Of a DNA stretch of 64,000 nt, positions 1 through 64,000 are shown piece by piece. This DNA is from Tsukamurella pulmonis (GTDB taxonomy: Bacteria; Actinomycetota; Actinomycetes; Mycobacteriales; Mycobacteriaceae), in NCBI RefSeq assembly GCF_900103175.1, contig NZ_FNLF01000002.1, positions 1,302,001-1,366,000 on the forward strand, in the 5' to 3' direction. Within the stretch, counting starts at the first letter, position 1. The number at the start of each line of letters is the position of its first letter. Under the pieces are notes generated by a model that was not told where the DNA came from, ran no database searches, and saw only the letters and a list, made by a program, of their open reading frames with translations. The position numbers were made by a program, and so were the translations under genes.

Positions 1-2
1 CG

Positions 3-1325
3 GGCCCCGTCGATGCGCAGGTCCGGCAGTGGCGCGGCTACCTGGAGGGCCGGCGCCGCCTGCGGATCGAGGAGGTCGACGAACTCGAATCCCATCTGCG
101 CGATCAGATCTCGGACCTCGAGGCCCGCGGACTCGACGGCGACGAGTCCTTCCTCGTCGCGGTCAAGCGGATGGGCGCGGCCGACGCGGTGGCCCACGAG
201 TTCGCCCGCGAGCACTCGGATCGGCTGTGGAAGCAACTGGTGCTCGGCAGCGCGGACGAGGAGACCGGCCGGCGGAGCGAACTGCCGGTGGTGCTCGCGC
301 TGGGCGCGGGCGCCGGCCTGGCCCTCCTCGCGGTGCTGCACCTGCTCGGCGACACCGCCCCGCGCTTCGTGGGCTTCGCGGTCGCGCCGTTCCTGGTGGC
401 CTACTTCGCCTGGAAGCGCACGATGCCGGTGCGCGGCGCGGCCGCCGTACTGGGCGGCTTCGCCGTCGTGGCCGCGCTGCTCGCCGCATACCGGTTCGAC
501 GCGGGTGGCGCCACCGAGATCCTGGCCGTCGCGGCGACCCCGGTGGTGCTGTGGTTCGGGGTGGGCGTCGCCTACATGGGCGGCGCCTGGCGCTCGGCGC
601 CGCGGCGCATGGACTTCGTGCGGTTCACCGGCGAGTTCGCCATCTACTTCCTGCTCATCGCGCTCGGCGGCGGCGCCATCACGGCACTGACGATCGGCGC
701 GCTGAGCACGGTCGGGCTCGATGCGGAGGTGCCGGTCACCGAGTGGGCGCTGCCGGTCTGCGTCGGCGGCGCGGTGCTGGTGGCGGCGTGGCTCGTGGAG
801 GCCAAGCAGGAGGTGATCGAGAACATCGCGCCCGTCCTGACACGGATCTTCACCCCGATTACGCTGGTCATGCTCCTCGTGGTGCTGGGTGCTTTCGCCT
901 CGCGGCCGGGTCTCGTCGGCGCCGACCGCGACCTGCTGGTGCTCATGACGGTGGTGCTCGTCCTCGTCGTCGGGCTGCTGCTGTACGCGGTGTCGGCCCG
1001 CGATCCGCGCCGACGCCCGGACGTCTTCGATCGGCTGCAGGTGGCGCTCGTGGCCGCGGCCATCGCGGTCGACCTCGTGGTGCTGGTCGCGATGATCACG
1101 CGGACCGCCGAGTTCGGCACGTCGCCGAACAAGGCCGCAGTGCTGGGCCTGAACCTCGTCCTGCTGGTGATCCTGCTCGGCGCCGCGTACCTCGGTCTCG
1201 GCTTCGTCCGGGGCCGCCGGGACTTCGCCGCGATCGAGCGCTGGCAGACCGGCACGCTGCCCGCCTACGCGGCGTGGGCCGCGATCGTGGCGCTGGCCTT
1301 CCCGCCGCTCTTCGGGTTCCGCTGA
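3..1325 (+). CDS. Permease prefix domain 1-like multi-pass membrane protein (5' truncated)
   Basis: The reading frame is open from the window edge, so the N-terminus is missing; 440 residues are visible. The first ~75 residues are soluble and charged (VRQWRGYLEGRRRLRIEEVDE, then a DELESHLRDQISDLEARGL segment and a conserved AVKRMG), which is the permease prefix domain 1 / HAAS-like type. About ten hydrophobic segments follow, spanning the rest of the protein. No transport or catalytic motif is visible. In actinomycetes such proteins are often encoded just after a PadR-type regulator; that position lies outside the window. Function is unknown; the family call is from the N-terminal pattern. 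Confidence 0.7.
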   Translation, partial: GPVDAQVRQWRGYLEGRRRLRIEEVDELESHLRDQISDLEARGLDGDESFLVAVKRMGAADAVAHEFAREHSDRLWKQLVLGSADEETGRRSELPVVLALGAGAGLALLAVLHLLGDTAPRFVGFAVAPFLVAYFAWKRTMPVRGAAAVLGGFAVVAALLAAYRFDAGGATEILAVAATPVVLWFGVGVAYMGGAWRSAPRRMDFVRFTGEFAIYFLLIALGGGAITALTIGALSTVGLDAEVPVTEWALPVCVGGAVLVAAWLVEAKQEVIENIAPVLTRIFTPITLVMLLVVLGAFASRPGLVGADRDLLVLMTVVLVLVVGLLLYAVSARDPRRRPDVFDRLQVALVAAAIAVDLVVLVAMITRTAEFGTSPNKAAVLGLNLVLLVILLGAAYLGLGFVRGRRDFAAIERWQTGTLPAYAAWAAIVALAFPPLFGFR

Positions 1326-1357
1326 GTTCCACTGACCGGTCTAGCGGACCCGCTCCC

Positions 1358-1415
1358 GACTTCACAGCGTCAGCCCACCCACCTGCGGAATCTTCTGGGC
1401 CAACGCTGTGAAGTC
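1358..1415. repeat. Long-armed inverted repeat between two genes
   Basis: Left arm GACTTCACAGCGTCAGCCCA (1358-1377) and right arm TGGGCCAACGCTGTGAAGTC (1396-1415) match at 18 of 20 positions, with an 18-nt loop. It follows the stop codon at 1325 and could terminate that transcript, but no U-run follows. It is one of several similar long-armed palindromes in this window. Confidence 0.7.
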
Positions 1416-1460
1416 ATGGAGTGGGGTTCCGACGGTGCCGCGGGCGGGAATGCTGAGGGC

Positions 1461-1901
1461 ATGACGATCCCCGTGCTCCTCGGTGCCTCCGCACTGCTCA
1501 ATGCGATCCTGGCCGGTTTCTACTTCGCGTACGCGACGGTGATCGCCGGGCAGCGCACCGCCGACGGGGGCGAGGCGATGGTCCGGATGAACGCGGCGGT
1601 CGAGCGGCCTCCGTTCATCGCGCTGTTCCTGGTCGCGCCCACGGCGGCGGCGCTCTCCTCCGTCTGGATCCTGGTGGCCGACGGTGCCCGTGCCGCCGGG
1701 ATCGTCGCGGCGATCGCCGCGGTCTGCGCCGTCGCCGCCTGTGTCTCGACGATGGCGGTGAACGTGCCGCTCAACCAGCGGCTCGCGGCGGGTGCCGTCG
1801 GCTGGCCGGAGTACGCCCGCACCTGGGGCACCTGGAACCTCGCGCGCACGTGGCTGTGCGCGCTCGCCGCCGTGGGGCTGGGCCTGGCGGCCCTGGCGTG
1901 A
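1461..1901 (+). CDS. DUF1772 (anthrone oxygenase-like) membrane protein
   Basis: 146 residues with four predicted membrane segments. The pattern fits the DUF1772 family: an N-terminal helix with FYFAYA, a central [11 protein letters not shown] stretch, then NVPLNQRLA and a W-x-x-W-N-x-x-R motif near the C-terminus ([11 protein letters not shown]). The family includes anthrone oxygenases, but most bacterial members have no known reaction. I chose ATG 1461 because the first hydrophobic helix starts there; an in-frame ATG at 1416 would add 15 unlikely residues and lies at the end of the inverted repeat. Stands alone between the membrane protein and the fumarase gene. Confidence 0.75.
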
Positions 1902-1968
1902 CGGGCACCGTCGGGCGTGGTTCCCGCAGGTAGGGCAGCCTAACCCGGGCGGCGGATCCGTCGGGGAA

Positions 1969-1974
1969 TACCCT
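1969..1974 (+). promoter_or_regulatory. -10 box TACCCT, probable leaderless promoter of class I fumarase
   Basis: TACCCT ends 6 nt before GTG 1981, so transcription would begin at or next to the start codon. No Shine-Dalgarno sequence is present. This supports GTG 1981 as the start. Confidence 0.5.
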
Positions 1975-1980
1975 CGATAC

Positions 1981-3675
<1,695 letters not shown>

Positions 3676-3682
3676 CCCTCTC

Positions 3683-3741
3683 CGCTGCCGAAACCCCCGA
3701 ACGCTGCCGCTGGTCGGCGGCGTTCGGCGTTTCCGGCAGCG
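3683..3741. terminator. Complex hairpin after the class I fumarase gene
   Basis: Inner stem CCGAACGCTGCCG (3697-3709) pairs with CGGCGGCGTTCGG (3715-3727) with one G-U pair and a 5-nt loop. An outer stem CGCTGCCGAAA (3683-3693) pairs with TTTCCGGCAGCG (3730-3741) with one bulge. It lies between convergent genes, so it can end both transcripts. There is no U-run. Its core recurs at 45651-45728. Confidence 0.65.
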
Positions 3742-3805
3742 TTCTCGGCGGCGGCGGCGACGGCGGCTCGCGAGTGGGCGGCGGGGTCCGGCGCGGGTCG
3801 CCGCG

Positions 3806-4387
3806 TCAGGCGGGGCGGAGGATCGTGACGGCGAAATCGGCGCCGTCGTGCCAGGGCTTGACGTCCCAGGTGGCCAGGCGCAGATCCGTGCGCAGCCCGG
3901 CGGCCGCGGCGTACTCGTCGAACCGATCCGGCGTGAGGCCGCGGTTCGTGTGGAACCCGACGATCGCGAAGCCCTCCGGCGTGAGGTGCTTGCGGAAGTT
4001 GGCGAGCACCGTCGTCTCCGTGCCCTCGGCGACGAAGACCATCACGTTCCCGGCGCAGACGATGGCGTCGAAGGTGCCGTCCACGTCCAGCTCGGCGAGG
4101 TCCTGCACCAGCCATCGCGGGCCCGGGTGATCCTGCTCGGCCGCGGCGATGAGCGTCGGATCCACGTCGACGCCGACCACGTCGTGGCCCACTGTGTGGA
4201 GGTACCCGCCGATCCGCCCGGGGCCGCAGCCCGCGTCCAGGATCCGCGAGTTCCGGCCCACCATCGCATCGACGAGGCGACCCTCACCGGCCAGGTCGGC
4301 CCCCTCGCGCGCCATCGTCCGGAACCGCTCGACGTACCACTCGCTGTGGCCTTCCTTGGTGTCCGTGAACCAGCGCGGCGTGCTCAT
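3806..4387 (-). CDS. Class I SAM-dependent methyltransferase
   Basis: 193 residues with the Rossmann-type methyltransferase fold. Motif I is ILDAGCGPGRIGGYL (about residues 48-62), the acidic loop after strand 2 is GVDVDP, and the post-III strand is FDAIVCAGNVM. No substrate-specific domain is present, so the methyl acceptor is unknown. The start is ATG 4387, 7 nt after a TAACTT -10 box; a longer frame would add arginine-rich residues that overlap the upstream inverted repeat. Convergent with the fumarase gene. Confidence 0.85.
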   Translation of the reverse strand: MSTPRWFTDTKEGHSEWYVERFRTMAREGADLAGEGRLVDAMVGRNSRILDAGCGPGRIGGYLHTVGHDVVGVDVDPTLIAAAEQDHPGPRWLVQDLAELDVDGTFDAIVCAGNVMVFVAEGTETTVLANFRKHLTPEGFAIVGFHTNRGLTPDRFDEYAAAAGLRTDLRLATWDVKPWHDGADFAVTILRPA

Positions 4388-4394
4388 GGTGTCC

Positions 4395-4400
4395 AAGTTA
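4395..4400 (-). promoter_or_regulatory. -10 box TAACTT, probable leaderless promoter of the methyltransferase
   Basis: On the minus strand TAACTT is followed by 7 nt and then ATG 4387. No Shine-Dalgarno sequence is present. Confidence 0.4.
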
Positions 4401-4410
4401 CCCGCCCGCC

Positions 4411-4467
4411 GTTTCCTGCGGTTCCGGTGATGCCGACCTGCGATCCACACTCCGAAACCGCAGGAAA
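4411..4467. repeat. Long-armed inverted repeat
   Basis: GTTTCCTGCGGTTCCGG (4411-4427) and CCGAAACCGCAGGAAAC (4451-4467) match at 16 of 17 positions with a 23-nt loop. It sits in the divergent region between the methyltransferase and the lipoprotein, next to a probable gene remnant. Confidence 0.7.
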
Positions 4468-4671
4468 CTCGGGCGCACGGCCGCGGGTGCTGCGGGGCAG
4501 CGCTGGTATGCGCACCGTGGCGCGGGCACCGCGGCCGCGCTCAGTGCCGTGTACCTGGGCGGATTCGGTGCGTCGCACCCGCTGGCGAAGAAGATCGGAG
4601 CCTGGCCGTCGGTGCTCGGCGTCGCCGCCGTGGCGGCGGGCGCGTCGTACCTGCTCAGCGATCGTCGCTGA
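4468..4671 (+). pseudogene. Probable 3' remnant of a membrane protein gene
   Basis: The 324-nt stretch 4388-4711 has no intact gene. From about 4468 to the TGA at 4669-4671 one frame reads like the end of a real protein: basic residues, QRWYAHRGAGTAAALSAVYL, GASHPLAKKIGAWPSVLG, a hydrophobic alanine-rich helix and a basic tail. Third codon positions are strongly G/C. No ATG or GTG start exists in this frame downstream of the inverted repeat at 4411-4467. I infer a gene that lost its 5' part. It could also be a chance open frame. Confidence 0.35.
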
Positions 4672-4699
4672 GCGCGGCCCCGGCCGAGCGTCCAGGGGC

Positions 4700-4705
4700 T
4701 ACGCT
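4700..4705 (+). promoter_or_regulatory. -10 box TACGCT, probable leaderless promoter
   Basis: TACGCT ends 6 nt before GTG 4712 and supports that start for the lipoprotein. Confidence 0.45.
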
Positions 4706-4711
4706 TCCCCG

Positions 4712-5293
4712 GTGAGATGGAGAACAAGTTTCACGGCAATTCTCGGTGCGGCAGCCCTGGTGACGACCGGCTGCGGGGCCCAGGAGGCACCGTCGGACGA
4801 GGAACGCCAGGGTACGCACAGCGGGCAGGCACGGCTCAGTACCCCGGCCTTCACGGCCGAGCGCGCCAGCGACGGCCCCACCGGAACGCCGCTCTACGCG
4901 CGCCTGGCCGCTTCCAGCGCCGTCGGCGACACCGGGCAGGCCCTCACAGCGACGATCGCGGGCACCACTTACCGCAGCGCGACGGGGATCTGGATCGGCT
5001 GCGAGGGCACCGCCGCGACCGCCGTCTACCGCCTCGGCGGAGAGTTCGCCGCGCTCACCGGCGTGCTCGGGCTGCAGCCCCACACCCCGGAGCGGCTGCG
5101 CGTGCGGGTGTCGTTCATCGTCGACGGTGAGACGAGGCTGGCCACCACGCTCGCGCGCGACGAGCAGCCCCGGACCGTCTCGATCCCGCTCGACGGGGCC
5201 CGGGCGGTCACCGTCAGCGCCCTCGCGATCGCCGGCGAGTGCGCGCCCGCTCCGGCGCCCTACGGCGCGATCGGCGCGGCCTCCCTCGTCTGA
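4712..5293 (+). CDS. Secreted lipoprotein with an NPCBM-like region
   Basis: 193 residues. The N-terminus MRWRTSFTAILGAAALVTTGC is a lipoprotein signal with lipobox ending at Cys21. The mature part is acidic (QEAPSDEERQ), followed by a beta-rich domain with IAGTTYRSATGIWIGCEG, TAVYRLGGEFAALTGVLGL and VSIPLDGARAVTVSALAI. That order resembles NPCBM/NEW2-type carbohydrate-binding modules, but I am not sure of the assignment. It is likely anchored on the outer face of the membrane. The start is GTG, supported by the leaderless -10 box and the signal peptide. Convergent with fumC. Confidence 0.7.
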   Translation: MRWRTSFTAILGAAALVTTGCGAQEAPSDEERQGTHSGQARLSTPAFTAERASDGPTGTPLYARLAASSAVGDTGQALTATIAGTTYRSATGIWIGCEGTAATAVYRLGGEFAALTGVLGLQPHTPERLRVRVSFIVDGETRLATTLARDEQPRTVSIPLDGARAVTVSALAIAGECAPAPAPYGAIGAASLV

Positions 5294-5298
5294 GCGGC

Positions 5299-5316
5299 CG
5301 CGGCCGATCGGCCGCG
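5299..5316. terminator. Perfect 18-bp palindrome between convergent genes
   Basis: CGCGGCCGATCGGCCGCG lies just past the lipoprotein stop codon (5291-5293) and before the fumC stop codon. It is likely a bidirectional transcription end or a protein site; there is no U-run. Confidence 0.4.
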
Positions 5317-5353
5317 ATCACCGATCCCGGTCGAAATCACCGATCGCGGTCGA
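5316..5353. repeat. Tandem 19-bp repeat spanning the fumC stop codon
   Basis: GATCACCGATCCCGGTCGA (5316-5334) is followed at once by AATCACCGATCGCGGTCGA (5335-5353), 17 of 19 identical. The second copy encodes the last residues and stop codon of fumC, so the stop region is duplicated downstream of the gene. Confidence 0.7.
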
Positions 5354-6755
5354 CGTTCGCCATCGCCAGCACGTCCAGCCGGCGATCGAGCTCCTCCAGC
5401 GTCAGCTTCTCGCCGATCAGGCCGCGGTCGATCACGGTCTGCCGGATGGTCTTTCCCTCGCGCAGCGCCTGCTTGGCGACGGCTGCGGCCTCCTCGTAGC
5501 CGATCAGCGAGTTGAGCGGCGTCACGATCGACGGCGACGATTCGGCGAGCGTCTGCAGCCGGTCCTCGTGGGCCAGCAGGCCCCGGATGCAGCGGTCCGC
5601 GAACAGCCGGGAGACGTTGGAGAGCAGCATGATCGACTCCAGCACGTTGCGCGCCATCATCGGGATGTAGACGTTGAGCTCGAAGGCGCCGTTGCCGCCG
5701 CCCCAGGTGACCGCGGCGTCGTTGCCGATGACCTGCGCGGCCACCTGCGTGACCGCTTCGGGGAGAACGGGATTGACCTTGCCGGGCATGATGGAGCTGC
5801 CGGGCTGCAGGTCGGGGAGCGCGATCTCGCCGAGGCCGGTGAGCGGGCCCGATCCCATCCAGCGCACGTCGTTCGCGATCTTGGTCAGCGACACGGCGAT
5901 CGTCCGCAGCGCGCCCGACAGCTCGACGAGACCGTCGCGCGCGGCCTGCGCCTCGAAGTTGTCCTTTGCCAGCCGGATGTCCTCGACGCCCGTCAGGCGC
6001 ACCAGCTCGGCCACGACGAGCGAGCCGAACCGCTCGGGCGCGTTGAGGCCGGTGCCCACGGCGGTGCCGCCGATGGGGACCTCGCCGACGCGGGGGAGCG
6101 TGGCCCGCACCCGCTCGACGCCCGCCTCGACCTGCCGGGCGTAGCCGCCGAACTCCTGGCCCAGCGTCACGGGCACGGCGTCCATCAAATGGGTGCGGCC
6201 CGACTTGACCGTCGAGCGCCACTGCGCGGACTTCTCGGCGAGCGCCTGCTGCAGGTGCTCGAGCGCGGGGATCAGCGTCGTCACGGCGGCCTCGGTCGCC
6301 GCGACGTGCGTCGCCGTCGGGAAGGTGTCGTTGGACGACTGCGACATGTTCACGTCGTCGTTCGGGTGCACCTGCACGCCGGCGCGGTCGGCGAGCGAGG
6401 CGATCACCTCGTTGGCGTTCATGTTCGAGCTGGTGCCGGAGCCGGTCTGGAAGACGTCGATCGGGAACTGATCGTCGTGCCGGCCGTCGGCGATCTCCTG
6501 CGCGGCGGCGATGATCGCGGCGGCCTTCTCCGGTGCCAGCAGGCCCAGGTCCTGGTTCACCTGCGCGGCGGCGGCCTTCAGCAGGCCCATGGCGCGGATC
6601 TGCGCGCGCTCGAGCGGGCGGAAACTGATCGGGAAGTTCTCCACGGCGCGCTGCGTCTGCGCGCGCCACAGCGCGGTCACCGGCACCCGGACCTCGCCCA
6701 TGGTGTCGTGCTCGATGCGGTACTCGGTCTCCGGGGTATCAGCGTTCTTAGCCAT
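5337..6755 (-). CDS. fumC: Class II fumarate hydratase
   Basis: 472 residues, standard length for the homotetrameric, iron-independent fumarase. It interconverts fumarate and malate. Motifs: [14 protein letters not shown] and [16 protein letters not shown] near the N-terminal third, [17 protein letters not shown], and the superfamily signature [11 protein letters not shown] at about residues 317-327 in the catalytic loop. The start is ATG 6755, with a TACGTT box 8 nt upstream. It opens the block matching M. tuberculosis Rv1098c-Rv1112, with glpX next on the same strand. A class I fumarase lies nearby at 1981-3675. Confidence 0.97.
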
Positions 6756-6763
6756 ACCTTAGA

Positions 6764-6769
6764 AACGTA
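6764..6769 (-). promoter_or_regulatory. -10 box TACGTT, probable near-leaderless promoter of fumC
   Basis: Minus-strand TACGTT is followed by 8 nt and then ATG 6755. This would give fumC its own promoter, separate from glpX. Confidence 0.35.
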
Positions 6770-6824
6770 CTCGGGCCCCGGGAAACTTCCCAGGGCCCGG
6801 CCGCGAACGAGGAGAAGATCACTC

Positions 6825-7832
6825 TCAGTCGAAGATCTGCGCGTAGGTCTTCAGCTTGGTCAGGCGGTGCGTCGCGTCGACGGTGCGGACCGTACCGGAC
6901 TTGCTGCGCATCACGATCGACTGCGTGGTGGCACCGTCGGCGCGGTACTTCACTCCGCGCAGCAGGTCACCGTCGGTCACGCCGGTGGCGGCGAAGTAGA
7001 CGTGCTCGCCCCGCACCAGATCGGTGGTGCCGAGGACCTCGTTCGGGTCGATGCCCAGGTCCGCGAGGCGGTGCTTCTCCTCGTCGGACGACGGGGCCAG
7101 GGTGCCCTGCAGCTCGCCGCCCATGCAGCGCAGCGCGGCCGCGGCGATGATGCCCTCGGGGGTGCCGCCGATCCCGACGAGGATGTCGGTCTTGGCCTCG
7201 GGGCGGGCGGCGGCGATCGCGCCGGCCACGTCACCGTCGGAGATGAGGCGCACGATGGCGCCGGTCGCGCGGATGTCGGCGATGAGCTGCTCGTGCCGGG
7301 GGCGGTCGAGCACCGTCAGCGTGACGTCGGTGACCTTGATGCCCTTGGCCTTGGCGACCTTGGCGATGTTGTCGGCGATCGGCGCCTGGATGTCGATGAC
7401 GCCGGCGGCCTCGGGGCCCACGGCGATCTTGTTCATGTAGAACACGGCCGAGGGGTCGTACATGGCGCCGCGCTCGGCGACCGCGAGCACCGCGATCGAA
7501 CCGGGCATGCCCTTGGCCATGAGGGTGGTGCCGTCGACGGGGTCCACGGCGACGTCGGTCGACGGGCCGAAGCCGTTGCCCACCTCTTCGCCGTTGTAGA
7601 GCATGGGCGCCTCGTCCTTCTCGCCCTCGCCGATCACGACCACGCCGCTCATCGACACCGTCGAGACCAGCTGGCGCATCGCGTCCACGGCGGCGCCGTC
7701 GCCGGACTCCTTCTGGCCGCGTCCCACCCAGCGGCCCGCGGCGAGCGCGCCGGCCTCGGTCACGCGAACCAGCTCCATCGCCAGGTTCCGGTCCGGCGCG
7801 ATGGGGTTCTTCTCGGCGTGGGTGTCGGACAT
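6825..7832 (-). CDS. glpX: Class II fructose-1,6-bisphosphatase
   Basis: 335 residues. It hydrolyses fructose 1,6-bisphosphate in gluconeogenesis; in mycobacteria GlpX is the main FBPase. Metal and phosphate motifs are visible: [37 protein letters not shown], the YMNK loop and [18 protein letters not shown]. The start is ATG 7832, preceded by a strong GGAGGAA ribosome binding site. Between fumC and a divergent DUF4245 gene, as in M. tuberculosis. Confidence 0.96.
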
Positions 7833-7964
7833 GGATTCCTCCGGATCTCGATGCGCGCGGGAGAGCGCGGCGGGCCTCACCCCGGGGATTCTTCCATGTC
7901 CGTACCGGCCCGGCTCGGATGCCCGCCTCCCACGCCCGGCGGCGCGCCCGGGATACTGGACGTC

Positions 7965-8573
7965 GTGGCTGAGAAACCCCGCATCCTGCAGAACCGTCGC
8001 GACATGGTGCTCACGATGGTTCCGCTGATCGCCCTGTGCCTGATCGTGCTGTTCGCGTCGGGCAACTTCAAGCTCGGCTTCGGCGCCGATCCCAAGGACG
8101 AGACCGTCGACCCGATCAACCCCAAGGGCGTCTACCAGGTCTCGGCGGACACGCTCGGTTTCCCGGTCCGGATGCCGGGCGGGGCGGGCGTGGTCGACGG
8201 GGTGCCCGAGAGCTGGAAGGCCACGGCGACCCGCGACGACGACGTGGTCGGCGGCACGGTCTTCTCCGTCAATTACGTGACGCCCGAGAAGAATTCGCTG
8301 CAGCTCTCCCAGTCGGGGGCCCCGGTCGACGTGGTGCTCGAGTCGGTCTACGGCGCGAAGGCCGAGCCCTCGGGGACGGTCCCCGTCGAGGGGACGACCT
8401 GGCAGGTCTACGGACCCAACGACAAGAACCGCAGCGCCTGGGTCCTCCAGGTCGACGGTGCCGTCCTCGTCGTCTTCGGCGGCGGCACGGTGCCGCGGTT
8501 CACCGAGCTGGCCGCAGCCGTGCAGTCGCAGCAGCCGCTGCCGCGGTCCTCGGCGCCCGCCCCGGGCAAGTAG
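7965..8573 (+). CDS. DUF4245 membrane-anchored protein
   Basis: 202 residues: a short cytoplasmic N-terminus ([14 protein letters not shown]), one membrane helix ([18 protein letters not shown]), then an extracytoplasmic domain. Features include [36 protein letters not shown], and [20 protein letters not shown] followed by a C-terminal proline/serine tail. This is the DUF4245 family, which in Mycobacteriales is divergent from glpX (Rv1100 position). Function is unknown. The GTG start is 7 nt after a GATACT -10-like box, so it may be leaderless. Confidence 0.85.
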
Positions 8574-8583
8574 CCCCCGGGGC

Positions 8584-8793
8584 TCACTCCTCGGCGGCGA
8601 TCGCCTTCTCGATGCGCTCGCGGGCGCCCGCGAGATGTTCCTCACAGCGCTTGGCGAGCGCCTCGCCGCGCTCCCACAGGTTCAGCGACTCGTCCAGGTC
8701 GATGCCGCCCTGCTCGAGCAGCTTCACCACCACGGCGAGTTCGTCGCGGGCCTGCTCGTAACCGAGCTCGGCCACCGGTGTCTCGTCGCTCAT
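8584..8793 (-). CDS. xseB: Exodeoxyribonuclease VII small subunit
   Basis: 69 residues, normal for XseB. It binds the large subunit to form ExoVII, which degrades single-stranded DNA to acid-soluble oligonucleotides. Typical sequence: [20 protein letters not shown], then [22 protein letters not shown]. Its ATG overlaps the xseA stop codon (ATGA, 8790-8793), so translation is probably coupled. Confidence 0.96.
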
Positions 8794-10079
8794 CGCTGCA
8801 CTTCCTCGGTTCGTACGGAGATCTTCTTCACGCCCATCACGGCGGCGTTCGCGGCGCCGTCGGGCACGCGGACCCGCAGCTGCGAGCCGGGCGCCAGGTC
8901 GTCGATGCTGCGGACCACGGGGTTCTCGCCGTCGGGCGTGACCTTCTGCACCACGGCGTAGCCACGGGCCATGGTCGCGGCCGGGCCGAGCGAGGTCAAT
9001 CGCGCGGCCAGGTGCCGCACCCCGTCGGATTCGCGTTCGACGGTGCGCCGCACGTCCCGCCGGACCTCGCGCAGCAGCCGCTCCACCTGCTCGGCCCGGT
9101 CGTCGACCAGACGCATCGGGTGGGCGAAGACGGGGCGCGAGCGCAGCGATTCGAGGGTGTGCGCCTCGCGGTCGACCCAGCCGCGCAGCGCGCCGGCCGC
9201 CCGGCGGCGCAGCTCGGCGATGCGATCGAGCTCTGCCACCACGTCGGGCACGACGCGCTTGGCGGCGTCGGTGGGCGTCGCGGCGCGCACGTCGGCGGCG
9301 AAGTCGCAGAGCGGGTTGTCCGGCTCGTGCCCGATGGCGGAGACGATCGGGGTGCGGGCGGCGTGCACGGCACGGCAGAGGGTCTCGTCGGAGAAGGGGA
9401 GCAGGTCCTCCACGCTGCCGCCGCCGCGGGCCAGGATGATCACGTCGACCTCGGGGTCGGCGTCCAGCGCGCGCAGCGCCGCCACCACCTGGGGCACGGC
9501 CGTCGGACCCTGCACGGTGGCGTACTCGGCGCGGATCCGCACGCCCGGCCAGCGGCCCTCCGCGATCGAGCGCACGTCGCGCTCGGCGGCGCTGGCCCGC
9601 GCCGTCACCAGTCCGACGGTGCGCGGTAGGAACGGCAGCGGACGCTTGAGCCGCTCGTCGAACAGGCCCTCGGCGTGCAGCAGTTGACGCAGTCGCTCGA
9701 TGCGGGCGAGCAGCTCGCCGACGCCGACGGCCCGGATCTCGGTGATCCGCAGCGAGAGGCTGCCGCGACCGGCCCAGTAGGTGAACTTGCCGCGCACGAT
9801 CACCTGGGTGCCCTCGTTGAGCGGCACCTCGGAGCGGTCGAGCACCGCCGGCAGGCAGGTCACCTGGACGGAGACGTTCGCCGACGGATCGCGGAGGGTG
9901 AGGAACGCGGTGCCGCCGCCGCGGCGGTTGAGCTGGGTGATCTGGCCCTCGACCCACACCTCGCCGAGCCGATCGATCCACTGCGCGATCTTCATCGAGA
10001 CCACGCGCACGGGCCACGGGTGCTCCGCAGTCGACGGTCCGCCCGATGCCGCGCCGCTGGTCGTCGCGGGTCCGGTCAC
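8790..10079 (-). CDS. xseA: Exodeoxyribonuclease VII large subunit
   Basis: 429 residues. The N-terminal OB-fold domain ([30 protein letters not shown]) binds DNA; the catalytic domain has the family signature [15 protein letters not shown], then [15 protein letters not shown] and [20 protein letters not shown] with the expected acidic residues; a coiled-coil region follows. GTG 10079 is chosen because it precedes the HPWPVR motif by the usual distance and overlaps the previous stop codon (GTGA). Middle gene of a three-gene overlapping operon with the Rv1109c-like gene and xseB. Confidence 0.95.
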
Positions 10080-10699
10080 CGGGTGATGCGGTTCTCGAGC
10101 ATCGTGAGGAACGGGGGCCGCGCCTTGTGGCCGCGCTCGTACTCGACGAGCGACTCCACCTCGGGGGTGGTCAGCCCGGGCAGCCGGCCGCGCAGCTGGG
10201 CCAGGGTGAGCTCGGGGTAGTCGATGCGCTGCGCGGCGGCGGGCAGGTCGTCGGCCGTCGCGGCGGGCGCTGCGGCATCCGCCGGCGCCGCCGCGGGGGT
10301 GCTGTACAGCGCGTACCGGCCGGCGCCCGACGGTGCCTGTTCCCCGGCGGTGGCCTCGGCGGCGGGCGCGGTCTCCGGCTCCGGCGCCGTCGCGGGCCGG
10401 ACGTCGCCGAAGGCGGTGCGGGCGGGCGCGGGCAGGTCGACGTCGACGTCCTCGTCGTCGTCGAAGGTCGCCCACGCGGCCTGCGCCTCCTGCTTCGCCG
10501 GGAAGACGGACTCGATCGCGCGATCGCCGCGCACGGCGAGATCGGCGAGGTCCTGCTGCACGTGGATGAACGCCTGCGCGGACTTGCTGCCCAGCGTGAG
10601 CGGGGCGTTCACGGCGCCCCCGACGATCTCCTGGCCCTTCTCGGCGGCGAGGGCGACGGCCCCGACGGCGACGCGGACCACGAACGGTAAACGGCTCAT
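10076..10699 (-). CDS. Rv1109c-like (lipid droplet-associated) protein
   Basis: 207 residues. The N-terminal ~70 residues are a conserved amphipathic region ([20 protein letters not shown], then [20 protein letters not shown] and [16 protein letters not shown]). A long alanine/proline-rich linker follows, and the C-terminus is a helical motif [21 protein letters not shown] then [18 protein letters not shown]. Position and ends match M. tuberculosis Rv1109c; homologues are annotated as lipid droplet-associated, from recollection. ATG 10699 is chosen because the conserved SRxPFVxR start follows. Its TGA overlaps the xseA GTG. Confidence 0.7.
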
Positions 10700-10746
10700 G
10701 TGTCCAGGGTGCCTCATCGCGCCCACAGGCACACCGCCAGGTGCCG

Positions 10747-10752
10747 TAGCCT
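10747..10752 (+). promoter_or_regulatory. -10 box TAGCCT, probable leaderless promoter of ispH
   Basis: TAGCCT ends 6 nt before ATG 10759. The intervening GGAGGC could also act as a very close ribosome binding site. Confidence 0.4.
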
Positions 10753-10758
10753 GGAGGC

Positions 10759-11709
10759 ATGACTTCTGGCAAGCGCGTCCTGTTGGCCGAGCCGCGCGGC
10801 TACTGTGCCGGCGTCGATCGAGCGGTGGAAACCGTCGAGAAGGCGCTCGAGAAGCACGGGGCGCCGGTGTACGTGCGCAAGGAGATCGTGCACAACCGGC
10901 ATGTCGTCGAGACCCTGCAGGACAAGGGCGTGGTCTTCGTCGACGAGACCGACGAGGTGCCCGAGGGCTCGCTGCTGGTCTTCTCCGCGCACGGCGTCTC
11001 GCCCGCGGTGCACGAGGGTGCGGCCGAGCGCAGCCTGCGCACCATCGACGCGACCTGCCCGCTGGTCACCAAGGTGCACCAGGAGGCCAAGCGGTTCGCC
11101 CGGGACGACTACGACATCCTGCTGATCGGGCACGAGGGCCACGAAGAGGTCGAGGGCACCGCCGGAGAGGCTCCGCAGCACGTGCAGCTGGTGGACGGAC
11201 CCGACGCGGTCGACAACGTCGTCGTGCGCGACGAGGACAAGCTCGTCTGGCTCTCGCAGACCACGCTCTCGGTCGACGAGACCATGGAGACGGTCCGTCG
11301 CCTGCGGGAGAAGTTCCCCAAGCTGCAGGATCCGCCCAGCGACGACATCTGCTACGCCACGCAGAACCGCCAGGTCGCGGTGAAGGCGATGGCACCCGAG
11401 TGTGATCTGGTCATCGTCGTCGGCTCGCGGAACTCGTCGAACTCCGTGCGGCTGGTCGAGGTCGCGCTGCAGGCCGGCGCCCGCGCCGCGCACCTCATCG
11501 ACTTCGCCCGCGAGATCGATCCCGCCTGGCTCGAGGGCGTGACCACGGTGGGCATCACCTCCGGCGCCTCCGTGCCGGAGATCCTGGTCAAGGGCGTCGT
11601 CGAGTACCTCGACGGCGAGGGCTTCCACGACGTGGAGACGGTCACCACCGCCAACGAGACGCTGGTCTTCGCCCTGCCGCGCGAGCTGCGTCCCCGCGCC
11701 AAGGCCTGA
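10759..11709 (+). CDS. ispH: 4-hydroxy-3-methylbut-2-enyl diphosphate reductase
   Basis: 316 residues. It catalyses the last step of the MEP isoprenoid pathway, reducing HMBPP to IPP and DMAPP with an iron-sulfur cluster. The three cluster cysteines are seen at C16 ([12 protein letters not shown]), C100 ([11 protein letters not shown]) and C198 ([11 protein letters not shown]). Also conserved are [28 protein letters not shown] and [10 protein letters not shown], and [10 protein letters not shown] near the end. Divergent from the xse operon, as in M. tuberculosis (Rv1110). Confidence 0.97.
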
Positions 11710-11742
11710 GCGCCTTCGAAATTCTCGTTACCGCACTTGGGA

Positions 11743-11748
11743 TACGGT
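11743..11748 (+). promoter_or_regulatory. -10 box TACGGT, probable leaderless promoter
   Basis: TACGGT ends 7 nt before ATG 11756 and only 1 nt before the alternative GTG 11750, which favours ATG 11756 as the start. Confidence 0.45.
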
Positions 11749-11755
11749 AGTGAGC

Positions 11756-11983
11756 ATGAGGTATCTGACGCCGGAGGACGTCCGGCACGTCGCCTTCGCC
11801 AAGCCGTCCATCGGAAGGCGCGGCTACAACGAGGACCAGGTCGATTCCTTCCTCGACGACGTCGAGGCCACGCTGCGGGATCTGTACGCCCGCCTTGCGC
11901 GCTACGAGGGCGCGGACAGCGCTCCGCCGCCGCCTCCGACTCCGCCGAACGCGGTGGATGAGCGCGGCTACCGCCGTTTCTGA
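11756..11983 (+). CDS. Short DivIVA-domain protein
   Basis: 75 residues. The whole N-terminal half is a DivIVA/Wag31 N-terminal domain: [20 protein letters not shown], then [20 protein letters not shown]. This part binds curved membrane in DivIVA proteins. The long coiled coil of Wag31 is absent; a short proline-rich tail ([10 protein letters not shown]) ends the protein. It is therefore a mini-DivIVA, not the main polar growth factor. Start chosen by the -10 spacing; GTG 11750 would add two residues. Convergent with the DUF6542 gene. Confidence 0.8.
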
Positions 11984-11998
11984 GCCGGCACCGGGCGG

Positions 11999-13669
11999 TC
12001 AGTCCTTGTAGCGATGCCGCCGGATCTGCCGCGGCTCCTCCGCGGGCTCGACGAAGTCGTCGCGGAAGTTGGTCTCCACGGCGGTGTCCTCGCTCTGCGG
12101 CCGGTAGCGAGGCGGCCGGTAGTGCTCGTAGCGTCCGGGGCTCGATGGCGATTCACCGCGCCGCGCGCCGCGCTCGGCGTCGCCGCTGAGACTCGGCAGG
12201 TCGGGTTGTGCCGCGCGGCTGCCGGAGATGCGAGGGAGGGACGCGAAGTCGTCGCGGGGGATCCGCGGACGATCCCGCTCGCCCCGCGGGCGGACGGGCT
12301 CGCCGCCGCGGGCCCGGTCGATGTCGCGCGCCTCGCGTCGGTAGTCGCGGGCGTCGGCCGGGGTGCCGCCGCGTCCTGCGGGGGCGGCGGGGCGACCCTC
12401 GGGATCACGCGGGGTGCGCCAGCGCGGCTGCGGTTCGACGGCGCGCCGCCGCTCGTCGTCGTGGCGGAGCTCGCGCGCATCGGGGACACCCGGCCGCGGC
12501 CGGTCGCCCTGCGCGACGGCGGGACGGGGGCGTGCGCCCCGGGGGACGCCGCGCCGGTCATCGTCGACGGGGCGTCGCGGCATCGCGGGGCGGGGGATCT
12601 GACCGGAATCGGGGCGGACCACCCGGTTGACCGCGGTCGCGGGGGCGCCGGCGTCGCGAGCGGCGATCTCCTCGCGCGTGCGCTCGAGGCGGGCGGCGGA
12701 TTCGCGGCGCAGCTCGTCGCCACGGCGCACATCGCGGCGCAGGTCGTCGCGGCGCGGGTCCTCCCGGCGGGCGGCGGAGCTGCGGCCCCGGGCGGGCGCG
12801 TCGGTGCCGGAACGGGCGGCGCCGCGCCGGTCCGCGCGATCCCGGTCCGCACGCGTCCGATCGGTGCGATCGCGGGCGGGGCGGCTGGAGCGGTGCTCGG
12901 AGCCGCGGCTCTGGTGCCGCTCGGAGCGTCCGGCGCCGTCGGCGACCAGCGCCGCTGCTCCGGCTGCTCCGGCGGCGGCAGGTGCTGGGCGCAGCCGGGC
13001 GAACGCCGCGCGCAGCCGCTCGGCGATGGGCAGGCCGGCGGATTCGAGGGGCTTCTTCGCGGCCGTGGAGTCGGTCGTGGCCGCTGCGGCGGCCGGCTTC
13101 AGTGCGCCCGCTCCGGCGGCGGGCTTCGCCGCGCCGGGCTTGGTCGCCCCCGGCTTGGCGGATGCTCCCTTCGTCGCGCCGGCCTTCGCGGCCTTCGCCC
13201 CGCCAGTGGCGGAGCTGCGCTGGGCGCTGCGCGCGGTCGCGGTGAGCGAGCGGTACTGCAGCAGGCGCACGCCGCCGATGACGAGCACGACCGCGGTGGT
13301 CCAGAACATCCAGGGGAACAGCGAGATCATCGGGAACAGCACGTCGGTGAGGATCTGGCTGGTCTGGCGCGGGCTGGGGAGGTTCCACCACCGGTACAGC
13401 GGAATCGCGGTCGCGATGATCAGCGGGGGCTGCACCATGGCGGTGAACAGGGCGCGGTTGCGCACGGCGAGGACTGCGACCACGGCGCCGACGGCCATGG
13501 CGATCACGCCGGCGTTGGCGCCGGCGAACTCGCCCGATGCGAGGGCGCCCACCGCGGTGAACGCCAGCATGGTCAGGACAGCGCCCCACCACGGCAATCC
13601 GGGGACCGTCGCGAGCACGGAACGCTCGTCGACCGGTACCTGGGAGCGGGACGGTTGGAACTTCGACAC
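11999..13669 (-). CDS. DUF6542 membrane protein with long arginine-rich tail
   Basis: 556 residues in three parts. An N-terminal domain of about 130 residues has four membrane segments (VPGLPWWGAVLTMLAFTAVG; VIAMAVGAVVAVLAVRN; PLIIATAIPLYRWWNLPSPR; FPWMFWTTAVVLVIGGV) and fits DUF6542. An alanine/lysine linker with repeated GAxKPGA units follows. The last ~300 residues are low-complexity and very rich in Arg and Asp, ending RHRYKD, probably disordered. It occupies the Rv1111c position downstream of ispH. GTG 13669 lies 6 nt after a TACGGT box. Function unknown; the charged tail suggests nucleic acid or partner binding, which is speculation. Confidence 0.75.
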   Translation of the reverse strand: MSKFQPSRSQVPVDERSVLATVPGLPWWGAVLTMLAFTAVGALASGEFAGANAGVIAMAVGAVVAVLAVRNRALFTAMVQPPLIIATAIPLYRWWNLPSPRQTSQILTDVLFPMISLFPWMFWTTAVVLVIGGVRLLQYRSLTATARSAQRSSATGGAKAAKAGATKGASAKPGATKPGAAKPAAGAGALKPAAAAATTDSTAAKKPLESAGLPIAERLRAAFARLRPAPAAAGAAGAAALVADGAGRSERHQSRGSEHRSSRPARDRTDRTRADRDRADRRGAARSGTDAPARGRSSAARREDPRRDDLRRDVRRGDELRRESAARLERTREEIAARDAGAPATAVNRVVRPDSGQIPRPAMPRRPVDDDRRGVPRGARPRPAVAQGDRPRPGVPDARELRHDDERRRAVEPQPRWRTPRDPEGRPAAPAGRGGTPADARDYRREARDIDRARGGEPVRPRGERDRPRIPRDDFASLPRISGSRAAQPDLPSLSGDAERGARRGESPSSPGRYEHYRPPRYRPQSEDTAVETNFRDDFVEPAEEPRQIRRHRYKD

Positions 13670-13675
13670 AGGTGA

Positions 13676-13681
13676 ACCGTA
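13676..13681 (-). promoter_or_regulatory. -10 box TACGGT, probable leaderless promoter of the DUF6542 gene
   Basis: Minus-strand TACGGT is followed by 6 nt and GTG 13669. It lies just past the rmuC stop codon, so the gene need not be read from the rmuC operon. Confidence 0.45.
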
Positions 13682-13685
13682 CCGG

Positions 13686-14768
13686 TTAACACTGTGAGAA
13701 CCGAGAATCTGCCGTCGTGGGAACGGGTCGCGGCGTCCGATCGAGGGCCGCCGGGGCGTCCCGCGCATCGCCGGGCATCGAGTCGAGATCCGCCAGCCGG
13801 CGCGCCGTGACACCGACGCGCGCGTTGTACGAGCCGACGGTGGTGTTGAACGCCTCGACGGTCTTGCCCAGGGCCGAACCCAGCGCAGAGAAGTGACTGT
13901 TGAGGACGTCGAACCGCTCGTTGAGTTCACGACCGAGCGCGTGGATGCGTGCGGCGTCCTCCCCGAGCGCGTGCTGGCGCCAGGTGAGCGCCACGGCGCG
14001 CAGCATCGCGACGAGGGTGGTGGGTGTGGCGAGTACCACATTCCGGTCGAGTGCGAATTCGAGCAGATCCGGATCGGCTTGTAGGGCCGCGTCGAGGAAG
14101 GCCTCGGCCGGGACGAACATCACCACCAGCTCCGGCGAGCCCACCGCCTCCCAGTACCGCTTGCCCGCGAGTTGCACGACGTGGGAGCGGAATCGCCGGG
14201 CGTGGTCCGAGAGCAGTGCGGCGTGCTCCGCCGGCGGTGCCTCCAACAACTGCAGGTAGGCATCGAGCGGGACCTTGGCATCGACCGCCAGATCGCGGCC
14301 GCCGGCGAGGTGGACCACGAGATCAGGGCGCACTCGCACCTCGCCGACGGTGCCGCCGTGCTGGGTGGAGAAGTCGCAGTGCCGGCTGAGCCCGGCCAGC
14401 TCGACCACGCGCTCGAGCTGCAGCTCACCCCAGCGGCCGCGCACGGTGGAGGACTTCATGGCCGAGCGCAGCGTGGCCGTCTCGGCGCGCAGCGCCTCAC
14501 TCGTGCGGGCGACGGTGCCGATCTGCTCCCGGAGTCCGGCGAACGCTGCCACGCGGGTGCGCTCCGCGACGGCGAACTCGTGGCCCAACGCGTCCAGCGT
14601 CTGCCGCAGCGGAGCGAGCAGGGCGTTCACGGGCCCGGCGACGGCATCGGGCGAGGCACCGCCCTCGGGCCGCCCGGACTGCGCCGGGAGCACCCGGGCC
14701 AGGATGATCCCCACGGCGCCGCCGACCAGGAGCGCCAGCAGCGCGACGATCAGATGCGAGAGGTCCAT
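13686..14768 (-). CDS. rmuC: RmuC-type DNA recombination protein
   Basis: 360 residues: one N-terminal membrane helix (LIVALLALLVGGAVGIILAR), a coiled-coil region, and the RmuC nuclease-like domain with RGRWGELQLERVVELAGL, RPDLVVHLAGGRDLAVDAKV and ELVVMFVPAEAFLDAAL. RmuC limits rearrangements at short inverted repeats in E. coli; its biochemical activity is unclear. The start is ATG 14768, just before the hydrophobic helix. It lies 32 nt after the AI-2E-type gene and is the last gene of a repair-flavoured operon. Confidence 0.88.
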   Translation of the reverse strand: MDLSHLIVALLALLVGGAVGIILARVLPAQSGRPEGGASPDAVAGPVNALLAPLRQTLDALGHEFAVAERTRVAAFAGLREQIGTVARTSEALRAETATLRSAMKSSTVRGRWGELQLERVVELAGLSRHCDFSTQHGGTVGEVRVRPDLVVHLAGGRDLAVDAKVPLDAYLQLLEAPPAEHAALLSDHARRFRSHVVQLAGKRYWEAVGSPELVVMFVPAEAFLDAALQADPDLLEFALDRNVVLATPTTLVAMLRAVALTWRQHALGEDAARIHALGRELNERFDVLNSHFSALGSALGKTVEAFNTTVGSYNARVGVTARRLADLDSMPGDARDAPAALDRTPRPVPTTADSRFSQC

Positions 14769-14800
14769 GCCGTCAGCATGGCCACCCCCACTGACAAGTT

Positions 14801-16000
14801 TCAGGCGGCGTCGACCGGAGCGTCGTCCTTCGCGGGCTCGGGCGCCTTCTTGTGCCGGAACTTGTCCCAGAAGCTCGGCTTCGGCTCCTCCTCCGGCGGG
14901 GGCGTCTCGCCGGTCTGCTGATCGACGAGCTCGCCGAGGTACCGGAAGAGCACCGCGATCGCGGCGGCGACGGGGACGGCGAGGAAGGCGCCGATGATGC
15001 CGAACTGGGTGCCGCCGAAGGCGATGGCGAGCAGCACGATCGCGGGGTGCAGCTGCATCGAGCGGGATTGCAGGATGGGGGAGAGCACGTTGCCCTCGAG
15101 CTGCTGCACCGCGATGACGACGGCGAGCACGGCCAGCGCCGTGCCGAAGCCATTGGTCACCAGTGCGACGATCACGGCGAGCGCGCCCGCCACGAACGCA
15201 CCGACGATCGGGATGAAGCCGCCGAGGAAGGTGATCACGGCCAGCGCGCCCGCGAGGGGAACCTGCAGGATGACCAGCCCGAGGCCGATGAAGAGGGCGT
15301 CGATGAGACTGACCAGCGCCTGCGTGCGGATGAAGCCGCCGAGCGTGGTCCAGATGCGGCTGAGGAGCTCGGCGAAGTGCTCGGAGATCGGCGTGCCCGA
15401 ATGCCGCTTGAGCCACGGCATGAACTTGTCGCCGTCCTTGAGGAAGAAGAACGTCAGCATCGCGACCATGACGATCGCCACGACGAACGATCCGGCGGCG
15501 CTGACACCGGTGAAGACGCCGGTCGCGATCGTCTCCGCGCTCTCCTGCAGCTTCTTGGTGATCGACGTGACGAACTTGCTGATCTGCTCGTCCTGCAGGT
15601 TCAGCGGCGGGCCCTGCGCCCACTTCTGCACCTTGCCGACGCCCTCGACGGCGCGGTCGGCGATCTCCTTGGACTGCCCGCCGATCGACGGGGCGATGGC
15701 GCCGATGACGCCGCCGAGTACCCCCAGCGACAGGAGTAGGACGATCGCGGTGGCGAGCGCAGACGGCAGCCCCTTGCTGCGCAGCCAGCGCACAGGGGGC
15801 CAGAGCACCGTGCACAACAGGATCGCCAGCAGGACGGGGAGCAGGATCGACCAGAACTCGCCGATCAGCCACGTGAGCACGAAGAGCATCGCCGCCACGG
15901 CGACGACGCGCCAGCTCCAAGTGGCGAGCCACGTACCGGCTTCGCCGTAGACCTCGCTGCGGGTCTTCTTGCCCGGCGGGTTCGTCATCTCATCACTCAC
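14801..16000 (-). CDS. AI-2E family transporter (PF01594-type permease)
   Basis: 399 residues with about eight membrane segments in the family's 2+6 arrangement: two near the N-terminus (VVAVAAMLFVLTWLIGEFW, LLPVLLAILLCTVLWPPVRW), a soluble stretch (residues ~105-150), then LTFFFLKDGDKFMPWLKRH, a typical family motif, and six more helices. The C-terminus is charged (KPSFWDKFRHKKAPEPAKDD). Members export AI-2 or act as sodium/proton antiporters; this one is unassigned. GTG 16000 overlaps the ogt stop codon (GTGA), so translation is likely coupled; an ATG four codons later is possible. Confidence 0.85.
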   Translation of the reverse strand: MSDEMTNPPGKKTRSEVYGEAGTWLATWSWRVVAVAAMLFVLTWLIGEFWSILLPVLLAILLCTVLWPPVRWLRSKGLPSALATAIVLLLSLGVLGGVIGAIAPSIGGQSKEIADRAVEGVGKVQKWAQGPPLNLQDEQISKFVTSITKKLQESAETIATGVFTGVSAAGSFVVAIVMVAMLTFFFLKDGDKFMPWLKRHSGTPISEHFAELLSRIWTTLGGFIRTQALVSLIDALFIGLGLVILQVPLAGALAVITFLGGFIPIVGAFVAGALAVIVALVTNGFGTALAVLAVVIAVQQLEGNVLSPILQSRSMQLHPAIVLLAIAFGGTQFGIIGAFLAVPVAAAIAVLFRYLGELVDQQTGETPPPEEEPKPSFWDKFRHKKAPEPAKDDAPVDAA

Positions 16001-16506
16001 GATGCGATGGTATGTGCCTCGTGCGCCAACAGCCACTCCTTGACCTCGAGTCCCCACCGGAATCCGCCGAGCGAGCCGTCCAGTCGCAACACGCGGTGGC
16101 ACGGGACGAACAGCGCCGCCGCGTTGCGGGCACAGGCCATGGCCGCCGCCCGGACCGCCGCCGGCCGCCCGGCGAGGCCCGCGTACTCGGTGTAGGTCAC
16201 GGGTCTTCCGGGTTCGACGGTGCGCAGTACGTCCCAGGCGTGCTCGACGAACGCGCCCGAACGCTGGCGCACGACGACGTCGTCGATCGCGCCGATCTCG
16301 CCGGCGTGGAAGGCCGCGACGGCGCGACTGACGGAGCCGAGGTCTGCGCGCTCGTCCACGGCCGCGGGGCGCAGCGCGGCGTGGATCACCGGCAGCAGCG
16401 TGCCCGGGTCGTCGGTCCACCCCGAGGCGAGCACGGCACCGTCGGCGTCGACGACGGCGGTGAACGGCCCGGCGGGCGTGTCCTGGGTGGCGAAAGTAGC
16501 GGTCAC
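15997..16506 (-). CDS. ogt: Methylated-DNA--protein-cysteine methyltransferase
   Basis: 169 residues, a stand-alone Ogt/Ada-C type protein that removes alkyl groups from O6-alkylguanine onto its own cysteine. The acceptor motif is VPCHRVLR with Cys136, preceded by GRPVTYTEYAGLAGRPAAVR (DNA-binding helix-turn-helix with the Arg finger) and AMACARNAAAL. Its GTG overlaps the stop codon of the Ada-AlkA gene (GTGA), placing it in the same alkylation-repair operon. Confidence 0.95.
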   Translation of the reverse strand: MTATFATQDTPAGPFTAVVDADGAVLASGWTDDPGTLLPVIHAALRPAAVDERADLGSVSRAVAAFHAGEIGAIDDVVVRQRSGAFVEHAWDVLRTVEPGRPVTYTEYAGLAGRPAAVRAAAMACARNAAALFVPCHRVLRLDGSLGGFRWGLEVKEWLLAHEAHTIAS

Positions 16507-17972
16507 GGGGCGATCCTCCGGTCGGCGGTGAGGGCGTGGTTCCACAGGTGCAGCGAGACGTAGCTGCCCCAGGGGCTCCATCGGTTGCCGGTGACGTCGA
16601 GGTCGAGGAGCCGGGCTCCCTTGGCGACCACGAGGTCCGACGTCAGCAGGGTGTCGGGATCGGCGAGCATGCGCATCGCCACGTAGTCGGCGGTCCACGG
16701 GCCCACGCCGCGCAGGCGCAGCAGTTCCGCTCTGGCCTCCGCGCGGGTCATCCCGGCGTGCAGGTCGATCCGCCCGGCGGCGAGTTCCGTCGCGACGCCG
16801 AGGATCGCGGAGACCCGGGCGCGCGGACCGGTGAGCACCGCGGCGCCTTCCTCGGCGATGGCCGCCGGCGTCGGGAAGGCATGGGTGACGCGGCCTTCCG
16901 GATCGTCGACCTCCTCGCCGAGCGTGGCGACCAGGCGCGCCTCGTGGGTGGCCGCCGCGGCGATCGAGATCTGCTGACCGATCATCGTGCGCACCAGCAG
17001 CTCCGCGGGATCGACGTCGCCGAACAGCCGGATGCCCGGCGTGCCGGCGACGAGCGGGGCCAGCTGCGGATCGCCTGCGAGTGCCTCATCCGTCGCGGTG
17101 GGATCGGCGTCGAGCCCGAGCAGGTGCCGCAGCCGCGCCACGGCGGTCGACAGGTCGCTCATCGTCGCCAGCGACAGGGTGGCGCGGACGTACCCGTCCG
17201 GAACCGAACCCAGGTCGACGGTGGCGATCCCGTTCCCGCCCGGCAGGCGCAGGACGCGGGTGTAGCGGTCACCGTCGGCGTGTTCGAGGCCGGCCACGGC
17301 GTGCGCGCCGAGGAACCAGCGCACCCACCCAGTGGCGTACGGCCTGCGCAGCGCGAGGCGCAGACTCAGCTCACCGGTGGCGGCGGCGCGGTCCGGGTTC
17401 CGCTGCGCGCGCAGTTCCGAAGGCGTGCGGGCGAAGACCTCACGGATCGTGTCGTTGAACTGGCGGATCGAGCTGAACCCGGCGGCGAAGGCGATGTCGG
17501 AGAAGGGCATCGCCGTGCTCGTGATCAGGATCCGCGCGGTGGTGGCGCGGTGCGCCCGGGCCAGGGCCAGCGGTCCTGCGCCGAGTTCGGCGGTGAGGAC
17601 CCGCGTGAGCTGGCGCGGGCTGTATCCGAGCCGCTCGGCGAGGCCCGCGACGCCGGCGCGATCCACCACCCCGTCGGCGATCAGGCGCATGGCGCGGGCG
17701 GCGAGGTCCGACTCGAGGTTCCACCGGGGAGAACCGGGGACGGCGTCGGGGAGGCACCGTCGGCACGCCCGGTACCCGGCGGCCTGCGCCGCGGCGGCCG
17801 TGAGGTGGAAGCTCACGTTCTCCGCCTTGGGGGTGGTCGCCGGGCACGACGGGCGGCAGTAGATGCCGGTGGTGGCGACCGCGGTGTAGAACTGTCCGTC
17901 GAACCGGGGATCGCGGCCGGCGATGGCCCGGTAGCACCGGTCGAAGTCGAGGTGGGGCGAGCTGATGGTCAC
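16503..17972 (-). CDS. Ada-AlkA fusion: alkylation sensor and 3-methyladenine glycosylase
   Basis: 489 residues in three domains. Residues ~10-75: Ada methylphosphotriester domain with C39, C43, C70 and C73 (GIYCRPSC and RACRRC) that bind zinc, one of which accepts the methyl group. Residues ~85-185: AraC-type helix-turn-helix (LAERLGYSPRQLTRVL; DIAFAAGFSSIRQFNDTIRE). Residues ~200-489: AlkA glycosylase with helix-hairpin-helix LRGVGPWTADYVAMRML and a downstream Asp in TLLTSDLVV. It joins damage sensing, transcription activation and base excision in one chain, an arrangement known in actinomycetes. It heads the operon with ogt and likely activates it when methylated (inference). Confidence 0.93.
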   Translation of the reverse strand: MTISSPHLDFDRCYRAIAGRDPRFDGQFYTAVATTGIYCRPSCPATTPKAENVSFHLTAAAAQAAGYRACRRCLPDAVPGSPRWNLESDLAARAMRLIADGVVDRAGVAGLAERLGYSPRQLTRVLTAELGAGPLALARAHRATTARILITSTAMPFSDIAFAAGFSSIRQFNDTIREVFARTPSELRAQRNPDRAAATGELSLRLALRRPYATGWVRWFLGAHAVAGLEHADGDRYTRVLRLPGGNGIATVDLGSVPDGYVRATLSLATMSDLSTAVARLRHLLGLDADPTATDEALAGDPQLAPLVAGTPGIRLFGDVDPAELLVRTMIGQQISIAAAATHEARLVATLGEEVDDPEGRVTHAFPTPAAIAEEGAAVLTGPRARVSAILGVATELAAGRIDLHAGMTRAEARAELLRLRGVGPWTADYVAMRMLADPDTLLTSDLVVAKGARLLDLDVTGNRWSPWGSYVSLHLWNHALTADRRIAP

Positions 17973-18040
17973 CCGTACGACTCTGGCACCCGGCGGGCGC
18001 CCGCGCTAGCGGCTTTCGGACACCACCGTGGCGCCGGCGC

Positions 18041-18241
18041 TCAGCAGCAGCGGGCGCTCACCGTCGCGCCGTCGTGCCGGGCCTTCCAGTACTCCCGCTC
18101 GGTCATCACCGGTTCGCCCGGATGCGTCGCGCGACGGTGCTCGACGTACCGCTGGTAGTGGTTGTCGCCCATGATCGAGCCCACGTACCAGCGGATCGCC
18201 CTCAGTGCCCGGATGATCGGCTCACGCCCAGGGCGTCCCAT
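18041..18241 (-). CDS. YbdD/YjiX family small protein
   Basis: 66 residues. The pattern is that of the small protein encoded after cstA in many bacteria: RALRAIRWYVGSIMGDNHYQ, then RYVEHRRATHPGEPVMTERE and the usual C-terminal cysteine pair (ARCC). It is thought to work with CstA/BtsT-type pyruvate or peptide transporters; the mechanism is not known. ATG 18241 overlaps the end of cstA by 40 nt, unusually long; no better start exists in the frame. Confidence 0.85.
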   Translation of the reverse strand: MGRPGREPIIRALRAIRWYVGSIMGDNHYQRYVEHRRATHPGEPVMTEREYWKARHDGATVSARCC

Positions 18242-20472
18242 TGCTCCTGCACCTTCCTCTCCGCGGGGGTGGGGATCAGGCCGCTCGGTGCGAACAGCTT
18301 GCTGGGCACCGGTTCCTCCTCGGTGAGCGGGCGACCGTTGCCCGTGACCGTGCGGTAGATCGTCCAGACCCCCATCACGACCACGATGAGCACCATGATC
18401 GCGAAGACGATCGACAGGGTGCCCTGGATGAAGGTGTTGCGGACCACCGCATCGATGGCCTCCGGAGTCTTCGCCGAGCCGAACGACGACTTCCCGGCCT
18501 CGGCGGCCGCCTTGAAGTTGCTGTGCTGCTTCCAGTAGCCCACGGCGGGATCGGAACTGAAGATCTTCTGCCACGACGCCGTCATCGTGATGATGAGATC
18601 CCAGACCAGCGGTACCGCAGGAATCCACACCCACTTGTAGTAACCCTTCTTGACCACCACGACGACGACCACCGTGAGCGCCATCGCGGCCAGGAGTTGG
18701 TTGGCGATGCCGAACAGCGGGAAGAGCGTGTTGATGCCGCCGAGCGGATCGGTCACGCCCATGAGCAGGATGCTGCCCCACGCGGCCACGACCAGCAGTG
18801 AGGCGACCCACGCGCCGACGCGCCAGCTGGGATCCTTGAGGCGCTGGAACGGCCCGCCCAGGTTGCTCAGGGCGTCGGAGACGAGGAAGCGTGCGACGCG
18901 GGTACCGGCGTCGACGGTGGTGAGGATGAACAGCGCCTCGAACATGATCGCGAAGTGGTACCAGAACGATTTCATGCCCGATCCGCCGAAGACCTGATGC
19001 AGCACCTCGGACATGCCGAAGGCCAGTGTCGGGGCGCCGCCGGTGCGGGAGACGATCGACTCCTCGCCGATGTCCTTCGCCGCCTGGGAGAGCTGCTGCC
19101 CGGTGATCGGATCGCCGCTCAGGCCCAGCGAATTGACGTACGTCGCCGCGGTCTCCGCGGTGCCACCCGTCTTCGCGACCGGGGCGTTCATGGCGAAGTA
19201 GAAGTGCTGGTTGATGATCGACGCGGTGATGAGCGCCATGATCGCGACGAAGGACTCGGTGAGCATGCCGCCGTAGCCGATCAGCCGCATCTGCCCCTCC
19301 TTCTCCAGCAGCTTCGGCGTGGTGCCGGAGCTGACCAGGGAGTGGAAGCCGGAGAGGGCGCCGCAGGCGATGGTGATGAACAGGAAGGGGAAGAGCGATC
19401 CGGCGAAGACGGGACCGTCGCCGCGGGTGGCGAAGTCGGAGACCGCCGGCGCCTCCATGAGCGGGCGCGCGATGAGGATGCCGACGGCCAGCAGCACGAT
19501 GGTGCCGACCTTCATGAACGTCGAGAGGTAGTCGCGCGGGGCCAGCAGCAGCCACACCGGCAGCACGGAGGCGGCGAAGCCGTAGATGATGATCGCCCAG
19601 CTCAGCTGGACCGGCGTGAGCGTGAACAGCTCCTGACCCCAACCGCTCTCGCCCACGTAGCGGCCGCCGATCACTGCGGCGAGGAGCAGCACGCAGCCGA
19701 TGAGCGAGACCTCGGAGACCCGGCCGGGGCGCAGGAAGCGGAGGTAGACGCCCATGAACAGGGCGATGGGGATGGTGGCGGCGATGGAGAACACGCCCCA
19801 CGGGCTGTGGCCCAGCGCCTGCACCACGACCAGCGCGAGCACGGCGATGAGGATCGTCATGATCGCGGCGATGCCGATGATGGCGGCCGCGCCGCCGATC
19901 GGGCCGAGCTCGTCGCGGATCATCTGGCCGAGCGAGCGGCCACGGCGACGCGTGGCGACCCAGAGCACCAGGTAGTCCTGCACGCAGCCGGCGACCAGCG
20001 CGCCCACGATGATCCAGATCGTGCCCGGCAGGTAGCCCATCTGCGCGGCGAGCACGGGGCCCACCAGCGGGCCGGCGCCGGCGATGGCGGCGAAGTGATG
20101 GCCGAACAGCACGCGCCGATCGGTGGGCATGTAGTCCGTGCCGTTGTCGAGTACTTCCGCGGGAGTCGCGTGATCGTCCCTCGGCCGCACCACCTTCAGC
20201 TCGATCAGGCGCGCGTAGAAGCGATAACCCACCACGTAGGTGCAGATCGCGGCCAGGACGAACCACACCGCGTTCACGGTTTCCCCGCGGGCGAAGGCGA
20301 TCATCGCCCAGGCGACCGCGCCGACGAGCGCGATCACGCCGAAGATCACCTTGTGCTTGGTGGTGATGGGGCTGCGATCGATGATCGCGACGGGCGGCAA
20401 CGCGGGGTCCGTGCGGACGTAGGTGATGTCGCCGTCGGTCTCCGTGGTCGACGGAGCGGTGGGAGCTGACAC
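18202..20472 (-). CDS. cstA: CstA family carbon starvation / pyruvate transporter
   Basis: 756 residues with about 16-18 membrane helices. Characteristic stretches: FGHHFAAIAGAGPLVGPVLA, QMGYLPGTIWIIVGALVAGC, FLFITIACGALSGFHSLVSS, GTTPKLLEKEGQMRLIGYGG and FGIANQLLAAMALTVV. CstA proteins import pyruvate or peptides during carbon limitation. GTG 20472 is preferred over the longer frame because AGGAGG lies at the right distance upstream and the added N-terminus is poor. The next gene (YbdD-like) is its usual partner. Confidence 0.93.
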   Translation of the reverse strand: MSAPTAPSTTETDGDITYVRTDPALPPVAIIDRSPITTKHKVIFGVIALVGAVAWAMIAFARGETVNAVWFVLAAICTYVVGYRFYARLIELKVVRPRDDHATPAEVLDNGTDYMPTDRRVLFGHHFAAIAGAGPLVGPVLAAQMGYLPGTIWIIVGALVAGCVQDYLVLWVATRRRGRSLGQMIRDELGPIGGAAAIIGIAAIMTILIAVLALVVVQALGHSPWGVFSIAATIPIALFMGVYLRFLRPGRVSEVSLIGCVLLLAAVIGGRYVGESGWGQELFTLTPVQLSWAIIIYGFAASVLPVWLLLAPRDYLSTFMKVGTIVLLAVGILIARPLMEAPAVSDFATRGDGPVFAGSLFPFLFITIACGALSGFHSLVSSGTTPKLLEKEGQMRLIGYGGMLTESFVAIMALITASIINQHFYFAMNAPVAKTGGTAETAATYVNSLGLSGDPITGQQLSQAAKDIGEESIVSRTGGAPTLAFGMSEVLHQVFGGSGMKSFWYHFAIMFEALFILTTVDAGTRVARFLVSDALSNLGGPFQRLKDPSWRVGAWVASLLVVAAWGSILLMGVTDPLGGINTLFPLFGIANQLLAAMALTVVVVVVVKKGYYKWVWIPAVPLVWDLIITMTASWQKIFSSDPAVGYWKQHSNFKAAAEAGKSSFGSAKTPEAIDAVVRNTFIQGTLSIVFAIMVLIVVVMGVWTIYRTVTGNGRPLTEEEPVPSKLFAPSGLIPTPAERKVQEQWDALGVSRSSGH

Positions 20473-20619
20473 GAGGCCTCCTGGGATCTGTACGCCACGG
20501 TGGTGGTTCGCACGGATCATCGTTTCACCCGGATGCCGTGGGCGTCGCGGAATCGGTGTCGTTGGTCCGGGGGGAGGACCGCTGGTACGACGGCGGTCCG
20601 GCCGCGGTAGATGCCCGGA

Positions 20620-20630
20620 ACATCTGATGT
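20620..20630. promoter_or_regulatory. Palindromic operator ACATCTGATGT, upstream copy
   Basis: Perfect 5-bp arms around one base. It is the same palindrome as the one inside the ABC operon promoter and lies 74 bp upstream of it (about seven helical turns), a spacing that would allow looping by one repressor. Confidence 0.5.
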
Positions 20631-20682
20631 GTTGATGGGATATGGCCTGTTTTCGATGCGATTCCTCGATTCGACGGAGCTA

Positions 20683-20711
20683 TTGACGCACAAACATCCG
20701 ATGTCTATTGT
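20683..20711 (+). promoter_or_regulatory. Promoter of the sugar ABC operon with embedded operator
   Basis: -35 TTGACG (20683-20688), 17-nt spacer, -10 TATTGT (20706-20711). The spacer contains the perfect palindrome ACATCCGATGT (20694-20704), so a bound regulator would block RNA polymerase. No regulator gene is adjacent. The cognate protein is unknown; a short hyphenated palindrome of this kind would suit a GntR- or DeoR-class repressor (inference). Confidence 0.65.
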
Positions 20712-20797
20712 GACTTAGCGCACACAGAGAGTGGTTGCCGCGGTGAGAGCAGGGCGAGGGCACCGTCGAGTCGGCACCCGGATCGAGCGGAGAGTGG

Positions 20798-22351
20798 ATG
20801 AGCGCGGAAGCGACGTCGCGGGACCGTGGCGCATCGGCCACGGGGCGGGTTCCCCTGATCCGCATGAGTGGGGTGACCAAGCGGTTCCCCGGAGTCGTCG
20901 CGCTCGATCGAGTCGACCTCACCGTGTTCGCGGGGGAGCGCGTGGCGCTCGTAGGAGAGAACGGCGCCGGCAAGTCGACGCTCATGAAGTTGCTCAGTGG
21001 CGTCGAATCGCCCGACGAGGGAGTCATCGAGATCGACGGTGCCCCGGTGGAACTGACCTCGCCCGCGCAGGCGCGATCGCTCGGAGTGAGCATCATCCAC
21101 CAGGAGCTGGGGCTGGTGCCGGACCTGACGGTCGCCCAGAACATCACCCTGGGCCGCGAGCGCACTCGCTTCGGCATCGTCGACGGCCGCGGCGCGGTCC
21201 GCGACACCACGGCCCTGCTCGAACGGCTCGGCATGGTCATCGATCCCACGGCGCGCGTCCGAGACCTGACCGTGGGAAAGCAGCAGATGGTCGAGATCGC
21301 CCGCGCCCTGTCCGAGGATGCGCGCCTGCTGATCCTCGACGAGCCGACCGCCGCCCTCAACGAGGCAGAGGTGCGCACGCTTTTCGACCTGATCGGACGC
21401 TTCGTCACGGACGAGACCGGCGTCGTCTACATCTCCCATCGCATGGACGAGCTGGCCCTGATCTCCGACCGGATCGTCGTGCTCCGCGACGGCGCCAACG
21501 TCGGCGAGCGACCCACGGCGACGACGCCGATGCGCGAGATCATCGAGCTGATGGTCGGACGCGAGGTCGTCGACGAGCAACGGCCGACGGTGCCGGAGCG
21601 CCAGGGCGAAGTCGTCCTCACGGTCGACGGTCTGAGCAGTGCGCATCCCCTGCACGACATCTCGTTCGATCTGCACCGCGGGGAGATCCTCGGTTTCGCC
21701 GGGCTCATGGGGGCCGGCCGCACCGAGCTCGCGCGCGCGATCGTCGGCGCGGACCCGATCACGGCCGGCCGGATCGAGGTGAAGGGGGTCGAGCGGACGA
21801 TCGACTCGCCGGCGGCCGCGGCCGCCCTCGGTATCGGCTACCTCTCGGAGGACCGCAAGCGGTTCGGAGCCGTCGTCGATCAGTCGGTCCGCGACAACAT
21901 CGCACTGTCGTCGCTGGACGCGCATTCGACGTTCGGCGTGATCCGCGACGGCGAGCTGAGCGACCTCGCGGACGACATGGTCTCCCGGCTCCGGATCAAG
22001 ACCCCGTCGATCCGGCAGGCCGTGCGCAACCTCTCGGGCGGCAATCAGCAGAAGGTCATCATCGGGAAGTGGCTCGCCCGCGACTGCGACATCCTCATCG
22101 TCGACGAGCCCACGCGCGGTATCGACGTCGGAGCCAAGGACGAGATCTACCGACTGCTCGAGCAACTCGCGGAGTCCGGCAAAGCGATCATGGTCATCTC
22201 CAGCGACCTGCCCGAAGTGCTGCGACTCTCGCACCGCATCGCGGTGATGGGCGAGGGCCGCCTCGCCACCATTCTCGACAGCGACGAAGCGACTCAGGAG
22301 ACGATCATGGAGAACGCCACCCGGTTCCACGAGACGGCGGTGAAGGGATGA
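20798..22351 (+). CDS. Sugar ABC transporter ATP-binding protein (RbsA type)
   Basis: 517 residues with two ABC domains in one chain, as in RbsA/MglA/XylG. Domain 1 has Walker A GENGAGKST, signature-like LTVGKQQMVEIARAL and Walker B LLILDEPTAAL. Domain 2 has the degenerate Walker A GLMGAGRTEL typical of this class, then LSGGNQQKVIIGKWLARDCD and ILIVDEPTRGIDVGAKDE. It powers uptake through the adjacent permease. ATG 20798 is preceded by GCGGAGAG. Its TGA overlaps the permease start (ATGA). Substrate not identifiable; ribose-class five- or six-carbon sugars or polyols are likely. Confidence 0.93.
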   Translation: MSAEATSRDRGASATGRVPLIRMSGVTKRFPGVVALDRVDLTVFAGERVALVGENGAGKSTLMKLLSGVESPDEGVIEIDGAPVELTSPAQARSLGVSIIHQELGLVPDLTVAQNITLGRERTRFGIVDGRGAVRDTTALLERLGMVIDPTARVRDLTVGKQQMVEIARALSEDARLLILDEPTAALNEAEVRTLFDLIGRFVTDETGVVYISHRMDELALISDRIVVLRDGANVGERPTATTPMREIIELMVGREVVDEQRPTVPERQGEVVLTVDGLSSAHPLHDISFDLHRGEILGFAGLMGAGRTELARAIVGADPITAGRIEVKGVERTIDSPAAAAALGIGYLSEDRKRFGAVVDQSVRDNIALSSLDAHSTFGVIRDGELSDLADDMVSRLRIKTPSIRQAVRNLSGGNQQKVIIGKWLARDCDILIVDEPTRGIDVGAKDEIYRLLEQLAESGKAIMVISSDLPEVLRLSHRIAVMGEGRLATILDSDEATQETIMENATRFHETAVKG

Positions 22352-23355
22352 CCGCGACCGCCGCGCCGCCCACGCCCGACCAGGACAGTCGCGGAGGGTT
22401 CGCGCTGACCTCCTGGATCCGTGGGCAGATGCAGCAGTTCCTGGCCTTCGTCAGTCTGATCGTGATCGTCGTGTTCTTCTCGCTCGCGAGCCCGAACTTC
22501 CTGACGGCCGGCAATCTCACGGGCATTCTCGTCGCCTCGGTGACGATCGGTCTGCTCGCCCTCGGCACCACCATCGTGATCATCACCGGCGGCATCGACC
22601 TGTCGATCGGCACGGCGATGATCCTGTCGGGCATCATGACCGGCGTCTTCCTCGTGCACTGGAACCTGCCCCTGTGGGTGGGCGTGATCGGCGGCGTCCT
22701 GTTCGGTGCGTTCGTGGGCCTCGTCAACGGCATCGTCGTCGCCTACCTCGGGATACCGCCGTTCATCGCGACATTGGCGATGATGTTGGTGACGATCGGT
22801 GCGTCGCTGGTGATCTCGGGCACCGAGCCGATCCGGTTCACGTCGGTCGAGGGGTTCAGCGCCCTCGCCAACAAGTCCTTGGTCCCGGGCGCACGCATCC
22901 CCGTCAGCGTGTTGCTGCTGGCGTTGATGGCGGTGATCGCCGGCATCGTGCTCGCGAAGACGAAGCTGGGCCGTTACGCGTACGCGATCGGCAGTAACGA
23001 GGAGGCGACCCGGCTCTCCGGCGTGAACGTCAAGAACTGGAAGGTGGTCGTCTACACCTTCTCCGGCTTCTTCGTCGGCCTGGCCGGTGTGCTCGCCGCC
23101 GCGCGGCTGAACTCCGCGCAACCCACCGGCGGGCAGGGCCTGGAGCTCGAGGCCATCGCCGCGGTGGTGATCGGCGGTACGTCCCTGGCCGGCGGCCGCG
23201 GCACGATCACCGGCACGGTGATCGGGATCCTCATCATGAGCGTGCTCACGAACGGCCTGCGGATCATGTCGATCCCGCAGGAGTGGCAGTCCATCGCGGT
23301 CGGCGTGGTGATCCTCGTCGCCGTCTACATCGACATCGTCCGCAAACGATCCTGA
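22348..23355 (+). CDS. Sugar ABC transporter permease (RbsC type)
   Basis: 335 residues, 8-10 membrane segments, of the BPD_transp_2 family. Visible family motifs: GTTIVIITGGIDLSIGTAMI near the N-terminus, PPFIATLAMMLVTIGAS, the ATP-binding-protein contact loop YAIGSNEEATRLSGVNVKN, and the GGTSLAGGRGTITGTVIG stretch near the end. It forms the membrane channel, probably as a homodimer. Translation is likely coupled to the ATPase by the ATGA overlap. Confidence 0.93.
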   Translation: MTATAAPPTPDQDSRGGFALTSWIRGQMQQFLAFVSLIVIVVFFSLASPNFLTAGNLTGILVASVTIGLLALGTTIVIITGGIDLSIGTAMILSGIMTGVFLVHWNLPLWVGVIGGVLFGAFVGLVNGIVVAYLGIPPFIATLAMMLVTIGASLVISGTEPIRFTSVEGFSALANKSLVPGARIPVSVLLLALMAVIAGIVLAKTKLGRYAYAIGSNEEATRLSGVNVKNWKVVVYTFSGFFVGLAGVLAAARLNSAQPTGGQGLELEAIAAVVIGGTSLAGGRGTITGTVIGILIMSVLTNGLRIMSIPQEWQSIAVGVVILVAVYIDIVRKRS

Positions 23356-23407
23356 CGAGCCGGCGCCCGCCGGCACCGTCGTTCCTCCCTACCGCAAGGA
23401 GAATCGC

Positions 23408-24391
23408 GTGTTCATGAAGGCTTCCTCGCCCCTCCGGGGCGTGTTCCGGGCGGCGACGGTGACCGTCGCGGCGATCGCGATGGTCGGTACGGCGACCGCG
23501 TGTTCCAGCGGCGGTTCGTCGGACGGTGACGGGCAGATCGCCATCATCTCGAAGGGGTACCAGCACCAGTTCTGGAAGGCCGTCAACAAGGGGGCCGAGG
23601 ACGCGGCGAAGGAGATGGGTAAGACCATCACCTTCGAGGGGCCGGACAACGAGACACAGGTCGAGAAGCAGGTGCAGTTGCTGCAGACCGCGCTCGATCG
23701 GAACCCGTCGGCGATCGCGATCGCCGCCCTCGATTCGGCAGCGGTCGCACCGATCCTGCAGCAGGCCAAGGACAAAGGCATCCCGGTCGTCGCCTTCGAC
23801 TCCGGCGTCGACAGCGACATCCCGGTGACCACCGCGTCGACGGACAACAAGGCCGCGGCGGCCGAGGCCGCCAAGCGCATGGCCGAGCTCGTCGGCGGCA
23901 CCGGTGAGATCGGCGTCGTCGCGCACGATCAGACGTCGAAGACGGGCGTGGACCGGCGCGACGGCTTCCTGGACTGGATCAAGGCCAACGCGCCCGGCAT
24001 CACGATCGTCGACGTCCAGTACGGCGGCGACCCGGCGAAGGCGGCGGACCTCGCGGCCACGATGCTGCAGGCGCATCCGAACATGGTCGGCCTGTACGGC
24101 ACCAACGAGGGCGCGGCGACGGGCATCGTCAACGCCGCCCAGCGCAGCGGGAAGAGCGGGCTCAAGATCGTCGGCTTCGACTCGGGCGCGGCGCAGATCG
24201 ACGCCATCCGCTCCGGGCTGATGGCCGGCGCCATCACCCAGAACCCGGTGGGCATCGGCCGCGAGACCGTGGCGGCGGCGGTGAAGGCGATCAAGGGCGA
24301 GTCGCTGCCCAAGAACATCGACACCGGCTTCTACTGGTACGACAAGACCAACCTGGACGATCCCCAGATCGCGGGCAGCCTCTACCGCTGA
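23408..24391 (+). CDS. Sugar ABC transporter substrate-binding lipoprotein (RbsB type)
   Basis: 327 residues. A lipoprotein signal ends at Cys32 (MVGTATAC). The mature protein has the two-lobe periplasmic-binding-protein fold: GQIAIISKGYQHQFWKAVNK, TQVEKQVQLLQTALDRNPSA, IPVVAFDSGVDSDIPV, YGTNEGAATGIVNAA and VGFDSGAAQIDAIRSG. It captures the sugar and delivers it to the permease. GTG 23408 is chosen since AAGGAG lies 6 nt upstream; ATG 23414 is possible. Last gene of the operon, followed by a strong inverted repeat. Confidence 0.92.
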   Translation: MFMKASSPLRGVFRAATVTVAAIAMVGTATACSSGGSSDGDGQIAIISKGYQHQFWKAVNKGAEDAAKEMGKTITFEGPDNETQVEKQVQLLQTALDRNPSAIAIAALDSAAVAPILQQAKDKGIPVVAFDSGVDSDIPVTTASTDNKAAAAEAAKRMAELVGGTGEIGVVAHDQTSKTGVDRRDGFLDWIKANAPGITIVDVQYGGDPAKAADLAATMLQAHPNMVGLYGTNEGAATGIVNAAQRSGKSGLKIVGFDSGAAQIDAIRSGLMAGAITQNPVGIGRETVAAAVKAIKGESLPKNIDTGFYWYDKTNLDDPQIAGSLYR

Positions 24392-24400
24392 CCCGGAGAA

Positions 24401-24453
24401 CTTTCCGACGGTGCGGGCCTGACCGGGTGAGGGCGGACCGCACCGTCGGGAAG
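24401..24453 (+). terminator. Inverted repeat ending the sugar ABC operon, built from the CGACGGTGC motif
   Basis: CTTTCCGACGGTGCGG (24401-24416) and CCGCACCGTCGGGAAG (24438-24453) match at 15 of 16 positions, loop 21 nt. Each arm carries one copy of the over-represented nonamer in opposite orientation. It starts 10 nt after the stop codon. No U-run follows. Confidence 0.6.
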
Positions 24454-24493
24454 TGCACGTCCCGCGCCGTCGGGAGGCGCAGGTGCGACCACG

Positions 24494-24499
24494 TAGAAT
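24494..24499 (+). promoter_or_regulatory. -10 box TAGAAT, probable near-leaderless promoter of ychF
   Basis: TAGAAT ends 8 nt before GTG 24508 and there is no ribosome binding site. Confidence 0.5.
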
Positions 24500-24507
24500 G
24501 AGGCCCC

Positions 24508-25581
<1,074 letters not shown>

Positions 25582-25662
25582 GTGCCGGGGATAGGCTTGT
25601 GCGACCGCAACGCGCACAGCGACGAGCGGTCGAACGGCTGAACCGGACGGGATGAGGCGGTC

Positions 25663-26160
25663 ATGAGCACTGACGAGCGGCGGAGAGCGCCGGAGCTGCG
25701 GGTCGACGAGTGGATCGGTCCCGACGGGCAGCCGCTCGAACGCCCGGTGCGCCTCGGGGACCTGGGCGACGGGTACAAGATCATCTTCTGTTTCCAGCAC
25801 TGGTGCCCGGGGTGCCACTCGCACGGCTTCCCGACGCTGCGCTACCTGTACGACCGGCTCGCCGGCACGGGCGTCGGTATCGCCGTGATCCAGACGGTCT
25901 TCGAGGGCGCCGAGGAGAACACGTCGGACAAGCTGCGGATCGATCAGGAGAAGTACGGCCTGGCGGTCCCGTTCGGGCAGGACGTCCCGCCGGAGGGCCA
26001 GGATCTGCCGACCTTCATGCACGACTACCGGACCGGGGGAACCCCGTGGTTCACGGTCATCAACCCGGCCGGCGAGATCGTCTTCGCCGACTTCCAACTC
26101 GATCCCGACGCGCTGCTGCATGTACTCGGGGTCACCGAGCACATGCAGCACGACCACTGA
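25663..26160 (+). CDS. Thioredoxin-like protein with CPGC motif
   Basis: 165 residues. The thioredoxin fold is recognisable from KIIFCFQHWCPGCHSHGFPT (Cys48 and Cys51 of the CPGC site), VGIAVIQTVFEGAEENT and the cis-Pro region TGGTPWFTVINPAGEIVFAD. There is no signal peptide, so it is cytoplasmic. Related to TlpA/peroxiredoxin-like reductases; substrate unknown. Convergent, 7 nt apart, with a second thioredoxin-like gene, which hints at related redox roles. Confidence 0.75.
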   Translation: MSTDERRRAPELRVDEWIGPDGQPLERPVRLGDLGDGYKIIFCFQHWCPGCHSHGFPTLRYLYDRLAGTGVGIAVIQTVFEGAEENTSDKLRIDQEKYGLAVPFGQDVPPEGQDLPTFMHDYRTGGTPWFTVINPAGEIVFADFQLDPDALLHVLGVTEHMQHDH

Positions 26161-26167
26161 GGTCGGG

Positions 26168-27097
26168 CTACCGCAGGCGGAAGGCCTCGTCGCGCCGATA
26201 GCCGACGGGGTCACGGTCGGCGTCCGCGACGGAGCCGTCCAACCCCTGGAGCTGGCGAGGGCTCAGGTACCGCGACGGGTCCCGCCCATACGCCACCTCG
26301 AGGTTGATCCGCGTGCGCTGCGCCCGGGTCATGGGAACGGAGCGCCACGGGGTCTTCGCGAGATAGAACTGCGGCTGCGCGTCGAGCCGGAACGGCCGCT
26401 TGTCCGTGTGCTGGAAGATCTCGGCGCGCGCCAGGCGATCGAGCTGGTCCGCGCTGGTCGCGGCCGGATCGAAGTAGATCTCGACGACCTCCTCGCCCTC
26501 GATCCATCCGGCGTCGGTGGAGATGACGCCGGGAAGCTGGGCCAGGCTGGTCTCGCCGGACCAGAAGCACGGCGTCTCGTAGCGCCGACCTTCCGCGATT
26601 CCGGCCTCGATCAGGAGGTCGCCCCGGAACAGCCCGAACCAGTCCGGAACCGACGTCCCCGACGTCGTGAGCGCGCCGGTGATCTTGTCGTGCAGCGAGA
26701 TCAGGTCGTAGCGGTTGGTCAGCTTGGGAATCAGCTCGTCGCCGTCGGGGGACAGGAAGTAGACCACCGGGTTGTTCCAGGCGGGCTCGTTGAACCGGCG
26801 CAGGATCTCGGCGTCCGCACCGTCGCGGTTGTTGAAGATCGCCAACGGCACGAAGTGCGACTCGATCATCTCGACCATCAGCGGGTGCGCCAGAACGCCC
26901 TGGCCGAAGTTCACGCAGGTGGAACAGCCGGGGATCTCCTGGAACAACAGGAGCACGGGCAGGTTCCGCTTCTTCGCCTCGGACATCGCCGCATCGAAGT
27001 CGCGCCGCCACCGCACGTCGCCGAGTTCGGCATGCTCACCGAGGCTGTAGCGGTCGCGGTCGTTGACATCGGTGCTGGAACGGGGAACCGATCGCAT
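26168..27097 (-). CDS. VPGUxxT-type thioredoxin-like protein with MsrA-like C-terminal half
   Basis: 309 residues. The N-terminal half resembles thioredoxin-like DUF255-type domains (AKKRNLPVLLLFQEIPGCST, then CVNFGQGVLAHPLMVEMIES). The site IPGCSTC (Cys58, Cys61) corresponds to the VPGUxxT motif in which other members carry selenocysteine; here the codon is TGT for Cys. From about residue 174, ETPCFWSGETSLAQLPGVIS followed by EEVVEIYFDP resembles the active-site and core strands of methionine sulfoxide reductase MsrA. A redox fusion is therefore likely, but the reaction is unproven. ATG 27097 follows an AAGG site. Confidence 0.65.
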   Translation of the reverse strand: MRSVPRSSTDVNDRDRYSLGEHAELGDVRWRRDFDAAMSEAKKRNLPVLLLFQEIPGCSTCVNFGQGVLAHPLMVEMIESHFVPLAIFNNRDGADAEILRRFNEPAWNNPVVYFLSPDGDELIPKLTNRYDLISLHDKITGALTTSGTSVPDWFGLFRGDLLIEAGIAEGRRYETPCFWSGETSLAQLPGVISTDAGWIEGEEVVEIYFDPAATSADQLDRLARAEIFQHTDKRPFRLDAQPQFYLAKTPWRSVPMTRAQRTRINLEVAYGRDPSRYLSPRQLQGLDGSVADADRDPVGYRRDEAFRLR

Positions 27098-27406
27098 ATC
27101 GTCGCCTTCTGTCTGGGGTTTCTCAAATAGTGGAACAGTGGGATCGCAATGCGTATTCCGCTCGTGCCCGTGCTCGGCGGTGCCTCGTCGGATGGTCGAG
27201 GCGGTGCGGGGCTCGGGACGGCGTCGCTCGTCGCGGTACGCTGACGGTGGCGGCACAGCGCCGCTGACAGCACTTCCACGTGAGTACCACGTGAATCATC
27301 GCGGAGAGGCTTGAGCCGCTCAGGACATGTCCGGATGGGGTGCGGCGCCTTCGCGCGCCGAATTCCACGCGCCGATGCACGGCATCGGCTGACGAGAGGA
27401 CACGAC
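27098..27406. other. Long divergent intergenic region with CACGTG boxes
   Basis: 309 nt without a gene. Two direct copies of CCACGTGA (27276-27283 and 27287-27294) are spaced 11 bp, one helical turn, and each contains the palindrome CACGTG. A GAGAGGA ribosome binding site precedes the next gene. No clear promoter hexamers were seen. Confidence 0.4.
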
Positions 27407-27760
27407 ATGTCGTCGAAGGACGAGAAGAACCTGGCGCAGGTCATCGACAAGATCGCGGCGATGGACGAGCCCCGCCGCACGCTCATGCAGCGGGTGCACG
27501 AGGTCATCATGAGGACGGAGCCGACTCTCAAGCCGCGGATCTGGTACGGAATGCCCGCGTACGCGAGGTCGGCGGGCGCGTCGGCGCTGATCACGCTGCG
27601 TAACGACGACCGGTTGAACCTGGCGATCACCGAGAAGGCGGACTTCCGGCCCGCAGGCGGCGAGGACGGTGCGCTGATGCCCGCGGCGTGGTTCTTCGAG
27701 ACCCTCGACGCAGCGACCGAGAAACGCATCGCCGCGATCGCCCGCTCCGTGGTCGGCTGA
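27407..27760 (+). CDS. DUF1801-like protein
   Basis: 117 residues. RIWYGMPAYARSAGASALIT followed by RNDDRLNLAITEKADF and a C-terminal EKRIAAIARSVV helix fits the YdhG/DUF1801 fold (iron-chaperone/frataxin-like superfamily in some annotations). No catalytic residues are evident. The start at ATG 27407 has GAGAGGA upstream. Followed after 19 nt by an unknown gene on the same strand; the two may be an operon. Confidence 0.6.
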   Translation: MSSKDEKNLAQVIDKIAAMDEPRRTLMQRVHEVIMRTEPTLKPRIWYGMPAYARSAGASALITLRNDDRLNLAITEKADFRPAGGEDGALMPAAWFFETLDAATEKRIAAIARSVVG

Positions 27761-27779
27761 CTCGCGAAAGGAACCCGCT

Positions 27780-28190
27780 GTGACGTCCGCCGTTCCCGAC
27801 TCGCTGCTCTCGCGCCTCGTGGGCGTGCGGATGTACGCGGTGACGTTCGTGGTCAACGACTACATCCAGCTGCAGTTCGACGGGGAGCCGAGCGGAGCGG
27901 CAGTGCTGTTCAACGTGGACGTGTGGCCCACGATCGAGTACGGCGGACGTACGTGGCGGGAGCCCGACCCGGGGTACGCAGATGCGATGCGCAGGCTCAC
28001 TCCCGGCGTCGTGCGCTCAGCCGTCGAGCGAGTGGGCGCCGGGATCCGCATCGAATTGGAAACCGGTGCCCTGCATATCGATCCGGCGAAGGATCAGGTG
28101 GGCGTCGAGATCGGATTCCTCAGTGGGTTCCCGGACGGCGCATGGGAGGTCTGGCGGCCGGGCGAAGGCTGCTTCGCCCATCTCGTGTGA
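27780..28190 (+). CDS. Conserved-looking protein of unknown function
   Basis: 136 residues, soluble, no signal peptide. Distinctive stretches are VGVRMYAVTFVVNDYIQLQF, VLFNVDVWPTIEYGGRTWRE and HIDPAKDQVGVEIGFLSGFP. The composition (mixed beta strands, WEVWRPGEGCF end) suggests a small beta-rich globular protein. I do not recognise the family. GTG 27780 is preceded by GAAAGGAA. The frame past its TGA (28188-28190) remains coding-like for another ~110 nt. Confidence 0.6.
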   Translation: MTSAVPDSLLSRLVGVRMYAVTFVVNDYIQLQFDGEPSGAAVLFNVDVWPTIEYGGRTWREPDPGYADAMRRLTPGVVRSAVERVGAGIRIELETGALHIDPAKDQVGVEIGFLSGFPDGAWEVWRPGEGCFAHLV

Positions 28191-28305
28191 CTCGCCGGAG
28201 GTGCCTCGCACCCCGTTCGGCTCCGGGCGGCCCCCGCCTGGAAGGCCCAGGCCGGGATCGGCTTCTCGGTCTCCGACCAGTTCCAGTTCGCCTCGCCCGA
28301 TCTCC
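28191..28305 (+). pseudogene. Probable gene remnant after the unknown gene
   Basis: Between two convergent genes, one frame reads WKAQAGIGFSVSDQFQFASP then DLLIGRA, with strongly G/C-biased third positions and no start codon. It runs on in the same frame as the preceding gene, beyond its TGA. It is probably the leftover of another gene, truncated by the minus-strand SanA/YdcF-like gene. Readthrough of the TGA is a remote alternative; I saw no convincing SECIS. Confidence 0.35.
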
Positions 28306-28914
28306 TCATCGGTCGCGCGTGCCCGGGCCGGGGTCGCGGAGCGCGTCGAGCGCGGCCTTCGGGCGCGACAGTCCGATCTCACGGACCCAGTTGCGGACAG
28401 TGAGATAGACGCCGGCATCCGAGCCGGCTTCGACGCCGACCGCGTCGATGCCCTCGGAACGACACAACGCGACCGCGCGGCGCAGGTGGAAGTCCTGCGT
28501 CACGAGGATCGCTTCGTCGATGCCGAACACCGTCGTGGCGCGGGCGCAGGTGTTGTAGGTCGTGACGCCGAAGCGGTCGTCGGTGATCGTCGCCGGATCC
28601 ACGCCCCGCTCGATCAGATACGCGCGCATCGCCGCGACCTCGTCGCCCTTGGTGGACGCGGCGTGCCCGGAGACCAGGACGCGCTCGGCGCGCTTCTCCC
28701 GCAGCACGGTGAGCGCGGTGTCGAGCCGCTCGCGCAGATATACCGACGGCTCACCGTCGTGCACCCGATCCCCGAGCACGATCACCCACTGCCGAGCGGC
28801 GTCGGGTGCGATGCGGGAGCGACTCTCCCACTGCACCCACGCGCTCGACGCCGCCACGATGATCACGACGACGACAACGGCGATGCCGAAGAGTCGGCGC
28901 AGAACAGTGAACAC
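28306..28914 (-). CDS. SanA/YdcF-like (DUF218) membrane-anchored protein
   Basis: 202 residues. One N-terminal membrane helix (LFGIAVVVVVIIVAASSAWV) leads to a DUF218 domain outside the membrane: QWVIVLGDRVHDGEPSVYLR, VLVSGHAASTKGDEVAAMRA, DDRFGVTTYNTCARATTVFG, ILVTQDFHLRRAVALCRSEG. This family (SanA, ElyC, YdcF) affects envelope integrity in E. coli; the exact reaction is unknown. GTG 28914 lies 7 nt after a TAGGCT -10 box. Confidence 0.85.
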   Translation of the reverse strand: MFTVLRRLFGIAVVVVVIIVAASSAWVQWESRSRIAPDAARQWVIVLGDRVHDGEPSVYLRERLDTALTVLREKRAERVLVSGHAASTKGDEVAAMRAYLIERGVDPATITDDRFGVTTYNTCARATTVFGIDEAILVTQDFHLRRAVALCRSEGIDAVGVEAGSDAGVYLTVRNWVREIGLSRPKAALDALRDPGPGTRDR

Positions 28915-28921
28915 CGGACCG

Positions 28922-28927
28922 AGCCTA
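28922..28927 (-). promoter_or_regulatory. -10 box TAGGCT, probable leaderless promoter
   Basis: Minus-strand TAGGCT, then 7 nt, then GTG 28914 of the SanA/YdcF-like gene. Confidence 0.45.
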
Positions 28928-28947
28928 CTGACTCGTGGGCGGGATGA

Positions 28948-29412
28948 TCAGCGCGGCGTGAGGATGAAGACCTTCGCGCCGCCGTCGAAAGCCCGGCGCA
29001 AGTCGTCGGGATCGGGGGTGCCGTCGGCGGTCACGCCGATTTCGTTGAACGAGGCGAAGTTCTTGTTGTCGGCTGCGATCACGCCGTACAGCTCGACCAC
29101 ACCGGCCTCGTCGGAAACGACCTGGACGTCGGCGGTGCGGCGGCGCCCTGCGAGCTGAACCTCGATCGGTTCGCCGGTGCGAAGGTTCTTGCCCCACGCG
29201 AAGGGGGAACCGACGAGAAGGTGCCCGTCGTGCTTCGTGTAGGCGACGGGCACCTCGAAGACCCTTCCCGATTTCCGCCCCACCACGTACAGCGTGAGCA
29301 GGCGCTCGCCGAGGAACCTCGACGCCACCGGCGCCCGCAGTAGCACGCGTATCACCGCATTCATCATCCCCTGCAGGGGCATGGTGCTGGCTGTTCCCGC
29401 ACGGCGGCTCAT
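28948..29412 (-). CDS. Deazaflavin-dependent nitroreductase family protein
   Basis: 154 residues of the DUF385/Ddn fold. Key parts: LLTLYVVGRKSGRVFEVPVA (the G-R-K-S-G loop that contacts F420 in this family), HLLVGSPFAWGKNLRTGEPI and AGRRRTADVQVV. Members reduce quinones or nitro compounds with coenzyme F420 in actinomycetes. Substrate unknown. The start is ATG 29412, 6 nt after a TACGGT box; a longer frame from 29445 is less likely. Confidence 0.8.
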   Translation of the reverse strand: MSRRAGTASTMPLQGMMNAVIRVLLRAPVASRFLGERLLTLYVVGRKSGRVFEVPVAYTKHDGHLLVGSPFAWGKNLRTGEPIEVQLAGRRRTADVQVVSDEAGVVELYGVIAADNKNFASFNEIGVTADGTPDPDDLRRAFDGGAKVFILTPR

Positions 29413-29418
29413 CCCTCG

Positions 29419-29424
29419 ACCGTA
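29419..29424 (-). promoter_or_regulatory. -10 box TACGGT, probable leaderless promoter
   Basis: Minus-strand TACGGT, 6 nt, then ATG 29412 of the nitroreductase-like gene. Confidence 0.5.
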
Positions 29425-29633
29425 GACCCGCGAGCCGCACACCACCAGAGCGCTGACGTCCGTGAGAACCGCAGAATCCGGGCACCCGAGGCCGTATTCG
29501 GCTTCGAGTGCTCGCAGGATGCGAAATCCATGGAATCGATCGGCGAGCGATGTCGAAAAAAGTGTCAGGGGTTCGTCGTACAGATGACGGCGACGAACGC
29601 CGGTCGTCCGAAAACGACTATGAGGAAGCGACC

Positions 29634-31115
29634 ATGGCCCCGCACACTGAACAGATGGACCACTCGACCACCGACCTGACGAAGCCCGCCGCCGAGCGGA
29701 CCGCCACGGCCGGGCGCACGCCGTTGGTGATCAAACTACTGGTCGCGGCGACGTTCGTCGTGATCCTCAACGAGACGATCATGATCAACGCGATCCCGCG
29801 CCTCATGACCGACTTCCACGTCGACGCCCGCGCGGCGCAGTGGCTCTCCACCGTCTTCATGCTCACCATGGCCGCGGTGATCCCGGTGACGGGCTGGTTC
29901 CTGCAGCGCGTGAGCACCCGCACCGCGTACGCGGTGGCGATGGCGACGTTCAGCGTCGGCACCGCCCTTGCCGCAGCCGCTCCGACGTTCGAGGTGCTGC
30001 TGGCGGCCCGGGTGGTCCAGGCCGGCGGTACCGCGGTGATGATGCCGCTGCTGATGACCACGCTGATGACCGTCGTCCCGGAGAGCGACCGCGGCCGCGT
30101 GATGGGGCAGGTCACCCTCGCCATGTCGTGCGCACCCGCCCTCGGGCCGGCGGTGTCGGGCGTGATCCTGCACCTCGGCTCGTGGCGGCTGATCTTCGTC
30201 TTCGTCCTCCCGATCGCGGTGCTGGTGGGCATCGCCGGTCTGCGGCAGTTGGAGAACGTCGGCGAGACCGAGAACACGCCCGTCAGCTGGGTCAGCGTCG
30301 CGCTCGCCGCGGGCGGCTTCGGCAGCCTCGTCTACGGCTTGAGCGAGATCGGTACCGGCGAGTGGACCGGACCCGTCCTCACCGTGCTCGCCGGCGTGCT
30401 GCTCATCGCCGCCTTCGCGGCCTACCAGGTGCGCCTGCAGGGGCGGGAGATGCCGCTGCTCGACCTGCGCGCGCTCCGCCACCGCACCTTCACGGTCTCA
30501 CTGCTGCTGATGACCGCGGGCTTCATGGCCTTCCTCGGCTCGATGATCCTGCTTCCCCTCTACCTGCAGGAACTGCGCGGACTCTCCGAGCTGCAAACCG
30601 GTCTGCTCGTGATGCCGGGCGGCCTCGCGATGGGCCTGCTCGGCCCGCAGGTCGGCAAGCTCTACGACCGAGTGGGCGCCCGTCCCGTGGTGATCCCCGG
30701 CGCGATCGGCATGGTGCTCGCGCTGGCCGCGCTCGGCCGCATCGGAGCCACCACGCCCTACGCCGTCGTCGTCGCGCTGCACATCGCGCTGATGGTCTCC
30801 CTCGCCGCGGTGTTCACCCCGGTCTTCACGGTCGGCCTCGGTGACCTGCCGGAGCACCTGTACTCGCACGGTTCCTCGCTGCTCGGCACGCTGCAGCAGG
30901 TCGCGGGCGCGATCGGGACCGCCGCACTCATCGTGGTCATGTCCAACCGCACCACGCAGCTGACGGAGGCGGGCGCGCCGCAGCCGGAGGCGTACGTCGG
31001 TGGCCTCGAATGGGCCTTCACCGCGGCCGCGCTGATGGGCGCCGTGGTCGTCATCGCGTCCTTGTTCCTGCCCGCCAAGGCCGACGGTGCCGCCCCGTCG
31101 ACTCCCGTGCACTGA
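29634..31115 (+). CDS. DHA2-family MFS multidrug efflux transporter
   Basis: 493 residues with 14 expected membrane helices. Family marks: NETIMINAIPRLMTDFHVDA (motif D1-like at helix 1), WLSTVFMLTMAAVIPVTGWF, LLAARVVQAGGTAVMMPLLM, and the antiporter motif C ALGPAVSGVILHLGSWRLIF. It probably exports drugs in exchange for protons. ATG 29634 is chosen because GAGGAA lies 8 nt upstream; upstream in-frame ATGs would add a poor hydrophilic segment. No adjacent regulator. Confidence 0.9.
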   Translation: MAPHTEQMDHSTTDLTKPAAERTATAGRTPLVIKLLVAATFVVILNETIMINAIPRLMTDFHVDARAAQWLSTVFMLTMAAVIPVTGWFLQRVSTRTAYAVAMATFSVGTALAAAAPTFEVLLAARVVQAGGTAVMMPLLMTTLMTVVPESDRGRVMGQVTLAMSCAPALGPAVSGVILHLGSWRLIFVFVLPIAVLVGIAGLRQLENVGETENTPVSWVSVALAAGGFGSLVYGLSEIGTGEWTGPVLTVLAGVLLIAAFAAYQVRLQGREMPLLDLRALRHRTFTVSLLLMTAGFMAFLGSMILLPLYLQELRGLSELQTGLLVMPGGLAMGLLGPQVGKLYDRVGARPVVIPGAIGMVLALAALGRIGATTPYAVVVALHIALMVSLAAVFTPVFTVGLGDLPEHLYSHGSSLLGTLQQVAGAIGTAALIVVMSNRTTQLTEAGAPQPEAYVGGLEWAFTAAALMGAVVVIASLFLPAKADGAAPSTPVH

Positions 31116-31125
31116 GGACGGGGAC

Positions 31126-31467
31126 ATGGACCTGTTCGCACGCCTCGCCGTGACCGACCTGCCGCGGGCGATCGCCTGGGGCGACATACTCTTCGGCGAT
31201 GTGAAGGCGTTCGCGCCCAACGACGTCGAGCACGTATGGACGCTGGGGGAGCACGTGCACGTCTACGCCGAGCTGCTGCCGCAGCACGCCGGTCACTCCT
31301 CGGTGACGCTGTTCCTCGACGACTACTCGGCCTTCCTCACTGCTGCGGGGGAGCGCGGGCTGCGACCCGATTCCGAGGAGGTCTACGACAACGGCGTCCG
31401 CAAGGCGATCTTCCGCGATCCCGACGGCAACGAGGTCGGCATCGGCGGCGCACCCTCGTCGGCCTGA
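31126..31467 (+). CDS. VOC (glyoxalase/bleomycin resistance-type) protein
   Basis: 113 residues with the betaalphabetabetabeta pattern: FARLAVTDLPRAIAWGDILF, HVHVYAELLPQHAGHSSVTL, and the C-terminal KAIFRDPDGNEVGIG strand. Metal-binding residues are hard to assign, so the activity is open. ATG 31126 is 10 nt after the MFS stop codon, so it may be co-transcribed with the transporter. Confidence 0.8.
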   Translation: MDLFARLAVTDLPRAIAWGDILFGDVKAFAPNDVEHVWTLGEHVHVYAELLPQHAGHSSVTLFLDDYSAFLTAAGERGLRPDSEEVYDNGVRKAIFRDPDGNEVGIGGAPSSA

Positions 31468-31499
31468 CGACGCGGGCCGGATCGGGGACGATGAGAGGC

Positions 31500-31934
31500 A
31501 TGGCACTGCACGTACGAACCACGTTGGAGCCGGTGGGTCCGGCCACGGCCATCGAGTTGACCGATGCCCAGGTCGAGGAGCTCGGCGGTGGGAAGCGCGC
31601 AGCCGTGCGCGTCACCATCGGCGATCGCACTGCGCGACTTCGGCTGGCGGGCATGGGCGGGGGCAACCTGATCGGCCTGTCCAAGGCCGCTCGCAAGGAC
31701 CTCGGAGTCGAGATCGGCGACACCGTCGAGGCGCTCGTCGAGCTCGATGAGGCCGAGCGCACCGTCGAGCTGCCCGGCGCTCTCGCCGCTGCGCTGGAGA
31801 CGGCGGGCCTGCGCTCCGCGTTCGACGCGCTCAGCTACACGCGTCGCAAGGAGGCGGCGCGCGGCGTCGCGGAGGCCAAACGCGAGGAGACGCGCGAGCG
31901 GCGGATCGACGCGGTGATCGACGGGCTCCGGTAG
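31500..31934 (+). CDS. YdeI/OmpD-associated (DUF1905) family protein
   Basis: 144 residues. N-terminal DUF1905-like part: ATAIELTDAQVEELGGGKRA, VRVTIGDRTARLRLAGMGGG, GLSKAARKDLGVEIGDTVEA. The C-terminal helix LSYTRRKEAARGVAEAKREE resembles the bacteriocin-protection YdeI motif. Function not known biochemically. ATG 31500 is assumed; an in-frame ATG at 31491 would add three residues. Confidence 0.75.
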   Translation: MALHVRTTLEPVGPATAIELTDAQVEELGGGKRAAVRVTIGDRTARLRLAGMGGGNLIGLSKAARKDLGVEIGDTVEALVELDEAERTVELPGALAAALETAGLRSAFDALSYTRRKEAARGVAEAKREETRERRIDAVIDGLR

Positions 31935-31995
31935 GGCGCCCAGGCCCCGCCGACGTAGCATCGCCGCACACGCACCCGATCGTCAGGAGAATACG

Positions 31996-32994
31996 ATGAC
32001 CCAGTACCGGGCACTGATCGCCGAACTCGCCGACGAGGCCGTGACCTCGCGCGTCGAGACCCGCGATCCCGTCGCGCTGGAGCCCGGGCACCTGCGCGTG
32101 GCCGTCGAATTCTCCGGTGTGAATTTCAAGGACGCGCTGGCCCTCACCCCCGGCGGCGGCGTGGTGCGCCAGTACCCGATCGTCCCCGGCATCGACATCG
32201 CCGGCACCGTCGTCGAAACGACCTCGGACGAGTTCGCCGTGGGCGACCGGGTCGTCGCGCACGGCTACGAGATCGGCACCGCCCGCGACGGCGGCTACGC
32301 CGAACAGGCCGTCGTCCCGGCCGACTGGGCCGTCCGGCTGAGCACGCTGAGCACCCGCGAGGCCGCCGCGATCGGTACCGCCGGCTTCACCGCGGCGATG
32401 AGCGTCGCCGCCGTCGTCGACGCGGGTATCGTCCCCTCCGACGGGCCCGTCGTGGTCACGGGCGCGACCGGCGGAGTCGGCTCCACCAGCATCGATCTCC
32501 TCTCCGGCCTGGGCTACGACGTGGTCGCCTCGTCGGGCAAGCCCGCCGCCGCCGACCGTCTTCGCGAGCTCGGCGCCGCCGAGGTGATCGGGCGGCTCCC
32601 GCTCGACCCCGACGCCAAGCCCCGTCCCCTCGGGAAGAGCCGGTGGGCCGCCGCGGTCGACTGCGTGGGCGGCAAGGCCCTCGCCGACGTGATCAGCACC
32701 CTGCAGTACGGCGGCACCGTCGCCGCGAGCGGCCTGACCGGGGGTGCCGGACTGCAGACCACGGTCCTGCCGTTCATCCTGCGCGGCGTGACCCTCGCGG
32801 GCATCGACTCGGTGCTCATGCCGATCGCGCAGCGGCGCGCCCTGTGGCAGCGCATCGAATCCGGCTTGCGCCCCCAGCGCCTCGACCTGGTCGCCAACGA
32901 CATCGGGATCGACGGCATCGGTGCCGTCGTCGACGCACTGCGTGCAGGTGAGTACACCGGCCGCGCCGTCGTGGACCTGCATCGCGGCTGGTGA
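31996..32994 (+). CDS. YhdH/YhfP-type zinc-independent quinone or acrylyl-CoA reductase
   Basis: 332 residues of the medium-chain dehydrogenase/reductase superfamily, AcuI branch. Evidence: EFSGVNFKDALALTPGGGVV, YPIVPGIDIAGTVV, the nucleotide-binding GATGGVGSTSIDLLSGLGYD with SSGKPAAADRLRELGA, and SGLTGGAGLQTTVLPFILRG near the end. Catalytic zinc ligands are absent. It reduces a C=C bond with NADPH; acrylyl-CoA is the best-known substrate. ATG 31996 follows AGGAGAATACG. Confidence 0.88.
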   Translation: MTQYRALIAELADEAVTSRVETRDPVALEPGHLRVAVEFSGVNFKDALALTPGGGVVRQYPIVPGIDIAGTVVETTSDEFAVGDRVVAHGYEIGTARDGGYAEQAVVPADWAVRLSTLSTREAAAIGTAGFTAAMSVAAVVDAGIVPSDGPVVVTGATGGVGSTSIDLLSGLGYDVVASSGKPAAADRLRELGAAEVIGRLPLDPDAKPRPLGKSRWAAAVDCVGGKALADVISTLQYGGTVAASGLTGGAGLQTTVLPFILRGVTLAGIDSVLMPIAQRRALWQRIESGLRPQRLDLVANDIGIDGIGAVVDALRAGEYTGRAVVDLHRGW

Positions 32995-33003
32995 CCGCCG
33001 CGC

Positions 33004-33813
33004 TCACGCCGCGTCGATGATCTCCCGCATCGCCGCGACGGTGAGCGCTCGCCACTGATCCGGCGGCGGGGCCGTGGGCGTCGCCGCCCCGGCGACGTGC
33101 GCGAGCGCGACCCCGAGGATCGGCGCGTGCTCGGGGAAGCTCTGCCGGGCCCGGCGCGCACCGTCGGCCTTACTGACGACGGTGCCGGTCGTGGTCGTGA
33201 CGTGCATCCGCGCCGGGCCGGTCAGGCACCAGGCCACTCGGCTTTGCGTCAGTGGCCGCCGACCGCGCGCCGTCCGGTCCGCCAGCGGTAGCCAGTAGTC
33301 GCGCAGATTCCCGCGGGTCCAGTCGACCAACCGTGCGGGCTCGGGATCGAGGTTCCACTGTTCGAGCGCCGGGCCGCGCACCGTGACGCCACCGGCGGCG
33401 AGCTCGGACCACACCGCGGGGTTGACGTCGAAAGCGCCACGGGCGTCGAAGATCTCGCCGACGTGCGAGGCGATCGGCTGGATCGTCGTCACCGGATCGG
33501 GCACCTCCGAGGTCCAGACGAAGGACGTGTTGATGGTGGCGCTGAACCCGAGGCCGCGCGCGACCCGGCCGGCCACGCGCGGGACCTGCGACAGGTGCAG
33601 CAGCCGCAGCCGGCGGATCAGGTCGGAACGGCCGCGCCACGCGTCGTCGACCGCGGCGATCAGGTCGATGTCGCTCGCACCCGGGCGGTACGCGCCGAGC
33701 GCGACGGAGCCGCCGAGCGCGGCGGCGGTCACCGCGCCGGGGACGAGGCGGTCGGCGGTGGCGAGGTACCGGCGCACGGCGTCGTCGATCTCGGGATGCA
33801 CGTTCAGGACCAC
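33004..33813 (-). CDS. Aminoglycoside nucleotidyltransferase-like protein
   Basis: 269 residues. The nucleotidyltransferase signature GGSVALGAYRPGASDIDLIA (residues ~34-53) provides the G-S...D-x-D site. The C-terminal part (PLTQSRVAWCLTGPARMHVT, GAATPTAPPPDQWRALTVAA) resembles the DUF4111 domain of ANT(3'')/AadA enzymes. It may adenylylate an aminoglycoside or a natural metabolite; resistance is not proven. GTG 33813 lies 5 nt after a TACCGT box. Convergent with the YhdH-like gene. Confidence 0.75.
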   Translation of the reverse strand: MVLNVHPEIDDAVRRYLATADRLVPGAVTAAALGGSVALGAYRPGASDIDLIAAVDDAWRGRSDLIRRLRLLHLSQVPRVAGRVARGLGFSATINTSFVWTSEVPDPVTTIQPIASHVGEIFDARGAFDVNPAVWSELAAGGVTVRGPALEQWNLDPEPARLVDWTRGNLRDYWLPLADRTARGRRPLTQSRVAWCLTGPARMHVTTTTGTVVSKADGARRARQSFPEHAPILGVALAHVAGAATPTAPPPDQWRALTVAAMREIIDAA

Positions 33814-33818
33814 ACTGC

Positions 33819-33824
33819 ACGGTA
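33819..33824 (-). promoter_or_regulatory. -10 box TACCGT, possible leaderless promoter
   Basis: Minus-strand TACCGT, 5 nt, then GTG 33813. Confidence 0.35.
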
Positions 33825-33893
33825 CGTCGCGGACCGCTGGGGCGACGGGGCGCGAAGGCAGGAATCAGGTCGTGAACCGACCGCAGTGCCGAC

Positions 33894-33899
33894 TACGGT
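33894..33899 (+). promoter_or_regulatory. -10 box TACGGT, probable leaderless promoter
   Basis: TACGGT, 7 nt, then ATG 33907 of the VOC protein. Confidence 0.5.
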
Positions 33900-33906
33900 T
33901 GCCCCC

Positions 33907-34338
33907 ATGACCGTCAGGCAGATCCAGATCACCTTCGATTGTGCGGACCCGAAGCGCGTCGCGCTGTTCTGGTGCGAGGCGCTCGGCTACGTCGTGCCGC
34001 CGCCCCCGCCGGGATTCGCCGATTGGGACGCCTTCGAGGCGTCGCTGCCGCCCGAGGCGCACGGATCGGCGTTCGCGTGCGTCGACCCGAACGGCGTCGG
34101 CCCGCGACTGTTCTTCCAACGCGTCCCGGAGGGCAAGACCGTCAAGAACCGTGTGCACCTGGATGTGCGCGCCGGCACCGGCATGGTGGGCGCCGAGCGC
34201 CTGGCGGCGCTGGAGGCCGAGGGCGCCCGACTGGAGAAGCTCGGCGCGACCCGCCTCTACCTGCAGGAGGCGGACGGTGTGAACGAGTCCTGCCTCACCA
34301 TGGCCGACGTCGAGGGAAACGAGTTCTGCCTCGACTGA
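33907..34338 (+). CDS. VOC family protein (glyoxalase-like domain)
   Basis: 143 residues. The start QIQITFDCADPKRVALFWCE with ALGYVVPPPPPG and the end TMADVEGNEFCLD are typical of the actinomycete glyoxalase-like VOC group; FFQRVPEGKTVKNRVHLDVR forms the middle strands. Substrate unknown. The start is supported by the leaderless -10 box. Convergent, 6 nt apart, with the DUF3060 gene. Confidence 0.85.
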   Translation: MTVRQIQITFDCADPKRVALFWCEALGYVVPPPPPGFADWDAFEASLPPEAHGSAFACVDPNGVGPRLFFQRVPEGKTVKNRVHLDVRAGTGMVGAERLAALEAEGARLEKLGATRLYLQEADGVNESCLTMADVEGNEFCLD

Positions 34339-34344
34339 TCTCCG

Positions 34345-34692
34345 TCAGCACTTGACGGTGTTTCCGAAGCCCCTGTCGCTGACCGTGGTGCCGGTGGTCC
34401 ACTCGCACTTGACCACGTTGTCGCGGCCGGTCACCACGAGGGTCTTCAGGGGGCTGGTCACGGTGATCACGTTGTCGTTGCCGGTGACCATGAGCAGGTC
34501 GCAGTGGGCGACGATCGACAGGGTGTTGCGGTCGCCCTTGACGTTCACACCGTCAGACATGCAGTGGACGGTCTGCGTCATGCCGCTGCCGAAGACGTCC
34601 CCCGGCGCGGCGGAGGCGGCGCCGACGGGCGCGAGCACGGCGGCGAGGCCGACGGTGGCGGCGGTGGCGAGGATGCGGCGCGACGAGGACAT
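34345..34692 (-). CDS. Secreted DUF3060 protein
   Basis: 115 residues. A Sec signal peptide (RRILATAATVGLAAVLAPVG with AAASAA-type cleavage at about residue 29) precedes a DUF3060 domain of short repeats that resemble a right-handed beta-helix: VKGDRNTLSIVAHC, VTGNDNVITVTS, VTGRDNVVKCEW, GFGNTVKC. Cysteines are spread over the repeats and may form disulfides. Exported; role unknown. GGAGCAG precedes the ATG. Confidence 0.85.
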   Translation of the reverse strand: MSSSRRILATAATVGLAAVLAPVGAASAAPGDVFGSGMTQTVHCMSDGVNVKGDRNTLSIVAHCDLLMVTGNDNVITVTSPLKTLVVTGRDNVVKCEWTTGTTVSDRGFGNTVKC

Positions 34693-34830
34693 GTCTGCTC
34701 CTGGATCAAAGGTGTGGTGACCGAAATGTACCCGATGTCCGGGATGATCTCGCCGTCGGGACAGTGGCCGAACACGCGCGCGACGTGGACACTGGAACCA
34801 GGTGGGTCCCTACGGCTCGAGGAGTCAGTG

Positions 34831-35178
34831 ATGGCAGGTAATGAGAACCCGTTCGGTTTCGGCCCGGGGGAGTTCGACGACCTGGCCCGCGAAGCGCGGG
34901 ACATGATCGGCCGGTTGGTCGGTGGTACTGCGGGGCGCGACGCCTTCTCGGGGCTGTTCGACGATGCCCGGCGGCCCAAGCGCCAGCCGGAGACGGCGGG
35001 GGAGAGCGGCGACGGCGTGTGGGCCGTGATCGCCACCGCCGAGGACGGCAGCGCCCGGGTCGAGCAGGTCTACGCCACCGAGATAGACGCGCTGCGCGCC
35101 AACCAGCACAACACCGACGTGACCCGGAAGGTCCGCTTCCTGCCCTACGGCATCGCGGTCAGTGCCTTGGACGACTGA
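34831..35178 (+). CDS. Small cytoplasmic protein of unknown function
   Basis: 115 residues. Two parts: an N-terminal helical stretch (FGFGPGEFDDLAREARDMIG) and a C-terminal beta strand region (DGVWAVIATAEDGSARVEQV, then LRANQHNTDVTRKVRFLPYG). The latter end, KVRFLPYGIAVS, looks conserved, but I do not recognise the family. ATG 34831 is preceded by GAGGAG with 7-nt spacing. Convergent, 4 nt from the DUF454 gene. Confidence 0.65.
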   Translation: MAGNENPFGFGPGEFDDLAREARDMIGRLVGGTAGRDAFSGLFDDARRPKRQPETAGESGDGVWAVIATAEDGSARVEQVYATEIDALRANQHNTDVTRKVRFLPYGIAVSALDD

Positions 35179-35182
35179 GCGG

Positions 35183-35626
35183 TCAGTCCTCGCGCCCGGC
35201 CGACGGCTGCGGCGAGGCGACGGCACCGTCGCCCGGTGCCGCGTCGGGGTCGTCCGACGGCTCGGGCCGTGACCACAGCCAGATCGCGACGATCGCCATG
35301 ATCGTTGTTCCGATCGCGGCGATCCACCACTTCGGTGTCGCCAGGAGGAGGATCACGGCGCACACGGCCATACTGCCGATGGCCATGTACTTGGCCTTGC
35401 GGCTGACCGCGCCCGTGCGCTGCCAGTCGAGGATCATGGGCCCGAAGATCCGGTGCTCGAGCAGCTTGCGGTGCAGGGTGTCAGATCCGCGCGCCGCGCA
35501 GTACGCCGCGATCAGGATGAACACGGTTGTGGGCATCAGAGGGACGATGACGCCGATGATGCCGAGGCCGAGAGCGATGTAGGCGAAGAGCCACCACATC
35601 CACTTCAGTCGGGGTCGTTCGGCCAT
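35183..35626 (-). CDS. DUF454 (YbaN-like) inner membrane protein
   Basis: 147 residues with three membrane helices. Family sequence: FAYIALGLGIIGVIVPLMPT, TVFILIAAYCAARGSDTLHR and HRIFGPMILDWQRTGAVSRK AKYMAI region. Function unknown. A hydrophilic tail rich in Pro, Asp and Ala follows the last helix. ATG 35626 lies 6 nt after a TACACT box. Confidence 0.88.
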   Translation of the reverse strand: MAERPRLKWMWWLFAYIALGLGIIGVIVPLMPTTVFILIAAYCAARGSDTLHRKLLEHRIFGPMILDWQRTGAVSRKAKYMAIGSMAVCAVILLLATPKWWIAAIGTTIMAIVAIWLWSRPEPSDDPDAAPGDGAVASPQPSAGRED

Positions 35627-35632
35627 ACCACC

Positions 35633-35638
35633 AGTGTA
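35633..35638 (-). promoter_or_regulatory. -10 box TACACT, probable leaderless promoter
   Basis: Minus-strand TACACT, 6 nt, then ATG 35626 of the DUF454 gene. Confidence 0.45.
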
Positions 35639-35654
35639 GAGATCGCGCGCGGGT

Positions 35655-36287
35655 TCAGGCGTCGCCGTGTTCGACCAGCCAGTCGAGCAGAGCCGACGTC
35701 TGCCGCCAGTGCTTGCGGATCTCCGCCACCAGCTTCGGCGAGTGGATGATCTCGCCGAATCCGTAGTCGCGCATCGCGGTGAGCGACTTGTGCCGCAGCA
35801 ACTCGATCCTGGGGTGATCGGCGTCCCAGCCGCGCGGCGAGGTCTTGAGCGTCTCGCCGCCGATCTCCCACCCCGTGCGGCGGAGCTTCGCGATGATCTG
35901 CTCGAGCGCCGGCCCGTAGAGATCGTTGTCGATCGCGTTCCGGAAGGCGGCGAGCCGCGTCGGGGTCGCGTCGTAGAACCCGGCCCCGACTCGTACGCCG
36001 GGCGCCCCGATCTGCACGTAGTACCCCGTCGCCGGGCCGACGCCCACGAACGCGCCCTGGTGGGTCTTGAACGGCGTCTTGTCCTTGGAGAACCGCACGT
36101 CCCGATAGGGGCGGAAGATCTTGGGAGTACCGAACTCGTCGGCCAGCTCGTCCATCAAAGCGGCCATCGGGGCGGCGACGGCGGTCTTGTAGACCTCCTT
36201 GTGCGCCTCCCAGAACACCTTCGAGTTGTCGGCCTCGAGGTCGTCGTAGAAGTCCAGCGCCGCCTCGGGGAATCCGGTGAAGCTCAT
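35655..36287 (-). CDS. DUF2461 (TIGR02453-type) protein
   Basis: 210 residues. Typical family start FTGFPEAALDFYDDLEADNS, then VFWEAHKEVYKTAVAAPMAA, IFRPYRDVRFSKDKTPFKTH and YYVQIGAPGVRVGAGFYDAT. The family is widespread and uncharacterised. It is divergent from the peroxiredoxin gene; the two start codons are only 23 bp apart and share a palindromic -10 element. Confidence 0.9.
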   Translation of the reverse strand: MSFTGFPEAALDFYDDLEADNSKVFWEAHKEVYKTAVAAPMAALMDELADEFGTPKIFRPYRDVRFSKDKTPFKTHQGAFVGVGPATGYYVQIGAPGVRVGAGFYDATPTRLAAFRNAIDNDLYGPALEQIIAKLRRTGWEIGGETLKTSPRGWDADHPRIELLRHKSLTAMRDYGFGEIIHSPKLVAEIRKHWRQTSALLDWLVEHGDA

Positions 36288-36293
36288 GCCGCC

Positions 36294-36303
36294 AGGCTAG
36301 CCT
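36294..36303. promoter_or_regulatory. Shared palindromic -10 element of a divergent leaderless promoter pair
   Basis: AGGCTAGCCT is a perfect palindrome. On the plus strand TAGCCT (36298-36303) is followed by 7 nt and ATG 36311; on the minus strand TAGCCT (36299-36294) is followed by 6 nt and ATG 36287. The two hexamers overlap by the central TA, so only one direction can be melted at a time. Confidence 0.6.
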
Positions 36304-36310
36304 TGTCGGC

Positions 36311-36769
36311 ATGAAACCCGGCGACAAGGCACCCGACTTCGAACTGCCCGATCAGGACGGCACGCCGCGGAAGCTGAGCGACCTGCTCGCCGCCGGCCCC
36401 GTCGCGCTGTTCTTCTACCCGGCGGCGTTCACGCCGGGCTGCACCAAGGAGGCGTGCCACTTCCGCGACCTCGCCGCCGAGTTCGCGGAGGCGGGCGTGC
36501 AGCGCGTCGGGATCAGCCGCGACGCCGTCGCCAAGCAGCAGGACTGGACCGCCAAGCACGGCCTCGACTACCCGCTGCTCGCCGACGTCGACGGCACCGT
36601 CGCGGCGGCCTACGGGGTGGGCCGCGGCGGCCTGCTCAAGCTCGCCGGCATGCCCACCAAGCGCACCACCTTCGCGATCCGCGCCGACGGCACCGTCGCC
36701 GATGTCATCGCCTCCGAGGTGAACATGCAGGTCCACGCCGACCGGGCCCTCGCCGCGCTGCGCGGATGA
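36311..36769 (+). CDS. bcp: PrxQ/Bcp-type thiol peroxidase
   Basis: 152 residues. It reduces hydrogen and organic peroxides using thioredoxin. The peroxidatic Cys44 and the resolving Cys49 are seen in FTPGCTKEAC, the spacing of atypical 2-Cys PrxQ proteins. Other family parts: DKAPDFELPDQDGTPRKLSD, VGISRDAVAKQQDWTAKHGL and YPLLADVDGTVAAAYGV. ATG 36311 is set by the leaderless promoter. Its stop codon overlaps the next small frame (ATGA). Confidence 0.93.
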   Translation: MKPGDKAPDFELPDQDGTPRKLSDLLAAGPVALFFYPAAFTPGCTKEACHFRDLAAEFAEAGVQRVGISRDAVAKQQDWTAKHGLDYPLLADVDGTVAAAYGVGRGGLLKLAGMPTKRTTFAIRADGTVADVIASEVNMQVHADRALAALRG

Positions 36770-36906
36770 CGGAGCCGCCGCCGCGCCGAGTGAAGCAGTG
36801 CATCTACGCCGTCGCGCCGGACCTCGGCTTGCCCTTGATCCCGCCGCGGCACCGGCCCAAGGGGTATCCGTGGGGCGAAAACGGCTCGACACGGCCGGAA
36901 GAATGA
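36766..36906 (+). CDS. 46-residue frame linking bcp and the acetyltransferase gene
   Basis: ATG 36766 overlaps the bcp stop codon (ATGA), and its own stop codon overlaps ATG 36903 of the next gene (ATGA). Such paired overlaps suggest real, coupled translation. The product (starts MTEPPPRRVKQCIYAVAPDL, contains LPLIPPRHRPKGYPWG) has no recognised domain. It could be a small protein or merely a coupling frame that carries ribosomes to the GNAT gene. Confidence 0.4.
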   Translation: MTEPPPRRVKQCIYAVAPDLGLPLIPPRHRPKGYPWGENGSTRPEE

Positions 36907-37346
36907 CGGGCATGATCACTCTCCGCGCAGGCACCGCCGACGACCATCAGACTCTCGTGCGGGTCTGGCGCAGCTCGGTCGACGCCACCCACGACTTCCT
37001 CGCCGACGACGACCGCGACGCCATCGAGGCGCGCCTGGCGAGCGACTACTTCCCGCAGGTCCGGCTCACCGTCGCCGAGTTCGACGGTGCCGTGGCCGGC
37101 TTCGCCGGCACGGCCGGCGAGGACCTGGCGATGCTCTTCGTGCACGCCGACAGCCGCGGCCGGGGCGTCGGGCGCGCGCTCCTCGATCACGCGGTCCGGG
37201 AACTCGGGGTGCGCACCGTCGACGTCAACGAACAGAACGAGCAGGCCGTCGGCTTCTACGCGCACAGCGGGTTCGCCGTGACGGCGCGCAGCGAGACCGA
37301 CGGCGAGGGCCGCCCGTACCCGCTGCTGCACCTGGCGCGCGCCTGA
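36903..37346 (+). CDS. GNAT family N-acetyltransferase
   Basis: 147 residues. The acetyl-CoA loop is seen as AMLFVHADSRGRGVGRALLD (R-G-x-G-V-G/A), and the C-terminal core as TVDVNEQNEQAVGFYAHSGF, which fits the YjaB/YjdJ-like branch. Acceptor unknown. ATG 36903 is chosen because it overlaps the preceding stop codon and follows GGAAG; ATG 36912 is an alternative. Probably the third gene of the bcp operon. Confidence 0.85.
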   Translation: MTGMITLRAGTADDHQTLVRVWRSSVDATHDFLADDDRDAIEARLASDYFPQVRLTVAEFDGAVAGFAGTAGEDLAMLFVHADSRGRGVGRALLDHAVRELGVRTVDVNEQNEQAVGFYAHSGFAVTARSETDGEGRPYPLLHLARA

Positions 37347-37370
37347 CCCGACACGGTCGGAGCGAGCGAC

Positions 37371-37814
37371 CTAGTCCGCGCAGCCGTCGCGCGACGTCCG
37401 CGCGACGATGGCGACCGCCCGCCGCAGCGTCTCCGCATCGCCGGGGGACAGGGGTGCGAGCAGCTGCGCCTCGGCCGTGCTCAGCGCCGCGCCCACTTCA
37501 CGGAGCGTCGCGAGCCCGGCGTCGGTCGGCACCACGCGGCGCGCGCGTCGGTCCGTCGGCGACGGCTCGCGGCGCACCAGCCCGGCGCCCACGAGGTCAT
37601 CCACCACGTACGGCATCACGGACTTGTCGATGAGCAGGTACTCGGCGAGAGCGAGTTGCGTGGGCAGGTCGTAGGTCGCGGCGGCGTACAGGGTCTGGTA
37701 GCCGCGCACGCCGCGGGGGATCCGGTCCAGGATCGGCGCGACCGCCTCCGCGTACGCCTTGTTCAGCACCCCCACGGACCAGCCGAAATCGCAGGTCTCC
37801 TCATGTTCCGCCAC
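37371..37814 (-). CDS. MarR family transcriptional regulator
   Basis: 147 residues. The winged helix is visible: TQLALAEYLLIDKSVMPYVV (recognition region), DDLVGAGLVRREPSPTDRRA and RRVVPTDAGLATL (wing). It is divergent from the DJ-1/PfpI gene and likely represses both genes through the palindrome at 37855-37868. GTG 37814 lies 6 nt after a TAGGCT box. Confidence 0.9.
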   Translation of the reverse strand: MAEHEETCDFGWSVGVLNKAYAEAVAPILDRIPRGVRGYQTLYAAATYDLPTQLALAEYLLIDKSVMPYVVDDLVGAGLVRREPSPTDRRARRVVPTDAGLATLREVGAALSTAEAQLLAPLSPGDAETLRRAVAIVARTSRDGCAD

Positions 37815-37820
37815 CGCCGC

Positions 37821-37826
37821 AGCCTA
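37821..37826 (-). promoter_or_regulatory. -10 box TAGGCT, probable leaderless promoter of the MarR gene
   Basis: Minus-strand TAGGCT, 6 nt, then GTG 37814. Confidence 0.45.
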
Positions 37827-37843
37827 ACAGGTCACACATATCA

Positions 37844-37872
37844 GTTGCGAGACATATCAATTGTGATACGGT
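37844..37872 (+). promoter_or_regulatory. Promoter of the DJ-1/PfpI gene with MarR-type operator
   Basis: -35 TTGCGA (37844-37849), 17-nt spacer, -10 TACGGT (37867-37872). The near-palindrome TATCAATTGTGATA (37855-37868) covers the spacer and touches the -10 box. A related half ATATCAGTTG lies just upstream. The adjacent MarR protein is the obvious candidate binder. Confidence 0.55.
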
Positions 37873-37909
37873 TCAGTTGCTCGGCAAATCAAATCCTGAG
37901 GAGGATCCC

Positions 37910-38602
37910 ATGAGCCGCATCCTGGTCGTCACCACCAGCGTCCCCTCGTACGCGGTCAGCGGCCGTCGCACCGGCCTCTGGCTGGGCGAACTGACCCACT
38001 TCGTGGACGCCGTCGAGGCCGCGGGGCACGCCACCACCATCGCCAGCATCGACGGCGGCTTCGTCCCGCTCGATCCCGAGTCGCTGAGCCACGAGGTGCT
38101 CGCGCAGGGCGGCACCCGCGCCCGCTACGACGATCCCGTCTTCATGGACCGCCTGCGGAACACCCCGTCGCTGCGCGACGTCGACGCCGCCGAGTTCGAC
38201 GCGATCTACCTCACCGGCGGTCACGGCGTGATGTTCGACTTCCCGGCCGACGAGCGCCTCGCGACGCTGCTGCGCGAGTTCGACGATGCGGGCAAGGTCG
38301 TCTCCGCCGTCTGTCACGGCACCGCCGGGCTGCTCGGCGCCACGAAGTCCGACGGTGCACCGCTCATCTCCGGTCGGAACATCGCGGGCTTCTCCTGGAA
38401 CGAGGAGGTGCTCGCCGGCCTCGACGCGATCGTCCCGTTCAGCCTCGAGGAGCGGATCGCCGAGCGCGGCGCGACCTACGTCCAGGCCGACGAGGCCTGG
38501 GCCCCGTTCGCCGTCACCGACGGCACCGTCGTGACCGGGCAGAACCCGGCCAGCGCGCACCCCGTCGCGGAGGGCGTGCTCGCCCTGCTCGCGGGTCGCT
38601 AG
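37910..38602 (+). CDS. DJ-1/PfpI family protein (Hsp31-like)
   Basis: 230 residues. The nucleophile elbow is VVSAVCHGTAGLL with Cys followed by His, and the glutamate-bearing strand is RTGLWLGELTHFVDAV. YLTGGHGVMFDFPADERLAT and SWNEEVLAGLDAIVPFSLEE match the Hsp31/YDR533C-like glyoxalase III or chaperone branch. It probably detoxifies reactive carbonyls; the exact activity is not shown by sequence. ATG 37910 follows GGAGG. Expression is likely released by an inducer of the MarR protein. Confidence 0.88.
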   Translation: MSRILVVTTSVPSYAVSGRRTGLWLGELTHFVDAVEAAGHATTIASIDGGFVPLDPESLSHEVLAQGGTRARYDDPVFMDRLRNTPSLRDVDAAEFDAIYLTGGHGVMFDFPADERLATLLREFDDAGKVVSAVCHGTAGLLGATKSDGAPLISGRNIAGFSWNEEVLAGLDAIVPFSLEERIAERGATYVQADEAWAPFAVTDGTVVTGQNPASAHPVAEGVLALLAGR

Positions 38603-38620
38603 AAACTTCCTCGGGCGAGC

Positions 38621-38647
38621 TGTCGATTCCTCCTCGCCTCGATCGTC
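38621..38647 (+). promoter_or_regulatory. Candidate ECF42-type promoter (TGTCGA / CGTC)
   Basis: TGTCGA (38621-38626), 17-nt spacer, CGTC (38644-38647), upstream of the DGPF-protein/sigma pair. This matches the bipartite motif reported for ECF42 sigma factors, which drive their own DGPF genes. It implies autoregulation by the sigma factor encoded at 39081. Confidence 0.55.
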
Positions 38648-38648
38648 A

Positions 38649-38678
38649 TCACTGTGCCCCGCCCCTGGGGCACAGTGA
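38649..38678 (+). repeat. Perfect 12-bp stem at the presumed transcription start
   Basis: TCACTGTGCCCC (38649-38660) and GGGGCACAGTGA (38667-38678) pair perfectly around a 6-nt loop. It starts 1 nt after the candidate -10 element and ends 16 nt before ATG 38695, so it is probably an operator or leader hairpin rather than a terminator of the upstream gene. Confidence 0.6.
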
Positions 38679-38694
38679 TACGAGGAGGAACGAC

Positions 38695-39081
38695 ATGCAT
38701 TACGCACTGCTGCTCAACAACGCCGAGCCCGGCGAGGGCGACGTCCCGAGGGAGGCCATGCTGCAGATGCAGCGGGCGATGGCGGACTACACCGCCGCCC
38801 TGCAGGCCGCGGGCGTGCTGATCGGGGCGGAGATCCTGGAACCGCAGGCGCAGACGGTCACCGTCACCCGGCGCGACGGCGACCTCGCCATCCAGGACGG
38901 GCCGTTCGCCGACACCCGTGAGGCGCTCGCCGGGGTGTTCATCCTGGACGTGCCGGACCGCGACGCCGCGATCGCCTGGGCGCAGAAGCACCCGGCGACC
39001 CAGTACGCGGTGATCGAGGTGCGCAAGGTGGCCGCCGCGTGCGACGAGGGCGTCTGGGACACCGCCGCCTGCACGGACTGA
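38695..39081 (+). CDS. DGPF (YCII-related) protein, partner of the ECF42 sigma factor
   Basis: 128 residues. The family name motif is seen as IQDGPFADTREALAGVFILD, with the ferredoxin-like YCII fold (MHYALLLNNAEPGEGDVPRE; AIAWAQKHPATQYAVIEVRK). Such proteins are the usual targets and neighbours of ECF42 sigma factors; their biochemical role is unknown. ATG 38695 follows GAGGAGGA. Its stop codon overlaps the sigma factor start (TGATG). Confidence 0.92.
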   Translation: MHYALLLNNAEPGEGDVPREAMLQMQRAMADYTAALQAAGVLIGAEILEPQAQTVTVTRRDGDLAIQDGPFADTREALAGVFILDVPDRDAAIAWAQKHPATQYAVIEVRKVAAACDEGVWDTAACTD

Positions 39082-40265
39082 TGCCCGCCGATGCCGAGGT
39101 GCGGGCGGAGACCGCCGCCCGCACCTCGTACGGCCGCTTGCTCGCGCTGCTCGCCGCCCGCACGCACGATCTCGCCTCCGCCGAGGACGCCCTCGCCGAC
39201 GCCTTCGAGCGGGCCCTGGCGCGGTGGCCGGTCGACGGGGTGCCCGACGACCCGGACGCCTGGCTGCTCACCGTCGCGCGCAACCGCCAACGGGACCGGT
39301 GGAGATCCGCCGCCGAGCGCACCTCGGTCCCGTTCGACGAGACCGAGCACGACATCCCCGAGACCGGCGCCGCACCGGATCGCAGACTGGAACTGCTCCT
39401 GGTCTGCGCGCATCCCGATCTCGCCGGGGCGGGCGTGCCCCTCATGCTCAACACCGTCCTCGGCTTCACCGCAGCCGAGATCGGAGCGGCCCTCCTGATC
39501 CCGACGGCCACCATGGCGGCGCGCCTGACCCGTGCCAAGAAGCGGATCGCACGGGAGCGGATCCCGTTCGCGGTCCCGGACTTCGAAGCGCTCCCCGATC
39601 GGCTCGGGCCGGTGCTGGAAGCCGTCTACGGGTCGTACACGATCGAATGGCCCACTCCGCCGCGCGAGCGGCACGCGCTCCTGTTGGGGCTGGCCCGCAC
39701 CGTCACCGAGGCCGCCCCGACGGTGCCGGAGGCGCACGGTCTCGCCGCCCTGTTGTACCTCTCGAGTGCCCGGTTGCCCGCCCGCGTCGACGAGGACGGG
39801 CGCTACGTTCCACTGGCCCAGCAGGATCCGCGCCGCTGGGATCGCGACCTCATCGCGGCAGGACACCGCCACCTGCGTGCGGCCCACGCCCTGCGCGCCG
39901 TGGGACGGTTCCAGCTGGAGGCCGCGATCGGCGCCGTGCACTGCGCCCGGCGCCCCGGTGAGGCGCCGGACTGGGCGCACCTGCGCCGCCTGTACGACGC
40001 GCTCGTCGCGCTCGCCCCCACGCGGGGCGCGGCCGTCGCACGCGCCGCGGTCATCGCCGAGATCGACGGTGCGCGAGCGGGGTTGGATGCGCTCGATGCC
40101 GTCGGAGACGTGGGCCGACTGCAATCGGGCTGGGCGCTGCGCGCGTCCCTGCTGGACCGACTCGGCGACCCCGCCGCCGACGCCGCGTACGCGAAGGCGA
40201 TCTCGCTCACCACCGATCCGGCGGAGCGCGAGTACCTGGGACGCGCCCGCCGAAGCGGGCGATAG
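39081..40265 (+). CDS. ECF42-type sigma factor with C-terminal helical extension
   Basis: 394 residues, about twice a classical ECF factor. Region 2: AARTHDLASAEDALADAFER, ALARWPVDGVPDDPDAWLLT and VARNRQRDRWRS. Region 4: GFTAAEIGAALLIPTATMAA, RLTRAKKRI. After residue ~180 a long extension (DUF6596 and TPR-like helices) continues to the end; in this group the extension is needed for activity. No anti-sigma factor is adjacent, as expected. Co-translated with the DGPF gene. Confidence 0.9.
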   Translation: MPADAEVRAETAARTSYGRLLALLAARTHDLASAEDALADAFERALARWPVDGVPDDPDAWLLTVARNRQRDRWRSAAERTSVPFDETEHDIPETGAAPDRRLELLLVCAHPDLAGAGVPLMLNTVLGFTAAEIGAALLIPTATMAARLTRAKKRIARERIPFAVPDFEALPDRLGPVLEAVYGSYTIEWPTPPRERHALLLGLARTVTEAAPTVPEAHGLAALLYLSSARLPARVDEDGRYVPLAQQDPRRWDRDLIAAGHRHLRAAHALRAVGRFQLEAAIGAVHCARRPGEAPDWAHLRRLYDALVALAPTRGAAVARAAVIAEIDGARAGLDALDAVGDVGRLQSGWALRASLLDRLGDPAADAAYAKAISLTTDPAEREYLGRARRSGR

Positions 40266-40288
40266 CGGACGGCACCGCGCGCGATCGC

Positions 40289-40294
40289 TAGGGT
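40289..40294 (+). promoter_or_regulatory. -10 box TAGGGT, probable leaderless promoter
   Basis: TAGGGT, 7 nt, then ATG 40302 of the DUF1707 gene. Confidence 0.5.
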
Positions 40295-40301
40295 CGGGGC
40301 C

Positions 40302-40865
40302 ATGGAGGACAGCGATGGAATCCGGGTGGGCGATCCCGAGCGACACCGGGCCGTCGAGCTTCTCGGCGAGGCGATGGCGACCGGCTACCTCACCGTGGAG
40401 GAGTTCGACGAGCGCACGCGGGCCGCCTACGCGGCCACGGACCGGGGCGCCCTGCGCGCGCTGGTGCAGGACCTGCCGATCCGGGACCGCCTGTTCCCGG
40501 CCGTCGTCGCCGAGCCCGCGGACCGACCCGTCGAGGTGCTGGACCTGGAGTGGAAGACGGTGCACCGCAAGGGCGTCTGGACCGTCCCGGCGCGCCTGCG
40601 GATCGAGGGGACCATGGGCACCGCGAAGCTCGACTTCCGCAGCGCCGAATTCCCGTACGGCGGTGTCGAGATCGACGTGCAGGTCTCGTGGAGCGCGCTC
40701 AAGCTGCGCCTCGGCCCGACCACGCGTGTCGACGCGACCGGCATGGCCTACTCGGGATGGAGCTCGTGCACGGACAAGGCCGGCCCGGCCGAGGGAGCGG
40801 CGGGACCGCTCGTGGTGCTCCGCGGCTCGGCGTCGGCGGGAAGCGGCGTGACACTTCGCCGGTGA
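40302..40865 (+). CDS. DUF1707 (SHOCT-like) protein
   Basis: 187 residues. The N-terminal ~55 residues are a DUF1707 domain: IRVGDPERHRAVELLGEAMA, GYLTVEEFDERTRAAYAATD. The rest is a beta-rich domain with repeated strands (GTMGTAKLDFRSAEFPYGGV), similar to the cell-wall-active antibiotics response / LiaF-like fold. No membrane helix. The role is unknown. Confidence 0.85.
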   Translation: MEDSDGIRVGDPERHRAVELLGEAMATGYLTVEEFDERTRAAYAATDRGALRALVQDLPIRDRLFPAVVAEPADRPVEVLDLEWKTVHRKGVWTVPARLRIEGTMGTAKLDFRSAEFPYGGVEIDVQVSWSALKLRLGPTTRVDATGMAYSGWSSCTDKAGPAEGAAGPLVVLRGSASAGSGVTLRR

Positions 40866-40908
40866 GGGGCGGCCGATCGCGCTACGGTGACCGGGACGAA
40901 GGAGTCCC

Positions 40909-41532
40909 ATGGCCGATGTCTGGCAGTTGGTCCACGCGGAGCGCCGCGCGCTGATCGCCTTCCTCGAGACGGTGGATGACGCTCGGTGGGACACGCCCTC
41001 GCTGTGCCCGGGATGGCGCGTGCGCGATGTGGTCGCGCACCAGATCTCCACCGCCGAGACCACCCGCCTCGGCTTCCTCAAGGGAATGATCCTCGCCCGC
41101 TTCGACTTCGACCGGGACAACCGCAACGGCGTCGATCGCGAGGTGGGGCCGGCGGCGCAGATGCTCGACCGGTTCCGGGAGGTCGCCGATCGCACTTCGG
41201 GCCCGCCCGCCCCGCTGGACACCCGCCTCGTCGAGGTGGTGGTGCACGGCGAGGACATCCGGCGACCACTGGGCGCCGTCGGCGAGTATCCGGTGGAGGC
41301 GGTCGAACGAGCGCTGCGCCTGCAGGCGCGCACCGGGACGGGGATGGGCGGAGCGAAGGAGCACGTCGCCGGACTGCGCGTGCGTGCCACCGATGCCGAC
41401 GTCGCGTTCGGTGACGGCCCCGAGGTCAGCGGCCCGCTGCTCGCGCTGCTGCTTGCGGTGAGCGGCCGCACCGTCGCCCTGTCCGAACTGGACGGCGAGG
41501 GCCTGCCCGTTCTCGTCGAACGCCTCTCCTGA
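40909..41532 (+). CDS. Mycothiol-dependent maleylpyruvate isomerase family protein
   Basis: 207 residues of the TIGR03083/DinB-like group. Motifs: WDTPSLCPGWRVRDVVAHQI (a metal-binding His in VAHQI), and the HGEDIRRPLGAVGEYP stretch with the second His and Asp. Members use mycothiol as cofactor, consistent with this order of bacteria. Substrate unknown. AAGGAG is upstream of ATG 40909. Confidence 0.85.
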   Translation: MADVWQLVHAERRALIAFLETVDDARWDTPSLCPGWRVRDVVAHQISTAETTRLGFLKGMILARFDFDRDNRNGVDREVGPAAQMLDRFREVADRTSGPPAPLDTRLVEVVVHGEDIRRPLGAVGEYPVEAVERALRLQARTGTGMGGAKEHVAGLRVRATDADVAFGDGPEVSGPLLALLLAVSGRTVALSELDGEGLPVLVERLS

Positions 41533-41535
41533 CGG

Positions 41536-42165
41536 TCAGGCGGCGACGCCGTCGATCGCCCGTGCGGCGACCGTCGCGGCGGCGTCCTCCGCTGCGGCCT
41601 CGCGGGCGTGATGCCGCTCGGGATCGTCCGATTCACCGTCGACCAGGAGGACGAGGTCGGAGTCCTGCGCGCCCATGTAGCCCGCGAGCCCGTCGACCAG
41701 CTGCGCGCGCATCCCGTCGAGGTAGCCGTGCTTGCGGTAGGTCGACGCGCCGACCGCGCCGATCGGGAAGAAGTACAGGCGCTTCGGCGCCGCGAGCGGG
41801 GCGCCGGACCCCGTGTCGTCGTACGCCCAGTCGCGCGTGAAGACGCGATCGACCCAGCCCTTGAGCGGGCCGGGCAAGCCCCACCAGTACACCGGGAAGA
41901 CGACCGCGATCGCGTCGAACTCCTCGAGGCGGCGCTGCTCCGCGCGGACGTCCACGGGGACGTCGGTGCGGTCGCGGTACGCCGCGTGATCCGCGGAACC
42001 GAAGGTCGGGTCGAAGCCGGCGGCGAGGAGGTCGTGCCGCTCGACCTCGGCGTACCCGCCGCGGCGCAGCCCGCGGGCGACCGCGGCGGCGGTGCGGGCG
42101 GTGGCGGAATCGGTGTCGGGGTGGGCGGTCACCACGACCGCGCGGGGAAGCTGCTGATTCGTCAT
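41536..42165 (-). CDS. NAD(P)H-dependent flavodoxin-fold oxidoreductase (Kef/NQO family)
   Basis: 209 residues of the Flavodoxin_2 family: AVVVTAHPDTDSATARTAAA, the flavin loop VVFPVYWWGLPGPLKGWVDR and VFTRDWAYDDTG. Such enzymes reduce quinones or electrophiles with FMN or FAD. The start ATG 42165 is only 9 nt from the divergent MerR frame. A MerR-type promoter (42173-42203) would put the transcription start right at this ATG. Confidence 0.9.
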   Translation of the reverse strand: MTNQQLPRAVVVTAHPDTDSATARTAAAVARGLRRGGYAEVERHDLLAAGFDPTFGSADHAAYRDRTDVPVDVRAEQRRLEEFDAIAVVFPVYWWGLPGPLKGWVDRVFTRDWAYDDTGSGAPLAAPKRLYFFPIGAVGASTYRKHGYLDGMRAQLVDGLAGYMGAQDSDLVLLVDGESDDPERHHAREAAAEDAAATVAARAIDGVAA

Positions 42166-42172
42166 ACTGAGA

Positions 42173-42203
42173 GCATGAACTCTGACACCAGTGTCATGGT
42201 CAA
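42173..42203 (-). promoter_or_regulatory. MerR-type promoter with 19-nt spacer and palindromic operator
   Basis: On the minus strand: -35 TTGACC (42203-42198), a 19-nt spacer holding the palindrome TGACAC-TG-GTGTCA (42196-42183), then a -10 position TCATGC (42178-42173). The over-long spacer with a central palindrome is the hallmark of promoters untwisted by MerR proteins. The -10 match to consensus is weak. It would drive the oxidoreductase gene. Confidence 0.55.
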
Positions 42204-42582
42204 GCCCGGGCTGCGAATGCGGGACCTGTGCGCCCGCACCGGCGCCACGCCGCGCATGATCCGGCACTACGAGAAGACGGGGATCCTGGCCCCGGGCCGC
42301 GAGTCCAACGGCTACCGGGTGTTCACGGAGGAGGACGTGCGCACCGTCGACGACGCGCGGTGCCTGATCGAGGCCGGGCTGTCGGCCGCGGAGACGGCGG
42401 AGCTGGTGGGCGTCGTGTGCGGCGAGGGCGATGCCCCGCCCGGGGAGCTCGACGCGGCGCTGGTCCGCATCGGCGAGCGTCGCGCCGTGCTCGACGAGCG
42501 GATCGCGCAGCTCGTCGCCGCGAAGCGCAAGCTCGACGAGCTCCGCGACTACGTGCACGGCATCCGCGGAGTCACCAGATGA
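42175..42582 (+). CDS. MerR family transcriptional regulator
   Basis: 135 residues from ATG 42175. The DNA-binding domain is clear: MRDLCARTGATPRMIRHYEK, TGILAPGRESNGYRVFTEED; a C-terminal coiled coil (RRAVLDERIAQLVAAKRKLD) gives the dimer. It lacks the cysteine clusters of metal sensors, so it may sense small organic molecules. The palindromic operator lies inside the first codons of this frame, so the true start may be ATG 42196 or ATG 42217 just before the helix-turn-helix. It overlaps the downstream membrane gene by 11 nt, convergently. Confidence 0.88.
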   Translation: MNSDTSVMVKPGLRMRDLCARTGATPRMIRHYEKTGILAPGRESNGYRVFTEEDVRTVDDARCLIEAGLSAAETAELVGVVCGEGDAPPGELDAALVRIGERRAVLDERIAQLVAAKRKLDELRDYVHGIRGVTR

Positions 42583-42925
42583 CGGCGAGCCCCGCGGCGG
42601 TCAGCGACAGCACGCCCGCGGCGTAGAACATCCCGCGCGGGACGGGCTCGCCGGTGCGCTTCTGCCGCGCACTGCCCATGCCGAGCAGGCCGCCGAGGAT
42701 GAGCAGGATCACCAGCTTGATCCCGATCTTGGGGTAGTTCAGCTCGATGCCGGCGGGCCAGGGCGCGGCCAGTGCGAGTCCGGTCACCAGGGAGACCAGC
42801 AGCCCGTAGTCCATCACCCGGTCGAAACGGAAGCGGCCCGACGCCGCGGACGCGACCCAACCACCGAAGGTGATCGCGAAGCCGACGATGTGGATCAGAA
42901 CTATGACGTTGCGTAGTACTTCCAT
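42572..42925 (-). CDS. Small four-helix membrane protein
   Basis: 117 residues with four hydrophobic helices: VIVLIHIVGFAITFGGWVAS, MDYGLLVSLVTGLALAAPWP, IGIKLVILLILGGLLGMGSA and GMFYAAGVLSLTAAGLAVIW. A conserved-looking His sits in helix 1 and a Lys in helix 3. The arrangement recalls small heme- or quinone-linked membrane proteins, but I cannot assign it. ATG 42925 lies 6 nt after a TACGCT box. Confidence 0.75.
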   Translation of the reverse strand: MEVLRNVIVLIHIVGFAITFGGWVASAASGRFRFDRVMDYGLLVSLVTGLALAAPWPAGIELNYPKIGIKLVILLILGGLLGMGSARQKRTGEPVPRGMFYAAGVLSLTAAGLAVIW

Positions 42926-42931
42926 GGCGCC

Positions 42932-42937
42932 AGCGTA
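42932..42937 (-). promoter_or_regulatory. -10 box TACGCT, probable leaderless promoter
   Basis: Minus-strand TACGCT, 6 nt, then ATG 42925. Confidence 0.45.
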
Positions 42938-43017
42938 GCGAATCGGACGAATCGTGCAGGCGGTGTTGCGATCACCGCCTTGTGCGCCGAGGGGTTCCCC
43001 TCCCCGGCGGACGGGTC

Positions 43018-43023
43018 TACGGT
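43018..43023 (+). promoter_or_regulatory. -10 box TACGGT, probable leaderless promoter
   Basis: TACGGT, 7 nt, then ATG 43031 of the ferredoxin reductase-like gene. Confidence 0.5.
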
Positions 43024-43030
43024 CGGAAGC

Positions 43031-44224
43031 ATGGCTGAGATCATCGTCGTCGGCGGAGGACTGGCAGCAGCGAAAGCGGCGGAGGCGCTGCGGGATCTGG
43101 GGCACGACGGCCCGATCACCGTGCTGTGCGGTGAGGCCCATCCACCGTACGAGCGCCCACCGCTGTCCAAGGAGTACCTGCAGGGCAAGGCCGAGCGCGA
43201 CAGCGTGTTCACCTTCGACGCGGCCTGGTACGCCGATCACGACGTGACCGTTCGCACGGGCGTCCGCGTGACCTCGCTCGACCGGGAGGCGCGCACCGTC
43301 GGGCTCGACGGCGGGGAATCGCTGCACTACGACGAGCTCCTGCTGGCCACCGGGTCGCGGGCCCGCCCGCTCCCCGGCGCCGACGGGGTGCACTACCTGC
43401 GCACGATCGACGACAGTGACGCGCTGCGGGCGGCCTTCGCCAAGGGCGGCCGCCTCGGCATCGTCGGCGGCGGGTGGATCGGTCTCGAGGCCGCCGCCGC
43501 GGCGCGCGGAGCCGGACTCGAGGTGACCGTGATCGAGCCCTCGGAGCAGCGGCTGATCGGCGCGCTCGGGCCGGAGCTGGGCAAGGTCTTCGCCGATCTG
43601 CACCGTTCGCACGGCGTCGATCTGCGGACCGGCGTGGGCGTCCGGGCCGTCGAGCCCGGCGGACGGGGACTCGTCCTCGAGGACGGCAGCACCGTCGAGA
43701 CCGACGCCGTGCTCGTCGGGATCGGCGCGATCCCCAACATCGAGTTCGCGCAGGAAGCGGGCCTGGACACCGCCGAGGGCGGCCTGGCGGTCGATGCCGG
43801 TCTGCGCACCAGCGACCCGCACGTCTTCGCGGTCGGTGACATCGCCGCCGCGGAGAACCCGACGGTGGGCCGGCGCATCCGGGTCGAGCACTGGGCCAAC
43901 GCCCTCAACCAGCCCCGCGTCGCCGCGGCGAACATGCTCGGCGGGTCCGAGGTCTACGACCGGCTCCCGTACTTCTTCACCGACCAGTACCAGCTCGGGA
44001 TGGAGTACCTGGGGCTCTCGACCGGCTACGACCAGGTGGTGATCCGCGGCGACGTCGATGCCCTCGAGTTCGTGGCGTTCTGGCTCCGGGAGGGCCGGGT
44101 GCTGGCCGGGATGAACGTCAACATCTGGGACGTCGGCGACGACGTCCGGGACCTGATCACCTCGCGCCGCTCCGTCGACGCCGCCCGCCTCGGCGACACC
44201 GGCGTCCCCCTCGCGGAGGTCTAG
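43031..44224 (+). CDS. FAD-dependent ferredoxin/rubredoxin reductase-like oxidoreductase
   Basis: 397 residues. FAD-binding GGGLAAAKAAEALRDLG at the N-terminus, YERPPLSKEYLQGK (family motif), NAD-binding GRLGIVGGGWIGLEAAAAAR, and the second FAD contact HVFAVGDIAAAENP. The C-terminus contains EHWANALNQPRVAAANMLGG and FFTDQYQLGMEYLG, as in reductases of oxygenase systems. It passes electrons from NAD(P)H to an unidentified ferredoxin. No ferredoxin or oxygenase gene is adjacent. Confidence 0.92.
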   Translation: MAEIIVVGGGLAAAKAAEALRDLGHDGPITVLCGEAHPPYERPPLSKEYLQGKAERDSVFTFDAAWYADHDVTVRTGVRVTSLDREARTVGLDGGESLHYDELLLATGSRARPLPGADGVHYLRTIDDSDALRAAFAKGGRLGIVGGGWIGLEAAAAARGAGLEVTVIEPSEQRLIGALGPELGKVFADLHRSHGVDLRTGVGVRAVEPGGRGLVLEDGSTVETDAVLVGIGAIPNIEFAQEAGLDTAEGGLAVDAGLRTSDPHVFAVGDIAAAENPTVGRRIRVEHWANALNQPRVAAANMLGGSEVYDRLPYFFTDQYQLGMEYLGLSTGYDQVVIRGDVDALEFVAFWLREGRVLAGMNVNIWDVGDDVRDLITSRRSVDAARLGDTGVPLAEV

Positions 44225-44228
44225 CCCG

Positions 44229-45185
44229 ATGATGCGCCGGCCGGCGTGGCTCGCCGGCGCGGTGGTCGTCGCCCTGCTCCCCGGCGCGCTCGTCGCGGTG
44301 CCCGCGGCGGGCGCACCGTCGGCCTACTGCGGCACCGCCCTGCGGCCCGACGAGAACCGGCGGATCGTCGCGCTGTCCGACCCGCGGACCCTGCCCACCG
44401 CCCCGACCTTCGCCGGCCTCGACGACCTGACGGCGCGGCAGCGCGGCATCGCCGACATCCTCGCCGCGCACCGCGACCGGCGCGGTCTGTTCGGTGTGGG
44501 GATGGACGGCGTCATCCGCGACGCGGTCACCCCGACGCAGCGCGACGAGGCCGGGCTCGACGACCCGCGCTACACCAAGTCCCTTTCGATCGACCTGGTG
44601 AGCCGCTACCTGCGGGCCGTGCACGCGCAGTGGACCGGCGGCGCCGTGCCGCAGTGGTGGGGCAACTACTTCCGGCTGGCGGCGCGCTGCGAGCTGCCGC
44701 CCGGGCGGGTGGCGATGGCGGGCTACAACGCGCACATCACCGTCGATCTCGCGTACACCGTCGCGCACACGCGCAGCACCCCGGCGAACGCGCTCGACTT
44801 CTACCGCATCGTCGACTCGATCGCGAAGAACGGCAACGTGATCCCCGATCGCAGCAAGCGGATCTACGGCGCCGATCTGTGGGGCCTGTGGACCTTCTAC
44901 TTCTTCGGGCAGGGGCTCGACCGGATCGTCGGCGCGGGCGTCGCCTCGAACCTGATGCTGCGCGCCGCCGACGACGGCTACAACACCCTCACCTTCGCCA
45001 ACGGCCTCGCGCTGCAGAACCCGGGTGTGCGGCCCGCGACCGAGGGCGCGATCCTCGCGCTGTGGCAGACGGGCGAGATCGCCTTCGACGTCCTTTCGGG
45101 ACTCGGCGGCCTCGGTGCGCCGGTCGCACCCGCACCCGCACCGTCGCCTCGCCCCGCCCCCGAGCTCGCGGCCAGCACCCGCTGA
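44229..45185 (+). CDS. Secreted DUF5995 protein
   Basis: 318 residues. A Sec signal peptide (MRRPAWLAGAVVVALLPGAL, cleavage near AAGAPSA) is followed by a domain with QRGIADILAAHRDRRGLFGV, DLVSRYLRAVHAQWTGGAVP, YNAHITVDLAYTVAHT and WTFYFFGQGLDR, fitting DUF5995. A proline-rich tail ends the protein. Histidine-rich helices suggest an enzyme, but no activity is known. It follows the reductase gene after 4 nt and is probably in the same transcript. Confidence 0.82.
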   Translation: MMRRPAWLAGAVVVALLPGALVAVPAAGAPSAYCGTALRPDENRRIVALSDPRTLPTAPTFAGLDDLTARQRGIADILAAHRDRRGLFGVGMDGVIRDAVTPTQRDEAGLDDPRYTKSLSIDLVSRYLRAVHAQWTGGAVPQWWGNYFRLAARCELPPGRVAMAGYNAHITVDLAYTVAHTRSTPANALDFYRIVDSIAKNGNVIPDRSKRIYGADLWGLWTFYFFGQGLDRIVGAGVASNLMLRAADDGYNTLTFANGLALQNPGVRPATEGAILALWQTGEIAFDVLSGLGGLGAPVAPAPAPSPRPAPELAASTR

Positions 45186-45208
45186 CGCGGAGGTGCGATA
45201 GTGCTGGG

Positions 45209-45610
45209 GTGACCTTCCAGGAACTCGTCGACTACAACGCCTCCCTGCCCTTCAACCGGTGGGCCGGTATCGAGGTGCTCAGCGCCGACCGCGAGGAGGT
45301 CGTGCTCCGCCTCGAGCGCAGGGACGACCTGTGCCAGAACCTCGGTGGCCTCCACGCGGGGGTCATCGCCGGCGTGTTGGAGAACGCCTGCGGCTATGCG
45401 CTCGCGATGCATCCCGGCGCGGGCGGCCTCGTCACCGCGATGGACACCCAGTTCCTGCGCGCCGCGCAAGGGGAGGCGTTCCTCGCCGTCGGCCGGGTGG
45501 TCAAACCCGGGAGCCGGCAGAGCTTCTCCGAGGCCGACTTCTTCATCGAGGTCGACGGTGCGCGCGGCCCGCGGTTCGCCACGGCCCGCGCGCTGATCGT
45601 CCCTTCGTAG
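45209..45610 (+). CDS. PaaI-like hotdog thioesterase
   Basis: 133 residues. Hotdog-fold motif QNLGGLHAGVIAGVLENACG (active-site H-G-x-x-x-x-x-x-E/D region) with LPFNRWAGIEVLSADREEVV upstream and VTAMDTQFLRAAQGEAFLAV downstream. It likely hydrolyses an acyl-CoA; substrate unknown. GTG 45209 is 6 nt after GATAGT (45197-45202), a possible -10 element, so it may be leaderless. Confidence 0.85.
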   Translation: MTFQELVDYNASLPFNRWAGIEVLSADREEVVLRLERRDDLCQNLGGLHAGVIAGVLENACGYALAMHPGAGGLVTAMDTQFLRAAQGEAFLAVGRVVKPGSRQSFSEADFFIEVDGARGPRFATARALIVPS

Positions 45611-45650
45611 TCGGCCTCGGGCTCGGAGCGCCGCTGCTCGCGTCGACGAT

Positions 45651-45728
45651 CGGCAGCGCGCTGCCGGTTCCTGCGAACGCTGCCGAAAGTCGGCCGCGTT
45701 CACGATTTTCGGCAGCGCGCTGCCGAAA
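45651..45728. terminator. Composite palindromic element between convergent genes
   Basis: Two copies of the palindrome CGGCAGCGCGCTGCCG (45651-45666 and 45710-45725) flank a hairpin of GAACGCTGCCGA (45675-45686) and TCGGCCGCGTTC (45690-45701). The second copy extends to a 22-bp perfect palindrome (45707-45728). It resembles the hairpin at 3683-3741. It probably ends both convergent transcripts. Confidence 0.65.
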
Positions 45729-45745
45729 CTCCTGTCGAGCCGGGG

Positions 45746-46762
45746 TCAGGAGTGGCGCCGCGCGGCCCGCACCGCGCGGTAGGCCGCGTAGAGCAGTGCG
45801 AGCAGCGCCGCCCAGGGCAGCACCGCTCCGGCGATCACCAACAGCCACCGGCCGGCGGCCAGCAGCGCGTCCCACCCGTCCTGCAGTCCGCCCGCGAACC
45901 CGGACCGGTCGACGGTGACGGTCGGCTTCTCGATCGTCACCGTCACCGTCGAGAGGGAGACCCGGTCGGCGATCGACGCGCGTCGCGACTGCAGGGATTC
46001 GAGCTCCTGCTGGCGGGAGGTCAGCGCGGACTCCGCCGCGATCACCTGATCCGTGGTCTCGGCCCGCGCGAGCACCGCGCTCAACCGGTCGACGGAGACC
46101 CGGGTCGCGCGGATGCGCGCGTCCAGGTCCACGGCGGTGTCCGTGACGTCCTCGTGCTCGAGCTGCACGGACGCGACGGTGCCGACGCCGCCGGCCCGGT
46201 CGAGCAGTTCGGTGATCCTCTCGCTCGGAATGCGCAGGCGCAGTGTGGCCGAAGCCTGGTCACCGCGGGTCTCCCGCCGCTCATCGACGCGGCCGTCGAG
46301 GCGCTCGGCGGTGGCCGCCAGGTCCTTCGCCGCGGCAGCGGGATCCGTGCTCGTGACCGTCACCGTGCCGGTGGTGACCACGTGCCGGTTGTTGGTGATC
46401 GGCGTCGGGGTCGGCGGCGGCATCGGCCCCGTGGTGGGGGCGGCCTGCGGTGCGGGGGCCGCCAGCGGTGCCCCGCCGGTGACGGGCGCGGACTCCGCGG
46501 CTCCGCGGGCGGCGGTCTGCGGTCCCGCGCCCGGCACGGAGAACGACTTGTCGCTGCCGGTGTCCTGGAACTGGTTCACCACGACGCCGCCGCCGACGGC
46601 GACGACGGCGATCGCGGCGGCCGCCGCGATGCCCATCGTGCGGCGCCGCCGGCTGCGACGGCGCGCCTGCACATCGGTGTCGACCTCGGCCATGACGACC
46701 GAGCGCATCGCGGCGAGCCGATCGTCGGTGAGGATGTCGTCGGGGGTGGTGCGGGCGGTCAT
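45746..46762 (-). CDS. DUF4349 membrane protein, possible anti-sigma factor
   Basis: 338 residues. A basic cytoplasmic N-terminus (MTARTTPDDILTDDRLAAMR ... [11 protein letters not shown]), a membrane helix (GIAAAAAIAVVAVGGGVVV), a proline-rich outer linker, the DUF4349 domain (VTTGTVTVTSTDPAAAAKDL; LDGRVDERRETRGDQASATL; coiled coil AESALTSRQQELESLQSRRA) and a C-terminal helix. Its ATG overlaps the stop codon of an ECF sigma gene. The short cytoplasmic part before a membrane helix is the layout of anti-sigma factors, so it may hold that sigma factor (inference). Confidence 0.82.
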   Translation of the reverse strand: MTARTTPDDILTDDRLAAMRSVVMAEVDTDVQARRRSRRRRTMGIAAAAAIAVVAVGGGVVVNQFQDTGSDKSFSVPGAGPQTAARGAAESAPVTGGAPLAAPAPQAAPTTGPMPPPTPTPITNNRHVVTTGTVTVTSTDPAAAAKDLAATAERLDGRVDERRETRGDQASATLRLRIPSERITELLDRAGGVGTVASVQLEHEDVTDTAVDLDARIRATRVSVDRLSAVLARAETTDQVIAAESALTSRQQELESLQSRRASIADRVSLSTVTVTIEKPTVTVDRSGFAGGLQDGWDALLAAGRWLLVIAGAVLPWAALLALLYAAYRAVRAARRHS

Positions 46763-47337
46763 GACTGCTCCCTCAGGGTGCTCAGGTCGGCGCGCAGACG
46801 GCTGCGCAGCCGGGAGACGCGGTTGCGGACGGCGGCGTGGCTCACGCCCACCTCGGCCGCGGCCCGCTCGTAGGTCCTCTCGTCCTCGACGCAGAGCCGG
46901 TAGAGGCGCTGATCGGTGGGGGACAGGGCGTGCACGGCGTCGGCGATGAGGCCACGGACCTCGGCGGCGAGTGCCTCGTCCTCCGGCGAGGCGGCGGCGT
47001 CCGGCGGCTCCACGGTGTCCAGCGGCGCCGATCTGTCGCGGACGGCGGCGAGCCGGCGACCGGTGTTGAGCGCGGTGTACCGCGCCGTGGTCATCAGCCA
47101 GGGCAGCACCGATTCGTCGACGATCCGCACGGAGTCGATCCGGCGCCACAGTGTGAGGAAGGTGTCCTGGGCGACCTCCTGCGCCGCATCGGCGTCGTGC
47201 AGCACGGAGTAGGCCTGCCAGTAGACCGCGCGCACGTGGCGGTCGTGGATCGCCGCGAATGCGGCGCCGTCCCCGCCCGCGGCGCGGGCGAGGAGGGCCC
47301 GGTCCGCGGACTCGTCGGTTCTCATCGTGGACGTCAC
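46759..47337 (-). CDS. ECF RNA polymerase sigma factor
   Basis: 192 residues. Region 2: FAAIHDRHVRAVYWQAYSVL, DADAAQEVAQDTFLTLWRRI, and the DNA-melting part VLPWLMTTARYTALNTGRRL. Region 4: LSPTDQRLYRLCVEDERTYE, RAAAEVGVSHAAVRNRVSRL. It is a simple two-domain ECF factor, distinct from the ECF42 type at 39081. Paired with the DUF4349 membrane protein by an ATGA overlap. The start could also be the ATG four codons downstream (47325). Confidence 0.92.
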   Translation of the reverse strand: MTSTMRTDESADRALLARAAGGDGAAFAAIHDRHVRAVYWQAYSVLHDADAAQEVAQDTFLTLWRRIDSVRIVDESVLPWLMTTARYTALNTGRRLAAVRDRSAPLDTVEPPDAAASPEDEALAAEVRGLIADAVHALSPTDQRLYRLCVEDERTYERAAAEVGVSHAAVRNRVSRLRSRLRADLSTLREQS

Positions 47338-47391
47338 ACCCCTTCATGTCGCCGGGGCGCCGAACCGTCTCACCTTCGGCGATCCGGCGCG

Positions 47392-48030
47392 TCAGACGGT
47401 CAGGTGGATGCCCTCGTCGTCGACGGTGACCGTCACCGTCGTCAGGTCGTCGACCTGCACGTCGGGCGAGAAGCGCGCCGCCTGCGGGCCCACCCCGACC
47501 ACGCGCATCCCGGCGGCCCTCGCCGCGGTGGTGCCCGCCTCCGAATCCTCGAAGACGATGCAGTCGGCGGGGTCGAACCCGAGGAGCGCCGCGCCGCGCA
47601 GGAAGCCCTCGGGGTCGGGCTTGCTGGCGCGCACGTCCTCCGCGGTCACCCGCACCGCCGGCACCGGCAGGCCCGCTGCGCCCATGCGCGCCGTCGCCAG
47701 CGCGAGGTCCGCGGAGGTGACGAGGGCGTGCGGGGCACCGTCGAGCGCGGCGAGGAACGCGGGCGCGCCGGCGACGGGGACGATGCCCTCGGTGTCGGCG
47801 GTCTCCTGCGCGAGCAGCGCGCGGTTCTCCGCGAGGTTGACCTCGACGGGGCGGTCGGGCAGCAAATCCGCCATGGTGGCGTGCCCCTGGCGGCCGTGCG
47901 CGACGGCGAGCACCCGCGCCGGATCGAGGCCCTTCTCCCGGGCCCAGGCCGTCCAGCAGCGTTCGACGACGGCGTGCGAATCGACCAGTGTGCCGTCCAT
48001 GTCCAGCAGTAGAGCGCGGCCGGTGAGCAT
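47392..48030 (-). CDS. HAD-IA family phosphatase
   Basis: 212 residues. Motif I LLLDMDGTLVDSHAVVERCW (nucleophile Asp in DMDGT), motif II LVTSADLALA, motif III ASKPDPEGFLRGAALLG and motif IV CIVFEDSEAGTTAARAAGM. It is close to sugar-phosphate phosphatases such as 2-deoxyglucose-6-phosphatase. Substrate not decided by sequence. ATG 48030 has GAGGAGGAA upstream. Lies downstream of the sigma factor on the opposite-facing side of a short gap. Confidence 0.92.
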   Translation of the reverse strand: MLTGRALLLDMDGTLVDSHAVVERCWTAWAREKGLDPARVLAVAHGRQGHATMADLLPDRPVEVNLAENRALLAQETADTEGIVPVAGAPAFLAALDGAPHALVTSADLALATARMGAAGLPVPAVRVTAEDVRASKPDPEGFLRGAALLGFDPADCIVFEDSEAGTTAARAAGMRVVGVGPQAARFSPDVQVDDLTTVTVTVDDEGIHLTV

Positions 48031-48092
48031 GCGTTCCTCCTCGGATGGGCCTGTGCGCACCACGATACGGATCGGCGGCCGGCCGGCGGGGG

Positions 48093-49100
48093 TCAGCGAG
48101 GGACGACGAGGTCGTCCGTCAACTCCCCGAGATGCACGGCGCCCGCCAGCCCCATGGCGTGCCGGAGGTCGTCGTGGAGCCCCGCCAGCAGGGCTGCGAC
48201 GCCGTCACCGCCCGAGTCCGCCAGGGCCCACAGGACCGGGCGGCCGACGAAGACCGCGTCCGCGCCGAGCGCGAGCGCGGCCAGCGCGTCCAGGCCGCCG
48301 CGGACATCGCCGTCCACCAGGACCCGCGCTCGCTGTCCGACGGCCGCGGCGATCCACGGCAGCGCCTGCGACGGCGCGACGGTGCGGCCGAGCTGCCGCC
48401 CGCCGTGATCGCTCACCCACACGCCGGCCGCGCCTGCGTCGACGCAGCGCCGGGCCTCGTCGGCGCGCAGCACGCCCTTGACGATCACCGGGAGGCCCGT
48501 GAGGTCGGCGAGCCGGCCGATGTCATCCAGGACGGCACCGGCGTCCTGCTCGATAGCGGTCCACGCGTCGGCGCCGGGCGGCAGGTGCTGGGCGACGTTG
48601 ACGAGGGCCAGGTCGTCGTCCAGCGGTGGCAGCCCGCGGCCGCCGGAGCGTCCCACGTACGGGGTGTCGCCGGTGAGGACCAGCGCCGTCGCACCCGCCG
48701 CGGCGGCGCGCTGCACGAGCGCATCGGTGATGCCGCGGTCCCGCATGAGGTAGACCTGCTGCCACCACGGCCCACCGGCCGCCGCGGCGACCTCCTCGAT
48801 CCGGGTTGTCGCGCGCATGGACAGCACGAACGGGGCGCCGCAGGCAGCCGCGGCGCGGGCCACCGCCGCCTCGCCGCCGGTATGCACGAGGCGGTGGAAC
48901 GCAGTCGGGGCCACGCCGATGGGGGAGCGCCAGTCGCCGAAGACACTCGCCGAGGTGTCGATCGACCGGACATCGCGCAGTACCCGCGGCATGAATCGCC
49001 ATCGCTCCCAGGGTGACTCGCCGTCGGTCGCGCCGCGCATCAGATAGGCCCAGACGTCGGGTGCGAGTACCCGTTCCGCCCGCGCTGCGAGTTCGATCAT
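48093..49100 (-). CDS. FMN-dependent alpha-hydroxy-acid oxidase/dehydrogenase
   Basis: 335 residues of the LldD/glycolate oxidase family, slightly short. Seen: PIGVAPTAFHRLVHTGGEAA, FVLSMRATTRIEEVAAAAGG, PWWQQVYLMRDRGITDALVQ, the catalytic loop VSDHGGRQLGRTVAPSQALP (active-site His in DHGGR) and VLVDGDVRGGLDALAALALG (phosphate-binding). It oxidises an L-2-hydroxy acid to the keto acid. The classical SNHGGRQLD reads SDHGGRQLG here, so substrate choice is unclear. Confidence 0.88.
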   Translation of the reverse strand: MIELAARAERVLAPDVWAYLMRGATDGESPWERWRFMPRVLRDVRSIDTSASVFGDWRSPIGVAPTAFHRLVHTGGEAAVARAAAACGAPFVLSMRATTRIEEVAAAAGGPWWQQVYLMRDRGITDALVQRAAAAGATALVLTGDTPYVGRSGGRGLPPLDDDLALVNVAQHLPPGADAWTAIEQDAGAVLDDIGRLADLTGLPVIVKGVLRADEARRCVDAGAAGVWVSDHGGRQLGRTVAPSQALPWIAAAVGQRARVLVDGDVRGGLDALAALALGADAVFVGRPVLWALADSGGDGVAALLAGLHDDLRHAMGLAGAVHLGELTDDLVVPR

Positions 49101-49207
49101 GTGGGATCCCCCTGACTCGTGGCGCTCGCGCCGTACGGGAGCCTTCACGATCTCACAGCCGGGTCTCGGATTCGCGGGGGACGGCCGCAGAGCCCGCGGC
49201 GCAGGAC

Positions 49208-49213
49208 TAGGGT
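49208..49213 (+). promoter_or_regulatory. -10 box TAGGGT, probable leaderless promoter of the formate dehydrogenase operon
   Basis: TAGGGT, 7 nt, then ATG 49221. The 7 nt include GAGGAG, which is too close to act as a normal ribosome binding site. Confidence 0.45.
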
Positions 49214-49220
49214 GAGGAGC

Positions 49221-52200
49221 ATGACGAGGTTCAGCCCCCTCGAATGGCCCGTGCTGCGGCAACTCCGCTCCGGGGACGTCTTCGGCCGCGGCCCGGCCGT
49301 CGAGTCTCCGCGCACCCGCGCGCTCGAGCCGCGCACGAAGACCGCCGACCGCGTGGTGCAGAGCGTCTGCCCGTTCTGCGCCGTCGGCTGCGGCCAGAAG
49401 GTCTACGTCAAGGACGAGAAGGTCATCCAGATCGAGGGCGATCCGGATTCGCCCATCTCGCGCGGGCGGCTCTGCCCCAAGGGCTCCTCCAGCGAGCAGT
49501 TGGTGAACAACCCGCTGCGGCAGACGAAGATCCGCTATCGCGCCCCGTACGCCACCGAGTGGCAGGACCTGGACCGGGACACCGCGATCGAAATGATCGC
49601 CGACCGGTTCGTCGAGGCGCGGCGGCACGGCTGGCAGGACTTCGACGAGCACGGGCGGCCGCTGCGCCGCACCATGGGCATCGCCTCGCTCGGCGGCGCC
49701 ACGCTCGACAACGAGGAGAACTACCTCATCAAGAAGCTGTTCACCGCCGCGGGCGCCATCCAGATCGAGAACCAGGCCCGGATATGACACTCCGCCACGG
49801 TTCCCGGTCTGGGAGCCTCGTTCGGGCGCGGCGGCGCCACCCAGTCCCTGCAGGACATGGCCAACGCGGATTGCATCGTGCTCATGGGCGGCAACATGGC
49901 CGAGGCGCATCCCGTCGGGTTCCAGTGGGTCGCTGAGGCGAAGGCCCGCGGCGCGCGGGTGATCCACGTCGACCCTCGGTTCACGCGGACCTCCGCGGTG
50001 GCGGACCGGCACGTGCCGATCCGCGCGGGCTCCGACATCGTGCTGCTCGGTGGGCTCATCAACCATGTGCTCGCCACCGACGCCTACTTCCACGACTACG
50101 TCGTGGCGTACACCAACGCGGCCGAGATGGTGGGCGAGGACTTCCGCGACACGGAGGACCTCGACGGCCTGTTCTCCGGGTTCGACCCGGAGACCGGCAA
50201 GTACGACCAGTCGACCTGGCAGTACGCGCCCGGGCGCGACGAGACGCTGCAGGACCCGCGCACCGTCTTCCAGGTGGTGCGCCGGCACTACGCGCGCTAC
50301 ACCCCCGAGGTCGTCGCCGACATGTGCGGCATCTCGCCGGCCGAGTTCGCCTACCTGGCGGAGTCGATCACGAGCAACTCCGGACGCGAGCGCACTACGT
50401 GCTTCGGCTACGCCACCGGCTGGACGCAGCACACGATGGGTGCGCAGTTCATCCGCACGGCCGCGATCCTGCAACTGCTGCTGGGCAACGTCGGACGGCC
50501 GGGCAGCGGCATCATGGCGCTGCGCGGGCACGCCAGCATCCAGGGCTCGACCGACATCCCCACGCTGTTCAACCTGCTGCCCGGCTACCTGCCGATGCCC
50601 TCGGTGGGCAGGCACGACACCCTCGCGGACTACCTCGCCGCCGTCCGCCCGGAGACGGGCAAGGGCTACTGGCAGTACGCGGACGCCTACATGATCAGCC
50701 TGCTCAAGGCCTGGTACGGCGACGCGGCGACGGCCGAGAACGACTTCGCGTACGACTACCTGCCCAAGCTCAACGGCCCCGCGGGCACGTACCAGACCGC
50801 CGTCGACATGCTCGACGGGAAGGTCGACGGGTACTTCGTGCTCGGCCAGAACCCGGCCGTCGGCTCCGCGAACGGACGCCAGCAGCGCATGGGCATGGCG
50901 AAGCTCAAGTGGCTCGTGGTGCGCGACCTGAACATGATCGAGTCGGCCACCTGGTGGAAGGACGGCCCCGAGATCGCCTCCGGTGAGCTGCGCACCGAGG
51001 AGATCGGCACCGAGGTCTTCTTCATGCCCGCCGCCACGCACGTCGAGAAGGCGGGCTCGTTCACGCAGACCCAGCGGATGCTGCAGTGGCGCCACCAGGC
51101 CGTGCAGCCCCCGGGCCAGGCGCAGAGCGAGCTCGACTTCTTCTACGAGCTCGGCCTGCGGATCCGCGAACGCCTCGCCGGCTCGACCGACGAGCGCGAC
51201 CGCCCGCTACTGGACCTCACCTGGGACTACCCCATGGACGAGCACGGCAACCCTGACCCCGAGGCGGTGCTCTCGGAGATCAACGGTCGCTTCGTCTCCG
51301 GGCCGGACGCGGGGCGCAACCTCACGACCTACACGGAGCTCAAGGCCGACGGTTCGACGATCGCGGGTTGCTGGATCTACACCGGCGTCTACGCCGACGG
51401 CGCCAACCGTGCCGCGCGCCGCGTTCCGCAGGGCGGCGGCGGGATCACGCAGTCCGAGTGGGGCTGGGTGTGGCCGGCGGACCGCCGCATGCTCTACAAC
51501 CGCGCCTCGGCGGACCCGCAGGGACGGCCGTGGAGCGAGCGCAAGAAGTACCTGTGGTGGGACGAGGCGGCCGGGCGCTGGACCGGTGCCGACGTCCCCG
51601 ATTTCCCGGCGACGCTCGCCCCCGGCACCGTCCCGGAGCCCGGGGCGACGGGGGCCGAGGCGCTCGCCGGCGACGATCCGTTCATCATGCAGTCCGACGG
51701 CAAGGGGTGGCTGTTCGCGCCCACGGGCCTGGTCGACGGTCCGCTGCCCACGCACTACGAGGCGCAGGAATCGCCGGTGCGCAACGCGATCCACCCGCAG
51801 CAGCAGGCGCCCGCCCGCGTGCTCTTCCCGCGCGAGGACAACCTCGACGCGCCGAGCGCGGGCGATCCCGGGGCGGACGTCTACCCGTACGTCTTCACCA
51901 CCTACCGGCTCACGGAGCACCACACCGCGGGCGGGATGAGCCGCTGGTCGCCGTACCTCGCGGAGCTGCAGCCGGAGATGTTCTGCGAGGTCTCGCCGGG
52001 CCTGGCCGCCGAGTGCGGGCTGGAGAACGAGGGCTGGGCCACCATCATCTCGCCCCGCGCCGCGATCGAGTGCCGCGTCCTGGTCACCGAGCGCATGCGC
52101 CCGCTGACCGTCGGCGGTCGCACCGTGCACCAGGTCGGCCTGCCGTACCACTGGGGCGTCGGCAGCGATGCCGTGGTGACGGGCGACGCCGCGAACGATC

Positions 52201-52385
52201 TGATCGGAGTCACTCTCGACCCGAACACCCAGATCCAGGAGTCGAAGGTGGGCTCCTGCACGGTGATCGCGGGCCGCCGGCCGCGCGGCGCGGCGCTCGA
52301 GGATCTGGTGCAGAGCTACCGGGACCGGGCGGGCGTCACCGTCGACACCGACAACGTGCGGCTGACGCCGCCGAGGGAGGCCTGA
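49221..52385 (+). CDS. fdhA: Formate dehydrogenase large subunit, selenocysteine-containing
   Basis: 1054 residues when the UGA at 49785-49787 is read as selenocysteine (Sec189). The context ENQARI-Sec-HSATVPGL matches the active site of E. coli FdnG/FdoG (NQARI-U-HGPTV). An N-terminal [4Fe-4S] site is C50-x2-C53-x3-C57-x27-C85. Downstream regions bind the molybdopterin/tungstopterin guanine dinucleotides (VVMGGN-like VLMGGNMAEAHPVGFQWV; NPAVGSANGRQQRMG). It oxidises formate to CO2. There is no twin-arginine signal peptide, so the subunit should stay in the cytoplasm. Gene callers that stop at UGA would report two fragments (to 49787 and from 49857). Stop codon overlaps the beta subunit start (TGATG). 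Confidence 0.95.
49785..49817 (+). promoter_or_regulatory. Sec UGA codon with bacterial SECIS hairpin
   Basis: UGA at 49785-49787, followed after 11 nt by the stem GGUUCCC (49799-49805), apical loop GGUCU (49806-49810) and GGGAGCC (49811-49817). All seven pairs form (one G-U). The GGUCU loop is the same as in E. coli fdhF/fdnG, where it binds SelB. The codon after UGA is CAC, as in E. coli. Confidence 0.92.
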
Positions 52386-53425
52386 TGGGACAGCTGACCG
52401 GCCCCACCGACCCGAGTGCCGACGCGCACTGGCACGTGCACGAGGCCCGTCGCGGCTTCTTCACGGACACGTCCATCTGCATCGGCTGCAAGGCGTGCGA
52501 GGTGGCCTGCAAGGAGTGGAACCGGAACCCGCGCGACGGCGACCTCGAGCTCACCGGCATGTCCTACGACAACACCGTCGCGCTCGGCGCCAGCACCTGG
52601 CGGCACGTGGCGTTCATCGAGCAGGACCGCGAGAGCATCGAGCGCGCCCGCGAATCCGGCCGCGCGCTGGTCGGTCTCGGCATGCCCGCCGTGCGCGGCG
52701 CCGCGCCGGTGAGCGCGGAGACGCCTGCGGGCGAGACCATGCCGGCGTGGGGCGAGGCCGACGTGACCCCGCCCGACACCCCGGAGTTCCGCTGGCTCAT
52801 GTCCTCCGACGTGTGCAAGCACTGCACCCACGCGGGGTGCCTCGACGTGTGCCCGACCGGCGCGATGATGCGCACCGAGTTCGGCACCGTCGTGGTGCAG
52901 AACGACATCTGCAACGGCTGCGGCACCTGCGTGGCCGGCTGCCCCTTCGGCGTCGTCGAGCGGCGCAGCGACGGCACCGTCGCCCCGACGGTCCGCGAGG
53001 GGCACCGCAAGGGCGAGCAGCCGCCGGTGGACAACCGCGGGATCGCCCAGAAGTGCACCCTCTGCTACGACCGGCTCCGTGATGATGAGACGCCGGCGTG
53101 CGCCAAGACCTGTCCCACCACGTCGATCAAGTTCGGCGAGCGCGAGGAGATGGTGGCGACGGCCCGCGAGCGCGTCGCGCAGCTGCACGCGCAGGGCATG
53201 ACCGAGGCGCGGCTGTACGGCGCGAACGACGACGACGGGGTGGGCGGCACCGGTTCGGTGTTCCTGCTGCTCGACGAACCCGAGGTGTACGGCCTGCCGC
53301 CCGACCCGCGGGTGTGCACCGCCGACCTGATGACCATGTACAAGCGCGCCGGCACCGCCGCCGCCGGCATGATCGCCGCGGCCGCGGTCTCGTTCCTCTC
53401 GGCGCGGAAGAAGGGCCGCCGGTGA
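52385..53425 (+). CDS. fdhB: Formate dehydrogenase iron-sulfur (beta) subunit
   Basis: 346 residues. Four ferredoxin-type cysteine clusters: CIGCKACEVACKEWNRNP (residues ~32-49), CKHCTHAGCLDVCPTGAM, CNGCGTCVAGCPFGVV, and CTLCYDRLRDDETPACAKTC. These carry electrons from the Sec/Mo site to the membrane. A C-terminal hydrophobic helix (AAAGMIAAAAVSFLSARKKG) can anchor it. An insertion of about 60 residues rich in Ala, Glu and Pro separates clusters 1 and 2. GTGA overlap links it to the next gene. Confidence 0.94.
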   Translation: MGQLTGPTDPSADAHWHVHEARRGFFTDTSICIGCKACEVACKEWNRNPRDGDLELTGMSYDNTVALGASTWRHVAFIEQDRESIERARESGRALVGLGMPAVRGAAPVSAETPAGETMPAWGEADVTPPDTPEFRWLMSSDVCKHCTHAGCLDVCPTGAMMRTEFGTVVVQNDICNGCGTCVAGCPFGVVERRSDGTVAPTVREGHRKGEQPPVDNRGIAQKCTLCYDRLRDDETPACAKTCPTTSIKFGEREEMVATARERVAQLHAQGMTEARLYGANDDDGVGGTGSVFLLLDEPEVYGLPPDPRVCTADLMTMYKRAGTAAAGMIAAAAVSFLSARKKGRR

Positions 53426-54510
53426 CCAGCTCCGAGTTCGACCAGTTCCGCCCGCCCCGGCCCGAGCGGCGCGGTAGGCGCGGCGACGGCTCCGGCAGGC
53501 GTCGCCGCCCCGACGACCTGATGGTGCCCGAGGCCGTGATCGAGCACGTCGACGGCTACTACGGCCACCCGATCGTGAAGCCGCCACCGTGGGAGGCGCC
53601 CGTCGGCGCGTACCTGTTCCTGGGCGGCGTCGCCGGCGGCTCGGGCCTGCTCGCCGCGGGCGCACAGCTCGCGGGGTACCCCGCGTTGCGCCGCAACGCC
53701 CGCCTCGCCGGTCTCGGCGCCGCGGGCGTCGGCGCGCTGGCGCTCGTCGCGGATCTCGGTCGCCCCGAACGCTTCCTGCACATGATGCGCACCTTCAAGG
53801 TGACCTCGCCGATGAGTGTCGGCTCGTGGATCCTCTCGGGCTACAGCGGTCTGATCGGCGTCGCCGCGGCGGCGGAGGTGGACCGGTTCCTGGGGGAGCG
53901 GCTCCCGCTCGGCCCCCTGCGGGCGGTGCTCCGGTTCGGTGAGGCGCCGGCGGGGCTCGGCGCGGCGGTCTTCGCGACGCCGCTGGCCGCCTACACCGCG
54001 GTGCTCCTGGCGGACACAGCGATGCCCACCTGGAACGCCGCCTACCGCGACCTGCCCTTCGTCTTCGTCAGCTCGGCGAGCCTGGCCGCCGGTGGCCTGG
54101 CCCTGGTGACCACGCCCGCGGACGAGGCCGCGCCCGCCCGGAACCTCGCCGTTCTCGGCGTGATCGGCGACGTGGCCGCGACCCGGATCATGGAGTCCCG
54201 CATGGACTCCGTGGCGGCCGAGCCCCTGCATCACGGCACCCCCGGGAAACTCATGCGCTGGGCCGAGCGGCTCGCGGTCGCCGGCGGCGTGGGCGCGCTC
54301 CTCACGGGAGGTCGTCGGGGTCGGGTCCGACGGTGCCTCGCCGCCCTGTCCGGGGGTGCGCTCATGGCGGCCTCGGCCTGCACCCGCTTCGGGGTCTTCG
54401 AGGCCGGTCTCGAGTCGGCCAATTACCCGCGCTACACCATCGAACCGCAGAAGCGGCGCCTCGCGGCCCGCCGCGCGGCGGGGAACACGGGCGACTCGAT
54501 CACCGGATGA
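53422..54510 (+). CDS. NrfD-type membrane subunit of formate dehydrogenase
   Basis: 362 residues. A basic N-terminus (RPERRGRRGDGSGRRRR) is followed by YYGHPIVKPPPWEAPVGAYL, LFLGGVAGGSGLLAAGAQLA and LGRPERFLHMMRTFKVTSPM, all typical of NrfD/PsrC quinone-reactive subunits with about eight helices. It replaces the cytochrome b subunit found in E. coli FdnI and should pass electrons to menaquinone. The 3' end overlaps selD by 11 nt, convergently. Confidence 0.92.
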   Translation: MTSSEFDQFRPPRPERRGRRGDGSGRRRRPDDLMVPEAVIEHVDGYYGHPIVKPPPWEAPVGAYLFLGGVAGGSGLLAAGAQLAGYPALRRNARLAGLGAAGVGALALVADLGRPERFLHMMRTFKVTSPMSVGSWILSGYSGLIGVAAAAEVDRFLGERLPLGPLRAVLRFGEAPAGLGAAVFATPLAAYTAVLLADTAMPTWNAAYRDLPFVFVSSASLAAGGLALVTTPADEAAPARNLAVLGVIGDVAATRIMESRMDSVAAEPLHHGTPGKLMRWAERLAVAGGVGALLTGGRRGRVRRCLAALSGGALMAASACTRFGVFEAGLESANYPRYTIEPQKRRLAARRAAGNTGDSITG

Positions 54511-55489
54511 CGATGCGTCCGGCCGCCTCGGCGGTCGTCCGGCCGATCACGGGGTAACCCGGCACCTCGCCGACGACGAGGAGACCACCGGAGGTCTGCG
54601 CGTCGGCGAGGAACAGCAGATCCTCCTCGGTGGCGCCGTCGGCGTCCACGTGCGGCGCCACCCAGTCGAGGTTGCGGCGCGTTCCGCCGGAGACGAAGCC
54701 GTCGCGCATCGCCTCGCGGGCGCCGTCGACCAGCGGCACCGCGGCGGCGTCGATCTCCGCGCCGATCCCGGACGCGCGGCACATCTTGAACAGGTGGCCC
54801 AGCAGACCGAAGCCGGTGACGTCGGTGGCGGCACGGGCGCCCGCGTCGAGGGCCGCGGCGGCCGCGTCCCGGTTGAGCGTCGTCATGGTCGCGAGGGCGG
54901 ACTCGAAGACCTCGCCGGTGCGCTTGTGGCGATTGTTGAGCAGCCCGACGCCGATCGGCTTGGTGAGTGTGAGCGGCAGGCCGGCGACGGCGGAGTCGTT
55001 GCGCAGCAGGCGGTCCGGATGGGCGACGCCGGTCACGGCCATGCCGTACTTGGGCTCCGGATCGTCGATGCTGTGCCCGCCGATGACGGGGCACCCGGCC
55101 TCCTGCGCCACGGCGAGCCCGCCACGCAGCACCTCGGTCATCAGCTCCATCGGCAGCTCTTCGCGCGGCCAGCCGACCAGGTTGATCGCCATCACGGGTC
55201 GGCCGCCCATCGCGTACACGTCGGAGAGGGCGTTGGCCGCGGCGATCCGGCCCCAGTCGAAGGCGTCGTCGACCACGGGGGTGAAGAAGTCTGCGGTGGA
55301 GAGCACCGCGAGGTCGTCCGAGAGCCGGACCGCGGCCGCGTCGTCACCGTCGTCCAGGCCGACCAGCACGTCGGGCGCGACCTGCCCGGTGAGCCCGCGC
55401 ACTGCGTCCTCCAGCTCGCCCGGCGGGATCTTGCAGGCGCAGCCGCCGCCGTGCGCGAAGGAGGTGAGCCGGGCGATCTCGTCGGTCAT
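54500..55489 (-). CDS. selD: Selenophosphate synthetase
   Basis: 329 residues. It makes selenophosphate, the selenium donor, from selenide and ATP. The catalytic Cys17 and Lys20 lie in HGGGCACK, so this SelD is a cysteine form and not itself a selenoprotein. Other motifs: GLDDGDDAAAVRL, STADFFTPVVDDAFDWGRIA, ANALSDVYAMGGRPVMAINL and TDVTGFGLLGHL. Converges on the formate dehydrogenase operon and is divergent from selC-selA-selB. Confidence 0.96.
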   Translation of the reverse strand: MTDEIARLTSFAHGGGCACKIPPGELEDAVRGLTGQVAPDVLVGLDDGDDAAAVRLSDDLAVLSTADFFTPVVDDAFDWGRIAAANALSDVYAMGGRPVMAINLVGWPREELPMELMTEVLRGGLAVAQEAGCPVIGGHSIDDPEPKYGMAVTGVAHPDRLLRNDSAVAGLPLTLTKPIGVGLLNNRHKRTGEVFESALATMTTLNRDAAAAALDAGARAATDVTGFGLLGHLFKMCRASGIGAEIDAAAVPLVDGAREAMRDGFVSGGTRRNLDWVAPHVDADGATEEDLLFLADAQTSGGLLVVGEVPGYPVIGRTTAEAAGRIVIR

Positions 55490-55556
55490 GGCCCCACCGT
55501 AGCCCCGGCGGGGCGGGCGCCCCCGGGGGACCGGTACCGCACCCGTCGTGGGCGGC

Positions 55557-55562
55557 TATGTT
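55557..55562 (+). promoter_or_regulatory. -10 box TATGTT of the tRNA-Sec gene
   Basis: TATGTT ends 7 nt before the tRNA start at 55570, so the primary transcript would begin at or next to the mature 5' end. The -35 region is weak. Confidence 0.45.
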
Positions 55563-55569
55563 GGTCGGC

Positions 55570-55665
55570 GGAGGTGTCTGGGTTCCTGGTGGGCCCCCCG
55601 GTCTTCAAAACCGGTGAGGTCGAGTATCTCGGTCTGGCGGGTTCGATTCCCGTCCACCTCCGCCA
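55570..55665 (+). tRNA. selC: tRNA-Sec (anticodon TCA)
   Basis: 96 nt including encoded CCA. Acceptor GGAGGTG pairs with CACCTCC; the eighth acceptor pair expected for tRNA-Sec is T opposite C here. Anticodon stem CCGGT / ACCGG encloses CTTCAAA with anticodon TCA. T arm GCGGG-TTCGATT-CCCGT. A long variable arm (TGAGGTCGAGTATCTCGGTC) follows the anticodon arm, and the D stem is extended (GGG...CCC), both marks of selenocysteine tRNA. It decodes the UGA in the formate dehydrogenase gene. Confidence 0.95.
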
Positions 55666-55710
55666 CGCCCCACCGGCGCGGCGCGAGCAGGCGAGTTCCG
55701 AGGAGGACGC

Positions 55711-56997
55711 GTGACGGACCCCCGCAGGCGGATTCCGCGCACCGACCGGCTGCTCGGCGCGCCCGCGATGGTCGCCGCGAGCGAGCGCCTCGGCGAGCGC
55801 CGGGTGCGCGCCGCGATCGCCGCCGCCCAGGACGCCGCGCGCCGCGGGGATCTCGATCCCGACGCGGTCGCCGCGACCGTGGAGCGCGACCTCGCCACGG
55901 CCTCGCCGGCGTCCCTGCGCCCCGTCCTGAACGCGACCGGCGTCGTGGTGCACACCAACCTGGGCCGCGCGCCGCTCTCGGGCGCCGCGGTCACGGCCCT
56001 CGTGGACGCCGCCGGCTACACCGACGTCGAACTGGACCTCGGCACCGGCACCCGCAGCAAGCGCGGGGTGGCGGCGCGGGCCGCCCTGCTCGCCGCGTGC
56101 CCCGCGGCGGAGGAGGCGCTGGTGGTCAACAACGGCGCGGCCGCCCTGGTCCTCGCCACCACCGCGCTGGCGGCGGGGCGCGAGGTGGTGATCAGCCGGG
56201 GCGAGCTGATCGAGATCGGCGCCGGCTTCCGCCTGCCGGACCTCATCGCCTCCACCGGTGCGCGGCTGCGCGAGGTGGGCACCACCAACCGCACCCACGC
56301 CCGCGACTACGCCGAGGTGATCGGGCCGGAGACCGGGTGCGTGCTCAAGGTGCACCCCAGCAACTTCCGGGTGGAGGGCTTCACCGCGGACGTTCCGCTG
56401 GAAGAGCTCCGCGCCGTGTGCGGCGACGTGCCGCTCGTGATGGATCTCGGCAGCGGACTGCTCGCCGCCGATCCCGCGCTGCCCGGCGAGCCCGACGCCG
56501 CGTCCGCGCTCGCCGCGGGCGCCGACCTCGTGACCGCCAGCGGCGATAAGCTGCTGGGCGGACCCCAGGCCGGAATCCTGCTCGGCCGCGGCGAACTCGT
56601 CACCCGCCTGGCCCGCCACCCGCTCGCCCGCGCGGTCCGCGCCGACAAGCTCGTGCTCGCCGCACTGGAGGCCACCGTGGGTGGGCCGGAGGCGCCCGTG
56701 CTCGCCTACCTGCACGCCGACCCCGCGGTGCTGCGCCGCCGCGCGGAGCGACTGGCCGAACGCGTGGGCGGCACCGTCGTCCCGCACGACGGCCGGGTCG
56801 GTGGGGGTGGCGCACCCGGAGTCCCGCTACCGGGCTGGGCCGTCCGCCTGCCCGAGGAGATCGCCGCCCCGCTGCGGGCCGGGGAGCCGCCGGTGCTGGC
56901 ACGCCTGTCCGACGGTGCCTGCCTGCTCGACCTGCGCTGCGTCCCCGAGGATTTCGACGGGGCCGTGGCGGAGGCGGTGCTCGCATGCACGTCGTAG
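55711..56997 (+). CDS. selA: L-seryl-tRNA(Sec) selenium transferase
   Basis: 428 residues. It converts Ser-tRNA-Sec to Sec-tRNA-Sec with selenophosphate. PLP lysine is K280 in SGDKLLGGPQAG; other motifs are RPVLNATGVVVHTNLGRAPL, DVELDLGTGTRSKRG, VNNGAAALVLA and KVHPSNFRVEGFT. GTG 55711 follows AGGAGG at good distance. It starts 46 nt after tRNA-Sec and may share its transcript. Overlaps selB by 13 nt. Confidence 0.96.
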   Translation: MTDPRRRIPRTDRLLGAPAMVAASERLGERRVRAAIAAAQDAARRGDLDPDAVAATVERDLATASPASLRPVLNATGVVVHTNLGRAPLSGAAVTALVDAAGYTDVELDLGTGTRSKRGVAARAALLAACPAAEEALVVNNGAAALVLATTALAAGREVVISRGELIEIGAGFRLPDLIASTGARLREVGTTNRTHARDYAEVIGPETGCVLKVHPSNFRVEGFTADVPLEELRAVCGDVPLVMDLGSGLLAADPALPGEPDAASALAAGADLVTASGDKLLGGPQAGILLGRGELVTRLARHPLARAVRADKLVLAALEATVGGPEAPVLAYLHADPAVLRRRAERLAERVGGTVVPHDGRVGGGGAPGVPLPGWAVRLPEEIAAPLRAGEPPVLARLSDGACLLDLRCVPEDFDGAVAEAVLACTS

Positions 56998-58766
56998 CCA
57001 CCGCCGGCCACGTCGATCACGGCAAGTCAACGCTGGTGCGGTCCCTGACCGGGATCGAGCCCGATCGCTGGGTCGAGGAGCGGCGTCGTGGGCTCACCAT
57101 CGACCTCGGATTCGCCTGGACGGCACTGCCGTCCGGGCGGGAACTGGCTTTCGTCGACGTCCCCGGCCACGAGCGCTTCCTGGGCAACATGCTGGCCGGG
57201 CTCGGCCCGGTGCCGGTGGTCTGCTTCGTGATCGCTGCCGACGAGGGGTGGAGCGCGCAGTCGGACGATCACCGCGACGCCGTGGCGGCGCTGGGGATCG
57301 AGCACGGCCTGATCGTGATCACCAAGGCGGACCGCGCGCCCGACCGAGTGGACGCCGTGCGCGATCAGGCGCGCCGCAACCTCGCCGGAACAGGCTTGGC
57401 GGACGCTCCCGTCGTGGCCGTCTCCGCCGTCACCGGCGCCGGCCTGGACGAGCTGCGCACTGGGCTCGACGCCGTGCTCGACGACCTCCCCGAGCCCGAT
57501 CAGAAAGCGCGCGTACGGATCTGGATCGACCGGGCGTTCTCCATCGTCGGGGCAGGCACCGTGGTCACGGGCACCGTGCCCGCCGGCACCGTGCGGGTGG
57601 GCGACGAGCTGGAGCTGCTCGGCGCACGCGGTGCTCGCCGGGTCACCGTGCGCGGCCTGCAGCGGCACGGCGTCGCCGAGGAAGCGGTCGGACCGGTCTC
57701 CCGGCTGGCGGTGAACCTGCGGGGCGTGGCGGTCGAGGAGATCCACCGAGGGGACGCGCTGCTCACGCCCGGTCAGTGGCCGGCCACCGGCGTCGTCGAC
57801 GTGCGCGTCTCCCGCGCGGACGACGATGCGGTGCTCCCGGAGTGGCTGACAGTGCACGCCGGTACCGTCGCCGTCCCGGCCCGCGTGCGGCCGTTCGGAG
57901 ACGACCACGCCCGGCTCACCCTCGCGCGGGCACTTCCGCTGGCCGCGGGCGATCCGCTCGTACTGCGCGATCCGGGGGCCAAGCGGATCGTGGGCGGCGC
58001 GCGGGTGCTCGACGCGGATCCGCCGACGCTGCGGCGCCGAGGCGACGGTGGGCGGCGGGCGAGCGCCCTCGCCGGGCGCGGCACCGAGGGTGACCTGCTC
58101 GCCGAGGTCGCGCGCCGCGGTGCGGTGCGGCGCGAGCGGCTCGACGATCTGGGTTTCGGCGACGAGGTCCCGGACGGGGTGCGCGTGGCCGGCGCGTGGT
58201 GGATCCACGACGCGGCCCTGGACGGCTGGCAGGCCCGCCTGCGTGGGGCGGTCGCCGATCTGCACGCACGCGATCCCCTGGCGGCGGGCCTGTCGCTGGG
58301 CGCGGCGCGCGAGGCGCTCGAGCTGCCCGATCCGGCGCTGCTGTCAACGGTGCTCGACGGTGCCGGACTCGAGTCCGACGGGGGCAGGCTCGCCCTCCCC
58401 GGACACCGCACGGACCTCGGGCCGGCGGAGTCGGGCGTCGCCGAGATCGAACGCCGCCTGGCGCGAACGCCCTTCGCCGCGCCGGAGGCCGACGACCTGG
58501 CGGCGCTGCGGCTCGGTCCGCGCGAGCTCGCGGCGGCCGAGCGGGCGGGGAGATTGCTCCGCGTGGCGGACGGAGTCGTGCTCGCGCCGCACGCCCCCGC
58601 GCTGGCCATGCGGGAGCTCGCCGCGCTGTCGCAGCCCTTCACGGTCTCGCAGGCGCGGCAGGCGCTCGGCACCAGCCGCCGGGTCGCGGTGCCTCTGCTG
58701 GAGCTGCTCGACGGCCGCGGGTGGACGCGGCGGATCGATGCGGGACGGCGTGAGGTCGCTCGGTGA
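56985..58766 (+). CDS. selB: Selenocysteine-specific elongation factor
   Basis: 593 residues. It delivers Sec-tRNA-Sec to the ribosome at UGA codons marked by a SECIS hairpin. GTPase motifs: G1 GHVDHGKSTLV (residues ~8-18), G2 RRRGLTIDLGFAW, G3 DVPGHERFLGNMLAGLG, G4 ITKADRA. EF-Tu-like domains 2-3 follow, then a C-terminal set of winged helices (from about residue 380, ending LGTSRRVAVPLLELLDGRGW) that bind the SECIS RNA. Overlaps selA by 13 nt, so the two are coupled. Confidence 0.96.
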   Translation: MHVVATAGHVDHGKSTLVRSLTGIEPDRWVEERRRGLTIDLGFAWTALPSGRELAFVDVPGHERFLGNMLAGLGPVPVVCFVIAADEGWSAQSDDHRDAVAALGIEHGLIVITKADRAPDRVDAVRDQARRNLAGTGLADAPVVAVSAVTGAGLDELRTGLDAVLDDLPEPDQKARVRIWIDRAFSIVGAGTVVTGTVPAGTVRVGDELELLGARGARRVTVRGLQRHGVAEEAVGPVSRLAVNLRGVAVEEIHRGDALLTPGQWPATGVVDVRVSRADDDAVLPEWLTVHAGTVAVPARVRPFGDDHARLTLARALPLAAGDPLVLRDPGAKRIVGGARVLDADPPTLRRRGDGGRRASALAGRGTEGDLLAEVARRGAVRRERLDDLGFGDEVPDGVRVAGAWWIHDAALDGWQARLRGAVADLHARDPLAAGLSLGAAREALELPDPALLSTVLDGAGLESDGGRLALPGHRTDLGPAESGVAEIERRLARTPFAAPEADDLAALRLGPRELAAAERAGRLLRVADGVVLAPHAPALAMRELAALSQPFTVSQARQALGTSRRVAVPLLELLDGRGWTRRIDAGRREVAR

Positions 58767-58868
58767 CCCGCGCGCCGAAAGTGTTCCAGCACACAGTGTC
58801 CCCGATCACAATTTAGGTCATCACTTAAAGAATGGCGCAGGTCCGCGGAGGCGGGTCTACTTGTGGTC

Positions 58869-59075
58869 ATGACCAGCTACCGTGATTTCAAGAACCTCAC
58901 CGCCGACCCGACCGCCGGCACCGTCTACGCCCGCCTCGCGGACATCCACGACGCCGCCGCGCTGCCCACCGCCGCTCCGCGCTCCGGGTTCGCGGCCGCC
59001 GGCATGCGCGCCGCCCTGCAGCGCTTCGTCTCCGCGAACCCCGAGTACACCGGTCCCGCCGCACTGCGCTTCTGA
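58869..59075 (+). CDS. Small protein of unknown function
   Basis: 68 residues, soluble, starting MTSYRDFKNLTADPTAGTVY and ending SANPEYTGPAALRF. Conserved-looking features are a C-terminal helix (GFAAAGMRAALQRFV). I do not recognise it. ATG 58869 is preferred; an in-frame GTG at 58863 would add two residues. A TCTACT box (58856-58861) lies 7 nt before the ATG. Convergent, 4 nt from the next gene. Confidence 0.55.
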   Translation: MTSYRDFKNLTADPTAGTVYARLADIHDAAALPTAAPRSGFAAAGMRAALQRFVSANPEYTGPAALRF

Positions 59076-59079
59076 TCCC

Positions 59080-60078
59080 TCACGGGCGGTGGCCGCGCAC
59101 CAGTCGATCACCCTCGGTCGTGCGCCGGTAGAGCACCTCGCGCCCGCTCCGGGCTCGGTCGATCAGGCCGTTCTCGTAGAGCACCCGCAGGCTCTGGGAC
59201 ACCGCCGAGGGGGAGATCTCCAGCCGGCGCGCCACTTCGCTCACGGCCACGGGCTCGTCGAGCGCGTGCAGCACGTCGGCCTTCGCCCCGCCGATCAAGC
59301 GCCGCAGCGCCCCGGGCGGCACCTCGCGCACCGATTCCGTGAGGGTCGCGCTGCCCCGGGCCGGATAGCCCACGTGCGGCGCCGCCGTTTCCGGCGAGTG
59401 GGCGCTCACCAGCCGGGTGAGGAAGACGCTGGGAATGAGCACCAGTCCGCGTCCCGCCGTGGCGTACTCGCCCGCATCGCGTGCGTAGGCCAGGTCCAGG
59501 CGCAACCGCCCGTCGCGATCCCAGCTCAGGTTGGGGTTGAGCGAGGCGAACAGCTGCGTCGGGCCGCCGAGCGCGAGCTCGCGCCCGCGGAAGGTGACGT
59601 CCGCCTCCAGGATCCGATTGACCGCGGGCCAGATCGGGGCGATCGTCACCCGGTGGTAGCGCTCCAGCGCGCCGGCGATGCGCGGGCCCGCCCGCTCGGG
59701 ATCGTCGAGCAATCGGGCCAGTGCCGGCGACGGATCGGCGCCCTCGCGCAGCTCGTCGAGTTGGGTGTGGATGAGTGCCGGATCGGTCTCCGCGATCGCC
59801 GTCAAACCCTCCGTGAGCGACGGGCGCGATACCCCGGGCTCGGGCACCGGGGTCAGGAAGTCCGGGATCGCCTTGCCCGACGGTGCGATCAATGCGCTGA
59901 TCAACCGGTGGTCGTAGCGATCGCTCTGCGCACGCGCGTTCTCGCGCCAGCGATGCAGATGCGCGGCGCCGTCATGCTCGGAGTTCAGGTGGAACAGGCT
60001 CAGCGCCGTCTCGTTCAGCGGGGCGAGCACGAAGCGCACGTCCGACAGGTCGCGGACGTCGAGCACGTAGGTCAGCAT
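59080..60078 (-). CDS. ArsR-type transcriptional regulator with DUF5937-like domain
   Basis: 332 residues. The C-terminal ~85 residues form a winged helix: GGAKADVLHALDEPVAVSEV, ARRLEISPSAVSQSLRVLYE, NGLIDRARSGREVLYRRT. The large N-terminal part (VLDVRDLSDVRFVLAPLNET; LSNPNLSWD-like LFASLNPNLSWDRDGRLRLD) fits the DUF5937 domain found in actinomycete ArsR-like regulators. The ligand is unknown. No metal-binding cysteines are evident. Confidence 0.82.
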   Translation of the reverse strand: MLTYVLDVRDLSDVRFVLAPLNETALSLFHLNSEHDGAAHLHRWRENARAQSDRYDHRLISALIAPSGKAIPDFLTPVPEPGVSRPSLTEGLTAIAETDPALIHTQLDELREGADPSPALARLLDDPERAGPRIAGALERYHRVTIAPIWPAVNRILEADVTFRGRELALGGPTQLFASLNPNLSWDRDGRLRLDLAYARDAGEYATAGRGLVLIPSVFLTRLVSAHSPETAAPHVGYPARGSATLTESVREVPPGALRRLIGGAKADVLHALDEPVAVSEVARRLEISPSAVSQSLRVLYENGLIDRARSGREVLYRRTTEGDRLVRGHRP

Positions 60079-60150
60079 GACCAGACGAGCTTACGACCGG
60101 CCGGCGGGAATCGTTGCCGATTCGCCTGTCCCGCCGGGCCGGTCGGGCGA

Positions 60151-60624
60151 TCAGGAGGGCGCGTCGGTGTAGTAGGGCGTTTGGCCCTGCGCGAGCTTCC
60201 ATCGGGTCCACAGGTGCATGTTGATCACGGCCGCCGCGACGTCCTTGATCTGCTCGATCGTGAAGTGCTCGGTCATCGCCTGGTGGAAGCGGTCGAAATC
60301 ATCGGTGTTCGGCACGGTGAGCGCATCGCAGTACCGCAGCGCGGTCTTCTCCGCCTCCGTGAACAGGTCGGAGTTCGCGTACGAGGTGAGGCCGTCGATC
60401 TTGGCCTGCGGGATCTGGTTGTCGCGCGCCGATTGCCCGTGCAGGATGTTGCAGAACGCGCAGCCGTTCACCTGGGAGACCCGCAGCCGTAGGAGTTCGG
60501 CGAGCTTCGGTTCGACGGACAGTTCGGCGGTGTAGCCGACCGCCTCGGCGAGGGGCTTGGCGGCTTCGTTGAACGGGTGCCCTTCGGGATCGAAGCGGGT
60601 GTTCTTGTACGCGATCTCGGACAC
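60151..60624 (-). CDS. AhpD-like carboxymuconolactone decarboxylase family protein
   Basis: 157 residues. The AhpD-like active-site helix is RLRVSQVNGCAFCNILHGQS, with the Cys-x-x-Cys pair and a His four residues later; EAEKTALRYCDALT and IKDVAAAVINMHLWTRWKLA follow. Such proteins act as alkylhydroperoxidases or thiol-disulfide reductases. GTG 60624 is preceded by AAGGGAG; TACGGT at 60665-60660 (minus) may be its -10 box. Confidence 0.88.
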   Translation of the reverse strand: MSEIAYKNTRFDPEGHPFNEAAKPLAEAVGYTAELSVEPKLAELLRLRVSQVNGCAFCNILHGQSARDNQIPQAKIDGLTSYANSDLFTEAEKTALRYCDALTVPNTDDFDRFHQAMTEHFTIEQIKDVAAAVINMHLWTRWKLAQGQTPYYTDAPS

Positions 60625-60708
60625 GGGGTGCTCCCTTGCTCGTCGTGGAATCCTCCCTCACCGTATTTTGCGATCCGCACAACGGCAAGCTCCGCGCGGA
60701 GCGCCCGC

Positions 60709-61893
60709 TCACCGAGGCGTGCGGCTGACGGCGCGCAGGAGGGAGGGGCCGACGACCGGCGCGGTCAGCATCCGGATCATGAGGTTCTGCGCGCCGAGGT
60801 GCAGCCGACTCGGCGGCGCGAACCGCGCCATCCCCGCGCGCGCGTGGCGCTGGCGCGCAGCGACTTCCGGCCGCAGGTCCTCCTCCCACGAGCGCAGCGC
60901 CGCCGCGACGTCGCCCGGGCGGTCCGCGATCGCGCGACCCAATCGGTCGGCACCGGCGAGTGCGAGGCCCGCGCCGTGCCCCGCGAACACCGAGACGCAC
61001 CAGGCGGCGTCGCCGAGCAGGACCACGCGGCCCGCGCTCCACGCGCCCATGACCACCTGGCTCACGGTGTCGAAGTACGCGCCGTCGACGCCGGCGGACC
61101 GTCGCACCGCCTCGTGCACCGATCCCGACAGGTCCCCGAAGTGCGCGGCCAGTGCGGTCGCGGTCCCGCCCGCCACGTCGGCCGACGCGGATGTCGTTCG
61201 GTAGGTGAAGAACGCCGACGGGACGCCCCGGCGGGGGCGGAACACGGCCGCCGTGCGGCCCACGTCGATGAAGGTGGCCGCGGTCTGCTCCGGCAGCGCC
61301 GCGGGCGGCGGATCGAGCGGGAACGCGGCCACGACGTGGTCCAGATCGCGGATGTACCCGCCCGGCGGGCCGAAGGCCAGATCGCGGACCCCCGAGTGCA
61401 GCCCGTCGGCTCCGACGAGCAGGTCCACCTTGTGCTCGGTGCCGTCGCTGAGGGTGATGCGCAGCGGCCCGTCGGGCGGCCCGTCGATCCCGGTGACGGT
61501 GGTGCCGAACCGGATCGGTGCACCGTCGTCGAGGGCGTCGTGCAGGACCGCCTCGAGATCGCCCCGGAAGAGGGTGAGTGCGCGCGATCCGAGTGACTGT
61601 TCGGCGAGGGCCGCCGGCATGGTGAGCTTCGTGCTGCCGTCGGCGCGGACGAGCACCGAGGAGAAGATCCCTTGGTCCCGATCCCGGAGTGCTGGGACCA
61701 GGCCCAGTGCTTCGGCGGCGTCGAACCCCGGCCCGAGGAGGTTGACCAGGTAGCCGCCGGTCCGACGCGCCGGGGCGCGCTCGATGAGGAGGACGTGGTG
61801 CCCGTCGCGGCGCAGGCGCAGTGCCGCCGCGAGGCCCGCGATCCCCGCGCCGGCGATCAGGATGCGCAGTGGGCTGTCGGTGTCGTCCGGCAC
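60709..61893 (-). CDS. FAD-dependent monooxygenase (PHBH/TetX-like)
   Basis: 394 residues. FAD motif ILIAGAGIAGLAAALRLRRD at the N-terminus, then the DG-type stretch KVDLLVGADGLHSGVRDLAF and the second FAD motif GRVVLLGDAAWCVSVFAGHG AGLAL region. It likely hydroxylates an aromatic or antibiotic-like compound with NAD(P)H and O2. GTG 61893 follows GAGGAGGAA. Divergent from a TetR regulator; two tandem operators sit just upstream of its start, so it is probably repressed by that protein. Confidence 0.9.
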   Translation of the reverse strand: MPDDTDSPLRILIAGAGIAGLAAALRLRRDGHHVLLIERAPARRTGGYLVNLLGPGFDAAEALGLVPALRDRDQGIFSSVLVRADGSTKLTMPAALAEQSLGSRALTLFRGDLEAVLHDALDDGAPIRFGTTVTGIDGPPDGPLRITLSDGTEHKVDLLVGADGLHSGVRDLAFGPPGGYIRDLDHVVAAFPLDPPPAALPEQTAATFIDVGRTAAVFRPRRGVPSAFFTYRTTSASADVAGGTATALAAHFGDLSGSVHEAVRRSAGVDGAYFDTVSQVVMGAWSAGRVVLLGDAAWCVSVFAGHGAGLALAGADRLGRAIADRPGDVAAALRSWEEDLRPEVAARQRHARAGMARFAPPSRLHLGAQNLMIRMLTAPVVGPSLLRAVSRTPR

Positions 61894-61903
61894 GAGTTCC
61901 TCC

Positions 61904-61947
61904 TCAGTTTGAGCGACTGTTCATTCTCAGTATGAGCATCTGTTCAT
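61904..61947. promoter_or_regulatory. Two tandem TetR-type operators
   Basis: Two direct copies of a 21-bp unit, TCAGT-W-TGAGC-NNC-TGTTCAT, at 61904-61924 and 61927-61947 (23-bp period). The second includes the near-palindrome ATGAGCATCTGTTCAT. They lie between the monooxygenase and tetR-type genes and cover the monooxygenase promoter region. Confidence 0.65.
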
Positions 61948-61976
61948 ACCTGGCGCAAGCGGGGGCGGCGGACTCG

Positions 61977-61982
61977 TAGAAT
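61977..61982 (+). promoter_or_regulatory. -10 box TAGAAT, probable leaderless promoter of the TetR gene
   Basis: TAGAAT, 6 nt, then ATG 61989. The operators lie 30-70 bp upstream. Confidence 0.5.
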
Positions 61983-61988
61983 CGACTC

Positions 61989-62564
61989 ATGCCCAGAGGA
62001 GTCGCGATCGACGGAGCGCGCCAGCGCCTCTTCGCGGCCGCCGAGGCCGTCGTGCTGCGCAGCGGCGTCGACGGGCTGTCGGGACGCGCGGTCACCGCGC
62101 AGGCGGGCGTGGCCACCGGCCTGCTGCACGCGCACTTCGGCGATTTCGACGCGTTCCTGGCGGCCTACGCGGTGGACCGGAGCTTCCTGCTGGCCGCGGA
62201 CGCGGCGGAGACCGGCAACGACGCGTGGGCGCTCCCCGACGTGCTCTGCGCTCAGCTCGACGCTCTGACACAGCCCGCGGCCACCGCCTTCGCCCGGCTG
62301 CTGGCGGCACGCCCCGCACTGCGGGACCGGGCCGCCGAGGTGCTCGGCGACGGGGCCGCCGGCTTCGACGGCGTCACCGCAGCGGTGGCGGCCACCCTGG
62401 AGTCCGCCGTGGACGGCGGCCGGCTGTCACCCGCGGTCGATCCCGCGGCGCTGGCCTACGCGATCGTCGGTGCGGCGCTGCGCGCCTGGTGCGCGGGCGA
62501 TCCGGACGCGTGCTGGCACGCGGCCGTGCGCGCGAGCGTCATCGCGTCCGTTCGCGCCGACTGA
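61989..62564 (+). CDS. TetR family transcriptional regulator
   Basis: 191 residues. Helix-turn-helix: RLFAAAEAVVLRSGVDGLSG, RAVTAQAGVATGLLHAHFGD, with the typical LHxHF-like end of the recognition helix. The C-terminal ligand domain is alanine-rich (FARLLAARPALRDRAAEVLG). Divergent from the monooxygenase gene; probably represses it and is released by that enzyme's substrate (inference). Confidence 0.9.
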   Translation: MPRGVAIDGARQRLFAAAEAVVLRSGVDGLSGRAVTAQAGVATGLLHAHFGDFDAFLAAYAVDRSFLLAADAAETGNDAWALPDVLCAQLDALTQPAATAFARLLAARPALRDRAAEVLGDGAAGFDGVTAAVAATLESAVDGGRLSPAVDPAALAYAIVGAALRAWCAGDPDACWHAAVRASVIASVRAD

Positions 62565-62583
62565 CGGACCCGCGAGCGCCGGG

Positions 62584-64000
62584 TCAGGCGCGCGTCACGG
62601 CGTAGTGGATCTGATCGGGGCTGCGCTGCAACCGCTGGACCGCGGAGCGGCCGAGCAGCCACCACCCCGCCCCGCCGACGGCCGCCGCCACGGGCACGGC
62701 GATCCACGAGGCGGCGCCGGGCAGCAGCGCCCCGAGCAGCGCGCACGGGCCCACCGTGACCACCAGGATGCCGGCGGAGGCGAAGGCCCAGCCGATCGCT
62801 GCGCCGCTCGACGAGTTCCGGGTGGCGACGGACATCATCTTGCGCGCCTCGGGGACGGGGTACGGCGCCGCGGCCGAGGCGAGGACGACCAGGCCCGCGC
62901 CGACTCCGATCGCGCAGACGGTGACGGCCGCCGGGACCGCGAGGCGATCGAGGGGATCATCGCCGAAGGCGCGGACGATGATCACCGGCAGGACCGCGAT
63001 CGGGGCGATCACCAGCGCCCACGCCAGCTGTCGCCCGCGCACGTCGGCGCCCGCGGCGCGCGGGATCATCGCGATGTGCCAGAAGGAGCGGCCGTCCAGT
63101 CCGTAGAGGTTCAGGCCCGACATGACCGCCATCAGCAGCACCATCCACGCGCCCCACCGGGCGTCGAACGGGAAGTCGTCGACGAACAGCGGGAGCACGC
63201 CGCTCATGATGCCGAAGGCGATGGGCGCCATGAGCTGATACCGGCGGCGGACGTCGCCGCCCCACAGCGAGAGCTCGCGCGCGACCACCGCGCCCCGCGG
63301 GCCGGCGCGCCATCCGCCGCGGAGGCGGCCGCGCCGCTCGCGACCGCTGCGCGAGGACGTCGGCACCGGCACCGCGCCGGCGAACAGCCGTCGCACCAGG
63401 CTCTGCCAGGCGGCGAGGAGCGCCGCATCGAGGGCGGCCAGCCCGGCGACGGCGCCGAGGGCGATGCCCCATTGGCCGTCGACTGCGCGCTCGACGGCGG
63501 CGATGCCCCACGCGAAGGGGATGGCGAGTGCGATGCGCGGACCGTCGTCGCCGGCCGTCGCGAGCAGCTTGTTGAGCAGGAACTGGCCGGCGTACAGCAC
63601 GCAGAAGCCCGCGACGAAGAGCAGCAGCGCGGCTTCCCGGCCCCGCCGGGTGCGGACCGCCTGCGACAGGGTCAGCGAGATCACCCGCGACAGCGCGACG
63701 ACGAGGACGACAGTGAGCAGCGCGGCGGGCGCCGCGAGGACCAGGGTGAGCGGCGCCCGGGCCGCCGCGTAGCCGATCACCGAGAGGAAGGCGAGCGCCG
63801 TCAGCGGCACGGGGACGCCGATCAGCGAGGCGAGGAACAGAGCCCGCGCGAGCGGACCCGGCTGCAGCGGCAGCAGCGTGAACTGGCGCGGCTGCAGGGT
63901 GTTGTCGGAGAAACCGGAGAGCGCCGGCAGGTACGCCCAGAGGACGCCGATCCCCACCAGGGTGGCCGCGATGTACGCGGCGGCGGAGGAACTGCGCTCG
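62584..64000 (-). CDS. Multi-pass membrane protein, ABC-2-type permease-like (5' end outside window)
   Basis: At least 472 residues are visible and the frame continues past the window edge. About 12 membrane segments, with a soluble middle containing basic and serine residues (PVPTSSRSGRERRGRLRGGW) and the phrase GPRGAVVARELSLWGGDVRR, often seen in ABC-2 export permeases. FPFDARWGAWMVLLMAVMSG and LDGRSFWHIAMIPR also fit such permeases. The partner ATPase should lie upstream of the gene, beyond the window. Confidence 0.7.
   Translation of the reverse strand, partial: ERSSSAAAYIAATLVGIGVLWAYLPALSGFSDNTLQPRQFTLLPLQPGPLARALFLASLIGVPVPLTALAFLSVIGYAAARAPLTLVLAAPAALLTVVLVVALSRVISLTLSQAVRTRRGREAALLLFVAGFCVLYAGQFLLNKLLATAGDDGPRIALAIPFAWGIAAVERAVDGQWGIALGAVAGLAALDAALLAAWQSLVRRLFAGAVPVPTSSRSGRERRGRLRGGWRAGPRGAVVARELSLWGGDVRRRYQLMAPIAFGIMSGVLPLFVDDFPFDARWGAWMVLLMAVMSGLNLYGLDGRSFWHIAMIPRAAGADVRGRQLAWALVIAPIAVLPVIIVRAFGDDPLDRLAVPAAVTVCAIGVGAGLVVLASAAAPYPVPEARKMMSVATRNSSSGAAIGWAFASAGILVVTVGPCALLGALLPGAASWIAVPVAAAVGGAGWWLLGRSAVQRLQRSPDQIHYAVTRA

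Follow-up and report, generated by a model that had tools for sequence, protein, structure and literature searches.

To our knowledge, only Neisseriaceae and Pasteurellaceae have so far been found to carry DNA uptake sequences. In Neisseria, intergenic inverted pairs of the uptake sequence (DUS) are common. The passages of PMC3630211 and PMC2397512 on Neisseriaceae describe a short, non-palindromic, lineage-specific word that occurs in both orientations and is conserved within slightly variable neighbourhoods, and those of PMC1626085 on the uptake signal (USS) of Pasteurellaceae a nine-base core arising by substitution, not insertion. Part of PMC4390886 deals with two other classes, Chi-type words, which are likewise over-represented, and the cyanobacterial HIP1, a palindrome tied to orphan methyltransferases.

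The nonamer CGACGGTGC of Tsukamurella pulmonis, analyzed here in a 64-kb stretch of the genome (the window), shares the listed properties of the DUS and of the USS core, and much of its pattern agrees with the DUS account in the relevant part of PMC2397512. It is unrelated to the DUS in sequence, and its host is an actinobacterium. In contrast to the DUS, it is seldom found in inverted pairs, its scarcity in acquired DNA is less clear, and it has no known ComP-like receptor. It differs from the USS in sequence and host and in lacking AT-rich flanking segments. With HIP1 it shares an extreme abundance throughout a lineage.

Abundance of the nonamer in the window and in the genus

CGACGGTGC is the most frequent 9-mer of the window, with 57 copies (27 plus, 30 minus; Table 1). 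The octamer occurs 64 times (29 plus, 35 minus) and GACGGCGC 35 times. The core of the motif is CGACGGTG, C is favoured as the last base, and CGACGGTGC differs from its own reverse complement. An earlier note on this DNA had counted by hand about 63 octamers (28 and 35) and about 57 full nonamers; the recount gave exactly the latter number, and all 22 octamer positions that it listed were right. Its estimate of about two nonamers expected from GC content also agrees with the 1.9 given by base composition. Markov models of orders 1, 2 and 3 predict 3.9, 5.5 and 8.7 nonamers in the window; orders 5, 6 and 7 predict 23, 40 and 52, and as these contain the subwords of the motif itself they are no test of its excess. 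The genome-wide count proposed in the note gave 2855 copies (1410 and 1445 by orientation), whereas the control, the reversed word, has 71. Density in the window (0.89 per kb) is above the genome mean (0.60 per kb).

Table 1. Copies of the nonamer CGACGGTGC in the window
Position	Strand	Remark
1430..1438	+	outside called CDS
1679..1687	+	
1905..1913	-	outside called CDS
4006..4014	-	
4787..4795	-	
6878..6886	+	
6931..6939	-	
8453..8461	+	
9038..9046	+	
9614..9622	+	
10328..10336	+	
14345..14353	+	
14510..14518	+	
16215..16223	+	
16436..16444	-	
17754..17762	-	
18132..18140	+	
20760..20768	-	outside called CDS
21034..21042	+	
21585..21593	+	
23373..23381	-	outside called CDS
24406..24414	+	left arm, intergenic inverted pair
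24440..24448	-	right arm, same intergenic inverted pair as 24406..24414
26817..26825	-	
31082..31090	+	
31759..31767	-	
32204..32212	-	
32714..32722	-	
33158..33166	-	
33177..33185	+	
35223..35231	-	
36594..36602	-	
36690..36698	-	
37082..37090	+	
37213..37221	-	
38350..38358	+	
38523..38531	-	
39718..39726	+	
40064..40072	+	
41468..41476	-	
42341..42349	-	
43293..43301	-	
43689..43697	-	
44313..44321	-	
45138..45146	-	
45553..45561	+	
46174..46182	+	
47735..47743	-	
48377..48385	+	
52884..52892	-	
52974..52982	-	
54328..54336	+	
56771..56779	-	
56910..56918	+	
58355..58363	+	
59878..59886	+	
61520..61528	-	

Codon models were applied to the coding sequences, using crude gene calls made within this analysis. 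Synonymous-codon shuffling of the window CDS gave 8.2 +/- 2.3 nonamers against 51 seen, and CGACGGTGC was the most over-represented of the 9-mers with at least 8 CDS copies. Under a stricter codon-junction model 17 were expected and 50 observed. Frames that require rare codons were also in excess (GCA CCG TCG, 5 against 0.11 expected; CGA CGG TGC, 2 against 0.03).

The over-representation is lineage-specific and concentrated in Tsukamurella. All 16 genomes of the genus that were searched carry 827-4002 copies each (0.17-0.82 per kb), and 45 other relatives carry 51-713; the survey of the word across the phylum comprised 396 genomes, that of T. pulmonis included. The junction-aware ratio of observed to expected copies is 2.8-3.2 in the T. 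pulmonis genome and 10 congeners; four related genera, as well as G120, reach 0.98-1.28. G120, a genome of another genus with 453 copies in 1.7 Mb, was considered as a further carrier and rejected, being near the junction-aware model (33 against 26). The genus groups consisted of 18 of 23 Nocardia loci (those that were short being omitted), 10 of 10 Gordonia loci, 17 Rhodococcus loci including Rhodococcoides and Prescottella (L005 and L010 excluded) and 13 of 16 Mycobacterium loci, Mycolicibacterium included. No different dialect of the motif was found in the low-copy genomes: G008 uses the same word (45 seen, 14 expected), while for G007, which was left out of the alignment, 12 kb were read in this search.

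Maintenance and placement of the copies

The motif is actively maintained and gained at synonymous sites. Of 117 congener glycine codons at 16 sites, 85 retained GGT inside CGAC-GGT-GC (site bootstrap 0.58-0.84), compared with 228 of 1204 codons that lack the preceding AC. The comparison set consisted of 14 congeners, which are related to each other, so that the comparisons are not independent. Among 15 GGT contexts, GAC.GGT.G was the best kept (0.58; the next, 0.33). GGC in a near-miss context had become GGT in 25 of 66 cases (9 sites, bootstrap 0.18-0.60) against a background of 781 of 8343, near-misses thus converting to the motif about four times as often. GCA was kept in 26 of 44 cases in GCA-CCG-TCG (5 sites), in 13 of 70 before CCG alone and in 37 of 358 where the context was least similar; for GCG in a near-miss context the count was 0 of 4 (1 site). 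The flanks within 50 bp have an identity of 0.825-0.831 against a mean of 0.853, and gaps at the motif occur in 9 of 440 comparisons against a background of 1.7%. The copies are therefore conserved, lie in slightly permissive neighbourhoods and are made by substitution.

No concentration between genes was found in 464 kb of the T. pulmonis genome, where the motif has a density of 0.41 per kb in intergenic DNA against 0.61 in CDS. Enrichment at terminators, for which the earlier note proposed a test, was sought and not found. These 464 kb contain 1 intergenic inverted pair, and 858 kb of congener DNA contain 5. The pair at 24406/24440, which the note had taken for terminator arms, has no T-run and is a single, minor feature; similar pairs are present in L104 and L146. 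Around the motif core no AT-rich or periodic flanks like those of the Haemophilus USS were found.

Acquired DNA and competence genes

Scarcity of the motif in acquired DNA is partly shown, the results being mixed across bins, elements, islands and phages. In 2-kb bins below 66% GC, 84 kb in all, 8 copies were counted, which is 2.1 times the Markov value; bins above 69% GC reach 7.2-7.3 times. A roughly 35-kb element that interrupts tadA was read over 31.7 kb and has 5 copies there; 7 lie in the 8.3 kb next to it. Copies are few (6) in the island L097+L198 (40 kb, 65.5% GC), but in its called CDS 6 stand against 1.2 expected from its own codons, a ratio close to that of the rest of the genome. 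By alignment depth among 10 congeners, densities were 0.77 (depth 0-2), 1.37 (3-5), 0.69 (6-8) and 1.00 (9-10) per kb, and there is no drop in poorly conserved stretches of the window. Phage TPA2 is moderately rich, with 17 copies in 61.4 kb, compared with 1-10 in each of 8 related phages taken from the best 40 of 1617 matching records; the motif is scarce in phages TIN2, TIN3 and TIN4. Contig C1, considered as a plasmid, carries pknB, penicillin-binding and FtsW-type genes; it was taken as chromosomal and hence left out of the evidence on plasmids.

All 16 Tsukamurella genomes encode ComEC, and in G000 a ComEA-like protein with SLBB and HHH domains adjoins it. Among 15 genomes with a tad locus, the genes from TadA to TadE/G are present in 8, and 6 encode a TadA, the Flp/Tad pilus ATPase, that breaks off near codon 337 of 393. 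The tadA of T. pulmonis is itself interrupted, and in five of the six interrupted genes, this one included, an integrase 90-100% identical lies some 2.2 kb away from the end at which the gene is broken. The integrase family also occurs outside tadA, with a second copy in G000 and a member in G012, where tadA is intact. No clear link of copy number with an intact or broken tad locus was seen by eye. The relevant text of PMC4322843 reports that tad genes are needed for transformation of the actinobacterium Micrococcus luteus, and that comEA/comEC with tad genes is a common combination in Actinobacteria; their presence therefore does not explain the restriction to one genus. Mobile elements interrupt competence genes elsewhere too, as described in a part of PMC4774983.

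A putative uptake sequence and its alternatives

Judged by its sequence pattern, CGACGGTGC probably serves the genus Tsukamurella as a DNA uptake sequence. On the cell surface, a putative receptor belonging to the competence apparatus (Flp/Tad pilus, ComEA, ComEC) would bind the word on free DNA. Uptake and recombination would be more frequent for fragments bearing it, so that alleles with the word would displace those without, and point mutation together with recombination could build up thousands of copies at all places where the encoded protein allows them. We infer biased uptake as the force, and the Flp pilus with ComEA/ComEC as the machine. On balance, we also lean towards a wider account, in which this would be the first DNA uptake sequence outside Proteobacteria, a nonamer-tagged actinobacterial genome with a Flp-pilus reader, countered by mobile elements through repeated insertion at the same tadA codon. 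The resemblance to uptake sequences remarked in the earlier note has been strengthened by lineage specificity, both orientations, the spread over frames, maintenance, permissive neighbourhoods and the ComEA/ComEC/Flp-pilus genes; scarcity in acquired DNA stayed mixed, and the use as terminator arms formed no pattern. Its other options, a nucleoid-protein site, methylation and a recombination signal, fit the data less well.

The word could be the site of a genus-specific DNA-binding or modifying protein, such as a nucleoid protein or a HIP1-like orphan methyltransferase, with direct selection on each site, which we consider unlikely. Conservation at synonymous sites would suit such a protein, as would the near-random spacing that came out of the test suggested earlier (CV 0.95 and 1.04; 5-kb variance/mean 1.35), and an intracellular cause would give the usual ratio found in island L097+L198. 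However, the word, unlike HIP1, is not palindromic, and neither of the two methyltransferase families tested is conserved in the genus (PF01555 in 4 of 16 genomes, PF00145 in 14 of 16); G012 has 3261 copies without either. Selection would also have to work separately at about 2900 sites.

A recombination hot spot of the Chi kind, recognised by an intracellular enzyme of the RecBCD/AdnAB type, is quite improbable. Chi sites are also over-represented, short and non-palindromic, and the moderate richness of phage TPA2 would fit. Nevertheless, an oriented Chi-like word is expected to read one way per replication arm, as in E. coli, and such polarity is absent here: 253 leading and 241 lagging copies were counted in 904 kb (p 0.62), and 126 against 102 by orientation in the origin-proximal half (p 0.13), with the origin placed by inference in both cases. 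Coding polarity is absent as well (221 sense, 218 antisense), with copies spread over the reading frames.

Distributive conjugal transfer by ESX secretion is known in mycobacteria, and a drive signal of that or another exchange route, in place of free-DNA uptake, would yield the same genome pattern, as would any exchange favouring motif-bearing alleles; we regard this as very unlikely, since the recurrent breakage of tadA points to the pilus and we know of no sequence preference in ESX transfer. The codon, codon-pair and dinucleotide preferences of a GC-rich genome are a scarcely tenable explanation, since, although the junction-aware model lifts the expectation from 8 to 17 and, in four related genera, suffices to account for the word, the copies in CDS exceed it, rare-codon frames are in excess and the conservation of GGT and GCA depends on context; as a full account they are refuted by this context-specific conservation together with the junction-aware excess.

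If CGACGGTGC is an uptake sequence, high-GC Gram-positives, whose envelope and pilus differ from those of Neisseria and Haemophilus, would have evolved self-DNA recognition in transformation independently. Tsukamurella, close kin of Mycobacterium and Nocardia, would swap genes by natural transformation, and the motif would be a handle for finding the receptor. The finding makes it directly testable whether Flp pili select DNA, and how.

Abundance of the nonamer in the window and in related genomes

The nonamer is the commonest 9-mer of the window, with 57 copies (27 plus, 30 minus), and the octamer occurs 64 times (29 plus, 35 minus); all 22 octamer positions quoted in the earlier note are correct. 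Base composition predicts 1.9 nonamers in the window. The Markov comparison that the earlier note called for upheld the excess at orders 1, 2 and 3 (3.9, 5.5 and 8.7 copies expected); orders 5 and 6, which incorporate subwords of the nonamer itself, predict 23 and 40. A whole-genome count agreed with it as well, since the 4.78 Mb genome (two contigs) holds 2855 nonamers versus 71 copies of the reversed word.

A window protein had its nearest named relatives in Tsukamurella (91-97% identity; T. spumae 97%). Among the 61 genomes searched, the nonamer occurs 827-4002 times in each of 16 Tsukamurella (0.17-0.82 per kb; densities here use rounded genome sizes), with the fewest in G007 and G008, and 51-713 times in each of 45 relatives outside the genus. 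In a sample of 396 genomes of the phylum, with our genome as the sole Tsukamurella, the densest other genome belongs to another genus (G120, 0.27 per kb). The window also carries a selenocysteine cluster (see table).

Coordinates of loci in the window and in two Tsukamurella genomes
Feature	Location	Remarks
Interrupted tadA, own genome	G000:C2:595832-632090	L232, L213, L230
Four nonamers at 25-base intervals	L156:4139-4222 (congener G010)	outside called genes
Selenocysteine cluster	window 49221-58766	includes SelD/SelA/SelB-like genes, judged from sequences by eye
Formate-dehydrogenase-like gene	window 49221-49787 and 49857-52385	two called pieces, possibly in-frame TGA
tRNA-Sec	window 55570-55665	

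Codon usage and conservation

Synonymous shuffling, based on 71 gene calls that are our own and crude, as throughout, left the excess standing against the codon-shuffled model raised earlier: 8.2 +/- 2.3 nonamers were expected in the coding sequence of the window and 51 are present. Among 9-mers present 8 times or more the nonamer is the most extreme, and expectation is exceeded in all six frames, three of which hold just 1-3 copies. Within a 464 kb sample of the same genome, coding sequence holds 241 nonamers versus 41 expected. The 27 single-substitution variants lie at 0.24-3.0 times shuffle expectation, and the nonamer is therefore sharply defined. As separate observations on the called CDS, CCACGGTGC, one base off the nonamer, is four-fold depleted (7 versus 28.8 expected, in 393 kb of CDS within the 464 kb), and six-base C/G runs are extremely rare (CCCCCC, 31 versus 766 expected by shuffling).

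The shuffle ratio is 5.7-8.0 in Tsukamurella and 1.5-2.5 in Nocardia, Rhodococcus, Gordonia and Mycobacterium. Because shuffling still leaves this residue in the four related genera, we turned to a stricter model and a slightly altered set of gene calls; here the draw of every codon depends on its residue, the two preceding bases and the following base. The stricter model predicts 17 nonamers in the window (50 observed) and 68 in 400 kb of the genome (191 observed). For Tsukamurella its ratios come to 2.8-3.2, apart from G008 at 1.8; the four related genera give 0.98, 1.28, 1.11 and 1.10. This model partly learns the nonamer, so that the excess is underestimated.

The window was aligned to orthologous DNA from 14 congeners (10 with 80 kb each, four with 18-41 kb), which are not independent of one another; mean identity was 0.853. 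Congeners carry the identical nonamer in 241 of 469 comparisons (bootstrap over sites, 0.42-0.60), versus 0.30 for all 9-mers. Synonymous positions offer the cleanest test of maintenance. The rare glycine codon GGT is kept in 85 of 117 congener glycine codons within CGAC-GGT-GC (16 sites) and in 228 of 1204 without a preceding AC. Partial contexts fall between these values or near background (core minus the last C, 47/93; GAC-GGT-G, 3/19; GAC-GGT, 15/48; AC-GGT, 7/41). When the full context holds GGC in our genome, a single step away from the nonamer, congeners have GGT in 25 of 66 codons (9 sites), versus 781 of 8343 elsewhere. With each of 15 genomes taken as reference, the pooled GGT contrast is 824/1287 versus 2454/13056. 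When GGT contexts represented by 25 sites or more are compared, 15 in all, GAC.GGT.G is the best kept (0.58; next 0.33; median 0.19). GCA is kept in 26 of 44 cases in GCA-CCG-TCG, a context resting on just 5 sites, and less often before CCG alone (13/70), before C (74/395) or otherwise (37/358). Congeners have GCA at 12 of 33 GCC codons one step from the nonamer (3 sites), versus 172/8607, and at 0 of 4 such GCG codons (1 site). The nonamer is favoured by selection or by a drive. Flanks within 50 bp are slightly less conserved than the mean (0.825 and 0.831). Alignment gaps are similarly rare at motif sites (9/440) and elsewhere (1225/74075), indicating that nonamers arise by substitution, not insertion.

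Layout, polarity and acquired DNA

Spacing is near random (CV 0.95 in our genome, 1.04 in congeners; 5-kb variance/mean 1.35). Coding DNA of our sample has 0.61 nonamers per kb and intergenic DNA 0.41; in the congener sample the values are 0.73 and 0.70. Inverted pairs less than 60 bp apart number 6 among 272 copies in our sample and 12 among 623 in congeners; 1 (24406/24440) and 5 of these, respectively, are intergenic. The pair at 24406/24440, which the earlier note read as terminator arms (24401-24453), has no T-run after it. In 904 kb, neither replication polarity (253 with, 241 against) nor coding-strand polarity (221 sense, 218 antisense) was found; in the origin-proximal half, orientations were 126 versus 102 (p 0.13), the origin being presumed near the contig ends from genes on contig C1. 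A Chi-like role and a binding site for an intracellular protein, in methylation or nucleoid structure, are both possible but improbable.

Evidence for scarcity in acquired DNA is mixed. In its favour, bins of 2 kb below 66% GC hold 8 nonamers in 84 kb, 2.1 times second-order Markov expectation, versus 7.2-7.3 times above 69% GC. The mobile element in tadA has 5 in the 31.7 kb read, and the adjoining 8.3 kb has 7. Phages TIN2, TIN3 and TIN4 (76-77 kb) have 4 each. Against it, called CDS of a low-GC island (L097 and L198) hold 6 versus 1.2 expected from their own codons, a ratio of 5.1 (genome sample 5.4). Eight related phages of Gordonia and Mycobacterium have 1-10, against 17 in the 61.4 kb of Tsukamurella phage TPA2 (HM486077.1), though when the 9-mers that occur 8 times or more in the first 50 kb of TPA2 are ranked, the nonamer comes only fourth. 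Within the window, DNA aligned in 0-2, 3-5, 6-8 and 9-10 of 10 congeners shows no trend (0.77, 1.37, 0.69 and 1.00 per kb).

Candidate competence genes and the proposed uptake reading

ComEC is present in all 16 Tsukamurella, and in our genome a ComEA-like SLBB+HHH protein adjoins it. Of the 16, 15 have a recognizable Flp/Tad locus, and none was recovered from G007 (890 contigs). The labels TadZ, TadB, TadC, Flp and TadE/G are presumptive, from gene order, with T2SSF, DUF4244 and Tad profile matches in our genome. TadA through TadE/G matched together in 8 of the 15 (G001, G002, G003, G006, G012, G013, G014 and G015); a contig end truncates TadZ in G003, and in G014 TadZ is matched as three pieces. 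In six (our genome, G004, G005, G008, G009 and G011) tadA, which encodes the ATPase of the Flp pilus, is interrupted, the TadA match breaking off near codon 337 of 393. Five of these, ours included, have the remaining 60 or so codons 15-43 kb away, and 2.2-2.3 kb from that distal fragment each carries a phage-type integrase (90-100% identical to ours); in G008 neither such an integrase nor a second tadA fragment was found. G010 has an intact TadA; in the 18 kb read, pilin and TadE/G found no match, and one gene looked recombinase-like by eye. The integrase family also occurs elsewhere, as a second copy in our genome (95%), in G012 (91%) and on contig C321 of G007 (96%), and tadA is thus not its sole site. 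Near codon 337, tadA seems to have a hot spot for repeated integration, and the gene itself probably serves competence.

According to excerpts of PMC4774983, mobile elements insert repeatedly into comM, comFA, comYC or comK, and transformation is argued to be the target. Transformation of Micrococcus luteus needs tad genes, as stated in parts of PMC4322843 and of a review (PMC6370729). If mobile elements target transformation, as argued, the tad pilus is likely the competence pilus in Tsukamurella too, in line with the need for tad genes in M. luteus. Both com and tad genes are widespread, whereas the nonamer excess was seen in Tsukamurella alone.

In open-access literature, the octamer spelling GCACCGTC appeared as a whole word in two papers, one time in each; by title they are Shiga-toxin cell studies, where it is probably a primer, and the other three spellings were absent as whole words. 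No open-access PubMed Central paper combined 'Tsukamurella' with 'natural transformation', and among the matches listed, titles and abstract openings reported no uptake sequence in Actinobacteria. In the passages of PMC2397512 that describe them, Neisseria uptake sequences are conserved, occupy permissive positions in the core genome and are missing from recent acquisitions. Much of this pattern is shared by the nonamer, although absence from recent acquisitions is only partly seen in Tsukamurella. From the genome data, we consider the nonamer most likely to be a DNA uptake sequence that biased uptake would maintain.
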